Assembly: GCF_039555335.1 (NCBI RefSeq)
Contig: NC_092628.1
Location: 33,316,965 to 33,380,964, forward strand
DNA length: 64,000 bases
Source of the DNA: Amphiura filiformis
Taxonomy: Eukaryota; Echinodermata; Ophiuroidea; Amphilepidida; Amphiuridae
Reading direction: 5' to 3'
Positions 1-64,000 of this stretch are shown piece after piece. Numbering within the stretch: position 1 is the stretch's first letter; every line of letters starts with the position of its first letter. The notes beneath the pieces are model-generated. The model ran no database searches, had not been told where the DNA came from, and saw nothing but the letters and a program-made list of their open reading frames with translations. The translations under genes were made by a program, and so were the position numbers.

Positions 1-90
1 CTTCAAATCGTAGTACATGGAGAAATTTTGTTGTCGCCTGCTTCGCAGCTGAATGAAATGAATGAATGAATGAAATGATTAGCTGCTGTC
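1..90 (+). mobile_element. 3' end of an RTE-like LINE with a GAAT tail
   Basis: Reads WRNFVVACFAAE and stop followed by a (GAAT)n tail. This matches the C-terminus of the LINE at 28.3-29.7 kb (WRKLVVACSAAD). The rest of the element lies left of the window. Confidence 0.5.
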
Positions 91-149
91 CAATTGAGGA
101 GAAAATGAGGAAAAGAAAAGAAGGACCCTCCCTAATATAAGACTTTAAC

Positions 150-480
150 TAAATAAATGTTGGTATTTATACAGCGCCTTTCGCATGTGAACATGTACCA
201 AAGCGCTTTACATTTATTCCGCCGTTGTTAGAATATGTCAGCTGCCATACAATGCCCAAGGCATGCTCATACCTTTGGGCGGCGCTCAATGGACAGTATT
301 CATAACAGCTCCCCATTTCACACCTGGGTGGAGAGGAGTAATCGAGATAAAGTGCCTTACTCAAGGGCACAACCAGATGACGTCGCCGGGGCTCGAACCC
401 GCAACCTTCCGATTATGAGTCGTAGCCCGTTCCGCGTAGCCCGTTCCGCTATATGCAATGATAAAGGCAGAACAAGCACG
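150..480 (-). mobile_element. tRNA-derived SINE
   Basis: Minus-strand B box in GGCTCGAACCCGCAACC (plus strand, near 390) with a degenerate A box nearer 440. The body contains tacagcgcctttcgcatgtg and aaagcgctttaca, and the element has an AT-rich end near 150. The duplicated CGTAGCCCGTTCCG at 422-449 lies at its promoter end. Related head sequence occurs near 14400-14520. Confidence 0.6.
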
Positions 481-679
481 ACAAGCAATGCTGTAAAAAG
501 TAACACATACCAGAAGAATACGCAAGGAGAACAAGATAGCAAGAACATTTTGAAGAAGTTTTAAACATAACAGATTACCAGTCAAGCCAGTATCAGAGCT
601 GAATTAAATGACAATAATGACAGAGAGTACCGGAGTTTGATACCGGTAACGATTATGGAGGAGTCAGGAGGACATTAGT

Positions 680-1235
680 GATAAAAGTCTCGAAAGCAGA
701 AATCAAAGTAGCAGTTAGAAAGATGAAGAATGGAATAATCTGATGGTAAAGATGAAATGAGCTCACAGAATTTGATGTGGACATTCAAGTGGGATTACGT
801 TGACTTCTGTCCCAAGTAAAGTATTTGGAAGAGTGCTTATTGATAGAATTAGAGATGGAGTAAACAACAAGATGAGAGACGAACGAACTGGGTTTAGAAG
901 TGGAAGAAGTACATGCAGATTTTTTTACGGAACACAATTGAGGAAGTTGTATAGACAGTCAACATTATTATGTTACGTTTGTCGGACTTTAAAAAAGCAT
1001 TTGACCCCTGCATCAAGTAAACGTACCTGTGGAGGATTATGGAATTGCATCAAAGATGATAAGAATGGTCCAGATCTTGTATGAAGATAGCGAGTAAGTG
1101 CGCAGTGTTATAGGTGAAGGAGAGGAGTCGGAATGGTTTGTGGTAAAAACAGGTGTGAAGCAAGGAGACTCAAATATGTCCGGCTTTATTTTCTTGATTG
1201 TGGTGAGTTGGATAATGAAACATAAACGAAGAAAA
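680..1235 (+). mobile_element. LINE reverse transcriptase fragment, frameshifted
   Basis: Pieces of the RT fingers and palm in three frames: TSVPSKVFGRVLIDRI, TGFRSGRSTC, a SDFKKAF motif near 980 and TGVKQGDSNMSGFIFLIVVS near 1150-1210, followed by WIMKH. The YADD box is not reached. Multiple shifts make it non-functional. Confidence 0.75.
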
Positions 1236-2530
1236 ATATTGTAACGTATAGTTTAATAAACTAAAAAGCTAAAACCAATGTGTTAGGTGCTGTACCGTAC
1301 ATGTATTACAAAATAAGATATTTTTATTCACGCGATCAAAACCTTAGTCAGGACCGACCTCAGTCGCGACCGACGGAGTGAACGCATTGCGGAATGACAA
1401 CATAAGCGCTGGTATTAACAGAACGTTATACAATATGGCTTTAACGTCCATGAACAAAATTTAGCGGTCATTATCATGTTTACGTATGACAAGATAATAC
1501 ACTTTATATTATTCATAATTATATATATGCTTCCGTATCAGACAAAAGTATTAATCAATCATCACATGCATAATTACTATATGGGGCTAACCGGCCTCAG
1601 TGCTAAATTGGTACTTCAGGCATTTATCCCAGCAAAGGAAAAACGTTTTTAAAACGTTTTAAATTTATATTTTAGTGTTTGGATTTTATACAAATGTTTT
1701 AAAACGTTTTGTATGAAAACACACTGCGACAATATTTTTGAAATGTTTTTAAAATGTAATTGTAAATTATTTTTTGCAAACGTTTTTTGCCAAATAGTTT
1801 GTCAACACTTAAATATAAAACATTATGTTAGAATATATATGCCATTTATATAACCCGATATTCAAACGTTTTCTGGCAACCTTTTCTAAACATTTGCGAA
1901 TCATGGAATGATGTCTAAGACGCAGAGGTTTTGTGTTTGTAGGGTAGCCACCTTTGGTTATTCCTTCATGTAATTTTACACGAAAAGGGTTAGGGTTAGG
2001 ATTAGGGTTATTAGGGTTAGAATTAGGGTTATTAGGGTTCAAGCTAGGGTTAGGATTAGGATTAAGGTTAGGATTAGAATTAGCTTACACGAAATCATTA
2101 CATAACAGATCGACCCAACCTTTTCTTACCTTTCGCGAATAATGTTGATAATTTAGTGTTTGCTGGGTATTCCATTACCATAAAAGGACTAACAACTTCT
2201 AACGTCATATTATTATATATAGTTCATGTATTTTGAAAGGGACCTGTATCTATTCAACGCCCATGCCTATCCTTAATATTATTGTTTGTATGACAATGCA
2301 ATGAATGTCATGCCAAATTGCACCGCATCAAATAAATTTGTATTTTTTTTCTAAGTTGTTTTATAATGGACTAGAGAACCAATATTATAGGGCTAAAATT
2401 TATTGTTTTGGTTCTCGACCCTCCCTCCTCAATTTCTGTGATTTGGCCGTTTTTTGTTTTTAGATTCTTCAAATATTTTAAAACACTGGAATGCTTTAAG
2501 GGTGGTGCAATAATTATGTGTACCCCGGGG
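1236..2530. repeat. Gene-free AT-rich stretch with AAACGTTTT words and telomere-like repeats
   Basis: No coding signal. At 1645-1890 the self-complementary word AAACGTTTT or close variants recurs at least six times. At 1988-2085 there is an interrupted (TTAGGG)n-like tract with GATTAGGG variants. The rest shows nothing recognisable. Confidence 0.6.
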
Positions 2531-2544
2531 TGAATTATAGGGGG

Positions 2545-2665
2545 GGCAAAGATTTTTGGCAGGCCAAAAGGGGGGCAAGCATTTTTGGCAGGTCGAAAGG
2601 GGGGTCAAGCGATTTTTGGCAGGTCGAAAGGGGGGGCAAGCAATTTTGGCACAGATATTTTGGGC
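2545..2665. repeat. GGGGGCAAGC/TTTTTGGCAGG minisatellite
   Basis: Three to four units of about 36 bp (aaaggggggcaagcattttt, ggcaggtcg). Diverged units recur at 4316-4385 (ggcaggccgaaaggaggcc), suggesting two ends of one 1.8-kb repeat or two insertions. Confidence 0.7.
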
Positions 2666-2881
2666 ACCGTTTCTATATTACGACCTAAAAAGGCGTAGGA
2701 AAACGTTTTATGTTTTAATTAAAAGTTTCGTGTACATATTTAGTATATATCTTATTTTCTTGAAAAGAATCAAAGAAACATGCAAAAAGAATTCCCTGAA
2801 TGAATTATGGTAATTCGACATTGGGCAAGAGGTCCTGTCCGACATTCCGGGTGTCTTGATTTGTAAGTATGAGGCTTACAT

Positions 2882-3350
2882 GTACTGTAAAACTTAGAGT
2901 CATTAGAACACTTGACACTATAGTGTTCTGTTATGAAAAGATGTCTGCATATCCATACTAAAATTGGCCTTAAATAGTGTCTCCTTACCTAGCACTATCA
3001 CAAAAAGGAAACATTGTTACATTAATATTTGATTTCTAAAAATAAGACAACATTTTCAAAACTTAGAACACATGTAAAACCTTTTGAACACTTGACACGT
3101 GTTCTTATTTCCTTATGTCTTTCTTTGTTTCATTTGAACACTGGTGTTCTTGTAGTTTGAACACTGTATGATGTTCTGAAATATTTTAGAACACTTATTA
3201 CACATGTGTCATGTGTTCAACAGTATCTTATGAACACGTCTCAAGTGTTCACACTATAGTGTTCTCTAAATAAGCTGAACACGTGTCATGTGTTAAAAAC
3301 CGTTACATTAATGAACGCGTTCCATGTGTTCTGGCCAATGTTTACAGTGT
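2882..3350. mobile_element. Foldback element made of GAACAC/GTGTTC words
   Basis: About eight GAACAC and seven GTGTTC occurrences in 450 bp, often as imperfect palindromes such as gaacactggtgttct. Ends ACTGTAAA (2884-2891) and TTTACAGT (3341-3348) form a terminal inverted repeat like that of the 18.2-kb element. No coding content. Confidence 0.65.
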
Positions 3351-4729
3351 GACAAAGAAGGAGCAATAAACACTGCATGGGTACCGATCACTGTTTACGC
3401 CGAGCCGAAAAATGTCTGTTCCCCCTTTGCGTTCACCCATACATTATATCATTAATATCCTTCCCATTCCATCAAATTTCTTGTTCCCCTTTGTTTCCCA
3501 AATTAAATGCCTTCGGTATTCCTTTTCCTGAAAAACAAATCACCACGTGTTAACCACCGATTCTGCCATGGTGTTGATAACCATGATGAGTCAAGAGAAA
3601 AGAGCAGTTTAACTTTATAATCCAATGGAAACTAAAATTCCTTCATTTACCAAAACAAATTATTATTCAGGCACACAGAGACATGTGATTTCTAAAAAAT
3701 TCAGGTGCGCCAAATCTGTACCAGGTTCCTTTGTAGGAAAACACTCAACCATCAAGTTCATTTTACCTTTTTTTTATTTTTATTGAAAAGGTTGGTTCAT
3801 CCATGGCAGTAGAAATTGTTCGTTATTAAAGCTGCCTTGAAAGAGTTGTATAATTAGTTTGAACGCAAATAGGAGTTGTGCAATAATTATCTGCGGATCG
3901 AACAGCCAAAGGAGGTACGTCCGGGCCGGTGCCCCGGGTCCTGACGGCCCATGTGTTGCGATATATGTTCCGACGGGCGGCCCGTCGGGCACAATTCGCC
4001 AAATGCCAGTAAAAGAATTCTCTATCATTTATGGTCCGTTTAAAACCGAATTATATCAACTTTGCTAAGTCTTGAATGGATATGAAAATATAAATATTTA
4101 AGTTACATTTAATGTATAAAATACATTGCTGTCATTCGCCAATTAATTGTAATTGGTCATTAAACTTATATTATACGCCAGTAGCCTATGTCAAATTTAA
4201 TGACATGCATGTCTTGAAAGTTTTGAATGTAGAGCTTTTATACATAGATTATGAAACTGATCTTATCTCATTTTGTCAAAAATGGCTGATACGCATGTCT
4301 TGCGAGCGACGAATTATGGCAGGCCGAAAGGAGGCCACGCAAATTTAGCATGTCAAAAAGAGGGGACAAGAGATTTTTGGCACTCATTCTTAGGGTGACT
4401 TTAGAACAAACGATGTTATAAAAGGGAACCAATCTTTTCAATTTCGCATTATAGGTTTATAAAAGATAATTAATGTGAAAATGTAAAATATTATGGCTAT
4501 AATCAATAGATTTCGAGACGTTATCTATAGAAACGTTATTGGATTCCAGTATGCTTTCCTCCGATTGCTGGTACATTTTATTTTAGCCAGCATCCTTTGA
4601 ACTTATTAAATTAAAATAATATCACAGTGCGCTATTTAGAAAGTTACTTAAACCGTTAAATCGCATACGGCAGCTTTTAGCTGTTACAAGTTTTCTAACC
4701 ACTTATTTCACAGTTTATCATCAATCACC
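3351..4729. other. Gene-free stretch with a small GC-rich block
   Basis: Mostly AT-rich and featureless. At 3895-3995 a sharply GC-rich island contains the 19-base palindrome ccgacgggcggcccgtcgg (3970-3988) and reads GAPGPDGP on one strand; too short to call collagen. Diverged GGGGCAAG units lie at 4316-4385. Confidence 0.5.
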
Positions 4730-4867
4730 ATGGCCGCACAAAAGACTGCACAAACTATTTCATTTCACGATGTGAATAGGAAAAGGATAGACATACATGA
4801 AGAAGACTCCGAATATAAAGAAGATTTCCTCTTTTTCCTCATCCGAAGACTGATTGAGAATATTTGA
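4730..4867 (+). CDS. Short 45-codon ORF upstream of receptor exon 1, doubtful
   Basis: An ATG in a strong Kozak-like context (caccatggcc) opens 45 codons ending in TGA. The product (MAAQKTAQTISFHD...) is not recognised. The second half lies in a roughly 77-bp segment that is repeated imperfectly just downstream (about 4790-4867 and 4877-4955), so the ORF may be fortuitous. If transcription of the receptor begins upstream of it, it would be an upstream ORF in the 5' leader. A second out-of-frame ATG sits at 4961. Confidence 0.2.
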   Translation: MAAQKTAQTISFHDVNRKRIDIHEEDSEYKEDFLFFLIRRLIENI

Positions 4868-4955
4868 ATTGGAAAAAGACACCTAAATGAAGAAAACTCC
4901 GAATACTTGGGAACTTTTCCTCTTTTTCTTCATCCAAATACTAATTGAGAATATT
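4790..4955. repeat. Imperfect tandem duplication upstream of receptor exon 1
   Basis: Two 77-bp units sharing tgaagaaractccgaatay, cctctttttc, catccraa and ttgagaatatttg. They end 20 bp before the receptor start codon, so they would lie in the leader or the promoter. Confidence 0.7.
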
Positions 4956-4974
4956 TGCAAATGATAATTTCGCG

Positions 4975-5032
4975 ATGCTGCTGTTTGTGATTTTCTTTGT
5001 TTCACTATGGATACCGGGTTTACCACAAGAAG
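4975..5032 (+). CDS. Receptor exon 1: signal peptide
   Basis: ATG followed by MLLFVIFFVSLWIPGLPQE, a classic hydrophobic leader, ending at AAG|GTAAGA in phase 1. This start was chosen because it yields a signal peptide and a phase that fits the next SRCR exon. An out-of-frame ATG 14 bases upstream gives only a short peptide. Linkage to exon 2 is inferred across a very long intron. Confidence 0.6.
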
Positions 5033-8000
5033 GTAAGATAATTATGTTTGCTCCTATTATTATATAATTATTATTCAATCTTTTTTTTCTGGATCGTTCT
5101 CACAAAATTCGCGAATAGCTTTAGTGTTCCATAGTTAAAAGGTTTGTCAGTCCGAAAGTAGGTTCGCTAGTCCGAAAAAATTCAGTTCGCTAATTCGAAA
5201 CATGAAAAGGGATCGCTAGTCCGGTTAGGGTTAGGGTTATGGTCATGCAGGGTTAGGGTTAGGATTATAAGGTACTACCCGGGGGTACTAGCTAACTTTT
5301 TGGACTATAGCGTACCTCCATGACGATAGGACTATATATAGCAAACCTTAATTGTTAATAGTAGAAGCATGACGATATCCGAGTCAGTAAGTAAGCAACA
5401 AGTAACATACACTTTAATAGGCCTAGGCCGATACAATGTAGGCCTACCACTTCAGCAAAAAGGTTGCCGCGAAATTGTCGTGAGCACGTTGCATCAACAA
5501 CTAAATTGGAATCACTTGTTTAGTTTTATAATTATATAAATCGATGATACGGGATTAAGATTTGCTTTGCCTTGCAAATACATTGATAAATACATTAAAA
5601 AGTTAATTCTGTAGTGAAAGCACACATACACAGCATCCTCCACTACACCCCCCCTGCCACACACACACCACACCCAACGTACACCTTTACGAATAAACAG
5701 CCAAACAACATGAGCAGGAGCAACAAAATCAGTATTGCTCTATCTGGGTTTATTCTGGGCCGTCTGCTTTTCGGCTTGAGAAAAACAATAGCAATATTAA
5801 TAAAATCCACTGGATCAGAAAATTGAGATATAGCAATACAACAATTAATTTTAAATTATTACAGTATATAGCTTGTAATCACCTTTCAAGGTTATTTTAA
5901 AACAAGCCCAATTCAAAATCAAGGTAAATAATAAAATCAAAATCTGCCCGGAAAACCCTTTGAACCCGCCTCTATCTTGGTATTGTTTGGAACAATAGAG
6001 AGATCAGGCTCTTTTTCAATAAGTCTAATAGGGTTTTGGTAATTAGTAGAGCTCCTTTAAGATGTGAACTAAGCTTAAATAGAGTCAAGGCAGTCTGGCT
6101 TTCCAAAATGTCTTTGTGGGCATACCTAATGTAGATACCGTGTGACAATGATCACAGAAGAAATACCAGAGTATAGCACAAATCGGTCCCATAATCATAC
6201 ACCATGTACATGATGTATATAGCAATCCACAAATCTTCCAACAAAATCTTGCTGCTTCAGAGAAGTCCCGTTTCGAGATACAGCAATGTTCCTTTTCACA
6301 GCACATTCGACTGCTCTCATACAACATTATATTGTCTTCAGTTTGAACATAGAGAGTGAAGGAGAGGTACCGTCTGACTGTATGACCATGATGAGCCTAA
6401 AGATATATTCTCTGCCTAAATTTATTATGTTATCATGGGTAGAAGAGCATTACAATTTTGAAGAAGTTGCCACAAGAACAATGATTACAAACTATTGGTC
6501 ATAATTATAAAGTGAACCCCTCCCAACATGCCCAAGGATATCCCTTACAAATCACGGTGACAAATTTGGTACCATCAAAGATACCACATAAATGAATTAT
6601 GCTATCAAGGCTGCATGTGAATCCCTTTGTTTTATTTTGTTCATGATGTCATTGATTGTTTTGCTATTGATTAAATTAGATTAGATTAGGTACAAAACCA
6701 AAGACATAGGCCTATAGATTGCCACCAAAAAGAATTGTATAAAAATGTACTTAAGTACCGTATGTGTTGCGGTGCTAGCGCTATATATAACCAATCATAT
6801 AATTTAGGAATAAGACAAGGGAATGTGTTAACCCTTTTGTACTGGTTATATTGGTTGACATATCTGGCATTTTTGGTTATCGAACCGCTTCCATGCAGTG
6901 GCCTATTTAGCGCGAGAAAAAATTTTGTGAGTCCAAAGAACATGGACACTACAACTTCACAAATCATACTTAAACTGTTTTCACACGAAACAACTTGCCC
7001 TGGGCCGTCGGTCCCATATCAAACGACGATTCATTTACACTCTTAAACTACAAAAGCATAGAAAGTCCGTTACACATGCTACAGACTGATCTATTTAAAA
7101 ATCAAAATAAAATCATATCATGGCATTTAATATACTTATTTCTCTCGATCAGTCATACTTCATTATTGTTGATTCTATACCAAGATACGACATGTTGTCA
7201 ACCCAATACTCCGTAAACTATATGAAAATGAAAATAATTATCTTTATTAAAATACCGGTTGACCAACGATTGTCCTCTGTATTCATTGTTATATTGGATT
7301 GGCTTTGTGAAGACAATCAAACTTTGGTGGTAATAAAATAGATCATTCCACAATGACCCAATGATCACAGACTATTTAAACTTCACCGAAGGGTACGTGA
7401 ATATTAAGGCTCTCTGGTCAACGTGGGAACTTACAGCCTTCTTCAATGTTTGATACACCAGGGATTCGAGTTTCGACTAAACTTACGACGCATCGTAAGT
7501 TCTAAGCCAATCATATATAGTTTAGGATTAAGGCAAGGGAATGTGTTAACCCCTTTTGTATTGGTTATATTGGTTAACATAATGGCATTTCTTGTTATAC
7601 TTGAGCCGCTTCCTTGCAGTGGCCTATTTAGCACGAGAAAAAAACCTGTGAATCCAAAGAACGTGAACACTACAACTTTTCACACGAAAGCACCCCCGGT
7701 AAGCGAAATAAACAAGTATATTATAGGTCTCTAGTGTTGAAGTTTTATTTTTAATTTTCAATATACTATGATGATGGTTGTAAGAATTAATGTAAATGTG
7801 TGTTTTCGTGATTTATGCTATCAACAAGATCACATTAGTATTACGTCAACAATAAAAGTGTGGGAAACGATAGTGATTAAAGCAATAATTGTCTTATTTC
7901 TATAAATAAACCAACGGATTGGAAGTGGCATTTGTTGCATGACCGAAGGTTACTCCCTGTGCATTGCCTTTTACTTTGATAAACTGTTTAAAGTAAATAC

Positions 8001-11000
8001 TCAATTCTGCGAACTTCTATTGACCCTAAATGACGAAGACACGCACCATAGACAAAAATTTAAATTGTTATATAAACCGTACCAATCACGGCAAAACTAT
8101 ATTGCAAAAAATAACAAAGTATATGGTTTACACTTACACTGCAACACCTCGGGTACAGTATAGACTGAACCATGCTAACCTTTTAATTGTTTTTTTGCCA
8201 TGTTTGCTGTTGCCAAAATTAACATGTTGCAAGTTTCATATCATATTTCATGGGGATTTCATGTGAAATTATTACTGCATCACATAATCATGATAATATG
8301 GACATTTTAAGAATTTACCATTCCCACGACATCTATTTGCAAGTGCCTTCATGATTTGTTTACCTGGTCTTTATATTTATCATTGTCTATAACGGCACTT
8401 TTTATTTTTCTGTACTGAATGTATGCGTACCAAAGACTCATTTTAATGAGTCTTTGGTATCAGTGTAAAGCATCACAGAGCGAGCCCCTTCCCCTATTTA
8501 TAACCAGGAGATCATATAATTTCTGTTTACCGTGTCGGGTGGCAGTCACATTACATAAATTGGGTTCAAACTGAAACTTTCACATGGTCATATTTTGAAA
8601 ATCTGTCAATCAAAATGAATCAAAATTATACACAGTATTACTTCATTATTCTACTCTGATGAGATGTCAATATCTACACGCTTACCTTACTGACACAAAT
8701 GAACTAGAGCGATAACCGCACCATAGCTGAACCATGTGGCTTTGGCAGTATATTGTGAGAAGCTGGCATTTTGAAAACTTGACTTTTGATCTCTGTATGA
8801 CCCCCTTAATGACCTTAAATGAATTTTAAAATATTTAAAACATGTTAAGAATGTCATAAGGATCATTGCATTTAAATTTCAGGTCAATTGAAGCATTTTG
8901 TAAACTTGACCTTTGACCCCTTTATTGCCCCTTAATGAACTTAAATGAATTTCAAAATATTTTCAAGATGTTTAGAATGTCATAAGGATCATTGCATTAA
9001 AATTTGAGCTCAATCGTAGCATTTCGGAAAACTTGACCTTTGACCCCTTTATGACCCCTTAATGACCTTAAATGAATCTTAAAATATTTTTTAAATGTTT
9101 AGAATGTCATAAGGATCATTGCATTTAAATTTCAGCTCAATTGGAGCATTTTGAGAACCACGACCTTTGACCCCTTTATGACCCCTTAATGACCTTAAAT
9201 AAATTTTTAAATGTTTAAAACATGTTTAGAATGTCACAACGATCATTGCATTTAAATTTAAGCTCAATCGGAGCATTTTCAGTTAAAATGACCTTTTTTG
9301 ACCCCTGTGACCCCTGGATGAACTCCGACGTTTGGAAATATTTTTATTATATTCTTTATGTTTTCCTCTTTCATATGACACCACTCATGGGGTCATACCT
9401 TCGTGGCATTTAGAGATATGTCCATTTCAGACCAAATGGTTAGTCAGTAAGCTAGTAACTTAGTAAGTAAGCTAGTAACTTAGTAAGTAAGCTAGTAAGT
9501 AAGCTAGTAAGTAAGCTAGTAACATTCACACTTATAGGCTGATACCATTTCATGGTTCAGCAAAAATGCAATGGTATGGAACCGTAATGTATCACATGTA
9601 CGTCACAGCCTAGAAATTTCGTCAATTATACTTTACAGTTTTAGGCACGTGAAGAAATCAAAACAAATGAAGGTAGGCCTATTCGTGAGAGAGTGTTCGG
9701 GCGCACCGGGGTGTATATGTGAGCTTATGTGTCCGTGTTCGCCTATATCATGTATATCGGGGTGCTATGTGTTTATGTTCGTTGTATGCATGAGTGGCAG
9801 TGCTGCTATTTTTGTGAGGCAATCCTGAGACAGGAAAGTCCACATTGCTGTTACAATTGCTTCACACACACACACACACATCAAATGGGCTGTGACTGTG
9901 ACATGAGGTCTTGACCTTGTGAAAAAAGTTTCTTTTTGAGGCCAGTTTATATTAGAACATCAATGTGGTATGTTATATCATAGACCCTAGAAATTAATTT
10001 CCAGGGTCTATGGTTATGCACCTGCTTTTGTTCTTTATAGCTTTTGATATGTTACACTCTGTTGAGCAGCTAAATATATCCCCAAGAAAGGGCTGCATTC
10101 AGCATGTTCAGTTATTATTGTTTAGTCGATCCATATCATTTTATCTTGAACTTTCAGGAAATGATTTTCACATGATTCATGCTGAAATGTATAGCGCAAA
10201 ATTAATGTGGTTGACTCATTCAATTGTAGTTTTAAGTTCCAATTTATAATCATTATTCTCCAAGACACAATTTTCGAATTAAAAAAACAAAAGCAAAAAC
10301 CCTGCTGGTATGGTGGTAAGTAAAAGCTAAGTATAAACCCTTAGCCGTAAACCCCAAGTATGTAGAAATAGTTGATTTCGCCCTAAGTTCATTTCGCAAT
10401 TGTTTCGCATTTCCTCTTTGATTTAATATAAAGAATTCACCAAAGCTATGCCCTTCCATAAAACACAACGCATCTCCAGTGACCGCTCATATCATCATAA
10501 TGTGAGATAAATAATTGAGGCTAGGAACTAGAAGTAGACTGTTCGCAAACCGAAACATCAAAAATTGCGAAGCACAGGTGATTTGACGGTATGCACATAA
10601 TAGAATATAGAGTGGGAGGTTTTACCCTCTGGTATGCATTAATAATCATGATCATTGCCCTTAGATCTGGAGCCATGAACGTCACGCTAGCATGTGTTTC
10701 TATTGTGGTTTGAAAAGAGCTTTAAAATAACTAAAACGTGGGTTTTCCGTTTCCGGGGTTATCTAACATGTAAAAGGCAATCACAGTAAGGGGGCATCAA
10801 TATTATGCGGGCTTCTCCGAGGCGCGGAACGCTGAGGGGGGTGGGTGCGAGAGAAGCTTTTGAAAAGCATGGATTTTACATGGATTTAATTATGAATTAA
10901 CCTTAAAATGATGAATATGATGAATTTTACCCTAAAATTATAATTTTTACCCTAAAAATATGATTTTCCCCTTAAATTATTGGAAGGGGGTCTAGGGTAC

Positions 11001-14000
11001 TTGGGCCCCACCAAAATTATTGGGGCGGCCCCCGGTTCCGGAGCCACTGCATCATACAAGAGATGCAAGGGATAGAGTTTATATAGTCCTCCATTCGCAC
11101 GGACACACACCCAAATAAGGGGTATTGACTGGTGCTCTGGTGTATGACTCTGGGTGTATATGAAGTGCACTATAAACCCTGTCCTATCTGGTTTCCTCAT
11201 GTGGTTCAAAGTTATATTAGGCGAAGAGTTGTGATGCAGTAGTGTTTAAATAGATTTAGTTCATAATAAACAGTGTGTTTATGTTTAATATTACAAATAC
11301 TTTGATGAGTAACTTTGATTTGTTAGAGTGCTTATGTGTTTAATTTATTTAGTGTTTCAATTAGCCGTTGGTATAGTGTTTACCTCATTTACGTAACATC
11401 ACAGTATACATTCAAGTGTAACATTCAAGTGTAAAAGTAAGGTTTAAGGGGGTACTACACCCCTGGCCAATTTTGTGCCTATTTTTGCATTTGTTTCAAA
11501 AATTATTAATTATAATTATAGCACATTGGTGACAAGTAAGATAAAATATATTATGTATATTATAGGGGCAAGGACTACAAGTACTGCACTGAAAATTCAG
11601 CAACTCAAGGGAAGTAGTTATTGATTTATTGATAGGCTAAAAAATATTGGTTTTCCCTCATTATTGACTGTAACTCCACAACTGTTGTCTGTGCTGAAAT
11701 AAAATTTCCAGTGCATTCGTTGTCGTCCTTGCCCCTATAAAACATATCTTACTTGTCACTAATGCGCTATAATTTTTGAGAAAAATGCAAAAATAAGCAC
11801 AAAATTGGGCAGGGGTGTAGTACCCCCTTAAAGCTGTTTAAAACTAGAGTGTAAGGCTATAATTGAAGACCGAATTAAAAAGACTAGTTTGCGTCTGACG
11901 TCCTGTCAACCAGACCAAAAATGCAGTACTGCGCAGTTCAGCAACCAACCACACCGCGCCGTTGCCCTGACGTCAGACGCAAACTAGTCTTTTTAATTTG
12001 GTCTTCAATTATATGCCTATACGTAATATCCGAAGGTAATATTTGACTGTGTTGTTAGAGCAATCAAAATAGAAAAACACAAAGAGACACAAAACGTGTT
12101 GAAATCCTAAAACTCTATTGTTGTATATTTTACTACGACAGGTTGTAGCACACCTTCGTTTTATAATGATTGTCCATGAATGACACCAAACATGCCAAAC
12201 CAATTTCAAGGCTATAGCTATTGTTATATTTCACCTAGCTTGTTTACACGCGATGCTTGGTATGTACGTCCGATGACATCAACAATCCCCCCCCCCCAAA
12301 AAAAAAGATCGTTGGCATGCAAAAAGTGGTCTTCACCCCTAAAATTTAGTGTGTGTTTTTTGTTGTTGATATTTTGGACAGTTTAACAACCAGTGGTTAT
12401 AACTTAACTTAGTTAATTATTTTAATTTGGACCTTTCTGGAAATTGTTATCCTGTTTTTATTATTAAAAGAGGAGGGACTTTAATTTGGAGGGGTTGCTT
12501 TTTCTTTCGTGGCAATTGACAAATTTGATGAATTTTGAGAATACGAACATATTGCTCAAAATAATGCGGAATTTGCTGAGTAGTCGTTCTTATAATTGTT
12601 TTATGTCCTACAGGATTTTTGTCTCGTTTATATGGTGCTATTTTGAAACACGTTAAAATTATTTTAAAAAGCATTTTTGACAAGCTAAGCTACAGTTGTC
12701 GACCTAATGCATGACAAAGGTAGATAATTAATAACAAAATGACTTAGATATATTACTGCGTGTCTATCCACCAAGTTTATTAGCATGGACATTATTTTCT
12801 AGATATTAAAATGTTGATCAAAAATCTTGGAAATTCCATGGATCAAATGACATTTTTTCTAATTATTATGCATATTTCATCAGCAAAGCTAATAAAGTTT
12901 GGCACAAAAACACTTTACTGAAATAAAAATCATATTATCCCAAGGTCATATTTCAATAGATAACTAATTGTATTCTATAAGTGAACGGTTTTAATTAAAT
13001 ATCTGATAATGTATAATTGCTATGATCTTTTGTTAACCTCACGATTTGCATCCTGACCGATGATTTGTAATCATTTATTGACCTTCACAAACTAATAATC
13101 GTGACACGATCGGGACCAATCAGACCCAAGGTAGGAGTCAATGTCAAATTGAGATACCGGCAAACATAATACCTATGAAACAAAGAGTAAAATACATACA
13201 AAATTTGGCATTGTAAATTTGGCATTGCGCCCTCGGAAATCAACTTCTAAAAATCACTGTTAATGGACGTCTGTCGGAAAAATGCGTAACCCCGGTGCGT
13301 ATAACAAAGGATATGAAAAAAAAGGGCATGTAAAGAAATTCAAAAAGTCTCCCAATGGGTCAACAGGGGTCACATTACATAACAAGGTTGAAATTTCAAA
13401 ATTGCTCAGATTTTGTCAAAAACCACGCTAAATTATTCCTCTGGTCATAACGATTCAGAAACAAGTATAGTTTGACCTATCTCCAACATACCGTTCTTGA
13501 GTTATTAGCAGAAAGGTCAAAATTGTGGGCCAGCCTGGTTTTTTTGCCCACACATGGGTCAACAAGTATAGGCATATGTGCTCCGATTTCAAATAAAAGA
13601 AGATGGTCATGTAAAATGAAGTCAAATAAGGAATACTCTGCACTGTCTAGAATGTTTTTTTATTGTCAACAGCAATAAAGTTTACCCCTCCATTGCAAGC
13701 TACAGGCCTACAATTCAGTGACCATGACCTATTTTATTATGTTTTCTGTACCGAAGGATGGTGAGAACTATTCCTTTATATTTTATTTCATTTCGCATGG
13801 CGAACAATTTGAGATAATAATACTTTCATTGAAATTGTAGCACTTTTTAGTTTCGGCGCGAACGAACATGCGCCAGAAGTGCCAGCCAGCTTATCGGTTG
13901 GTCATGCCGATGCACTTCTAATAATTGTCACGCTATGATTGTTCTTTTCAAATTTTTGGGTGGAGATGTTAACGGTCTGGGTCAGTTTATTTGTGTTACC

Positions 14001-17000
14001 ATGGTGATGATATTTTATTGTTTTGTAACTGCAATTGGTTTTGGTTGAATCACCTTTGGTTATTTTGTTTTGTTTGTTTAGACGGACTCTCTCTCTTTCA
14101 TATTCTATTTTGAAAGTCCTCCTAAAAATCGCAGTTTTTCTGGGTAGGTCTGTTTAACAGTTAATATTGAAGTTGAGAATCTGGAGTTGGAAGAACTTCA
14201 CACTCGTAACCTTTCTTATATGATTGAAACTCATTGAGGTCACATGGCGATGGCGAATGCTTTTAATAATTTGTGTTTATTTAAGATTAGTATAGAGAAA
14301 GGAATCTCCGCTCTACTCATTTTGTAATTAAAACCCGAATACTTTTGCTCACAGTTTTTGTGAATGTGTCAAAATTAAACCAATTTGGGAAGCTCTTTAG
14401 AATTTAGGCAAGTAAGGTAGAGCGCCTTGACCAAGAGCACAACACGATGGCACCGCCGGGGCTCGAACTCGCAATCCATCGATTACAAGGCAGAGCCCGT
14501 ACCGCTGCACCAACGTATACCCCTAAAATTTTCCATATATAATACATCATTGCTAAGAACATGAAGAAAAAATTAATTCTCTCAACACTTAAGAAAGTGG
14601 AAAATAGATTGTATTCAACTATGGGTTCAACATAATTTATATTATGTATAGTTAAATGTTACAATTTATTTTTTCATTTTGGTTTGATATCGCTGAACAA
14701 TGCACATGTAGGCCTATAGTATTTTTTTTCATTTTTGCTTATAATTTTTGCTGTAATTTGGGGATGATTTGAAATGATTTTGAAATGACTAGACTTAGAT
14801 TTTCAAATTTTCCTCATAGAATGGAGAGTGAGTCATATTTTGACTATTAGTAGGGATAACCATCAAAATTTCATGTTGATCCTATTGCTACAAAAGATTG
14901 TTTTCTGAGTAGAACTAATCAACAGAAGTATTTTGGTGGTTAAATGGTCAAAATCGGTCAAAAACTTTTCGAATTATGAATTATCAAAGTTTCCCATTCT
15001 GACCGGTCATTGGAACGAAATAAAATGACAAGGTCCAAAAATAGCAGTTAGGAGCAAAATTGGCATAAGCATATATTTACCTTTATATATTTCTTTATTT
15101 TAACATATTTGCAAACTTGAAACAAGCATATTGTGAAAGTATCAAAGGGGTTTCTTATGAAATGGCACTTAACTAGTCACTGGCATATCTTATTTTTTCA
15201 AACCAAGGCATTGAAATCATGCATTTAGAGGACATTTGCCAAAAATCATCCAAGATAGCCGATATGGCACAAAATCAAAATTGCACTAAGTAGGTGAACT
15301 TTTTTTCACAACCAAGAATTTCAATGTTATTGGGTTTAATATGACCAATTAGTAGGTGTATGTAAACAAAATCTTAAGTTTTGAAGGTCATTGACTCATT
15401 CACAACAATAGAGATTATCCTCATCATGCTCATGTGTATTCCTGTAGTATTCCTCATTCAAACCAAAGTAGCACTCAATACATTATGAGTATCTTTGTTC
15501 AAACCAATTCAATGCTTGACCTCGGAGTTACCTGCATGACTATTTTGAAACAGTTATGGTTGCACATTCAGGTACTTCTTTTGAAAGTCCTAAACAAGGT
15601 ATAGCCAGCAGCAAGTTGTAGATGTTATAGGCCTAAATATAAGAAAACGTTTAGGGTTAAGATCAGGTGAACAATACATCGAATGAGCACGAAACTTCAC
15701 ATTTATGTTCAGAAAGGTGTCTTCTTAACATGATTTGAAAGGAATATAAAAATTCCAAAGGGAAGCTGGTGATTTAATTTGTAACTCGAGATCTACTTGT
15801 TCAATTTTTTAACCTTTTTACAGAGGGTATGATAGAGGTATTACTGGCAACTCTGCCAAATTACAGCTCAGTAGGCCACGTTTTTACGTGATCTTACTGA
15901 TTTGAATATTTTGTGCCATTCTTGAGCAGTGCTAAACTCAGCCACTGGCAATTAAGCGCACTGTGGCGATGGACCAATTTTGACTCGCACTTACAGAAAA
16001 ACAAAATAAGTTATGTTGCTGTAATTTGCAAGATAGTTACAAAATATAATTGGCAGTAACTTCCCCAAATTTTACAGAAAAATATTGAAAAATAAAAGAA
16101 TGAGATCAATTTAGAAATGTATGTGCAAGCAGTGCACAGTTGAGCTCCCTGCATGTCTATGGGAGTGTTCTAATCAAGTTGATGGTTCATTGGTCATCCC
16201 TACATTAGTAATGACTTGATTCGACTCTTTATACAACTTTTGATATTACGTTGATCCGCAAGCCTCCTCACACTTTACATAGTTTTTGTCGCTGACTACT
16301 TCGGTACGGCCCATCATTCCATAAAACATTAAACAACAACACAGTGGTTTGCAGCTAAGAAGCGCACACCCTAGACGTTCCACAATTGACCTTCGTAGCC
16401 AGGATTAGCTCCCCAAGTTTCGTGCAATTATAGAGAGGCACTTAGCAGTAAGTTTCTTGTCCAGGGGAATTTCAAGTTAACTAATTTTTTTACACGAGAG
16501 CGAACTAATCACCTGCAAGGTTCGAACCCACAACCTTTCGCACCTGTACGCCTCATTGAGCTAAGCGTGACTACAAGATTATTATTATTACAAAATTATT
16601 ATGGTCAATAGGTGGTGCCCGGAGGTGGTGCAATTTGGAGATATCCCTATTCATCTTCATAATACCAAAACCACGTCACACCTGATAGCATGCAGTGATA
16701 TTCTTTGTTGATGTTGTTGTGACAATTACACGGTTACCTATCAATAGCCGACCGAAGGGTCATTAGTCCGAAAACCAAAAAAAACCACTAATCCTTGCTT
16801 AAATCTGAACTCTAACCCTAAGTGGCGGGCCATACCGAGGGCTTAAAACCAGAACCACCTAACGAATGTATGTTGACGGAAAATCATTATTTTATATGTG
16901 ATGTCGAATGTCTGGTGGAAATATAATATCGATTTTATGTCACACAAACATCCGTTTAATAATAAACAATTACTGGAAATAGAGTGATAATAGATTAAAT

Positions 17001-20000
17001 AAAGGATGAAGTCGAAACTCGACCGCCGTGGCGGTCAAGTTGACCCGGCGGTTACCGGAGGTTCAACCGCTTTCCATTGTTTAGAACAATAGAAGCCGGT
17101 TCCAACCGGACGGAACCACCCGAAACCGGTGGTTAATCGCCGGTCGATCAAATATTCTAGAATAGAACTGGCTCCGTTCCTCTGACCGCGGTGCCCCAAT
17201 TGCGAGCGCGAAGCGCGGTGGTTTAGGGAGTTGGATTGTCATTATCATGAGCACGTAACCAGTGCTATTCTAGAATAATACATCCAATAATTACAATTAA
17301 TCTGCAAGTAGCGGCCTTAACCCTGACTCCAATCCTAACGTTGATCCTAATCATAGCATTCAACAGTAGCCTTATAACCCTGTAAATCCTAACCGTAACC
17401 CTAACCTTGTCTATAACCATAACTTTAACCCAGTGACGTAGCATGGGTCACAAGTGGGGGGGGTATCACCGGATCTGATGGGGAGGGCACAAGCCGTTTT
17501 CGGCAATTTCCTATGGGATTTAAAAAAAAAATTCAGATCGCTTGGGAATCTATGGCGATACGCCACTGCTCTAACCCTAATTCTAAACCTAAAATGCTCT
17601 AAACCCTAAATAATCAAATTCCTAAATTATAAAGGACCGTGTCTGTCATTTTTATTTTGGATCCTTGGTTCTCAAGTGACCTAAAGGGTTTCGGCATCGT
17701 CAAAGGATGTCATGGTCGGTCAAGGGTGCCATGTTGGTGCAAGGGGAGTGCATCAAGGGAAAAAGGGATGAGTCAAGGGGTGTCATGGCGGGATGGGCCA
17801 ATGGGTAACAAAGTAGGTGAATGGGTGTCATGGTGGGTCATGGTGAGTCAAGGGGTATCATGGTGGGTCAAGGGAGTGTCATGGTGGGTCATCAGGTGTC
17901 ATGGTGAGTCAAAGGTGTAGGGGATATGGTTGGTCAAGGGGTGTCATGGTGGGTCAAAGTGTTTTATGGTAGGTCAATGGTGTCTAGTATGACCCCCGGG
18001 TGGTGTCAAATGAATGAGAAAAAAATATGGAATATATAAATAAAACAAACCTGGGGGCGTACATCTAATAGTTACCGGTATAGGAAAATCATAAAAAACT
18101 ATAAAATTTGGGTATAGCTCTGGGTATAGCCTACCTATTTTCAGGGTTAGCTATGTTTCCAAATAAAATATACGTCACTTGATTGGCGCGAGGTTCATAC
18201 TGGTGCGCATGCACCAAATACACTGTAAAAACAGTGTTTAGAAACTGGTGGCAAGAATGTGTTTAGAAACGTTATGTTTAGAATATGGATGTCAGATGTT
18301 TAAAAACACTATCCAGTGCCGCCGACAAGGGGGGGGGGGGGGGGAACCGGGGGGGTTACCCCGGGGGCCTGGGGGCCCGTAAAAAATTAAGAAAAGAAAC
18401 TTTACTATGGGGCAGTATAAGCAAAGAAAACGGACCTCAGGGGCCCGTAAAAGGTTAAGAAAAGATACCTTGCAATTAAGGCATATTTTCTTTGCTTTAC
18501 TATACGGGCCAACAAAGGTTTCTTTTCTTGTTCATTAGGCCTAAGGTATCTCTTCTTTGCTTATTACGGGTCCTCCGAGGTCTCTTTTTTTCTTTTTATG
18601 GGTCCATTACGGTATCTTTTCTTTGCTATTAAGCTTTTTTACATACTCACTAAGGTGTCTTAGGGCCTATGGTATATATCTTTCCTTTGCTTTTTACGGG
18701 CCCCTACGGTCTCTTTTCTTTGCCTTTACGGGCCCGTTTACGGGTCCATTATAAGCAAACAAAAGTAGCGGGCCCGTAAAAAAAAACAAAGAGGAGATAG
18801 CCTTTGAAGCACACAGGCTCTAATTAAATATTTGAATTTGCTTTTCCCAAATTGATCATCCTCGATATAATGAAATCTTCGGGGAATCAGGGGAGTGCAT
18901 GCAGCTTAATCGTGGGAACACAAATTGCATATTTTCGCACGCTTCGCGCGCATTTGTCCTATTCAACGGTTCATACTTGGATCATTTTAGCTTCAAATTG
19001 GCAAATTGTTTGCACTTCGCTTTGAAGTTGTTAAAGAGAAACTTAATCTGGGAGCAACTTGCCGTTCAAATTGCAAATTTGTGCGCGCTTCGCGCGCATT
19101 TGTCTCCTTCAATTTCATATTTGATTATTGGCAGCTAAACGTATTACTTTCGCTCCGCTGCAACATATGTTCAAGGATTTTACACCAACCTCCCCCATGT
19201 TACAAAAGAAATTTATGCCACTGTTACCCCCCCCCCCCCCACACACACCCTTATGAATTCCCCCCACCGTCATCACTGATCAAAGGGGCCCGTGCGTTCA
19301 CATTGCCCCCGGGCCCGTAATGGCTCTCGGCGGCACTGCTGGTACTATCACTGACCAATGTTGAGAAATTGACCACATGATGTTTAGCTTTTAATCATGT
19401 TTACAAAGTGGTGGAAAAATTGTGTTTAGAAAAGTGTTTAATCGCTAAGCATTGTTTTTACAGTGTATGTATATTATGTAGGCCTACTATTGCTTTACGT
19501 GGATATTATGGTTATGTTAATCTGAAGATGATGAAATATCATAATGTGACCCATCTCATGAAAAAAAAAAAAATTAACAATGTTTTCATTTCTCAATCAA
19601 TTTCAAGTTTTTCTATATTTATAATTGTTTTATTTATCACGAAGTAGTAAAATTACTTTAAAACGCTAACACTAACACACATTTATACTGAACTGAGATC
19701 GGTAAGCATGGTATACGGTAAGCAGCTATATATATAGTTCAGTAGGTAGCCTACCATGCACAAAATTAAAACCACCCTGGTTGAATTCGTGGAATAGCAA
19801 GGGTATAGACAAAAATAAAATCTGGCATAACAAATGCATGATAAAGGATCAAATTGAGATTGAAGTTGATATTTTTATGGCGCAACGTTTTCAGCATAGG
19901 CCTATAGCTTCGAAAACCTGAAATTTTAGGCCTATAGGTAACCCTGGGCTACATCTTATATATATAGCTATTTATAATTCACTTGGTAAATGATTGTAAA

Positions 20001-23000
20001 GTTACAGATCGGTAAGCAGCTTTATAATCATTGTAGGTTCCCTTGTCCATGTTCATGAAATAGGAAGGGTAGACAAAATGGATTTGGGCACTACATGGCG
20101 TGCCAGCGCGTCATGGTCTAACGGCGAACCAACCCGCGAACAACCAACTTCATTTATAGTCACCTATTTTTTTTGTCACTTAGATTTACACGCCGCAGCA
20201 AGTCTAATTTTACGATCTGCCATTTGTGCAGGTAGCACAAAATAATATTTTCAGCATATTGCTCCAAATAACATTATTAAAATGAACCTGAAGCTTAAAC
20301 TAAGCTCCTTGTAAACTATATAATAGGCCTACATAATGTCATGACCAATCAGGGTCTCCCCGTCAGTCCGAAACACCGTCAGTCCGCGAACGTACCACCG
20401 TCGTCAGTCCGCATTTTTAGGGTTAGGGTTAGGTTTAGGTATTAAAAGGGTTAGGGTTAACATTAGGGTTAGGAACCCTAACCCTAAAAATTCGGAGTGA
20501 CTGTGGTTCGGACTGACGGGCCCGATCAATCAATGTCATGGGCGTCAATCTTAGGGAGGGACGTGTCCACCACCTTTTGGCAAAATTACCCATTTTCAGC
20601 CACTTTTTGAGAATTCAGGCCGAATGCCACAGGCTAACTTACCAAGGATTATTAATCATTCATTTGTAATATTTCTTTTATATTTCATTGTTTATAATTA
20701 TACAGAAGGAGACGTGCGTCTGCTACATGGTACCTCATCACATGAAGGCTTAGTCCAAATTTTCACGATAACAGTTGGGGCACCATTTGCCATGACGAAT
20801 GGGATAATGCCGATGCTTCCGTCGTCTGCAAACAACTAGGGCTGCCATACGAACGTGCTGCGTCTATTAGAGGTTCCTTCTTTGGCAGCGGCACTGGAGA
20901 GATATGGCTTGACGATGTAAACTGTGACCCGAGTGATGACAGGCTTATACATTGTGAACATCGAGGGTGGGGCGTGGAAAATTGTGATCATACATCGGAG
21001 GATGAAGCATCAGTTATTTGTTCAGGTAAAAATAGTTGCCAATTTTTATGTTTTTGTTTTGAACATCATTAAGGCAATAGAAACAATTATATAGTTCGAT
21101 CTTTCAATTGGCCATCGATGCTTGGTCGATCCTTATTATTTCTGAAATTAATTAATTGGCTATTGTTAATTGTGAAATCATATGAATATTTGCTACTTTT
21201 GATATTGACCAATATAAATTTAGCATTAATTCTGATTAATTAGTTGATAGTTCATTAATAACCAGCATCGATGGTTGCTGAACTAATATGGTTCTGGTGC
21301 CTAAATCAATGATGAAGTTGAGCTAATTGGTACATTTTGGTTGTGTCTTTATCATTCTTCTACTTCTTCTTTTAATCATCATCATTAGTATTATTATTAC
21401 TTTTATTATTATTATTACTATTATTATTACTATCATCATTATATCCTTTACTCAAGATATCAACAACGTTCGTCTCCTTGGACCAGCGCCTCATTTTGGA
21501 CGCATCGAAGTCCAGTATGGAGACACATGGATTCCAGTGTGCGGAAACACTTACGCAGGGATTCAATGGAGTGATGCTGCAGCAAATATTGTTTGTAAAC
21601 AACTTGGGTTTGAAGATGGTGGACAGGCTTTAGACAGATACTCAAGCGATTTAGTTGGAATATCGTCATCTGTGCCGTTTAGAGCTTATGACTTCACGGA
21701 TTGCAAAGCTGGTTAGTGTGCACTATTTTAAGAAAAAAAAAGAACAGCTGTTAACCTCCCTGGACACTAATGGTCATCTAACAGCATCTCTGATTGGTTG
21801 ATAACTTGAAATGTTCATTCCAATTGCCAATTATGACTAGGCTTTAAACTATTTATGGTCAAACTTGCATTTGCAGATGATCTTATTATTACCCTCCTTG
21901 ATTGGTTCAAAAGTGGACATAATATTCATTTTGGCCAATCGGCAGGTAGTTCTCATGGGGTTAACCAAACCAATGTGTTACAATTACGCAAAACAATATA
22001 AGCACAAATTCCGACCGGCACAATGCATAACCCCACTGGAAAAAAGCAAGGGAATGTGTCAGCGCGGGATTCGAACCCACGACCTTCGGATCACTTAACG
22101 GATGCCCTCACCATTAGGCCGCTAGCTCCTACTGTAAAACGGTGATTAAAACTGGGCATTAATGTAGGCAGTCGAGGTATGCAATACACACATACGCTAA
22201 AAACAAGTACATGAGATCATTATTGATGCTTAATCGTTTCCCCCAGCATCACAAGTTGATTGTTATTTTACGTAGATGTCTCATTAGGAAACGAATTTGG
22301 AGAAACACCTTCTGTTATTAAAATACTATGCTGAGCCACCAGCCTGGGTGGCTCACGCTCCAGTAATACATCAAAGAATGTCTTCCAATTCATGAAAACA
22401 AATAGATAATCAGCTTTTAGGATTAAAAGTTTAGAGGGAAGGTCTTGCTGCTCAGCGAGTGTTTTCTCCAAACTCATTCTCTAATGTAGTATACTTATAC
22501 CAAACGTTTACTTTTAATTTAAAGATACTCTAACATGCCTGTAGGCCTATATAATGTGTGTGTACAAAACTTTCTTGCAGATTTATTCGCTTTGCAGAAA
22601 TATCGTCAAAGTTTATGTTTAAGGGCTCTGGTAACAATGTATGCACAGTAGGGGACCTATTTTTTGTGGGACATGAGAGCACACCAGACATATCGAATTG
22701 TATTCTGAATGCGAGGAATGTCCTTCTTATATCAAATAATTTTGATTTTTATTGAAATTGGTGATTAAATACAAATTTTATGGTAAATGATTAAAAATTG
22801 ATTTTTTTTTTTCATATTTAACAGTCCTCGAAGTAAAATTTATAAATCTAATGACATGTACTTAAAGTGTATGTAGCTGGGAGGAAAAGCCGACGTTCAT
22901 TTGAAAATTTTGACATTTCGTATTGAAGATACACACCTTTTCCCCCAAAAGACCTCAATTTTTTAGGTGTTTGGAGGGGGGATCTAGATCTTCAAACGCC

Positions 23001-26000
23001 TGCTTTTCCGCCCATATATACACTTTAAGTAAATATCATTAGATTTATATATTTTACTTCGAGACCTATTAAATGGCAAAAATATCAATTTGTAATAACG
23101 TGCCATAAAATTTGCATTGTATCGCGAATACTGTGCAAACGTTGTTACCAGAGCCCTTAACAGAACAAAATGGAGCAATGTAATACATAACTCGCTAACG
23201 CAAAATCGGAATCAACTGAAAGTTTCTTCGTGGATACTCGTATCTACACCAAACTAGCATAAAAAGAGGATGCTATCACACTTTTAATGCTGACTCCTTA
23301 CTTATCACTTATAACAGAGACCGCGAGTATTTCAGACTGTTTGTACAACGTGAATACTATAGCATGTACCTCCGATAGACAGGCTGTCGTATTCTGTAAT
23401 GGTAAGTTATTTAAATCGAAATTTTTGTTACGGGCAAACAAATATCATAAAGTAGAAGTATTTCAACCTGCAAAATTGATTCTAAAATCGCCGTAAATCA
23501 CCAGCTAATGGAACAGCAACATTTTGCTTTTCATGCATGTGTAACCAGGAAAGGGAAAGATAACATTTTGTTCTACGTTGCTAGTATACACTCCGTGTCT
23601 TAACAATTTAGGTTCCAATGATAAATAAACTTCAAATTGTAAAATTGTTTTATGTTTTACTGTTAGGTATATGGGAGGGAAGTAGTAATCGCCTCTTTTA
23701 TATTTCTTTTTCAAGGTGACTTACTCAACGGGTTCCGGTTAGTTGATGGTAACATAGAAAGACCAGACCCTAACACTGGACGACTCCAAATCCGCCTTTT
23801 CTCACACGAGACTTACCTCCCTTACGAGTGGTTGGACATATGTGGTGAGGATATCGAGAACGACCAGGCATTCGCTTCTTATACCTGTAAGGAGTTAGGC
23901 TACGCGGATGGACATGCTGTTTACTATAATATGCGTGTCGCGCGACCTAATGTAAAAGTATCTCAGTGTAATGCAGGTGAGATTTTGTTCAATCGTCCAA
24001 CTACAAAATAAATGTCAGCCAGTATAGTTTGTCTAATTGTGGTGAATTGGTCGAATTATGGACTGGTATTGGGCTATACCAGATGAAATCCACACTACCC
24101 CTGGGGAAGATTTTGGAAATATTTTCCACAGGGGAGTGTGTTTTTCAAATGTAATTGGTTAGGGTTAATCATTTTGAAACTCATACTCCCCTGTATTATG
24201 GCTTTACCTATATCTTCCACAACTGGAGTAAGTATTTCAAATGGAAGTTACCCAATTCCGTCTGTGGAAGACTTTAGCTAAATCTTCAACAGGGGTAGTG
24301 TGGATTTTAAACGGAATAGCACATTCTGTGAATAGTAATGACCTCTGAAAATTGCGGTTATTTTGAAGCGGGCTTGACGAAGATTCCCTTTTCTAGGTCT
24401 TGTTGTTTTTGTTGTGTAAAGACTTAATGTAAAGAGTATCAAAACGAAATTTCTGACATACAAACTGGTTCCCGCCAATTCTAACCACAATTGATATTTT
24501 TCAATATTTCATCACAGATGGATGCACATTGGAAGTGCAAGAACTCTCATGCAGTCGCGCTGCTGGAGTTAGCTGCTTTAGTAAGTCATTTACAAACTAA
24601 ATAATCCGATTTTTAAATCTTATATGATTTATATTTCTCATCGAATGCACTAACTTTAAGGAATACCACTAAATCACCATTTCTTACTCTTAACATTATT
24701 AGCCTTGTTGAAGTATTGCGGGCACAAAAGGAGAGTGCGTACTTTGATTTGGGTAATCTTTTGTATGCTTTCTCAACCTGAAAAGATTACCCAAATCAAA
24801 GTACGCCCTCTCCTTTGTGTCCGCCATACTCAAAAAACTAATTTTATTCGTTGTATCTCCCCATAGCTTCTAGCAATTGTCCAGATGGATATACAGCCTT
24901 CCAAAACTCCTGCTACAAGGTGTATGAAACACTCTTAACAAGATGTGATGCCGAGTTAGTTTGTCAATCTAGTGGTCATTTGGTAGATATAACAACATAT
25001 GAGGAACATCAGTTTGTGACCAACCTCTTAAGTAAACAATGGGATCGTTCTCGAAGACTAGGCAAGTGACTGAACACAATAATTGGGGTTGGCAGCATGC
25101 AATGGGAATCTGGTATAGTATATTATGGAGTGTAAACTACCTCCAACAAAAATTCGAATGCCATTAGGTAGTTCCTTAGGGATGAAATCAAAACTCGCCC
25201 GGTGGTTGACCGCCGGTCGTCCGGTTTCTTTTGTTCTAAAGAATGGTCAACCGCCGGTCGAGATTTGATTTCATCAGAATATAAAACATGTCACCGCCTT
25301 TTTCAAAATCGATGGTAAAAACCTCACTCGGTCATTCAATCAAACAGTGCATATAGCATACCATGCGTGTTGCGGGATATCCGGACTGTCGATTTAGTGA
25401 AAAACCAGACGCCTTATGCAAAAGTCACTTCTTAGAAACTACATGCTTGCGCAATGACCCTGTATGTACTGCAACCTGATGCGATCACCTCAGTTACAGA
25501 TAAAAAAAACTTCAGGGGAACTCAATTTGTGAAGTGAAAATGCAGATTTATTCAAGGCGGAGGTAGCGTCAGTGCAACAAACTGTCATTTACATTATAAG
25601 AGCATCCTGAGGATATAAGGCGAATAAGAAGGTCACACATCTTAGGAGCTATATCATGCTTGCACAATGATATCTTGAAATAGTAGCTAATTGATCCATT
25701 CGCCGTAGAAGGGGTGGTGTAGCAGGATTAACTACAATAGCAATAGGTTAAAACAATTTTGGAATATATCGCCCTGCACTACAAGCAGGTTGCACTCATC
25801 ACCTGAGTACGTCTGCAATCATATAGATTGAATACAATACCGCTATTTTCAAAGATACTAATCTTACAGGTGCATGCGAGTGATTAGTATGATGGGAATA
25901 TTCTATAGAATTACGATCCAGGTATTTATCCCTGGTCTTTGACATATAGGGGCCTATGGTAACCTATCTAATATACAGGTACCACGTGAACGTACCAGTG

Positions 26001-29000
26001 CAGTGCGATATATTCAAAAATTGTTTTAACCTATCACAGGTCATTTACAGCAGACGGAACGGAATATAAACACAAAATAATAAAGTCATTAGTCATTCTC
26101 TAATAATTAAATACAATAAAGTAGATCATCACTTTCTGTGTGACCCACAGGAAATGGAGATGCCTGGTTTGGTTTGATGACACAATCTGGCAACACTCTT
26201 ATCTGGTCCGATGGCTCTCCATTAAGCTACGAATCATGGGCTGGAAAAGCGAGGAAAGAAGGACATTTATGCTTCCATATGACAGCAAGATACGGATATG
26301 GCTGGGAAGAAAGCGGCTGCGGAATCAGGAAAAGATTTGTGTGTGAAGTTGAAGGTAAATGTTCGACACTTTTTGCCACATAATGTTTTAGTAATAAAGA
26401 GGTACTTCGTGATCCACAGCTTCACCCCCGCTCACTCTAAAGAAACCTGGGACTACATCAGGATTGTGTACAATAGGATTGTTGCAGATTCAGTCGTTTG
26501 ATAAGATATTGTCCTATTTGTGTTTTCGAGCTGTTGACTGCAGCCCGATATTGCAGCACAGTGCAATTGCCTTTGGGGCGCTACAATACATGTAATAACG
26601 TAACGCGTCAGAGGTAACGCGTATATATCAATGCCCAAATCAACCGAAATTGTGGAAAGAAGTGTTTTTCGAGGATATCTTTTGAATTGCACCCTATAAT
26701 TCCAATGATCACGCTGAATGTATTGTTGCAATTCCTATTTGTGGAAGCCAGCTAATAATAGATAATAATGATACATCTTGTGTTATCTTTTTCGTGAAGT
26801 TATGTCTTAATTTCATTTCATGCCATTGATCATTTGATTTTTATCTTCTTCAATTTGTTATAGGCGATGGCAGTATGTATCCACAAGCCCGTAATCCTCT
26901 TTGCACACCCACCACTCTACCTCCACCGACAACCACCACACCACCTCCACCAACCACAACAAAATCTACCACTACAGAACGGCGAACAACTACCAAGCCT
27001 ACAACAACACGAACAACCACAACAAAACCCACCACAGTACGGCGAATAACTACCAAACCTGCAACGACGACACGACCAACCACAACAAATCCCACCACAG
27101 TACGGCGAACAACTACGAAACCGGCAACGACGACACGACCAACCACAACAAAACCGACCACAGTACAGCGAACAACAACTACCAAACCTGCAACAACACT
27201 GAAGAGGACCAGTACTTCAGAAACAACTACAGGTACAACTAGTGTCCCCACAACCACCACAATAAATATCAAAATTGACGAGTTTCAAAGTCTACCTCCT
27301 AAAGCATCTCAGACAATGCCAATTACAGGTACGGTAAAACTATTATACATATAAGGTACAGTCCACCGGAGTTAATGCAGATTAATGCTTCAGCACTGCC
27401 CCCAACATTTCAAATTGGAGAATGTGCCACACTAACCAATGTGAGTAACTTGAGGGCAGTGTTGAGGTCAGGCCAGAATTCAAATATAATTTTAGTTTGT
27501 GATTAATAAAAACAGTTGAAAAAAAGACTTTGTCCAGAAACAAGCCAAAATATAGAGCTATTTCATTATGAAAGAAATTAAAAAATAAACAAAACAAAAG
27601 GGAAAAAGAGTGTGTTTTCCCAGAAATACCAGTTAACACTACTGATTATTTATACTTAGCATAGGACAGGTATTGAAAGAGCATTTGGCCTGGAACTCAA
27701 TCTGCATTAACTGAGGTAGACTTCACCTACAACTCATGTATGATTACATGCAAACAAAATGCATAATATTATCAGTTAAAATCATTTCTAAATCGCTATG
27801 TTCTGCCTTTATATTCAATTAATAATTTATACGAGTGGATATTTATACGAATAGTGGTAGATAAAATTGAATAAAGAGAACTTCATTCAACACTACACTA
27901 TTTTTTTCGCACACCTGTAACGTTTTCACTTCAGCAGATTGTAATGCTGTGAGGATATCTTGTCTACAATCAGGATATCCCTTTCTGATGACGTCATGTG
28001 ATCGATCATACATGCAGTAGCATTTTTGGATTCTCACTCATATTCTCACAGTAATTTTGTTTCTGATTGTAATAACTTTTTCATTACTTCTAATTCTTAC
28101 AACAGGCATTCTCGTCGGTACCTTGATAGCAGTATTCCTAATTGTCTTCTTGTGTTTGGGAGGAATTGTCTTCGTAGTCAGGTAAGACGGGACACTCGTA
28201 TTAGCTGCCTTTGGACTATTATAGCTTTACCCTTTTTAAAACGGGAATGAAGTCAGTTGGCAAAATAGTTTTCATTTAAGCAGTCAAGTTAGCTCAATCG
28301 ATAAGGCATTCGAGTGATTCGACTATATGGTGCAAGAGGTCTACCAAAGAAAGGCGACCTCTCTCTCATGACAAACTACCGTGGTATTTCGCTTATGTCC
28401 ATTGCCGCAAAAGTGTACAACAAGATCCTTTTGAACAGGATCCGACCTCACATTGATCCTTTACTGAGAAGTAACCAGGCTGGCTTTAGATCAGGTCGCA
28501 GCTGTGCTCAGCAAATACACATTTTGAGGAGGATCATGGAAGGCTTCAAGGAGTACCAACTTCCCTTGACAGTCACCTTTGTGGACTTCAAAAAAGCCTT
28601 CGACTCCATCAACAGGTCCGTCATGTTTTCAGTGCTGCGGCATTATGGAATACCAAAGGTTGTGGTAAATGCCATCCAGCTGCTCTACGAGGACTCCAAT
28701 AGTGCCGTTATGGTAGATGGAAGTATCTCAGAGCCTTTCCATGTAACATCTGGAGTGCTTCAAGGTGATGTGTTGGCACTGTTCCAGCTCATTATCCTGG
28801 TAGACTACCTTCTGAAGAAATCAACTTCTGGAATTGACGCTGGAATTGTTACCTACCCACGTCGGTCAAGCAGGTATCCTGCTAGGATGCTGTATGACCT
28901 GAATTTTGCTGATGATATTGCCCTGTTGGAATCTTCCATAGCCCGGGCCCAGTCGCAGCTTACTAGGACTGCAACTGCAGCAGCAGATCTAGGCCTTGTC

Positions 29001-30530
29001 ATCAGCGCACCTAAGACAGAATATATGACTGCAAACTGTAACGCCCAACCAGCACTTGAAGTCTGTGGTAGTACCATCAACCATGTCACAGCCTTCAAGT
29101 ACTTAAGGGTTCAAAGATGGGCTCTAGAGCTGGAGATCTAAAAAGAAGAAAAGCACTAGCCTGGGCAGCTTTCTGGAAACTGGAACGCCTTTGGAGAAGC
29201 CCATCCCTGCCAATCGAAACAAAAATCAAGATGTTTGAGACAACTTGTGCATGTACTCTCTTTCTGTACGGGTGCGAGTAATGGGTAATCAACAAGGACA
29301 TGGAAAACAAGATCAATGCCTTTGCAACATCTTGCTACAGTCATGTTAAACATCAAGCGTGTGGATCGGATTCCAAATGAAACCATCTACAATCTGACCA
29401 ACACCACTCCACTGGTTGCCAGAGTCAAGATTCATCAACTCAGTTTCTTGGTCATATTCTGCGTCTGTGAAAGAATATGCCCTTTATATTCCACAATATG
29501 GGAAGAGGAAACCGGGACGGCCGCGCACACTGTACTTACAGTATGTCCAGCACCTCCTGGGAGATATACTGAAGGGATGCTACAGCCAAACAAACTTGTT
29601 TCGCTATGCCCAAGATCGCAATAGTTGGAGAAAGCTTGTAGTCGCATGCTCCGCAGCCGACTGATGATGATTATGCAAGAGATCGCTGGAAATTAGGAAC
29701 TTATAAACCCTTTATTCTGAATAAAATTTGAAATGCACTTCTGAATGTTGCATAGCCGTTATGTCACTTTTGTCACATATATGTCATTTATTTTCAATGC
29801 ATGTTCTTCGTTTTATTACAGACGCAGAAGACTCGCATCTGATCCCGAAGATCATAAAGAGTTTGTTGAGAAATCAACGTATTCAAGTGACCAAGCCACC
29901 AGCGAAACCGGTTCTGAAGAAACGGAAGAATCTGGGTCGTCATCCGGGAACATGTTCCGTTTTGCCCCCTATCGCAGTAGCAAACGCGTTAACCCAGATG
30001 AAAAACTTAAAAAGAGTACGTATAAATATAACGGTGCATTTGAGCCTGTGTATGACGAATTGCACGAAGGCAACATTTACAGCGAATCACCAACTGCTAT
30101 GTTGCCAAAATATATGCAGGAAAACGGATGGAATGGCGATGTGATTTACGCTTCGACAATAGAGGTACAAAATGCCGATAATGAACCACGATCTGTATCC
30201 ACACCTGGCATAGATCAAGATGCAAAAGATGAGCACTACGGAAGTCTGCACAAAAAGAACTTACGCGGGGGTTTAAGAGGAAATTCACCCGAAAGTATAA
30301 AGGGTAGTTTGCGGGGCAGCTTACGGGGAGGTTTACGGGGCAGCTTACGTGGTAGTTTGCGAGGAAGCCTTCGTGGAAAGAATGCGAGCATTCGTAAGAC
30401 AGGTTCCGTCGTTCAGAAGCGGAAGCAGCCTAAGCGTCCAAAACTTCAGAAAGCGAAAAGTGTAAAGAAAATGCCAACAAAAACATCAGACGATATTAAG
30501 AGTGTACATCTAGACAGTGTGTTTTATTAA
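4975..30530 (+). CDS. SRCR-SRCR-SRCR-CTLD-mucin stalk-TM receptor gene (11 exons)
   Basis: Predicted type I membrane receptor, a candidate pattern-recognition or adhesion molecule at the cell surface. Exons: 4975-5032, 20706-21025, 21457-21711, 23318-23401, 23716-23976, 24518-24580, 24867-25061, 26151-26354, 26864-27328, 28106-28181, 29822-30530. Approximate residues, counting one missing base as present: signal peptide 1-19, SRCR1 21-126, SRCR2 127-239, SRCR3 240-347, C-type lectin domain 348-480, Thr/Pro-rich stalk 481-635, transmembrane helix 637-659, basic tail 661-896. Every extracellular junction is phase 1, typical of shuffled domains; the TM/tail junction is phase 2. Exon lengths sum to 2690 nt, one short of 897 codons, which matches the single-base loss seen in exon 2. 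SRCR and CTLD assignments rest on their cysteine spacing and WGT, LDDVNC, GWG, WFGL and WSDG motifs. Ligand and signalling partner are unknown. Exon 1 is linked only by phase and orientation across a 15.7-kb intron. Confidence 0.82.
5105..5345. repeat. AGTCCGAA / TTAGGG composite repeat, copy 1
   Basis: ttcgctagtccgaaaaaatt and cgctagtccgg precede a GGTTAGGGTTAGGG core; the other side has ggactatagcgtac. Related composites lie at 16750-16830 and 20345-20525. Confidence 0.55.
6785..6965. repeat. Dispersed direct repeat, copy 1 (partner at 7505-7685)
   Basis: About 170 bp shared with 7505-7685 at an estimated 85-90% identity, e.g. agacaagggaatgtgttaac and gcagtggcctatttagc. Both copies read G-L/I-RQGNVLT in one frame, resembling the RT motif GxRQGDxLS, so a LINE origin is possible but unproven. 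Confidence 0.65.
7505..7685. repeat. Dispersed direct repeat, copy 2
   Basis: Partner of 6785-6965; contains aggcaagggaatgtgttaac, gcagtggcctatttagcacg and tccaaagaacgtgaacacta. Confidence 0.65.
8428..8459. repeat. Perfect 32-bp palindrome
   Basis: Two 15-base arms (taccaaagactcatt and its complement) around TT. Could form a short hairpin; function unknown. Confidence 0.85.
8760..9310. repeat. 127-bp tandem repeat carrying DR1-like sites
   Basis: Four to five units of about 127 bp, starting near 8781, 8908, 9035, 9162 and 9290 when aligned on tgacctttgacc. Other shared words are aatgtcataaggatcattgc and gaccccttaatgacctta. The complement GGGTCAAAGGTCA is a perfect nuclear-receptor DR1 half-site pair in units 2 and 3, and degenerate in the others. 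Confidence 0.8.
9440..9525. repeat. Short tandem repeat (AGTAAGCTAGTAA)
   Basis: Eight or so interleaved copies of gtaagctagtaa and cttagtaa. Simple minisatellite with no coding potential. Confidence 0.85.
9979..10012. repeat. 34-bp near-perfect palindrome
   Basis: catagaccct ... agggtctatg around gaaattaatttc, with one mismatched pair. Possible hairpin of 17-bp arms. Confidence 0.8.
10925..11052. mobile_element. hAT-like MITE end
   Basis: Minus-strand end CAGTGGCTCCGGAACCGG (plus 11032-11049) followed inward by GC-rich then AT-rich sequence with repeated ccctaaaattat. A partner end was not found. Confidence 0.35.
11444..11831. mobile_element. TTAA-flanked palindromic MITE, copy 1
   Basis: Starts TTAA-GGGGGTACTACACCC and ends GGGTGTAGTACCCCC-TTAA. 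The arms stay complementary inward (ggggcaaggacta near 11566 and its complement near 11730). TTAA at both borders suggests a piggyBac- or Kolobok-type target site. Copies at 57638 and 63834. Confidence 0.85.
11858..12013. mobile_element. Palindromic MITE, 156 bp
   Basis: About 45-bp inverted arms (tataattgaagaccgaatta ... and its complement ending at 12013), including agactagtttgcgtctgacg. The loop of about 65 bp is GC-rich. Lies 26 bp from the preceding MITE. Confidence 0.85.
14400..14525 (-). mobile_element. tRNA-derived SINE fragment
   Basis: Minus-strand tRNA-like head: B box in ggctcgaactcgcaatcc, A-box region in ggcagagcccgtaccgctg. Shares agcgccttgaccaagagcac with the SINE at 150-480. 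Confidence 0.55.
14526..16370. other. AT-rich intronic stretch, nothing recognised
   Basis: No coding, RNA or repeat signal that I could support over this interval beyond short AT-rich words and a single TAGGCCTA each near 14707 and 15625. Confidence 0.4.
16375..16575 (-). mobile_element. tRNA-derived SINE
   Basis: Minus-strand B box in ggttcgaacccacaaccttt, A-box region near 16550 (cattgagctaagcg). The body extends left to about 16375 with cgtagccaggattagctccc. Confidence 0.55.
16750..16830. repeat. AGTCCGAA / telomere-like composite repeat, copy 2
   Basis: cattagtccgaaaacc followed by a CTAACCCTAA-type core; partial compared with the copy at 20345-20525. Confidence 0.4.
17005..17150. mobile_element. 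GC-rich palindromic MITE, diverged copy
   Basis: gatgaagtcgaaactcgacc at one end and ggttaatcgccggtcgatca at the other, with several CCGGCGGT/ACCGCCGG words inside. Compact relative at 25181-25275. Confidence 0.6.
17330..17620. repeat. Degenerate CCTAAC telomere-like tract
   Basis: Many AACCCTAA/TAACCCTGAC variants on both sides of the MITE at 17431-17568. Too degenerate to be a recent telomere insertion. Confidence 0.6.
17431..17568. mobile_element. hAT-like MITE
   Basis: Ends CAGTGACGTAGC and GATACGCCACTG, an imperfect terminal inverted repeat of the common CAGTGGCGTA type, inserted in a telomere-like CTAACC-rich tract (17330-17620). Interior has a G run and is non-coding. Confidence 0.55.
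17690..17995. repeat. 20-bp minisatellite (GTCATGGTGGGTCAAGGG)
   Basis: About twelve imperfect units. One frame is open and reads VSWWVK-like repeats, but there are no splice or start signals and the open frame is explained by the period. Confidence 0.85.
18221..19465. mobile_element. Outer DNA element with CACTGTAAAAACA inverted ends
   Basis: Perfect 13-bp terminal inverted repeat (18221-18233 and 19453-19465), with TA on both sides. Each end zone has several GTGTTTAGAAA or ATGTTTAGAAT words. The middle is replaced by a second element at 18314-19338. Confidence 0.75.
18314..19338. mobile_element. Inner element with CAGTGCCGCCGA inverted ends
   Basis: 12-bp perfect inverted ends (18314-18325, 19327-19338). 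Contains 15- and 12-base G and C runs near 18330 and 19230. An array at 18370-18790 repeats GGGCCCGTAAAA and TCTTTTCTTTGC words in both orientations, and acgcttcgcgcgcatttgtc occurs at two places (about 18938 and 19084). No transposase frame. Confidence 0.7.
19660..20080. repeat. Degenerate direct duplication
   Basis: agatcggtaagca(tgg) and cggtaagcagct near 19690-19725 recur near 20008-20025, with similar following sequence (catg...aatagcaagggta / aataggaagggta). About 300 bp apart; origin unclear. Confidence 0.45.
20345..20525. mobile_element. Palindromic AGTCCGAA element with TTAGGG core, copy 3
   Basis: Outer arms cccgtcagtccgaaacac / ggttcggactgacggg and an inner palindrome from (TTAGGG)n to (CCCTAA)n around 20440-20490. 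It lies about 180 bp before receptor exon 2. Confidence 0.65.
20706..21025 (+). CDS. Receptor exon 2: SRCR domain 1, with a 1-base frameshift
   Basis: Acceptor ttatacag, donor TCAG|GTAAAA, phase 1 to phase 1. Reads GDVRLLHGTSSHEGLVQI, then, after a shift of one base at the TTTT run 20760-20763, WGTICHDEWDNADASVVC, a FFGSGTGEIWLDDVNC stretch, HRGWGVENC and ASVICS: a whole SRCR domain with six cysteines. The exon is 320 nt where a phase 1-1 exon needs 321. Without the missing base translation stops at TAG 20837-20839. Confidence 0.85.
21026..21456 (+). other. Receptor intron 2
   Basis: AT-rich, with a (TTA/ATC)n microsatellite at 21365-21445 ending 11 bp before the acceptor. Nothing else seen. 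Confidence 0.7.
21457..21711 (+). CDS. Receptor exon 3: SRCR domain 2, N-terminal part
   Basis: Acceptor actcaag, donor GCTG|GTTAGT, 85 codons, phase 1-1. Contains VRLLGPAPHFGRIEVQYGD, then WIPVCG, SDAAANIVCKQLGFEDGG and a final FTDC, the expected order of an SRCR domain. The acceptor is preceded by an ATT/TAT-rich microsatellite rather than a normal polypyrimidine tract. Confidence 0.85.
22025..22130 (-). mobile_element. tRNA-derived SINE in receptor intron 3
   Basis: Minus-strand tRNA-like head with A box in gcggcctaatggtgagggc and B box GGGTTCGAATCCCGCG (plus about 22066-22081). Acceptor-stem pairing is absent, so not a functional tRNA. Confidence 0.6.
22621..23158. mobile_element. Long imperfect palindrome in receptor intron 3
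   Basis: aagggctctggtaacaatgt at the left is matched by complement at the right (acgttgttaccagagccctt). A second pair of inner arms (ctcgaagtaaaatttataaa, ctaatgacatgtacttaaag) runs toward a centre near 22950. Non-coding MITE-like structure. Confidence 0.75.
23318..23401 (+). CDS. Receptor exon 4: SRCR domain 2, C-terminal part
   Basis: Acceptor ataacag, donor AATG|GTAAGT, 28 codons, phase 1-1. Reads SISDCLYNVNTIACTSDR followed by QAVVFCNG, the conserved last third of an SRCR domain, completing the six cysteines begun in the preceding exon. Confidence 0.85.
23716..23976 (+). CDS. Receptor exon 5: SRCR domain 3, N-terminal part
   Basis: Acceptor tttttcaag, donor GCAG|GTGAGA, 87 codons, phase 1-1. 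Begins GDLLNGFRLVDGN, continues with GRLQIRLF, LDICGEDIEND, SYTCKELGYADGHAV and VSQCNA. This is the most divergent of the three SRCR domains: it lacks the usual WGTVCDD tryptophan context. Confidence 0.82.
24082..24308. mobile_element. Palindromic MITE in receptor intron 5
   Basis: Ends gatgaaatccacactacccc and ggggtagtgtggatttt; inside are paired CTTCCACA/TGTGGAAG words. A fragment of the same family lies at 32880-33025. Confidence 0.7.
24518..24580 (+). CDS. Receptor exon 6: SRCR domain 3, C-terminal part
   Basis: Acceptor atcacag, donor TTTA|GTAAGT, 21 codons, phase 1-1. Reads DGCTLEVQELSCSRAAGVSC plus F. It closes SRCR3 with a much shortened C-terminal third, missing the usual aspartate-rich segment before the final cysteine. 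Confidence 0.75.
24711..24839. mobile_element. 129-bp palindrome directly before exon 7
   Basis: Arms of about 55 bp, including gagtgcgtactttgatttgg and its complement, around tgtatgctttctcaacc. It ends 27 bp before the lectin exon and overlaps the probable branch-point region. Confidence 0.8.
24867..25061 (+). CDS. Receptor exon 7: C-type lectin domain, N-terminal half
   Basis: Acceptor ccccatag; 65 codons. Shows SNCPDGYTAFQNSCYKVYE, CDAELVCQSSGHLVDI and EEHQFVTNLL, the long-form CTLD start with the added N-terminal cysteine pair. The donor is ACTAG|GCAAGT, a GC-AG intron with otherwise perfect consensus, and phase 1 continues correctly into the next exon. Confidence 0.85.
25181..25275. mobile_element. 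95-bp GC-rich palindromic MITE
   Basis: gatgaaatcaaaactcg and cgagatttgatttcatc as inverted ends, then GGTTGACCGCCGG / CCGGCGGTCAACC words. In the GC-AG intron between the two lectin exons. Confidence 0.8.
25690..26053. mobile_element. Palindromic MITE, related to 47425-48046
   Basis: Shares aactacaatagcaataggtt, aatatatcgccctgcactac, gattgaatacaatac and ccacgtgaacg words with the two copies in the sulfatase gene. Inverted arms are recognisable but worn. Confidence 0.6.
26151..26354 (+). CDS. Receptor exon 8: C-type lectin domain, C-terminal half
   Basis: Acceptor gacccacag, donor GAAG|GTAAAT, 68 codons. Contains GNGDAWFGLMTQSG, LIWSDGSPLSYESW, a HLCF cysteine, WEESGCGIRKRFVCE. Neither an EPN nor a QPD triplet is present at the sugar-specificity loop (SPLS instead) and the WND calcium motif is absent, so canonical calcium-dependent sugar binding is unlikely. 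Confidence 0.87.
26864..27328 (+). CDS. Receptor exon 9: Thr/Pro-rich mucin-like stalk
   Basis: Acceptor gttatag, donor ACAG|GTACGG, 155 codons, phase 1-1. After a short segment with one cysteine it becomes Thr/Pro/Lys/Arg repeats of the form TTTKPTTVRRTTTKPATT, recurring about four times at the DNA level with a period near 66 bp. Such stalks are usually heavily O-glycosylated and lift the ligand-binding head off the membrane. The last 40 residues are less repetitive and lead to the membrane. Confidence 0.8.
27329..28105 (+). other. Receptor intron 9, nothing recognised
   Basis: AT-rich; no coding or repeat signature I could support. Confidence 0.5.
28106..28181 (+). CDS. Receptor exon 10: transmembrane helix
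   Basis: Acceptor cttacaacag, donor TCAG|GTAAGA, entering in phase 1 and leaving in phase 2. Encodes ILVGTLIAVFLIVFLCLGG then IVFVV and an arginine stop-transfer residue: one membrane span of about 23 residues with no charged residue inside. Confidence 0.85.
28311..29680 (+). mobile_element. 5'-truncated RTE-like LINE in receptor intron 10
   Basis: Reverse transcriptase from motif 1-2 (LMTNYRGISLMSIAAKVYNK, AGFRSGRSCAQQIHILR), VDFKKAFDSI, SGVLQGDVLALFQLI, LNFADDIALLES (catalytic FADD box) through the thumb. A frameshift near 29105 and a stop at 29279 interrupt the C-terminal region, which ends with GRPRTLYLQYVQHL, WRKLVVACSAAD and a TGATGATGAT tail. The endonuclease is missing. Sense to the host gene. 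A tRNA-like A-box string (tagctcaatcgataaggc) abuts its left end. Confidence 0.85.
29822..30530 (+). CDS. Receptor exon 11: cytoplasmic tail with GSLR repeats
   Basis: Acceptor tttattacag, stop TAA at 30528-30530. Begins RRRRLASDPEDHKEFVEK directly after the membrane span, then a Ser/Glu-rich segment, tyrosines in YDEL and YGSL contexts (YxxL sorting or SH2-type motifs), then a 12-bp repeat at 30261-30377 giving LRGG, SLRG, SLRG, GLRG, SLRG units. A Lys/Arg-rich segment follows and the protein ends in VFY, a possible class II PDZ ligand. No death, TIR or kinase domain is present. The length of 236 residues and open frame through repeats argue that it is maintained. Confidence 0.8.
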
Positions 30531-30603
30531 TATTACATCATTGGACAATTTGATTTTTACCCGGGATTTTTACGCCAGCTCTTAACTCTGTTTGCGCTTG
30601 TGT

Positions 30604-31397
30604 AATGTATAAGAGAGTGAAAAACTCACTCCCCCAAAGAGTCAGAAGAATGAGTAAAAACCACTGCTAAAAGAGTGGAAACCACTCTTTCAAGGTATGA
30701 TATACCGTAAAATGGGGTAACTTTGGTCAGCGGGGTAACTTTGGTCGGTCAAATATATTTTTTTAAAAGGTCATATTTTCATTCAGCAATATTGTTTTTA
30801 GTCATACTTGGTGTCAATTTGTTAAGAAATATATTTGGATGAAATAATAGTCGCTCATGTCCAATTTCCTCGAAATTTACGAAAACATCGGGATTTTTGA
30901 CCAAAAATGAGCATTTTTTTACACTTTTGTCAGAAAAAATAAAAATCGATATTTATGAGCATGGATGTGCGCTTGATTATTTTTTCAAGGGGTCAAAATA
31001 ATGTCACAAAAAATAACAACTTGCCCATATACAGCGAAGATCACTTTTTTTGATGGGATGTAATAGTCTGACCAAAGTTGCCCCAAATGAGGGGTAACTT
31101 TGGTCAGGCTATTTCTAACCCCTAGGGCACCCTTACAAAATTATTTAAAAATATTTTTCAACTTCAAGGTGTAGAAGGGAACCCTAATGTCATGAAACAG
31201 ATATAATTAGAAATAGAACTGGTTTTGTTTAGAAGCAGTGGTTTAAAAACTCTGAAAAGTGCCCAAAGTTACCCCATTTTACGGTACATGATATAAGGGA
31301 CATTGCTAAAGAGTATACGTCCCTTATCTTACCTTTGGGGGAATTTGGACTCTTCTCACTCTTTTGGAGAGGGAGTTTTTCACTCTTTTACATTAAT
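30604..31397. mobile_element. Palindromic element just after the receptor stop, interrupted by another MITE
   Basis: Left arm taatgtataagagagtgaa, aaactcactcccccaaa; right arm with matching complements (gagggagtttttcactctt). The paired arms are separated by the complete element 30713-31286. It lies 74 bp after the stop codon and so may be part of the 3' UTR. Confidence 0.7.
30713..31286. mobile_element. Nested MITE with TACCGTAAAATGGGGTAACT ends
   Basis: Terminal arms taccgtaaaatggggtaact / agttaccccattttacggta, with further copies of ggggtaactttggtc inside (near 30739 and 31093) and one inverted (31068). AT-rich core; no transposase. Confidence 0.85.
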
Positions 31398-31399
31398 TA

Positions 31400-34300
31400 A
31401 GAGATATCGTCTCTCTGCCGGTGGCATGTTTTTGAAGCCATGCAAGGCTTCTTGTATAGTCATTCTTTGAATGTTTGAAAGCGTCTCTTTTCTATTCATT
31501 AATGATTGGAGCTTTAGTGATCTAAATATTGCTTGACGTATACTAATGCAAAATATATAAATATTCAGTCAAGTTATGTGACGTCGACTTGAAAACTTAA
31601 TACTTTAGAAATCAAGCCAGCCTAAATATCAAAAGGTATTTATGTAGGATATGTAAGAAGATTCTAAAACAATTATATACGGTATATGAAAAGCTGTAGT
31701 AAATATAGTAATTAGTTTTTAGCAAAGCGCCGACCAAAAAATATGTAAAATCTGAATTGGTGTGCAATAATTGCGAGTACAACAAATATGCAAAATAAAC
31801 AAACCCCTACGAACAACAAATTAAACAAAGCCAAAAACTATGAACACAAGCACACCCAATACACTCTGAGTCGCGATTAAGCAGTTACAAAATTGTCAAA
31901 AAAAGTCCGGGCTTCAAGTTTGTATATACAGAATCCGTATAATTATCCTAAACAAATGACTATGTTAAAATGAAAACCAGCAGCCAATAACAGTACCCTT
32001 AATAGCTCTGATTTAAGACCCCATTTGTTGAAATTAGTTGAGAATGAACGATGATCTAAAACCCAAGGAAGGATCGAAATCAAAAGTTGCACTTCAGTTG
32101 CAAGAACACTTTGTGTACAGCTAACATGGCTAAAGCAATGGAATCTGCAACTTGTGATTTTGCATATTCATCAAATCCTTAATCTTAAATCCGAGCTAAA
32201 AGATGCAGGTATTAGCTGCTGGTTAATTTTGACATAATTATCTGTTAATCTGAAGTTATTTAGGATGTACAGGGGTGACAATAACTGGAACCTTAATTAT
32301 CTGTGGTCTGTATAGTTCGTGTTTAACCTATAGCATTTGAAAGCTTATACATTGCGTTTCTAATCACTGCTTGCTGTATAGCAACTGAGCATACATCCCA
32401 TACAAACTCTGTCAAAATAAACTCACCCCTTACACCCCAACATATAACACAAACCCATCCCACACACACCCCCACACACCCCATACCACACTACCTTTAC
32501 CACACACCTACACTGTACACAACAATGACACAATATCAAGACGTACTCGTATTATACCATGCGATTTTGTTTTGTAAAATTTGTATAAATTATTTAAGGG
32601 CGGCGGCCACAGCTGAATTCCGTGTAAATCTCTAATTACAATTATAATTATTTTTATTATTCTAAGTGTGCTTAATCAAAAACAAAACCGTATGAGTGCA
32701 ATATTTTGTCTACTCTTTACAAATTATGTGTTTGTCGTAATGTCATGACTAGACTTACCTTTTTAATCATAAGTAGGTCTATGTCTTTATTTTTTTGTAT
32801 ATATTTCGTAAAAATTTAATTTTATATATAATAATAACTCAAGTTAATTTAATATGGTTGCAAGTTACATGGGCTATCCGCAATTCCATATACACCCCAT
32901 ATGGAAGACATGGCCTTAATCTTCCACACAGGGAGTGTGAATTTCAAATGGGACTACCTGATTGGGTGATTCCCAATTGAAATCTACAGATCATAAGGTC
33001 ACGTCTTCCATTGGAGGTGTTTGCATTTTACGCAGCGCTGTTTACAATAATGAAAGTTTTGGGTGAAACAGAAGTTGTGCGCCTTTTTAAACAAAAGTTG
33101 CTCGGTTCATATAGTAGGCCTGCACCAATTGAAACCCAATGGGGTTCTTTGTAAAAAACAAAAAAAAAAGACTTGAGGAGTCTTGGCTACCTTAAGCTTG
33201 AAGAACCTTTAAGGAATCTTAAAGAAAGAACCCTCAAAAGGTTCTAAGTAGAACAGAAAAAATGTTCTTTATCCAAGAAAATGATTTTTAGTACCAAAAG
33301 GTGTTAACACTACGTTTTACTTTTCTTAACTTTGTGATGAGTCCCTGAATGAATGAATTAGAATGTCCCCAGGCCTATTTAAATCTATAAGGTTCTTTAT
33401 AGAACTTTTTAAGGTTCTTTTTAGAACCTTATAATAGGGTTCTTCATACAGGACAAAAAAGGGTTCTAAGTTGCACCTTTTTTTCTGAGAGTGTAAGCCT
33501 ACGATACTTTACTTTTACTGTTACTAATATAATTATATAAGCTTTTTTTTATAACCATTTACTAGTATTTTGATGTAATAAAATCAGTATAATTTCGAGT
33601 TCAACTGAATGCGTTCATCATGATTAATAACATATTTTTATTATCAAAAATCGACTATGGCATAGTCTATAAACCACTCGGTTCACATAGTAAACCACTC
33701 GGTTCATATAGTAAACCGCTATAGCGTGGTGTCATTTACAATTTTGAATGATAAACTCAGATGAATTGAGGTCTTACAATGAATCGGCATTCTGCTCATC
33801 ATGCTCATTGGTGTCATTGGCTTAGGCCCTAAAGCTAAAAACTTCATGTATTCCTGTATAAAGGCCGCGCGCATTTTTTGATCAATTTTAGCGCTTTTTT
33901 TTTAATTTTAAATTTTTTAAAATTTTGACTTTTAACATTCATGAAAGAAAACAAATCCAAAACATAAATAAATAAAAACAAATTAAACAAAAAATTAGGC
34001 ATAAATCAATAATTAAAAAGGTTTCATGAAAATAAACACATTTTATTATTTACTTGATCATCATTTATCATATACCCAGCATACACAAACATGTTTTTAG
34101 AATGTTATAAACGTGTTTTGGTTTTGGTCAAAATGTTTTAATAACATTTAACTGTTTAATGTCGGGTTATATAAAAGTCATGCAAACATTTGCAATTGTT
34201 CGTATTCTGATTATCTTATGTTATTGTTGGCCATACAGCCAACATTTGTTTGATACCTTCCTTAAGTCAGTAAAGTAAAATCAAATTTGAGATTTTCTCA

Positions 34301-34990
34301 AAAACTGTTTTATTTGCAGGAATCTATATGCTATAGTTGGATCCTTGCATCATTTCCTTTCTGAAAATGTATACTTTTATAACTTCTCATCATTACATTA
34401 AATAGAGATACAATAAAAAACATTATTTAAATTACTGACTCGAGAAAGGTACAGACTAGACTGTCCTTGTTGTTTAATATATATTTCGAATTTCATAAAC
34501 ATTTAGCTCTCATGGGAAATTGGTGTGATACAAAGATCTGCAAGTGCCTATACTGATGTCCCAACACTGTGATCCACCAAATAGTTTTACTATCTATTGG
34601 ATATAATCAGCTAAAACCCAGAGCAATTTGATTTTATGTAAGATAGCAGTATGTTTACGAGAAGATAATTTAGAACCTGTATCGATGTTCAGAAATAAAA
34701 AGCGATCCCCGAAAACGATCCCAAAAGAAGTTTTGCCTTTTATTTGTCAGTAGTGTGGTGCGTTGTAAAGGCGGGCGAACAAGGATATACCTCTGAAAAT
34801 AGGTCCATAACCGAGGACATCAAGGAACCTAGGATGTCACGGTAATTCCATCTTCCTACCATAGGCCTATATATATTGCAAACAATGTACAGTCATGTCT
34901 CAATTGGATAAAAAGTGAAATGTATCCACGGTTTGGATCTTAGCTTCGGGTGTTCATGGTCCTCGGCTAGATAGAAAAAAGTTACCGGTC
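31400..34990. other. Intergenic stretch without a gene
   Basis: AT-rich. Holds CA-rich low complexity at 32405-32520, a MITE fragment at 32880-33025 related to 24082-24308, the AAGAACC array at 33130-33490, an AAACGTTTT-type segment at 34080-34200 related to 1645-1890, and otherwise nothing recognised. Confidence 0.5.
33130..33490. mobile_element. Foldback array of AAGAACC/GGTTCTT words
   Basis: At least ten occurrences of AGAACC or GGTTCT words in both orientations, including ggttctttatagaac and ggttctttttagaacc; ends in gagagtgtaagcc. Same general build as 2882-3350 and 53542-55638. Confidence 0.65.
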
Positions 34991-35019
34991 CTCGTTTGCA
35001 GGTCTTACAAGTAGGGGTG

Positions 35020-37114
35020 TGCGCCCCTGTATTTCACCGCCCGCACATACGCCACGGAATACGTGTCGCCAATCGTCGCAGTTTCTGATTGAGTGTCAAG
35101 TGAATGGAAGTTTATTTTCTGTGCCCGCAACACCCAAGCAAGATTGTGCCCTAAAAGGTAGTTTCGGCGTGAAACCTGCTACAAGAAATTTCAGCCAAGC
35201 AAGTCCCGCTAAAGCGAGTCTGTCGGATATCTACGGCCTGGAATCACCATCGCTGTCACTGTCAGCTTCTGCATGTTCTGTGCCCTCAACATCCAAGCAA
35301 GTGTCCTGAAAGGTAGATTCGGCGTGATACCTGCCCGGGATACCTGCTACAAGAAAAGCCAACCAAACAAGTCCCGCTAACGCAAGTCTGTCGGATATCT
35401 ATACAGACTGAAATCATCGTCGCTATCACTGTCGGCTTCTTTGCCCTCAACACCCAAGCAAGATTGTCATGATTGTGTCCTGAAAGGTATAGTTCCGGCG
35501 TGGAACCCGCTAAACGAAAAGTCATCCAAGTAAGTCCAGCTAAAGGAGTCTGTCGGATATCTACGGACTGAAATCATCGTCGCTGTCACTGTCGGCTTCT
35601 TTGCCCTCAACACCCATGAAGCAAGATTGTGTCCTGAAAGGTAGATTCGGCATGAAACCTGCTACAAGAAAAGTAATCCAAACAAGTCCCACTAAAGCGC
35701 GTCTGTCGGATATCTGCGGACTGAAATCTTCGTCATTGCCACTGTCTGGTTTCTTGCCCTCAACACCAAAGCAAGATTGTGTCCTGAAAGGTAGATTCGG
35801 CGTGAAACCTGCCAAAAGAACAATCAACCAAGCAATTCCCCCGAAAGCGAGTATGTCGGATATCTACGGACTGAAATCATCGTCACTGCCACTGTCAGGC
35901 TTTTCGTCATAACCAAAGCGAGTTACCCTAAAAGGTAGATTCGGTATAAAGCCAGCTGCAAGGAAAAACACTGAAGCAAGTCCGGCTAAAGCGAGTGTGT
36001 TGGACCCTTACGGACTGAAATCATTGTCAATGACACTGTTTGATTTGCCGACATCACACAAGCGAGTTGCTCTGAAAGATAGATTTGGTATAAAACCAGC
36101 TGCAAGAAAAATCACCAAAGCAAGTCCGGTTGCCCTCAAAGGTAGATATACGGCAGAAAGCCAGCTGCAAGAAAAATCACCAAATCATGTCCGGCGAATA
36201 CGAGTCTATTGGATATCGACGGACCGAAATCATCGGCGCTGCCATTGTCTGGTTTTTCGTCTTCACGCAAGCGAGTTGCCTTAAAAGGTGGATTCAGCAT
36301 CAAGCCAGCTGCAAGAAAGATCACCAAAGTCCGGTTGCCTAAAAGGTAGATTCGGCAGAAAGATAGCTGCAAGAATAAACACCAAAGTAAGTCCGGTTTC
36401 CCTAGAAGGTAGGTTCGGCAGAAAGGCAGCTGCAAGAAAAATCACCAAAGTAAGTCCCGCTAAGACAAGTCTGATGAATATCTACGGACTGAAATCATCG
36501 TCGATGCGTCTGGTTTTTTATTATCACTAAAGCGAGTTACCCTGAAAGGTAGATTCGGCATAAAGCAAGTTGCAAGGAAAAACACCAACGCAAGTCCGGT
36601 AAACCGAGTGTGATTGATACTTACGTACTGAAACCATCGTCGCTGCCATTGTCTGGTTGTTCGCCATCACGCAAGCGAGTTGCGCTGAAAGGTATACTCG
36701 GCATAAAGCCCGCTGCAAGAAAAATCACCAAAGCAAGTACCGATAAAGTGAATCTGTCCGATATCTACGCACTGAAATCATCGTCGCTACCACAGCCTGC
36801 TATTTCGGCGTCACAAAAGCGAGTTGACTTGAAAGATATTTTCGGCATCAAACATGATCAACCAGCAAAAGAGCCATTACACGTTGAGGTAAACCGTCAA
36901 ACCGATATCAACATCAAATCTCCAACAGATATGGCAAATGTCGTCAAGGAGGATACCCCTCCCTCAAGAGAAACCGAGTGTTGATGAGAAAGTTGACCGG
37001 AAAGCTGTGACATCAAAATATAACAAGACGCCAGCAAAACAGCGAGAGGAAGATTCACTAGAAAGCCAGGACACTTGCAGAGAATCTCATCAGGAGTGTC
37101 TCAAAAGCACATAA
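35020..37114 (+). pseudogene. Tandem-repeat coding-like array with broken reading frame
   Basis: About ten to eleven units with a period near 150 bp, each encoding a version of RVALKGRFGIKPAARK, then ITKASPAKASLSDIYGLKSS, then SLPLSG and a short Ser/Thr linker. I do not recognise this family. After the last full unit comes a unique segment (EPLHVEVNRQTDINIKSP, then after a shift SVDEKVDRKAVTSKYNK) ending at TAA 37112-37114. Open stretches lie at 35019-35309, 35601-35912, 35997-36284, 36288-36530 (same frame) and 36610-36984 (another). Breaks include frameshifts inside units 2 and 3, a TAA at 35910-35912, an AGATATACGGC insertion near 36143, and a shift in a C-rich run near 36957. No ATG or reliable acceptor is placed. 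The minus strand is also partly open, as expected when the period is a multiple of three. Either a recent pseudogene or an indel-rich assembly of a real gene. Confidence 0.55.
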
Positions 37115-38049
37115 TTATCTCAGATCTATCAGATTAGTCACGAAGACATGAGTGAACTAAATCATCGAATAATATTTTATTTGGTTTTGGTTTTTATTAT
37201 TGCGTTCTTTTTCTACTATTTTTCTTGGGTGTTTATGTTTTTGCGGCCATTTTTTATGTGATGTTTGTAATTGTTTTTCTGATTTTGATTGGATCGGTTC
37301 GGGATTTACTGTATTTGTTAAAGAATATTAAATAATATCTGATAATTGTTATTTACACAATGTGGGAGGGTAAAGTCAGTTATCTTAAAACACTAAATAC
37401 ATACATATGAATAAAAAAAAGTTGATCGCTAAATATTCATCGCTTCGACGATAGCGATGAGTTTTACGCTAAATAGCGACAGATTTGTGGTTTATTGATC
37501 TATCTGGGTCTTAGTGAAACGGGCCCTGATATTGGTTTTAAATATTGATGAAATAAAGGTATCTACTGCTACAAGGCCTATTTAGTGATTCGCTAATTCA
37601 GAAAATCATCAAAAAACATCAAAATTCAGTTTTTTACACCTTTTAGTAGCGTAGATGTGCTAACATTAGTAGCATAGATCTGCTAACATGAAAATGTAAT
37701 TTATAGAGAAATTAGCTCCATGTATTTTGAATGGGGCTTAAACTTTGTTAATACTGTTGTTTTCCTCGGTTTATTGCCAAATTTCGATTTTAAAAGTACC
37801 CAAATAACAAATTTAATGACTCATCCTTCACTTCCTTTTAACTTGTCCTCAATTTTAATTTTTGTACACTCTCGCTGGGATCAATGAATGGGCTTTAAGT
37901 AGCTATCCAGTGCTGATATCAATTTTGATGGCAGTAATTGCACTAATTCGCTATCAGTGTTATAGCAGATGACTACTTCATCAACACCAATATCAGCAGC
38001 AGTATTCATCAATATCATGTATGCACTGTCAGCGGTAGATTAGCTACTT
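37115..38049. other. Intergenic stretch, nothing recognised
   Basis: AT-rich sequence with no coding, RNA or repeat signal that I could support. Confidence 0.45.
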
Positions 38050-38168
38050 CATTCTCGTAACCACGGTCCAATTGTCTTATTTTTCAAACACTTTCGTTAA
38101 TTAAAATATCCTAAATGTCATTTCTGGATGATCGGCGACCAGATTGAGAAATTCTTGTGGTTCTCATA
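38050..38168 (-). pseudogene. Decayed copy of the sulfatase terminal exon
   Basis: The plus-strand string ccacggtccaattgtctta near 38062 is identical to the end of sulfatase exon 9 near 38610. In minus orientation the copy reads PQEFLNLVADHPEMT (exon 9: PRELHNLAAEHPQMT) and, in another frame, KNKTIGPWL. The segment between them is mostly deleted. A palindromic MITE begins at 38169, where similarity to exon 9 stops. This points to a second, now broken, sulfatase copy downstream. Confidence 0.75.
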
Positions 38169-38380
38169 TACCGTAAAACCTCGTCTATAAGCATATAGAG
38201 TGCTTCTAAAGAAAGCTAAATTAACACAGGCAACATTATGGAATTTGAGTAAATAAATTACAGATCCAAGCATATACAAACAAGTATTATTGTAAGACCA
38301 ATCTATTGTATTGGCATATTTACGCATGTATCGTATTAATTTAGCTTTCATAAAAAGCTCGCAGACGAGGTTTTACGGTA
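38169..38380. mobile_element. CCGTAAAACC MITE (212 bp)
   Basis: Ends TACCGTAAAACCTCGTCT and AGACGAGGTTTTACGGTA, bordered by TA, as for Tc1/mariner-type MITEs. Partial relatives: 45946-46075 (left end, accgtagaaacccgtctata) and about 48940-48962 (right end, tagacggggttttacggta). Confidence 0.8.
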
Positions 38381-38463
38381 TTCCACGATTATTTTATACA
38401 AATCCATAATCACCTCAATATGACATTTCCGTGCTAGAAATATACTTAGCACTTTCTCAAACA

Positions 38464-38590
38464 AAACTGTCATTGACGTCATCATCATCATCATCTTATC
38501 AGTCGGCTGCGGAGCAGGCAACCACAAGCTTCCCCAAAGGTTATTGCACAACTCCATTCTACTTCTTTTCACTGACATATTCAAAATATA
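38464..38590 (-). mobile_element. RTE-like LINE 3' end
   Basis: On the minus strand reads EACGCLLRSRL-like sequence in one frame and KLVVACSAAD in another, followed by a (GAT)n tail (plus 38477-38495). Same terminus as the LINE at 28.3-29.7 kb. Confidence 0.65.
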
Positions 38591-38604
38591 TCTCGACACC
38601 AGTC

Positions 38605-38894
38605 TCATAACCACGGTCCAATTGTCTTATTTCTCGTACACTTCTCTGGATCTACTAATGTCTTTTCGCCATGATGTTCAATAAACTTAGAATATTCAGT
38701 TAATTTATCTCTTAATAGTGATGTCATTTGTGGATGTTCTGCTGCCAGATTGTGAAGCTCTCGTGGATCTTGTTTAATGTTAAACAACAGTGTGTAGGGG
38801 TTCGAACCTTCAACTTTTGTTGATTTTATTGTGATGTTCATTTCCGGTGGTGGGATATGCAAGCCACGATTGACGTGAAATTTCACATTAGCCC
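38605..38894 (-). CDS. Sulfatase exon 9: C-terminus and stop
   Basis: Acceptor ttctccacag; stop TGA at 38605-38607. Encodes the C-terminal subdomain with TLLFNIKQDPRELHNLAAEH, the usual LF-x-I-x-x-D-P-x-E-x-x-N-L-A motif, and ends CTRNKTIGPWL. No polyadenylation signal was confidently placed downstream. Confidence 0.93.
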
Positions 38895-41800
38895 CTGTGG
38901 AGAAATGATATTATTCACATAGCATTTAGATGTTCACAAAATAGAATGCCAGTTCACAAGATGAAGCTACATGTAATAATAACAGTGCTTGGCAGAATTC
39001 CTTAGCAACTAAAACTTCCATTCCCATGTGACGGTCCATGCATGCAAAACGTCCTCACTGCATAATTATACATCTCATACACTACCACATAATTAATTCC
39101 GTGCACACTACACATCGCAAAGTTTGTGCGGTGTTTTATCAAGCGTTGGTACCAACAAACTGAACGGCACGGTTAGGCTACTGCTTGAGATGGCTTCGCC
39201 GCTAAAAATACAAGTTTTTGGCATTAAACAAAATTATCCTGTATTGCTATAAATTGATTTGCCTTTCGCCTCTGTCGTCAAAAACACTCATCAAGAGACA
39301 TACTATATGCTTGTAGGTGGAATTCTACGGTATTTCTAGGAAAAATGATAAAGGTGTTTTAGGCCTGAACACATTTTAATCTTTACCCAGGGTAGCAGGC
39401 GCACATAAACGTTGAAAAAACAGTGCATCTGGCCAGATTCGAACCGGCGACCTTTGTATTACTTGTCAATTGAGCCACTGAGGCACACTGAAGGTTTTAA
39501 TCTATAGGTAGTAGGTTTAAATGCTGTTCGTCGCATTCCTAGCAGAAGGCATCAGAACTGCATATTTTTAAAAGAAATATACAAATTCACATAATTAATA
39601 TGGGGATGGAAATTATATACGTATTTCTTGAAATCAGTCTATAAATAGGCCTATAATTATATTCACCTTAATAACTTTTCCTTGAAATATTATATTGTTT
39701 ATTGAAGTTCATAATACCTTGTATATCGCCGAGTTGTAGCAATTTCCAATCCCCAACCCGTATAGCACCATAGACACTTTGATGTTCACTTACAACTACG
39801 TTGTGTAATAGTTCTTGTCTTGGCGATGCGTCACCTTGGCTGAAACAGGAGTATAATAACGATAACAATAATAATGATAATGATAAATGGTAATGGTAAA
39901 TGGCAATGGTAAATGGTAATGATAATGGTAAATGGTAATGGTAATAATAATAATGGTAAATGGTAATGGTAAATGGTTAATGGTAATGGTAAATGGTAAA
40001 CGGTCAATGGTAATGATAATGATATTAAGAAGAAGGAGCAGCAGAAGAAGAAGGAGCAGCACGAGCAGGAGAAGGAGTAGGAGAAGAAGAAGAGGAAGAA
40101 GAAGGAGGAGGAGGTGGAGGTGGAGAGAAGAAAAAGATCAAGGAGGAGGAGAATAAGAAGAGGAAAAGGAAGAGGAAAAAGAAGAAGAAAAGATAGAAAA
40201 GGAAAAGGAAGAAGAAGGGGAGGAGGAGGAGGAGAAAGAAAGCACTGTGTAAACAATATTACCTTAATGTAGACCATATATTGTAACCATCCAGTGTTAG
40301 ATTGTCTATATTCGCCTTCCCTAAATAACCTGCAACAGTTGGCAACCAATCCACCATTCCCATTAACTCCCGGTTTTCTGTTCCACGAACTTGTGGCATC
40401 AGGAGAGGACTGTGCACAAAGGCGGCACCTCTGATTCCACCCTCCCAATCTGAACCTTTACCGCCTCTTAGCGGCCAATTTGAGGCCACTGTTGGAGTTC
40501 TTGTTGGATTGAGAAATTCAGGATCTTCATAGTCTTTCAATGGTCCACCATTATCTAAAAATAAATCAAACACATATGTCAGCAGTCTACATGATGAGAA
40601 TGTGTAGGGTAGGGGGTGTGGGGTGGGGGGTTATAATGTGAGGGTGTGTTTGTGTATGGAGGTGCATTCGTCGTCTTGTCATTTTTGGGGACAGTAACGA
40701 GTTTGGTACGCACATTGTGGAGACGTGTATGGGCATACTTGGGCAGAACTTTCTGGATGTTAGACAAAATAGCGTTTTACGCGGATCCTCGGTCAATGGT
40801 AAAGAGCACACTGTTAATTCCTCAATTGTCATGAAAATGCAGTGGGGTGTGTTTTGATGTGTAATAGCGACTATTATATATATGTGATGCGATCAAGCAA
40901 AATCAGTCGGAACTCGGAAAGCTTCGGAAATATTGATTTTGAGATATAGCCATATTTCCTTTTGTTTCCTGTTGTTTCGGAAACTCTTTAATTGCTCATA
41001 TTTTTGGAGCTGGTTGTTATTTCAATGGGGTTTTCTCCAAAATGCAGCCTTTTAAATGCTTTTTACTAACCCAGTACAGAAACCGGAAACTTAATTTTTC
41101 CGAGTTCCGGCTGATTTTGCTTGATCGCATCACATGTGTATTGGGTGTAGAAAGTTTGGGAGCGGGGAACAAATTGAGGATATGATGCATGGGCGAAAAA
41201 AAGAACTGGGAACTGCATGCTGGCTTAAGTTTCCTTTTAAAGTTAAGTATGCCTCGTATACCGTACGCGTAACCTTTGAAAGTCTCAGATAAAAAATGTG
41301 TTTCAGAAGAAGAAAAAAAAAATTACCTGTAGAGAATATAAGTACGGTATTATCCCACATGTTGTTGTTTTTTAAAGCTTGCGTGATATTGCCGATAGCT
41401 TCGTCCATGCAAGTCACCATACCGGCGTATATCCGTCTGGTCGGGTCCTTAAAATGTTTATTTATGTGAATATATTTCTTAGGTACATCAAACGGTGAAT
41501 GGACAGCTTGTAGAGATAAAAATATGAAGAGTGGCTGTAAAATAACGAATTTTAGTTAGTCAATAGAGGCATAAGCATCAAATAATGGCAATCTTAATGA
41601 CAGTTTCATTCTGTAGGCTATTTTCTAAAGACAATAATGAGTTTTAAATTGCCGTGCGTATTTAGTGCTATTCAGGGAGTTCTATAAGGGTTGAGTGAGT
41701 TGGATTTATTGGCGCATATCGGTTGCTCATGGAAGAAAGCACAGTTTTAGATACAGGAGGACATCGGAGAACTCGGCGGAGAACCAGTGATATTTCCGCT

Positions 41801-44800
41801 CATTGGTTAAGTCGCTCGGATTTTACCCGGACGACCGAGAAATTTCCCAGTCGACTGGGCCCACTCGAATACTGATAGACATGGCCAACGATACGCACGT
41901 GAAGTCATCTGGGAACGGCCGGAGCTCGAACCGGGGACCTCACTCACCTCAAGTTGTGCAAACGAACCTTTTCCTTCCCTCTTCCCCAATAATTATGTAT
42001 AAACTATACCGAAATCGCATCATGATGGACGATAACCCAGTTTCCAAAGTGTCAACCAGAATATCATTAAAGAATATATATAACATAATCTACTGACAAC
42101 ACCCAGAAAGCATGATTTATTCAATTTTAGGCCTAATTGACTTTACGAATAAAGTAGGTCTATTTTATTTTTGATCAAGGGGAGCGTGGTCGAGCAGTTA
42201 AGGCGTTGGACTGTAAATCCTAGGGTCGAGGGTTCGAATTCTGAGTAGGTCCGCTTGAGCTCGGCTGGCTCTTTGTGTCCTTGAGCAAGGCACTTCACTC
42301 TGCTTGCTTAGTGCTTCGGAGGGCACTTTAAGCCGTCGGTCCCGTGTACATGTATTTCTGACATTTATGCAGTGTGTACGTTGAAGACGGCTTAAAGTGC
42401 CCTCCGAAGCAAAGCAAGTAGAGTGAAGTGCCTTGCTCAAGGACACAAAGAGCCAGCCGAGCTCAAGCGGACCTACTCAGATTTCGAACCCTCGACCCTT
42501 GGATTTACAGTCCAACGCCTTAACCGCTCGGCCACGCTCCCTTGATAAAAAATAAAATAGACTTTATAAAATACTTTATTCGTAAAGTCAATTAGGCCTA
42601 AAATTGAATAAATCATGCTTTCTGGGTGTTGTCAATAGATTATGTTATACGTATATTCTTTTATAATGATATTCTGTATACCTCAGTTGCGTTGTGCTGT
42701 TCTATGATATCCATAGTTCTACGTGCAAATATATGAGTTGAATATTGGCCCTTGTATTCATATGCAATCCGCTCGTTTACGTAGAAATCATAGCCGCTAT
42801 AATGGCGTCCATTTTGTGGCCATCCAATAGTATGGTCATAATAAGTCTCACTTCCTGACAAGAAACCTGCGGATGAACACATGAAAACCAATATACATAA
42901 GCTGTGCGGTGTGTGGCTGAGGGGGGAGTAGGTATAGTGTAGTGTGTGGTGGTGGGGTGTTTTTCTATTATGTGCAGATTATATATAATTCATTCAACAT
43001 TTTATTTGAGGCGCAATAGCAAATAAACAAAAACCTTATAACACATAGGCCTACACAAACAAATTAGAAAACGTATAATTAACGCCCCCCCACACACACA
43101 CATTTGAAAGTTATATAAATTCTCCTGCTTTCTAACGATATCCTTACAAAAATAATATTTGTGACATATGAACACACACCCCCCTCATAAATAACACAAA
43201 TACGCACATTTGCCAACCCTTACACCCCAAGCACACCAACCCACCCCCAACTATACTCTTACCGCAGTCTAAACGAGGAGACAGAAAAGCATAGTGTGTG
43301 ATGTGTTTGGGTGTACACACTCTACATACAAAACGAGGAGTTTTCACAGGAATGTGAGGAGGTGTGTGAGGAGAACTTAGCACAAATACGACGTACAATT
43401 ATGGAACTCCTCGAATTGGAGGCAAAAATGCCAGAAAAAGACGTCATAACCCCCCTATAGGGTTCTCCACTTTGAGAAGCTCCTCGAATTACTGCTTTTT
43501 GGGTCTAACCTCCTCGAATTCCTGTGTTAGTGTGGGGTGTGTCGGTTTGTAAGCGTGTTTGTGTGTTTGTAAACACTCAACTCCTGGTTTCGCACGCGAT
43601 ACAAACGCACACACCCCGACACACCAAACACAATTCATCAAACACGTTGGGGTGTGTTCATTTGTAACAAATATTATTTTTGCAAGGATTACCTGAGACA
43701 GGAAAGAGCACTTTAGGCCTACTATCACATTTGCTTTATATATGCATATAAAATATAGCAGCACACCCCCACCCAACACCCACTCACCCCCACACACAAA
43801 TTTACCAAACATGTATTTCATATAACACATATAAAGGTAATTTGATTAGTAAAGTGCTCTTTCCTATCTCCGGATATCCTTACAAAAATAGTATTTGTAA
43901 CAAATGAACCCACAAACACACTCACCATGCACCCCACTCCATACTGAAATAACACAAATAAATAGGCACTATCTACACCACACACCCAAACCCAGTCACC
44001 TGCACAGACCCTTCACCAAACCTTTTTCACTGTGCTGCTGTATTAGTACAAAGCAAAATTGATAGTAAAGTGCTCTTTCCTGTCTCAGGTTATCCTTACA
44101 AAAAATCTTTTGACAAGAACACCCCGACACACTTACAACCGATCTACCACACACTAACACACTAACACAAATACACACCCCACACCCAAAATCCGTCAAT
44201 GCCTACCTAGGAACGAATCAAAGCCACGATGAGTGGGAGTACATTCCCTTCTTGAGTATCCCAGGTGCCACTTGCCAACCAGATGAGTAGAATACCCAGC
44301 ATTCCTCAGTACATCCGCTATTGTAACTTCACTTAGTGGTAAGCATTCATCATATTGTGGTTGAAGGATTTGGCTAATTCCATTTCGCATCTGTATAATG
44401 TTTGTAAAAGAACACAGAAATACAAACTCATTTATAAATTTGAAGATTTGTTTTTATTTTTTGTTTTTTCGTTATAGAAAACATCAGAGGTCTAATTAAG
44501 GGAAAGGGTCCTGTCAGCAAAATAGTCCAAGGGCCTTGCAGTAATGGTGGAAGCAGGCTTAAATTAGGTGAAACTCCGCTTTTTTCGGGAGAGTCGATAG
44601 GAGTTTAGTTCCACGGTATTTTTAATAGAAGAAATCAAACAATTAGAAGTCAATATTCCAAGAATTTCTTTACTTTTTCTTTATACTATTTCTTTTCATA
44701 CGCATGTGTCAAAATGTTCGTTTTTATAACAATTCGAATACAGAATGCTTTTCACTGCCTAGGATGTTTCGCTAGGTCCACATCCATTGAGACATATTAA

Positions 44801-47800
44801 TTATAGACATTGATATATTTTTATCTATAAGTAAATTTTTATTCAGAGTTGCTCATGATCCAATTCTTTCGTGTAAATAAATGGCATATAATCTACTCAT
44901 TCATTTCACACTTACATATTTTAATACGGAACTGTTTAAGGGTTGACTAAGTATTGTTGGTCGACATAGTCAAGGCAGCCAAAAAGATAGATTTTCATTG
45001 TCTATAGATCATTATGTTATTGAAAAATAACACCTTGATGTTTTGCAAAAGTTCAGCCTACAAATCATATACTGTGAAAACCTGCTTGATTTACAAACGT
45101 TTTGTGGTTTCAGTCCTCTTGACAATATAACTCAAGAACCACAGGACCTACAAAAGTATATGCAATTTTTGCCAAAGCTCACTTCTATTCGCAGGATGCT
45201 GCGAACTACCAAATCGCAACAGTTGAAAATGGTTATACTAATTAATTATTACTAACATTAAGTCTTTGGAAGACTGAATCTCAACAATTCACACGTCTGA
45301 AGAAGTTTACTTATACAGTTTTTTTTCCCAAGAAATCATAAATTTCGTTTTATTTGATTTATTATCGTTATATTAGCTTAAAATTAATATTTAAATGTTA
45401 TAATACGTTATTTGAAGAAAGCAAATCAAATTACTTTCACATCTATATTGTAATTTGGTCATAATATGAGTATACAAAATACTGTGTGCAAATTACCGAA
45501 TGTTCACACGGCAGCTATTGCACTTACCCACTTCTGGCACCGAGCAGTCGACTTACATTGTATGTTATGAGAAATAAGCATTTGGTTATCAAAGAAAATA
45601 ATAACTCCCCAATCTACGTCTACGCCCAAGGTAAACATATTGATATAAACATACTATTAGTATATACTTTATCATTAAATACAAACATACGTACTAATTT
45701 AAAAAAAATACCCACATTCCATTGTATTGCACACACCACTACATCGCACACCGACATCGCCTGGCTAATAATTACTTGGTACACCAGATATACTAAAATC
45801 AATACCCGGGATCGATACACGTGAATGTGCTATGCACGATTTTGATATTCAGACGAAAATCTTTGGATCCCGGGGTAGTAAATGATGAATATCTCCCGTA
45901 AATGATTTCGTTTAAAGAAACCAGATGTGGTTCCTTGCACGTGAATACCGTAGAAACCCGTCTATAAGGAATAGAAGCGACTGTGATGATAGCATATTTC
46001 ACGCTAGCGCCCTCCACAATATTATATCATTATGGAATTTGAGCAAATCATTTACCGACACAAGCAGGTATACAATGTATTATTTTATCTTTATTTCGCA
46101 TCTCACGAGCATAGCTCACTTGGCAAGGCATAAGACTTTGGTTCTTTAGATCGGAAGATGGTGAGTTCGAGCCTCATCACGGTCACACAAACTTTTATAA
46201 ACAAAATATTGTTCAAACTTTTCATTTATATTTTCTTGCATTTTCTAAAGACTCCTTTCGTGATCATTTTTTTTTATTTAGTTTAATTTATTCTATTGTT
46301 TTTCTTTTATTGTTTCTTTTCTTTGTCTTTTTTTCTTGTTTAATTTTATTTTTCTTTATTTTCTTTGATTCATATAATATTGGCAGGATAAGGAGAGGAG
46401 GGAACTAAAGACCCATTCAGTGATTTGCTCATCCGGACGATCGTAAAAATCATCAAAATTCACCTTTGTCATTGTCATAGATGTGGTAACATAGCCTGCT
46501 AGTGGTTCAGCAGAAAACCGTGTGACACATAATATATACATTTGGCTACATTTTATTATACGATAAATACGAATTTATTAAACATGGTAACAAATATTCT
46601 CTAGCAGATCGGTTATACGATGGAACTGGTAGGCATAGGCCTATTATAAATTCGGGATATTAAATATCTTCCTGACGAGACAGATCTGCGCATGTGGTCA
46701 AAGACGATTCCTTACTAGCCACAGACCGTCCGCTGGAATTAGTTGAATCGCTATTCGCCACTTGCACAGTTCCGCCATTATGCACTATATGCGGGAGAGC
46801 CTCGAACTGGCAGCATACATGAAAGGAAGAATTACGTAACCTTACACAGAATGTTATATGACTGGTTCAATTCCCATTCATGTATGCTGCCAGTTCGAGG
46901 CTCTCCCGCACATAGTGCATAATGGCGGAACCGTGCAAGTGGCGAATGGCTGTTGGTCGGACCTCTCATCTCTCCACATCGATTGTGACCTATCCCCGAC
47001 AGTGGCGTACCGTGGCCGCCCCAACCCCGGGGGCTGAAGAAGAAACAATTTTGCCGCCCCTTCCTTAACAGCCCGAAAAGGTTGACCCAATTTTTTCACG
47101 GTCGTTTGAAAAAGTGAAGAGCAAAAAAAACAAAAAAAACAAAAAAACAAAAACGGTTTTAGGCGCTAGCGCCCTAAAAGCAACCTTTTTTCAAAAAATT
47201 TTATGCTTTTTCAATTTTTTGCGCCCTTTTTTATTTGCTAATTCGTTTTGCTGCCCCCTTCGTTTTTGCTGCCCTGTTTTTGCCGCCCCTTCTTCTTCCG
47301 CCGCCCCTTCGTTTTTGCCGCCCCCTACTTTTACCCCGGGGGGCTGGCGCCCCAAAGCCCCCCGCAAAATACGCGCATGCCCGACATTGCCCTTATGAAC
47401 TCACATCCTCCTGTTTTATTTCAATACGCTGGCGAAGTTACGTAATAATCGGATTAACTACCATAGCAATAGGTGAAAACAATTTTTTAATATACCGCGT
47501 TATACACTGATACGTTCAGGCGGTACCTCTTCATTGAACCATATCATGCTGCACCTGTAAGATCTTTGAAAAGACCAGTATTGTATTCAATCTATGATTG
47601 CAGACATACACAGTACAGGTGATGAGTGTAACCTGCTTGTAGCGCAGCGCGATTTGTTCAAAATTGTTTTCACCTATTGCTATGGTAATTAATCCGATTA
47701 ATTACGCAACTTCACCAGCGTATAATGGCCGAATAAATTCTGACCATCACTTGGCTTGTTGGATTCGTCTATACTACAATTCGCTGTCGAAGTGACGTAA

Positions 47801-50800
47801 TAATCGCAATAACTACCATCAAGCAGATTGCACTAATCACCCGCGTATGTCACCAAACATAGATTGAATAACACTCTTTTCATAAATACTAATCTTACAT
47901 GGCGAGTGATTAGCATTTCTTTGACAACTATGGTTTAATGCATAGGTGCCACGTGAACGATGAAGTGCAGGGCTATATATTCGAAATTGTATTCATCAAT
48001 TGCTATGGTAGTTAATCCGATTAATTACGTCACATCGACAGCGAATAGCCTATAGTATGTTTTCAAGTGGAACCAAAAATAGTGTATGTCCATTGCTAGC
48101 TATGGTAATTAATCATGTTAGTGTTTACATCACTACTTCGGTGAAGACAAGAGAAGTGTGCCTTCTCTACCAACGCCTGTGATATAACAGGTGCAAGCGA
48201 AACAAAATTGAATGACCAGAATAGTTTCCTTTGTCAGATGAATTGATTGAAGTTTTTGAAGACACTCTATTCTTGATGGGACAATAGATTCAAATATGGA
48301 ATAATTATTATTCCTCATCTATTTTTTTTTATTGAAAAAACTGCAATTGTGGCAACAGAACAATATTTATTTTGATTTCATTTCAAGTAGAAACAAAATC
48401 GTGCTTAAGCCAAAAACGCACCCTACCTCAAGAATTGGGATGGCACAAAGGTGCAACATAGGTTTTTATTGCAAAGACGAGGACAGACAAGTAGTTACAA
48501 CACATCTGTCTAACTGTGGGTTTCGCTATTATTTAGAATAAATGCTTTTACTAGTTTCTATAAAACCACAAAATTACTAAAAAACTATAAAAAAACTAAA
48601 AAAAAAAAAAAACGCACCTAAAATTAAAAGTAGAAAGGTAGATTTGAAGAAAGATAAAAGAACATGTCAAAAGTTAAAATTAAACGAGAATGAAAAAACG
48701 GAACCGGTGCCCGGACCATGCTCTCTTCAGCATGTCTTCAGTTCCAAAGTCTGACGCTCTATCAATTGAGCTATACGATCCTGATAATTATACGAAACAG
48801 TCGTTATTATGTCAATACAATTGATTGGTGTTACAACATACTTAGATGGAATGCATAGCCACCCAGTGCCAGTATATATTTGCTCAAACTCCAAATACAA
48901 CAAGCAACCAATTTTATTGAGGGCGTTTCTTAGGTATATCCTTGTAGACGGGGTTTTACGGTATATGTGTTGAACAGATATGATAGTCGTTAGCTTGCGT
49001 CTTGAGAAAGAAGCTTGCGTCTTGAACTAAAAAACTGACAATAATTCTGATTTTATATGTGCCGAATTATATCGCAGTGTATAGGCCAATCGTGGGTAGT
49101 CTAAAAGCATATGACCTATGGCGTACCATGCTCGACTCACACACAGCGAGGTCAGTCATCGGGCAATTGTCAGTAGCCTTAAAAAGATGTCCTTCGGTCC
49201 ATTATGCGTCTCAAAACTATTAAACAGGTCGGAACAAAATGGCCATGTGTGGCGGTGGATTACCTAACATGGCGATTTCTGCCATGAAGATATCGGGGCG
49301 ATGACACTGTGCATCGTCAACGCATCCGTAACCCCTACCCAAACCAACAAAGTTACAGTGCTCCTGGAGCACTGTGTGTTGACGACAACTAAATTAACCT
49401 ACAGAGACCTACTAGTTTTATTAACCGCGAAAATTTACTAACCGCTCTCGTCCACCGAGACTGTTTGACTTTGTTCTTCTGGTTACTGTTCTGAGATTTC
49501 ACTTCTTTTGGTTTCTTAGCTTTGTCAAAGGACCATTTCTGATAACCGCACTTCTTCAAGTTTAATTCAGAAGAATACAAATGTTGAGACAAAAGGACAA
49601 GTAGTTCTTCCGGGGTAGTTCTGCTCTACGTTAAAGGAACTTCCGAAGCCCTACGAAGAATTTTTGGCACCTGCGGTATCAGAGTTTGCTTTAAACCCAC
49701 TCAAACTCTGAGGCAGCTACTTGTCTCGCCTAAAGATAAAACATTGTTCAGAATCCTACATTGGTGACGGAGACTGAAAGATTGATAATTGAAAACCAGA
49801 TTCTCTGAACACCGTCGTCCGAGTACTACCTCGTCGGAAGTCTCCCAGCACATCCACATTGAATCCCCCGGCCACCAAGCTGATTTAGACGAGGTCAAAA
49901 TCCTTGACCGGGACGCTAGATACTTTGAAAGGGGTGTGAAGGAGTCAATTTACATCAGAGTCAACCAACCATCTCTCAACCGCGACGGGGGCCGATACAA
50001 GTTACCAAGAGTGTACGACCGGGTTTTGGGGTCAAGTGTCCAAAAGGTCACTGATCCCAAACTTGGGTTGCCAGTCTCCAGATGAAGGTCAAAGTTGTAG
50101 TTTTATATTATTAAGAAAATTCTCTTCAAATATCGACGCGCTTGCTGAGAGCTGCATTAATTGGTCGGGAGCAGTTTGGCTAAGTTGTCGCCGCTTACAC
50201 AAACGGTAAGGCAGTGAGACCATGGGTGTAATATATTGAAAACTCGTCGGACCCATGATTGGTAAAAGAGAGCTTATAAATTTGGAAGATGTCTCATTTC
50301 AGACAAACCATCACCATATGCTAATTATGGTCAGGGTTTATTGACCCTAACCCTAACCCTTAACGTAACTCTAACCTGATAGTTTGTCTATACATCTATA
50401 ACCATAGATTTATGGGAAGTGGAAGGGAAAATATCTAGAGAATCGATGGGTCTGCGTGTTTTGGGTTTATTGATAATGGTATAGACTACATTACCAGTCG
50501 TTATACACGGATCCAAGGGAGGGTCTACCAACTGACTTACCACAACAGTGACAACTGACAACACTATTAAAAATACACATTTTACAGGATTTATACATTC
50601 GTAGAAATGCATGCACTTTCCTTTTTTGTTCTATATCAATGCGCTCTATTTTTTTATGGAAATATGACAATGTTGTTTAAACTGACCTGGTATCTCCCGG
50701 TCATGAGTTGAGCTCTGGATGGAGAGCAGAGATTAGCAACATAATAGTTTTCTAGACGAACCCCGGTTGTAGCTAATTTATCTATAGTTGGTGAAATAAT

Positions 50801-52910
50801 GTGTGAATTATGATATCCGACATCATTGTAGCCTAAGTCATCCGCCAAGATGAAAATTACGTGAGGGCGTGTTTCTCTACCTTGCTGTGGATAGTAATAA
50901 TGAGAGTAAAATAATTATTTTAGTATTTCGTCAACATGTATCGTTCATGGAGTTTAACTTATATGATGCCAGTACAAAACAAATGAAACAACCGACCGTT
51001 ACAACGGGATTGAATCCGGGACCTCTCGCACCAAAGACGAGGCAAAGACCTTAACCAGTGATTCACGCTGTATCATCATACTGCAGTTACTGTTCATTTT
51101 CCTATATACACAATACACAGTGCTCTCACCATTCACGTGTGACCTCTACAAACAGTGTATGTTAGAGGTATAGGCCATTGCCTAGTTAACGTCACTGTGT
51201 GAAAAATAACCGGCCAATATTTGTTGTACTCTCTGAAATTCTAGAAAATATAGTTTTGTAACATGTCCTAAATTTTAGCTAATTTAGATATTTATAAATA
51301 TTCGCACTTTGGTGTTTTAGTAAGGAAGGACACGGCATGCCTGCAAAATCCCCTGTGTAAATCGCATGCAACTTTTAGCGACTATCACTCACTTGTAGAC
51401 CGCTTTCTTCCAAAGGGCATTAAAGCTAAACCACTTGACGGATATTTTTTGTACTTACTGTCAATCAAGAATAATGTATACATTACATGTAGGCTAAAAA
51501 CTGAGTAGGTGGGGCATCTGCAAATGTTCGTACTTCCCTGATATGTAAATGACAGATAACAGCCAAAACAGCTCCCATATCTGTCCATAACTTTGGTCAG
51601 TGCAGCGAGACAGGGGATTTCAAGTGGGTGATTATTGAATGGCAAGTGCCATATTTGGGCATAAGTGCAGTCCACCATTCAATGTGGAGGATAGACTAGA
51701 CTTTATCGATTGATTTTGCTGGAGCAATTTCCTGTTAACCAGGTTTAAGTAGGGCCTACTGCAAAGGTCGAATCCTGTTTGCTGTGCAGTATAACTGCAC
51801 TATGTATATTTTACTTACACTAGCACTATCCGTAAATGATTCAGTCCGTTCCTGCTCGTCCACTTCCACGTTATCAAAGGTTGACCTAACAATACCTTTG
51901 ATTCTGGTTCTGTTGTCTGAAAAAGGAATAGCAACGACGCGAATGATTGATTAAGAACTGGACCTTATGACCATCATTCACGAGGAGGAGGATCAATTTG
52001 AGACAGTGTCTATAGGCCTATCAATTTGTTTTAAATTCTAAGTATTTTGTGTATCTGAATGACCTATGACCCCTCTGTCCAATGGTTTCCAAAAGTGGGT
52101 AATTTTGATCCGTCACTATGATATTGGGAAGACATGTCCAAATTTGGTGTTTTGGTCAATTCGATCATGTGACTTACGACGTGTCGTAGGCCTACATGTT
52201 AGACGGAAACACATCCATGGGATCATCTTTGATCAGGTGCGTCTGCTAATTGGATCTTTCCGTGACACTCTGCCTTACAGAAGGCCCCATGTCACATGGG
52301 AAAACACGGTAAAGCGCCCAAAACCGACAATTGCTGGACATTACTGGAAATTGCGGGAAATGATGCTAAATTGTGATCGATCACTATGAATCGCGTTAAA
52401 TTTTGATAAATCACAGTAAATTGAGGCAAACTTTACAAAATTGTTTCAAATTTTGGTTAAACGGCTAAAACCGCCAAAAATCATCATGAAATCTCCTAAG
52501 AAAGCTTAAAATCTGCAAAATGGCTGGAAATCACATCAGTAAATTGCTGAAAATGATGCTAAATTGTGCTAAATTTTGATCAACCACAGCAAACTGAGGT
52601 AAATTTTGCAAAATTGTTTCAAATCTTGACCAATCGGCTAAAATCGCCGAAAATCGCCAACAAATTTGCTAACAAGAATAATGTGCGGTTTTCCCATGTG
52701 ACATGTGGGCTTACAGAAAACCTAACAAGACATATTATTTCATGAGAAATAAAACAAAAATGAGGAAAGGATATTCCATAGACCTTGCTTACCTGCTACA
52801 AAATTGTTGTCAGCCGTTAGCGTTGAATAGTTAGTGACGACCACAAAAGCCAGGGTTAGCATCAACAAAGTGAGAAGAGTAATTGTATAAGATCGTAATT
52901 CAGGCATCAT
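38605..52910 (-). CDS. Arylsulfatase B/I/J-like sulfatase gene (9 exons, complete)
   Basis: Hydrolyses sulfate esters, most likely of sulfated glycans, in the secretory pathway, lysosome or outside the cell. Exons in coding order: 52910-52793, 51916-51819, 50884-50687, 44390-44207, 42866-42682, 41534-41327, 40554-40263, 39839-39718, 38894-38605; total 1695 nt, 564 residues plus stop, all phases consistent. Seen: N-terminal hydrophobic segment (residues 10-27), metal ligands D87 and D88 in ILADDLGYNDVG, formylglycine cysteine C125 in LCSPSRAQLMTGRYQ, K178 and H180 in GKWHLG, H273, D331-N332 in STDNGG, and K363 in LRGGKGSDWEGG. Human ARSB, ARSI and ARSJ are of similar length. A roughly 14-residue insertion separates DNGG from the WPLRGG motif compared with ARSB. 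N-glycosylation sequons are present (NIT, NLT, NAT, NKT). Exact substrate and B/I/J orthology cannot be decided by eye. Confidence 0.92.
39415..39495 (-). mobile_element. tRNA-like SINE head in sulfatase intron 8
   Basis: Complement gives an A box in cagtggctcaattgacaag and B box ggttcgaatct. No closing acceptor stem, so not a functional tRNA. Confidence 0.55.
39718..39839 (-). CDS. Sulfatase exon 8
   Basis: Acceptor cctgtttcag, donor ACAAG|GTATTA, 122 nt. Reads SPRQELLHNVVV, VYGAIRVGDWKLLQLGD, the family R-x-E-L-L-H-N and A-I-R-x-G-x-W-K-L motifs of the C-terminal subdomain. Confidence 0.93.
39850..40250. repeat. Low-complexity TGGTAA and GAAGAAGGA tracts in sulfatase intron 7
   Basis: 39870-40020 is (AATGGTAAATGG)n; 40025-40245 is almost pure purine (GAA/GGA) on the plus strand, a homopurine mirror-type tract able to adopt triplex structure. 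The sulfatase exon 7 donor is about 13 bp away. Confidence 0.9.
40263..40554 (-). CDS. Sulfatase exon 7: DNGG metal site and WEGG motif
   Basis: Acceptor gatttatttttag, donor TTAAG|GTAATA, 292 nt. Starts DNGGPLKDYEDPEFLN, has WPLRGGKGSDWEGGIRG with the catalytic lysine, then MVDWLPTVAGYLG and LDGYNIWSTLR. The 14-residue spacer after DNGG is longer than I recall for ARSB. Confidence 0.95.
41327..41534 (-). CDS. Sulfatase exon 6
   Basis: Acceptor ttattttacag, donor CTACAG|GTAATT, 208 nt. Reads PLFIFLSLQAVHSPFDVPKK (active-site histidine), then RRIYAGMVTCMDEAIGNIT and NTVLIFSTG. The final G joins the next exon to complete the S-T-D-N-G-G metal site. Confidence 0.95.
41800..41965 (-). mobile_element. 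tRNA-like SINE in sulfatase intron 5
   Basis: Plus-strand ggagctcgaaccggggacct is a complementary B box; flanking ggccaacgatacgcacgtg belongs to its body. Degenerate. Confidence 0.4.
42057..42676. repeat. 620-bp near-perfect palindrome with tRNA-like SINE in each arm
   Basis: Left arm 42057-42337, loop of 48 bases, right arm 42386-42676. Each arm has a tRNA-Tyr-like promoter: A box gcgtggtcgagcagttaagg, GGACTGTAAATCC anticodon-like region and B box GGGTTCGAATTC, followed by a SINE body (ccttgagcaaggcacttcac) and AT-rich flank. Inverted copies differ at only a few positions. The right arm stops about 5 bp past the exon 5 donor. Confidence 0.92.
42682..42866 (-). CDS. Sulfatase exon 5
   Basis: Acceptor catccgcag, donor CTGAG|GTATAC, 185 nt. 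Reads FLSGSETYYDHTIGWPQNG, YDFYVNERIAYEYKGQYST, HIFARRTMDIIEQHNATE. It corresponds to the G-S-E-D/T-Y-Y segment and the following Y-S-T-H-x-F helix of ARSB-type sulfatases. The right end of a 620-bp palindrome stops about 5 bases beyond its donor. Confidence 0.93.
43080..44160. repeat. CA-rich repeat cluster in sulfatase intron 4
   Basis: The block ggatatccttacaaaaatar, tatttgtaacaaatgaac, followed by CACACC-rich sequence, appears near 43135, 43870 and 44090, and inverted near 43655-43735 with gagacaggaaagagcacttt. A related gagacaggaaagtccacatt lies at 9828. Confidence 0.7.
44207..44390 (-). CDS. Sulfatase exon 4: GKWHLG motif
   Basis: Acceptor attatacag, donor CCTAG|GTAGGC, 184 nt. Reads MRNGISQILQPQYDECLPL, TIADVLRNAGYSTHLVGKWH and RRECTPTHRGFDSFLG, matching the second catalytic motif and the ARSB/I/J-type RKECxPTxRGFD segment. 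Confidence 0.95.
44391..46080. other. Sulfatase intron 3, right-hand part, nothing coding
   Basis: AT-rich sequence. Only the CCGTAAAAC MITE fragment near 45946 is recognisable. Confidence 0.45.
46085..46185 (+). mobile_element. tRNA-like SINE head
   Basis: gcatagctcacttggcaagg (A box) and gtgagttcgagcctcatcac (B box) at normal spacing; acceptor stem does not close. Followed by a T-rich tract. Confidence 0.5.
46753..46947. mobile_element. 195-bp palindrome
   Basis: Arms of about 70 bp (attcgccacttgcacagttc ... and complement), including gggagagcctcgaactggca. Nearly perfect. Confidence 0.85.
47000..47390. mobile_element. CAGTGGCGTACCGTGGCCGC repeat, copy 1
   Basis: CAGTGGCGTA end typical of hAT-like repeats; a GC-rich border, AT-rich middle and multiple gccgcccctt words. 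A second copy in reverse orientation is at 62449-62800. Confidence 0.75.
47425..47723. mobile_element. TACGTAATAATCGGATTAAC palindromic MITE, copy B1
   Basis: tacgctggcgaagttacgta and its complement ttacgcaacttcaccagcgta at the ends; inner arms actaccatagcaataggtga match. Second copy 55 bp away. Confidence 0.8.
47779..48046. mobile_element. Palindromic MITE, copy B2
   Basis: attcgctgtcgaagtgacgt and complement acgtcacatcgacagcgaat at the ends. Same family as 47425-47723 and, diverged, 25690-26053. Confidence 0.8.
48705..48785 (-). mobile_element. tRNA-like SINE head
   Basis: Complement reads gtatagctcaattgatagag (A box) then a degenerate B-box end (gcaccggttc). Not a closed cloverleaf. Confidence 0.45.
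49618..50085 (+). mobile_element. Penelope-like element C-terminal fragment
   Basis: YVKGTSEALRRIFGTCGIRV, TLRQLLVSPKDK, then after a gap TRFSEHRRPSTTSSEVSQHI, YFERGVKESIYIRVNQPSLN and RDGGRYKLPRVYD: the RT thumb and GIY-YIG endonuclease end of Penelope-like retroelements, as known from that family. The YIGET part is damaged near 49760. Lies in sulfatase intron 3 in antisense. Confidence 0.8.
50687..50884 (-). CDS. Sulfatase exon 3: catalytic core with formylglycine site
   Basis: Acceptor atccacag, donor TACCAG|GTCAGT, 66 codons in phase 0. Carries RPHVIFILADDLGYNDVG (two metal-binding aspartates) and LCSPSRAQLMTGRYQ, the C-x-P-S-R signature whose cysteine is converted to formylglycine. Confidence 0.95.
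50995..51065 (-). mobile_element. tRNA-like SINE head
   Basis: Complement reads atcactggttaaggtctttg (A-box region) and cggattcaatcccg (B-box-like). Confidence 0.4.
51819..51916 (-). CDS. Sulfatase exon 2: linker
   Basis: Acceptor cctttttcag, donor GCTAGT|GTAAGT; 98 nt, entering phase 1 and leaving phase 0. Encodes DNRTRIKGIVRSTFDNVEVD then an acidic stretch. It is a lineage-variable stem between the membrane segment and the catalytic domain; no family motif is expected here. Confidence 0.72.
52793..52910 (-). CDS. Sulfatase exon 1: signal peptide or signal anchor
   Basis: Starts ATGATG; MMPELRSYT is followed by ITLLTLLMLTLAFVVVTNY, then ADNNFVAG, donor GCAG|GTAAGC. The hydrophobic run without an obvious cleavage site could be a signal peptide or a type II anchor. 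An 18-residue upstream ORF (ATG at 52963) ends in a TGA overlapping the first ATG. A tatttttag acceptor just upstream (about 52966) hints at a 5'-leader intron. Confidence 0.78.
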
Positions 52911-52963
52911 AAACTCGAGGAAGAAACAGGCAACAAGTCACACGTACTTTGGAACCTTGGCAT
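52907..52963 (-). promoter_or_regulatory. Upstream ORF overlapping the sulfatase start codon
   Basis: ATG at 52963-52961 opens 18 codons (MPRFQSTCDLLPVSSSSL) ending in TGA at 52909-52907, so the stop overlaps the main ATG in the form ATGA. If the leader includes this ATG, translation of the sulfatase would depend on reinitiation or leaky scanning. It begins immediately at a possible acceptor (tatttttag|ATG). Confidence 0.4.
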
Positions 52964-53234
52964 CTAAAAATAAGAATACGGTACGTACATTATAATCGTT
53001 TTTGAAATAAATGGAGAGAAAAACTCAATAGACCCTATATAATCAAATTTTCCCATCAAAGAAACTCCGTCAACTTTTGCAGTGAGTTGCATTATTGTAA
53101 TATTTTCTTATTATCTTATTGGAGATTACCTAAATAATTAATATACATGTACAATGTAGTACCGGTACATATGAGATTACCTAAATAATTATGTAGCCGT
53201 GAATAAATATGTACCAGTACTACATGTATATTAA

Positions 53235-53405
53235 AATATACCAGAGATGTATCGTTCGAGTCCGGACTCGGACTCGAGTCCGGACTCGAGTCCACTTTTT
53301 GTTGGACTCGGACTTGGCTCGGACTCGGACACTAAAAGACTCGGCTCGGCTCGGACTCGGACACAAAAGGACTCGGACTCGAAGCCGAGTCCGGTCCGAG
53401 TCCAG
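53235..53405. repeat. GGACTCGGACTCGAG array, copy 1
   Basis: Repeats of the 6-mer family GGACTC/GAGTCC with GAGTCCGGACTC palindromes. Preceded by tgtaccagtactacatgtat and atattaaaatata; the same flanks occur beside the copy at 56900-57105. Confidence 0.8.
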
Positions 53406-53662
53406 TCCAATTAAATCCATGCAAAATGTGAAATGATCAATCTAAAAATGTCAAAAAAGATCTCCAATTTGTTGACTTTACTTATTTGAACATTTTCCAA
53501 ATTAATTGGGGGCTGTCAAATCTGTGATCTGTCATATATCCTACACTCTAATGACAGCCTATTCATTTTTTTGAATAGAAAGTCTATTCATTTTTTTATA
53601 AATAGAAACTCATCAATTTGAATAGATCCCTTATCATTTTTAAATCGAATCATATCGTTTGT

Positions 53663-53778
53663 AGACCCTCCCTCGGGTCCGTGGAGAACGACTGGTAATG
53701 TAGATTACATAGCATTAAAAAGACCCTCCCTCGGGTCCGTGGAGAACGACTGGTAATGTAGATTACATAGCATTAAAA
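53663..53778. repeat. 58-bp exact tandem duplication
   Basis: Two copies of agaccctccctcgggtccgt ... catagcattaaaa, at 53663-53720 and 53721-53778, identical as far as read. Confidence 0.9.
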
Positions 53779-54325
53779 ATCAACCCAATACACGGACCCT
53801 CCCAGTCTGTAGGCAATTTGACTTCCAGCTCCCACAAACTGCTGGAAGTTCACTTTACGGATTTGGAGTCACGCAATCTTTCTATATACCACGTCCATGT
53901 TTTCACTACATTAACGTTTGTGTAAGCGACTAAACAACGATATTGTATCCGACCAATCAACGCAGCTTGGCAGCGCGGGGATATTTGAAAAGGCTTCCCT
54001 AGCTAAATAATGTGCAAACATTTGCAAACCGCACGCGATAATGTACGCAATATGGACAATAGGCCTAAGTCCGAGTCGAGTGGTTGCCTTTTATTATTGC
54101 GGGTACCATGGGTCTATCAGACGCGTGCCACTTGAGCTCAATACCTCTCAGTTGTTGACAAGTGTCCCATCCGATCTTGCGTCACATCCCGCGGCATAGC
54201 TTTGTGCTACCATATTTGAATTGAAACAGGGGCGCCGGCGGGGCTTTCGTAATTGACATCGGAATCACCGTGCTTTGTTGAACGAATATTTGGAAGTGAG
54301 ATCTCTAACAGATTGGACCAGTCTC

Positions 54326-54785
54326 GGAATCAGCGCTCAATGGACTTTCGCGTTCACTTATAATACGAGTATATTTCTATATTGCTGCATGGTTGACTGT
54401 GGTGGGTGTAATTAGTGGCGTCGATTTGTGGATGAAGAGGAATGGGTTTTTGGCATTGAAGAAAATAAGGGGGGGAGTTGGCATTTTTTTTCATAAGGCA
54501 TTACGTAATTATTTATTGTTACATTATCCAGAGATGGAACCGAACCGAGACTGGGGGAATCAGCGCTCAATGGACTTTCGCGTTCACTTATAATACGAGT
54601 ATATTTCTATATTGCTGCATGGTTGACTGTGGTGGGTGTAATTAGTGGCGTCGATTTGTGGATGAAGAGGAATGGGTTTTGGCATTGAAGAAAATAAGGG
54701 GGGGAGTTGGCATTTTTTTTTCATAAGGCATTACGTAATTATTTATTGTTACATTATCCAGAGATGGAACCGAACCGAGACTGGG
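54326..54785. repeat. 230-bp nearly identical tandem duplication
   Basis: Copies 54326-54555 and 54556-54785 start ggaatcagcgctcaatgga and end cgaaccgagactgggg, differing mainly by homopolymer lengths (T and G runs). No coding potential beyond a short shared ORF. Confidence 0.9.
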
Positions 54786-55639
54786 GGCCAGTCTATATCG
54801 TTTGATGCGATTTAGTATCAACATCGCAGAAAACTTTGAATCGACACACTCATCAAAATGACGTCAACGATAATGAGGGATTTCATTGGTCAAAAGTACG
54901 CACGCTGCTGTATCCGGGGTCTTGGTCGGCCGCCATTACACATTTGTACAGTACGGTGGGGACATAGGCACTAGTAAGAAATCCACTTTTATTGATATAT
55001 TAATCTAGCATCTGTATTTTTGTGTTCATTATGTTTTAAAAGTACGTTAGAATCTCAGTTGAAATAATAGGAAACAAAACCACGGGTGAAGAACACAGGG
55101 CAAACGCTATTTAACACCATAGATTTTATATTTTCAAGCAAATACATTATAATTTTCTGCCATCCTCTTTTAAGACCGTAATTTTATAGATAATTTCTGT
55201 AATACGTGTCACCATGCTATCAAATACACTCGATGGCTATTTAACCCACAGTGTTGAGTCGTATAGTGTTCCTCTCTTAGCGTGAAGCGGACAAGAGATG
55301 ACGCATTTCCCCAAATTAACATGACTAGAATTTTAACCAGATTCTAGTCAAATAGATTCAAATAAATTGAATGGATTCTAATCAACTGCAACTAGTAAAC
55401 TATTCATTTTTTTGATATATTACGTATTATTTTGATAAGGATCAAATCAAATTTGAATAGTTATCTAATCATTTTGATTAGATAACTTGTAAAAAAATGA
55501 TTAGTTCCCTCATCAAATATTTGATTAGACTCTCCGTATCATTTTGATTAGATTCTAGTAAGTCACCTATCGATACGGCAGTCTAATCAAATTTGATTAG
55601 TTTCTAATCATTTTTGATTAGTTTGTTTTAAGAGTGTAC

Positions 55640-56860
55640 ATATCCAGCAAATTATTTAGATTTATCTGTCATTTAGCAGAATCATAATTATTATTGTTAT
55701 CATTAAGTAATGAAATAATTGATAATTAATTAAATGTATAATTTGGAATATTTGGACTATAAAAATATCTAAGAGTTTTTTCATGGAACTTTCCCAATCC
55801 ATTAAAATTTAAGAGAGAAACATGCACATGCACTGGACCCTACATCTCAGCTCCCACTCAGTAAATTGGTAGGTCCATGACAGGGCTACGGTGTCTGTAG
55901 TTTGTGTGTGCTCACTGCTCACTACTCACAGCACATTTGTGTGGGACAATTTTGAAAAGATGTTTAGAATTAAAGGTGAATTTTTGTTTGTTAGTATGAT
56001 TATTATTATTATGGTGATGATGATGATGATGATGATGCAGAGATGCCAACATTAACATCCAGAAAATAGAGACGATTCAAACAAAAAATTTCAAAATTAC
56101 ATGCAACCTCAAGGGCACAAAATTTGCCAGAAATAGAGAGGTTGCCAAATTTGGGTGTCAAAATGGATAAAAATGTTTACAATAATAGGGAGCCTCCCTC
56201 TAAAATGTATTTGAATACATTGCAATTCATTTACACATCTTTATGCTTCACACAGCCTAGTGACATTTCTCTTGTCCCGAGTTTACATGTAGTGTGCCAT
56301 ACACACACAAATACCCCCACATGACTGCTGTCTGATACAGGTGGTCTGATACATGTAGTTTTTACCTTCAGGAGTTACATGTAGCTGCTCATGGGTATGG
56401 GTCTTTGAAGTACTGTGTGTACCATGTGTAGGGTGGGGTGACCTGGGTTGAGTCTTTGAAATGTCAACTGTGTGGGTTGGGGTGGGGTTTGGTAGGGTGG
56501 TTGTGTATAGGGAGAGCGGTGTGTGGTGTGGTGTAGTGAGTGACCTTTGACCAATGACCTACTCTTTCTGCAATTTTATCATCAAAAATGCCTTAAAATT
56601 ATGCGGAAACTTTGAAATTGTCTTTTTTTTCAGCAAATTTGTATTGTAAATTTTCAAATTAGAAACAAAATATAAAATTTTGCTCCATTATTTGGAATAA
56701 TGACCCATTTTTTCAAAATTTTATACAAAAATGACCCCCTTCTTTCAAAATGTTATACCCAATTAGGCCTACTCTAGCTTTTTCATTTTGTTATACCCAA
56801 TGACCCATTTTTATACAAATTCCTACTAAGCAAGACAGTAGGCAGATATAATTATGTCAC
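55640..56860. other. Intergenic stretch, nothing coding
   Basis: AT-rich with a small (ATG)n at 56010-56037, one tgacctttgacc DR1-like word near 56541, and G/T-rich low complexity near 56430-56540. Confidence 0.5.
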
Positions 56861-56899
56861 ATTCAAGTTGAATGACCCCCCACCCCCACATCCGGTCAT

Positions 56900-57105
56900 G
56901 GACTCTGACCGAGTCCGGACTCGAGCCGGACTCGAGTCCGACTCAGGTCTTATTTTGTTGGACTCGGACTTGGCTCGGACTCGGCACCCCGGACTTGGAC
57001 TCGAGTCCGGACTCGGACACAAAAGGACTCGGACTTGGCTCGGACTCGATACAAATGGACTCGGCTCGGCTCGGACTCGGACAAGCTGGACTCGGGTACA
57101 AGTCT
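56900..57105. repeat. GGACTCGGACTCGAG array, copy 2
   Basis: Same word family as 53235-53405, with shared flank aaatatacatgtagtag to its right. A short third array lies at 63685-63740 (gactcgaggaggactcgaag). Confidence 0.8.
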
Positions 57106-57271
57106 GAAATATACATTAAAATATACATGTAGTAGGCCTACCGGTACATATCTTGTCCATGTAATATACTAATACATCCATAAACTCATTGATGCCACAA
57201 CTGATGCGCAAGTACTCCAGCGGAGGTCTTCTGCCCCGGGTCTTCTGCATAGTCATGTAGGCTTATATTAT

Positions 57272-57582
<311 letters not shown>

Positions 57583-57637
57583 ATTAACAATAGTCTCTGT
57601 TGCAATGTGAGAAATTGTGTGCCAAATGATTACATTC

Positions 57638-58525
57638 TTAAGGGGGTACTACACCCTGTGGTAAATTTGTGACTATTTTTGCATTTTTCTCAAAAAATAA
57701 TAACACAGTGGTAACAAAAGTTATGTATATTATTGGGGCAAGGAAAGCAATTACTACACTGAAATTTCAGTGACTCAAGACAAGCGGTTCAGTATATATG
57801 ATAGGAAATGAGGTACATCCTAGCGGTACCTAGTCACGATTATCGCACTTTCAGTTTCCCACGCGTTTGAACGGGAATTGGATTGCGTACTTTTTCGATG
57901 TCTAGTGAGCAAATTTTTCAATATTTTGAGAAAATGATGTCAAATTTTCTATTCTGTATTGTTTGGTAATAATGTCTTTTGCCAATAGTATGTTTAAAGT
58001 TGTAATTTTGTGTTTTTGATCGCAAAGATCAGATATTTTCGTTCCCGATTCGAATTCTGAACCCTTCGCAAGGGTGCCGATTTCAGCAGAACTTTGACGA
58101 TAATTTTGCCTTTTTGGACACTAAAATGCTTTCGATCCTCAATTTTGTTTCAACCGAGTCTTAAATTAGCAAGCACAATACGGTTGGTACCACTTTTATA
58201 TACATTGATGAAATTTTAAATATTTTTTTTCAAGTTTCTAACCGGCGCAAATCGTTAAGTGTGTATTTCCCATTGACATCCAAAATGGGAAATACGAGTC
58301 TGATGGACATAGGAACGGCGTCCATGAGACTCGGCGAGTCTAGCGGTACCTCATTTCTTATCATAAATAACGAACCGCTTGTCTTGGGTCACTGAAATTC
58401 CAGTGTAGTAATTGGATTCCTTGCCCCTATAATAAACATAACTTTTGTTACCACTGTGTTATTACGGTTTTTGAGAAAATGCAAAAATAGACACAAATTT
58501 AACGAGGGGTGTAGTACCCCCTTAA
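57638..58525. mobile_element. TTAA-flanked palindromic element, copy 2 (888 bp)
   Basis: Same ends as 11444-11831 (TTAAGGGGGTACTACACCC). Arms pair for about 190 bp (actcaagacaagcggttc and complement), including ctagcggtacctcatttc, then diverge into a 500-bp unique centre with no ORF. Confidence 0.85.
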
Positions 58526-58539
58526 ATTCTCGCACTTAC

Positions 58540-59370
58540 ATTAATTCTTAATTCGTCAGAAAACTAAGCAATGTATGAAGCTATGTCCTTTTGCGACCCA
58601 TGGATAGGCCTACACATCGTTGTAAGATATGCTAAAAGAAACAAAATTTACCAAAAGCTTAAAGGCAAATAATGCAATGATGTATGCAAAGTAAAGTTGA
58701 TTTAGAAATGAATAATTGCATAAAATTTACCAATTTGGAATCCCGCCCCGATCCCGCACACAAACATCAAGGCATATAGGCTGTGTGATCCGCTCAGCAT
58801 TTCGAAATTAACAACAAACTGATAAAATAAAGAATAATAATGTGAAAGCTATTGTTTTATGAATATCGAATATTTAGAATATGATATCATTATTACCTGA
58901 AAATCGTAGAAGATGGGTGTCATTGGCGTGTGTTGCTACTGGAATGTACATAATGTATGCATTCGATGCGATTCATCCCAATGCAAATTCGCCTCAGACA
59001 TACTCGCCCCCACGCAAATCTACACCAGTACAAATTCAGCCCAATGCAAATATATTTGGCTAAATGATTAAAAAAAAAACCGGTTGATTTCAAAGCTTCC
59101 ATGCATTAGTAAATTCGTTAGCGTTCGTATACCTAAATTGTAAAAAAGTATTATTTCACTTTTCTTCATTTTTTTCCCCCATTTGAAATGGAAGCATTTT
59201 TCTCGATGATGGAAGAGTGCATGCCATGGCTCGCGGCTCACTGATCCATTCACTTGACTGCTTAAAGAGGCTACCGTGTAATTATATTAAACTGAAAGAA
59301 CCGTGTAACTGACTTTCGATGAAAAGTCTATGGCCAATTGGCCATGGCCAAGTAGTGTGATATGTGCCAC
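58540..59370. other. Intergenic stretch with GGGCGAATTTG words
   Basis: At 58970-59060 the minus strand repeats gcgaatttgcattggg; similar words recur on the plus strand at 59815-59870 (ggggcgaatgtgtactggg). No gene recognised. Confidence 0.4.
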
Positions 59371-59545
59371 CGTGTAGTCAGGGCGTAGCCAGGGGGCCGA
59401 GAGGGGACTTCCCCCACAGGGATGGGGGCGGCAATGAGTAAAGTGTCAAAATGACTAAAAATGGAACACAAAAATTGACAAATGGGGATGAAAATTTGGC
59501 TTTCCCCCCTCACACTAAAATCCTGGCTACGATACTGCGTGTAGT
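59371..59545. mobile_element. hAT-like MITE with 8-bp target duplication
   Basis: Element 59379-59537 with ends CAGGGCGTAGCCAGG and CCTGGCTACGATACTG. It is flanked on both sides by CGTGTAGT (59371-59378 and 59538-59545), an 8-bp duplication as made by hAT transposases. Confidence 0.85.
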
Positions 59546-60104
59546 AAATAGATGATTCGATCACCGTCCCTGATTCGATCAAGTAAAGTTTGGTAAACAT
59601 AAAAAGTTTTGATTTTTCATCAAAATTTTGTATGGTTGTTGAAAAAAGACATTACAGATTTTCAAATCCAGGTTTTTTTGCACAATTTTGTTTATGGAGC
59701 TTTCTAGGAGTTGACAAAAACATGCAAAATACAATGTCCCTATGCCACAAGCTATCGTGTATGATGAGTGGTCTATTTATTCAATTGACTGTTTATCCTC
59801 TTTATGGTTTAGGACAAATTTGTATTGGGGCGAATGTGTACTGGGATGAATGTGCGCTGGGATTTAGGCCCATAACTTTCATTTGGGTTTGGGATGGAGC
59901 GCTACGAGGATGAGATTATTACGTATTATGTTTGTTCCTGTGCTACTAGCTCCTACTATGTATACAGAAAACGCATACCACCGTGACGGGAACAAAACAT
60001 ACAAAATCAGAGCTAATCAGCATAAGAATGAGATTGAAAAGACACGTAACAGGTACTCCTTGAATTTTGTTTACCCACTCATACTCCTTGACTTTATTAT
60101 TTGA

Positions 60105-60960
60105 ATAGCTTTTCAACCTGTTCCGAATTCGGAACTGCTGTAGGAAACAGCTGATGATGAGAGTGATTCCCGGAGTGATTTGACTCTTCCGAAATCATAG
60201 ATTAGGCCTACATACCGGGTACTATTTACTGTCATTTTAAGATCAGGTACGTACGTGTTATTATTAATATAATTTTTTCTGGTCATTGTTAAGTAAAGTG
60301 TTAGTAAAGTGCTGAATTTCTGACTGCAGTTTCGACAACATAGATTTTGAGTCTTCTACTTCCACCATACAGCAGGATAATGTAAGATACGGTAGTAAAT
60401 GTATACCTGTATTTTAGATAGAGTCGTCGCTGTTTTGACATAGGCTACTGTCGTCTGACGATATTTTGGCAAAATGAGTTATATAAACTTTCAAAATCTG
60501 TGAATGAAACTCTATATATTCACAAATTTTTGAGACCTAAATGTAATTAGCTAATGAGATATGACACTAATTAGTGTGATACGACATGGTTTTTATGTAC
60601 CCCCCTTGTAAACGTCATTCTGTATTTTGACATACAGTCGTATCATGATACGTCGCCATAGGCTACCGTGTAACTGTAGTTGCCTATTATTTTGACATAC
60701 TGTCGTATCACAATGTCGCATCATTATTCATTCATCATTTATTTCCATATCAAATAAATACATAATTACATACATCAAAATCAGACATTATTAAATTATC
60801 AAAATACATCAAAATCAGAAATATAACTTAATTACAACAATTAACAAGACATGTTATGGAGGAGAAGGCTGGAAGGCCAAATAGGCCTGTTAAGGACACG
60901 ATACATGATATACCGACAAGTGACTCATTTCGGAATGCGATCATGAATTGAAGAAAAAAA
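60105..60960. other. Intergenic stretch, nothing coding
   Basis: AT-rich with repeated gacatac(a/t)gtcgtatca words near 60630-60710. No gene recognised. Confidence 0.45.
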
Positions 60961-60969
60961 AAAAAGTTT

Positions 60970-61055
60970 CCACAGGCTTCGTTGGGATTCGAACCAGCGA
61001 TTCGGAACTTCCTTTGATTACGCGTCTAGCGCTTTACCGCTCGGCCACGGTGGCA
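60970..61055 (-). mobile_element. tRNA-like SINE head
   Basis: Complement: ccgtggccgagcggtaaagc (A box), GTAATC anticodon-like region, ctggttcgaatccc (B box). Resembles a Ser/Leu-type tRNA start, but the acceptor stem does not close. Confidence 0.55.
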
Positions 61056-61834
61056 GTTGAGTGGAGGAGTGTAATGATAAATAATAAATCTCATAATGCC
61101 ATCTTTAGCCTTTTGTTTACTAAAAAAGACGCGTTTTGTAAAGATAGATTAGCCGTTTTATGCATAAAGAGCACAAACGTTTGGGAAAGGTTTCAAACAA
61201 ATAATAAAGACACAGATGTGATGATGAAATTGCCTAAGTCGGGAAATATCTGCGTCGCAATGTTTTGTTTTGGTTTTAGGAATTTGACCTTAAAATTTAC
61301 GACTTCATGACATTATCATTCGAAATCAACAAAAGATATTTCAACAGTACCGGTATATGGCCTCATTCTTTCTCTAGAATGTTTTGTACATGTTTGTGAA
61401 ATAGCTTCAACAATGGTTCGCTGCATAATGGTAAAAACAGCCTTGACCTAAAAAAGGGCGAGAGGTACCATATTTACCGATTCAGGCTAAATTTAAAAAT
61501 TGATATAAAACGTTTGTTTTTGATCGATTACAAAAATTAATTTTGTCATATAAAGAAATTGTGTCTGGCGTGAATTACACTACAGTTTTTTATTCTTAGG
61601 GCTCTTTAACTTCTTCAAATATTTTTTAAATGATAGAGTGAATCCTCGGCCCTCTATAATTACGCACAAAAGATCGAGTCCCCTTAAATGCCTTCCCCTA
61701 TAGGGGTAGAAACAAAAACAAACAAGAAATATTTAAAAAAACAAAAACAAAGCCAAATAGTAGTACAGCTAAGGACGGGGCTCAAAGAAATTTATAAACC
61801 ATAGGTTAAATTGGTTTTAAGTGCTCAAAAGAGA

Positions 61835-62250
61835 AAAATATCAAACGTAAGTTGAACTTAGCTTTTGCTTAAATTGATTACGGAAATGTTTAACTGATGT
61901 AGATTGCTTAAATTCATTTTCTAGTGTATTCCAAAGATAGGGACCGCTAGTACGAACAGAATGATCCAAAAATGTTTTCTTATTTTTAGTTAGATTGTAG
62001 TTGTTACAGTGTCTTGTCGAATAGTTATGGATATCAGACCGTTTCTTAAACATGTTAAAGTAATATTGAAATAGACATATGTCGCGCCCATAAGCATGAT
62101 AAGATGCACAATTTGACATCGTACAAAATATCTTGGTTAGATACACTGTAAATAAAAAAAATTTAAAAAAATGGAACAGAGCAACAAAATGAGTGATTAG
62201 AACTGCGGACCCAATGTTTATTAAACTGTACTCAAATTGAGTAAACATTT
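61835..62250 (-). mobile_element. LINE (CR1/Jockey-type) RT C-terminus
   Basis: Minus strand reads MFKKRSDIHNYSTRHCNNY, SVRTSGPYLWNTLENEFKQS and VKHFRNQFKQKLSSTYV, the characteristic IHxYxTR ... SxxxxGPxxWNxL ... FKxxLK tail of jockey/CR1-like LINE proteins. The catalytic part is not present in the window. Confidence 0.75.
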
Positions 62251-62448
62251 AATCAATATTTGAGTGTCATTTTGTTGCTGTGTTGATCATTTCCCGGGCA
62301 TTTCATAGCCTGAATCCTTCCAGACCCAGAATTGCGGCGCCTTTTATTACCCACAATCCTTCACGTTGCCTTATTCAGGATCAGCACAACCCGATGACCG
62401 TGCGTAGATGTTGAACGACTTGGAGGATTTAGTCTAGGCATTTAATTC

Positions 62449-62800
62449 GCGTATTTTGGGGTGGGGGGCTTTGGGGGCGCGAGCCCCCCGGGGTAAAAGC
62501 AGGGAGCGGCCAAAACGAAGGGGCGGCGGAAGAATAAGGGGCGGCAAAAAGAATTAGCAAAGAAAAAAGTGCGGATAAAATTGTAAAAAGTATAAAAAAA
62601 TTGTGTAAAAATGGTACTATACATGAAAATGTGCTGCTTTTATAGGGCGCTAGCATATAATCCCCCCCTTTTTTTTTTTGCTTTTCACTTTTTCAAACCA
62701 CCGAAAACAAAATTTGGGTCAACCTTTTCGGGCTGTTGAGGAAGGGGCGGCAAAATTGAATTTTCAGCCCCCGGGGTAGGAGCGGCCACGGTACGCCACT
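62449..62800. mobile_element. CAGTGGCGTACCGTGGCCGC repeat, copy 2 (reverse)
   Basis: ggagcggccacggtacgccact at the right end and gcgtattttggggtgggggg at the left; the complement matches 47000-47390, including aggttgacccaa and gggcggcaaaa words. Confidence 0.75.
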
Positions 62801-62969
62801 CAACATTGAGCATGTTGAGTAATTCTTTTTATTTGGAGTATACTTTATCGTAGGCCTATACCCAGTCTGGTCACGTCATACGTTGATTCAATATTGTCAA
62901 TCTGAAAACTTGATAACGATTCGTCTCAGATATAGTTATAGTATATTTAATTTTGACGATATAGTGTAA

Positions 62970-63025
62970 CCACTTGTGGGTGGGGGTGGGGTGGGGGTGG
63001 TGGGGGTTGTTGTTGGAGGGGGTTC
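62970..63025. repeat. G-rich tract with quadruplex potential
   Basis: tgggtgggggtggggtgggggtgg runs give more than four G tracts of three or more. Non-coding. Confidence 0.8.
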
Positions 63026-63833
63026 ACTACAGTTTTGGTGATCTTTAAAATGTCACGCGTTAAAATTACGCATTTTTAGTGACTCATTTTTGACTGAAGT
63101 TATAGTGATTGAACAATGGACACTTTAAATCTGTTTTCCTTTTATTTTGTTACTTTTTAAACAAAGTGAAAATACGAAATTGGTAGTGGCGGCAAAAGCA
63201 TCAAAATTAAGGGGAGGGATGGAGATGAGCCTATTGTGCCTGTTTGAGATGCACATTTAATTTCAGACAATTTTAGCCTAAAATGAAGGTGCATTTGAAT
63301 TTTACCATACATGTATTTTGCCCCAAAGCTTGCCAATATGTATACAGGGCCATTTTTGCTAATTTCTTACTTATATTAGGATTTTTTTTTATTGGGGGGG
63401 GACATCCCCCATGAAAAAAAATTGCGGGGCGTGCCCCCACACCTTTTCCCGCTTCGCCACCTATGGAAATGGGTAGGCCTCACTATGAAGAAAATACCCT
63501 ACAAATTAAATAATGCCCCCGGGTTTTTCATCAATTCTACTAATCAACGTAGGCCTATAGGTCTACTTAAACAGAATTTTAGATCTATATTATTTTCTTG
63601 TAATTCGGTTCCACAGCTAAACCAAATGCAGGTAAATGATTAAAATGAATGAAAATAAAAAGACCTAAGAAGACCTAATTTTGCCAGACTCGAGGAGGAC
63701 TCGAAGGCGAGTCCTCGAGTCCTTGGGGTCCGAGTCCTTAGCTTCCAGTACCGTACATTCATGATATCTGCTCTCACTGTGTGTATAACTGGCCTACATG
63801 TAAGTCAACATAAATGAAATCGTTTAAGGGGTA

Positions 63834-64000
63834 CTACACCCTGCCCAATTTTATGCCTATTTTTACATTTATCACAAAAATTATAGCGCATTGGTGACAA
63901 GTAAGATATGTATATTATAGGGGCAAGGACTACAACAACTGCACTGGAAATTTTTATTTCAGCACAGACAACAGCTGTGGAGTTACAGTCAAAAATGAGG
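63834..64000. mobile_element. TTAA-flanked palindromic MITE, copy 3 (cut by window end)
   Basis: TTAAGGGGTACTACACCCTG start; the internal ggggcaaggactacaac and acaacagctgtggagttac match copy 1. The right end lies beyond the window. Confidence 0.8.

Follow-up and report, generated by a model that had tools for sequence, protein, structure and literature searches.

A predicted compact membrane receptor of Amphiura filiformis with the SRCR and C-type-lectin-like domain order of Bark proteins and a one-base frame break

Three SRCR domains followed by one C-type-lectin-like domain (CTLD) and a membrane span are an arrangement known from the Bark proteins. SpBark of the mud crab Scylla paramamosain is reported to be of type I topology and to carry, in sequence, a signal peptide, three SRCR domains, a CTLD and a membrane span, and its authors give Drosophila Bark the same domain order (PMC6716108). 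The crab protein has 2,863 residues, with SRCR domains at 106-210, 976-1082 and 1797-1914 and the CTLD at 2512-2608, and its knock-down on crab hemocytes was reported to reduce phagocytosis (PMC6716108). Drosophila Bark beetle, or Anakonda, is described as working at tricellular junctions and as having CUB domains and parallel beta-helices in an extracellular part built as a triple repeat (PMC11698045, PMC8006247). SRCR and a CTLD are also combined in one chain in a single predicted protein of the ctenophore Mnemiopsis (PMC11797021). The class I scavenger receptors CD163, CD5 and CD6 resemble the protein described below in having several SRCR domains but differ from it in having no CTLD. All three are type I membrane proteins. 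Human class I scavenger receptors are defined by SRCR domains only (PMC5119243); the protein described below carries a CTLD outside the cell as well.

The gene studied here lies in a window of 64,000 nucleotides (the whole stretch of Amphiura filiformis DNA that was analysed), which is animal-like in its long introns and few open frames. We recovered 11 exons on the plus strand between 4975 and 30530 (Table 1) that encode, in order, a signal peptide, three SRCR domains (SRCR1 to SRCR3), one CTLD, a Thr/Pro-rich stalk, a membrane span and a cytoplasmic tail, about 900 residues in all when the part before a frame break in SRCR1 is counted. We read them, at a probability of roughly 0.55, as a single gene for a predicted type I membrane receptor that belongs with the SRCR/CTLD mosaics of invertebrates, presumably a compact scavenger/lectin receptor of phagocyte type. 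A first-pass annotation of this DNA had proposed a receptor of the same order, which is still the best reading; its view of the order as novel, its failure to notice the frame break and its inference of protein binding did not hold. The order itself, which the annotation had treated as unfamiliar in combination with a 236-residue cytoplasmic tail, is the one already described for Bark proteins (PMC6716108). In the parts of the SRCR and C-type-lectin literature that were covered (in the contexts of echinoderm, amphioxus, sea urchin, starfish, sea cucumber and Anakonda) there is no description of the SRCR-CTLD order with a stalk and a long tail; Table S6 of PMC10855680, which gives SRCR domain compositions for 29 species including sea urchin, may include this arrangement. 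Hence the order is known in outline, and its compact version, with a stalk and a long tail, is new as far as these searches of the literature go. Such a form would help to ask whether the order has a single origin or was put together several times by exon shuffling.

Table 1. Exons of the predicted receptor gene and the frame switch in SRCR1, in positions of the window
Feature	Position	Strand	Content
Exon 1	4975..5032	+	start codon; signal-peptide-like segment of 19 residues; split codon at the end
Exon 2	20706..21025	+	SRCR domain 1 with one-base frame break; 320 nt
SRCR1 frame switch	20746..20770	+	short stretch, one-base break
Exon 3	21457..21711	+	SRCR domain 2, first part
Exon 4	23318..23401	+	SRCR domain 2, second part
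Exon 5	23716..23976	+	SRCR domain 3 (divergent), first part
Exon 6	24518..24580	+	SRCR domain 3, second part
Exon 7	24867..25061	+	CTLD, first part; GC donor
Exon 8	26151..26354	+	CTLD, second part; without EPN/QPD or WND
Exon 9	26864..27328	+	Thr/Pro-rich stalk
Exon 10	28106..28181	+	membrane span
Exon 11	29822..30530	+	cytoplasmic tail; stop at 30528-30530

The ten introns are bounded by GT donors in nine cases and by a GC donor in one (context AG/GCAAGT), and by AG acceptors throughout. Scored with a simple weight matrix, whose values are our own approximation of the metazoan consensus, all ten donors rank in the top 0.0-9.5% of the 3597 GT dinucleotides of the window (the GC donor being scored on its flanking bases, and the donor of exon 1 lying in the top 0.1%) and all ten acceptors in the top 0.2-10.9% of the 3370 AG dinucleotides. 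With the frame taken after the break, phase 1 holds at all six module junctions from the signal peptide up to the membrane span, and the sole exception among module junctions is that from span to tail, which is in phase 2. The nine exon joins that remain after the break are in frame and give 863 codons without a stop. The earlier claim of phase-compatible exons in this order therefore stands for the exons, their order and their joins, and fails for the frame inside exon 2; the tail has the 236 residues given for it if the split Arg codon is counted. The intron at 25062-26150, inside the CTLD, is of the GC-AG type and would be missed by gene finders that accept only GT-AG.

The frame break itself was overlooked in the first reading. 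Exon 2 has a length of 320 bases, though phase 1 at both ends requires a multiple of three. Its first 19 residues, GDVRLLHGTSSHEGLVQIF, are in frame with exon 1 and look like the beginning of an SRCR domain; the rest of SRCR1, from about 20764, lies in a different frame, and translation straight from exon 1 runs into a stop within exon 2. Thus, the DNA as given fails to encode the whole receptor protein. The piece after the break matches PF00530 with an E value of 3e-24 (85.7 bits, profile positions 15-100), and the two pieces joined match it with 1.3e-28 (99.7 bits, positions 2-100). As joining completes the profile and raises the score from 85.7 to 99.7 bits, both pieces belong to one SRCR domain that is broken between them, and this gain suggests that the break arose recently, or is an error, in a gene that is otherwise intact. 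Its most likely source is either a sequencing error or, in the sequenced animal, a non-working allele. If it were instead real and fixed, the locus would be a pseudogene or null allele making no receptor, as the one-base break and the stops that follow in the frame of exon 1 could indicate; this is quite unlikely, given that the lesion is the only one in about 2.7 kb of coding sequence, that the splice sites look intact, that the domains past the break, SRCR3 excepted, still score strongly, and that a broken reverse-transcriptase copy sits within an intron. A single defect in a gene that is sound elsewhere would point to a sequencing error or a null allele more readily than to an old pseudogene. 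Two ways around the break were considered and set aside: 1) programmed -1 frameshifting, for which inspection by eye found no canonical slippery heptamer in SRCR1 and of which we know no case in the family of this receptor; and 2) an alternative acceptor for exon 2 that would avoid the break, since the AGs ending at 20747, 20753 and 20774, checked by hand, all lead back into the exon 1 frame when spliced to exon 1. In practice the break serves as a warning, as automatic gene finders are likely to divide or truncate the gene.

Over the model after the break, Pfam lists SRCR with an E value of 1.1e-39 and three stretches at E up to 1. Three SRCR domains had been claimed from the start, and searches with the SRCR and Lectin_C models place SRCR1, SRCR2 and the CTLD above the curated cut-offs and SRCR3 below, so that the third can be kept only as a divergent member. 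SRCR1 exceeds the PF00530 cut-off of 26.1 bits with or without its N-terminal piece, and has cysteines at 28, 41, 73, 83, 93 and 105 of the joined domain, the six-cysteine count of group A. SRCR2, encoded by exons 3 and 4, also has six cysteines and scores 54.2 bits (E 1.9e-14). For SRCR3 alone PF00530 is not listed, and SRCR_2 reaches an E value of 0.015 with 16.4 and 16.3 bits against a cut-off of 27; among PDB sequences it matches MARCO (E 0.038). SRCR3 is nonetheless taken as a divergent SRCR domain, since: 1) its alignment with SRCR2 scores 73 against a shuffle mean of 27.1, a value reached by none of 1000 shuffles, and that with SRCR1 is reached by 2 of 1000; 2) it keeps six cysteines; and 3) it has in common with SRCR2 an intron two residues after the third cysteine, in phase 1. 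The PDB relatives of the SRCR part as a whole, 26 distinct sequences, include CD163 (the best match), CD5L, SCARA5, CD6, DMBT1 and MARCO. In a placement by eye, SRCR1 presumably has His, Asp, Asp, Asp and Asn and an acidic stretch at the cation positions of SALSA SRCR8; we take it to keep most of the cation-site residues with His in the place of D1019, and SRCR2 and SRCR3 to have lost most of them and kept few. The cations through which SALSA SRCR8 binds its ligands are reported at site 2 (D1019, D1020, E1086) and site 3 (D1020, D1058, D1059, N1081), and the D1019A change abolished binding (PMC7043408). With His in this place, calcium-bridged binding by SRCR1 is therefore uncertain. The expanded SRCR domains of sea urchin are described as encoded by one exon each (PMC10855680), a pattern that fits SRCR1 and not the intron-split SRCR2 and SRCR3.

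Further copies of these domains were sought in the window. A tblastn search with the domains of the model itself recovered only its own exons at E < 0.01. Of the 12 stop-free open reading frames of at least 80 residues that lie on the plus strand wholly within intron 1 (5033-20705), the 10 scanned gave no SRCR or lectin match, one of them matching an unrelated family below the cut-off; short extra exons in this intron could escape both kinds of search. Rfam gave no match at gathering scores. Intron 1 also holds a tandem repeat of 127 bp in about four copies (8766-9279).

The CTLD matches Lectin_C with an E value of 6.8e-11 over the model after the break and of 3.2e-12 alone, and exceeds the PF00059 cut-off (47.6 against 22.6 bits). 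By eye it has the cysteines of the long form, and in the translation KAR stands in the place of EPN and WEE in that of WND. Hence the signature of calcium-dependent mannose or galactose lectins (EPN or QPD, with WND) is absent from this domain, as the first-pass annotation had said. Among the PDB matches listed (60 of 95 distinct sequences), its relatives include mannose-receptor-family proteins, snaclecs, lithostathine and DC-SIGN. The further step, that a CTLD of this kind binds protein rather than sugar, does not follow, since the CTLD of SpBark likewise lacks EPN, QPD and WND and yet reportedly binds LPS and acetyl-LDL and, with calcium, agglutinates seven of nine tested microbes (PMC6716108).

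That SRCR3 finishes at an exon end and the CTLD opens a new exon raises the alternative that the model merges two neighbours, one gene with the SRCR domains and another with the CTLD, stalk and membrane span. The donor of exon 6 scores weakest of the ten (top 9.5%), and read-through of this exon would reach a stop within about ten codons. Against a boundary here, the interval between the SRCR and CTLD exons (24581-24866) contains neither AATAAA nor ATTAAA, a supporting rather than decisive absence, given that AATAAA occurs inside other introns of the model; the first AATAAA downstream of the stop codon is at 30938. Exon 1 is, as had been proposed, the first exon to be preferred: at the thresholds used, no other exon in 3000-20700 combines phase 1, a signal-peptide-like segment and a good donor, and no rival of this kind was found in 20000-28100 at looser thresholds. 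Furthermore, the SRCR part alone would have no anchor and the CTLD part alone no signal peptide. A pair of genes is accordingly very improbable, and we retain the single receptor gene.

Exon 9 encodes 65 Thr and 23 Pro in 154 residues and contains a tandem repeat with a 63-bp unit in 3.9 copies (26949-27194), so the length of the stalk may vary between individuals. The membrane span reaches a Kyte-Doolittle mean of 3.24 over 19 residues and is followed by RRRR. The tail has ten Tyr, with YxxL sites at YDEL (in PVYDEL) and YGSL (in DEHYGSL), and its last 95 residues, which hold RGSL repeats (about 30303-30376), have a net charge of +22. YxxPhi sites show no excess (2 against 1.79 expected from shuffles), and matches to ITAM, ITIM, NPxY and di-leucine motifs are absent from the tail. 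The pattern [DE][DE].Y..L occurs once, in DEHYGSL, and is matched by 0.85% of 2000 shuffles, and R..S.P occurs at two sites (0.95% of shuffles); both percentages are weak, as they come from twelve motifs that were chosen after the tail had been seen.

Dectin-1 and CLEC-2 are small type II proteins without SRCR domains. The CTLD of Dectin-1 lacks the classic sugar motif, and a hemITAM is a single YxxL site that recruits Syk and has acidic residues before its Tyr. The likeness of our predicted receptor to these two lies in a CTLD without the classic motif and a cytoplasmic YxxL with acidic residues ahead; the residue directly before the Tyr is Gly in Dectin-1 and His here, and the strict form [DE]{2,3}GY..L is absent from the tail. 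Both proteins are described as hemITAM lectin receptors with a cytoplasmic YxxL (PMC5932189). For a hemITAM the tail offers DEHYGSL as a candidate site, along with a second YxxL in YDEL, and the 0.85% value belongs to one of the twelve post-hoc motifs. That the locus encodes a working signalling scavenger-lectin receptor, with a hemITAM-like tail and repeats switched by phosphorylation, is a tentative and rather improbable elaboration judged from sequence features; if true, a Dectin-1-like circuit for uptake and alarm would have been built independently on a head of three SRCR domains and a CTLD.

By its domains the model shows the Bark/Anakonda order of three SRCR domains, CTLD and span, with SRCR3 weak, and like the Drosophila protein it has a single membrane span. 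As described for SpBark, its three SRCR domains share little identity with one another but keep six cysteines, and its CTLD is of the long form. It differs from SpBark, in a comparison of domain descriptions, in that the three SRCR domains and the CTLD are directly consecutive in a protein of about a third the length of SpBark, and in its Thr/Pro stalk and long tail. The CUB domains and beta-helices that lie between the SRCR domains in Bark proteins of about 2,900 residues were not found in the model at E up to 1. As this defining feature was looked for and is absent, membership of the Bark family is not claimed.

The same comparison bears on the possibility that the protein is an adhesion or junction receptor like Drosophila Bark/Anakonda, in which the head would make trans contacts between cells and the tail would anchor a junction complex. 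The recognised-domain order is that of Bark, Aka is reported to mediate homophilic adhesion (PMC11698045), and protein binding would be in keeping with a CTLD that has no sugar motifs. We consider this role unlikely: neither CUB nor beta-helix families are listed over the model at E up to 1, SpBark, whose SRCR domains lie 766 and 715 residues apart, has a far longer extracellular part, and a Thr-rich stalk and a tail of 236 residues are not described for Bark in the parts of the literature covered. The phagocyte-type receptor is supported by the crab protein of the same recognised-domain order, which is reported to promote phagocytosis of bacteria (PMC6716108), and we would place the action of the predicted protein closer to that of SpBark on crab hemocytes than to that of a junction protein. 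Points against such a receptor are the interruption of SRCR1 in the protein as sequenced, the tail's lack of a YxxPhi excess and of ITAM, ITIM, NPxY or di-leucine matches, the apparent loss of most cation-site residues in SRCR2 and SRCR3 with His at the D1019 place of SRCR1, and the report that the SRCR domains of SpBark showed much weaker or no binding to LPS and ac-LDL and caused no agglutination (PMC6716108).

As a scavenger/lectin receptor, the protein would sit on phagocytes or a barrier epithelium, where SRCR1 and the CTLD might bind polyanionic or microbial surfaces and the stalk, probably O-glycosylated, would lift the head off the membrane. The tail could then drive uptake and signalling through the YxxL tyrosines of PVYDEL and DEHYGSL, and the basic RGSL repeats may contact the membrane in a manner switched by a kinase through phosphorylation of Ser. 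Mosaics of SRCR and lectin-like domains are one route to wider recognition in animals without antibodies.

The window contains several other features. A reverse-transcriptase fragment at 28305-29138 (RVT_1, E 1.8e-28), which by eye continues to about 29690, belongs to a broken element of non-LTR type that lies in intron 10 of the receptor model. A sulfatase gene has exons on the minus strand at 40262-50914 (by eye from 38608), convergent with the receptor gene; PF00884 was matched in all three pieces scanned, in two above the cut-off and in one below. Between these genes, a degenerate tandem array at 35117-36848, with units of about 144-150 bp, is partly open on the plus strand as Ser/Lys-rich repeats; three of its open reading frames were scanned and matched no family above the cut-off, and the array could be a minisatellite or a repeat-coding exon. 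Two head-to-tail copies of 230 bp at 54326-54787 are 99% matching and represent either a very recent duplication or an assembly artefact, and a long GAT microsatellite of about 101 units occupies 57274-57579.
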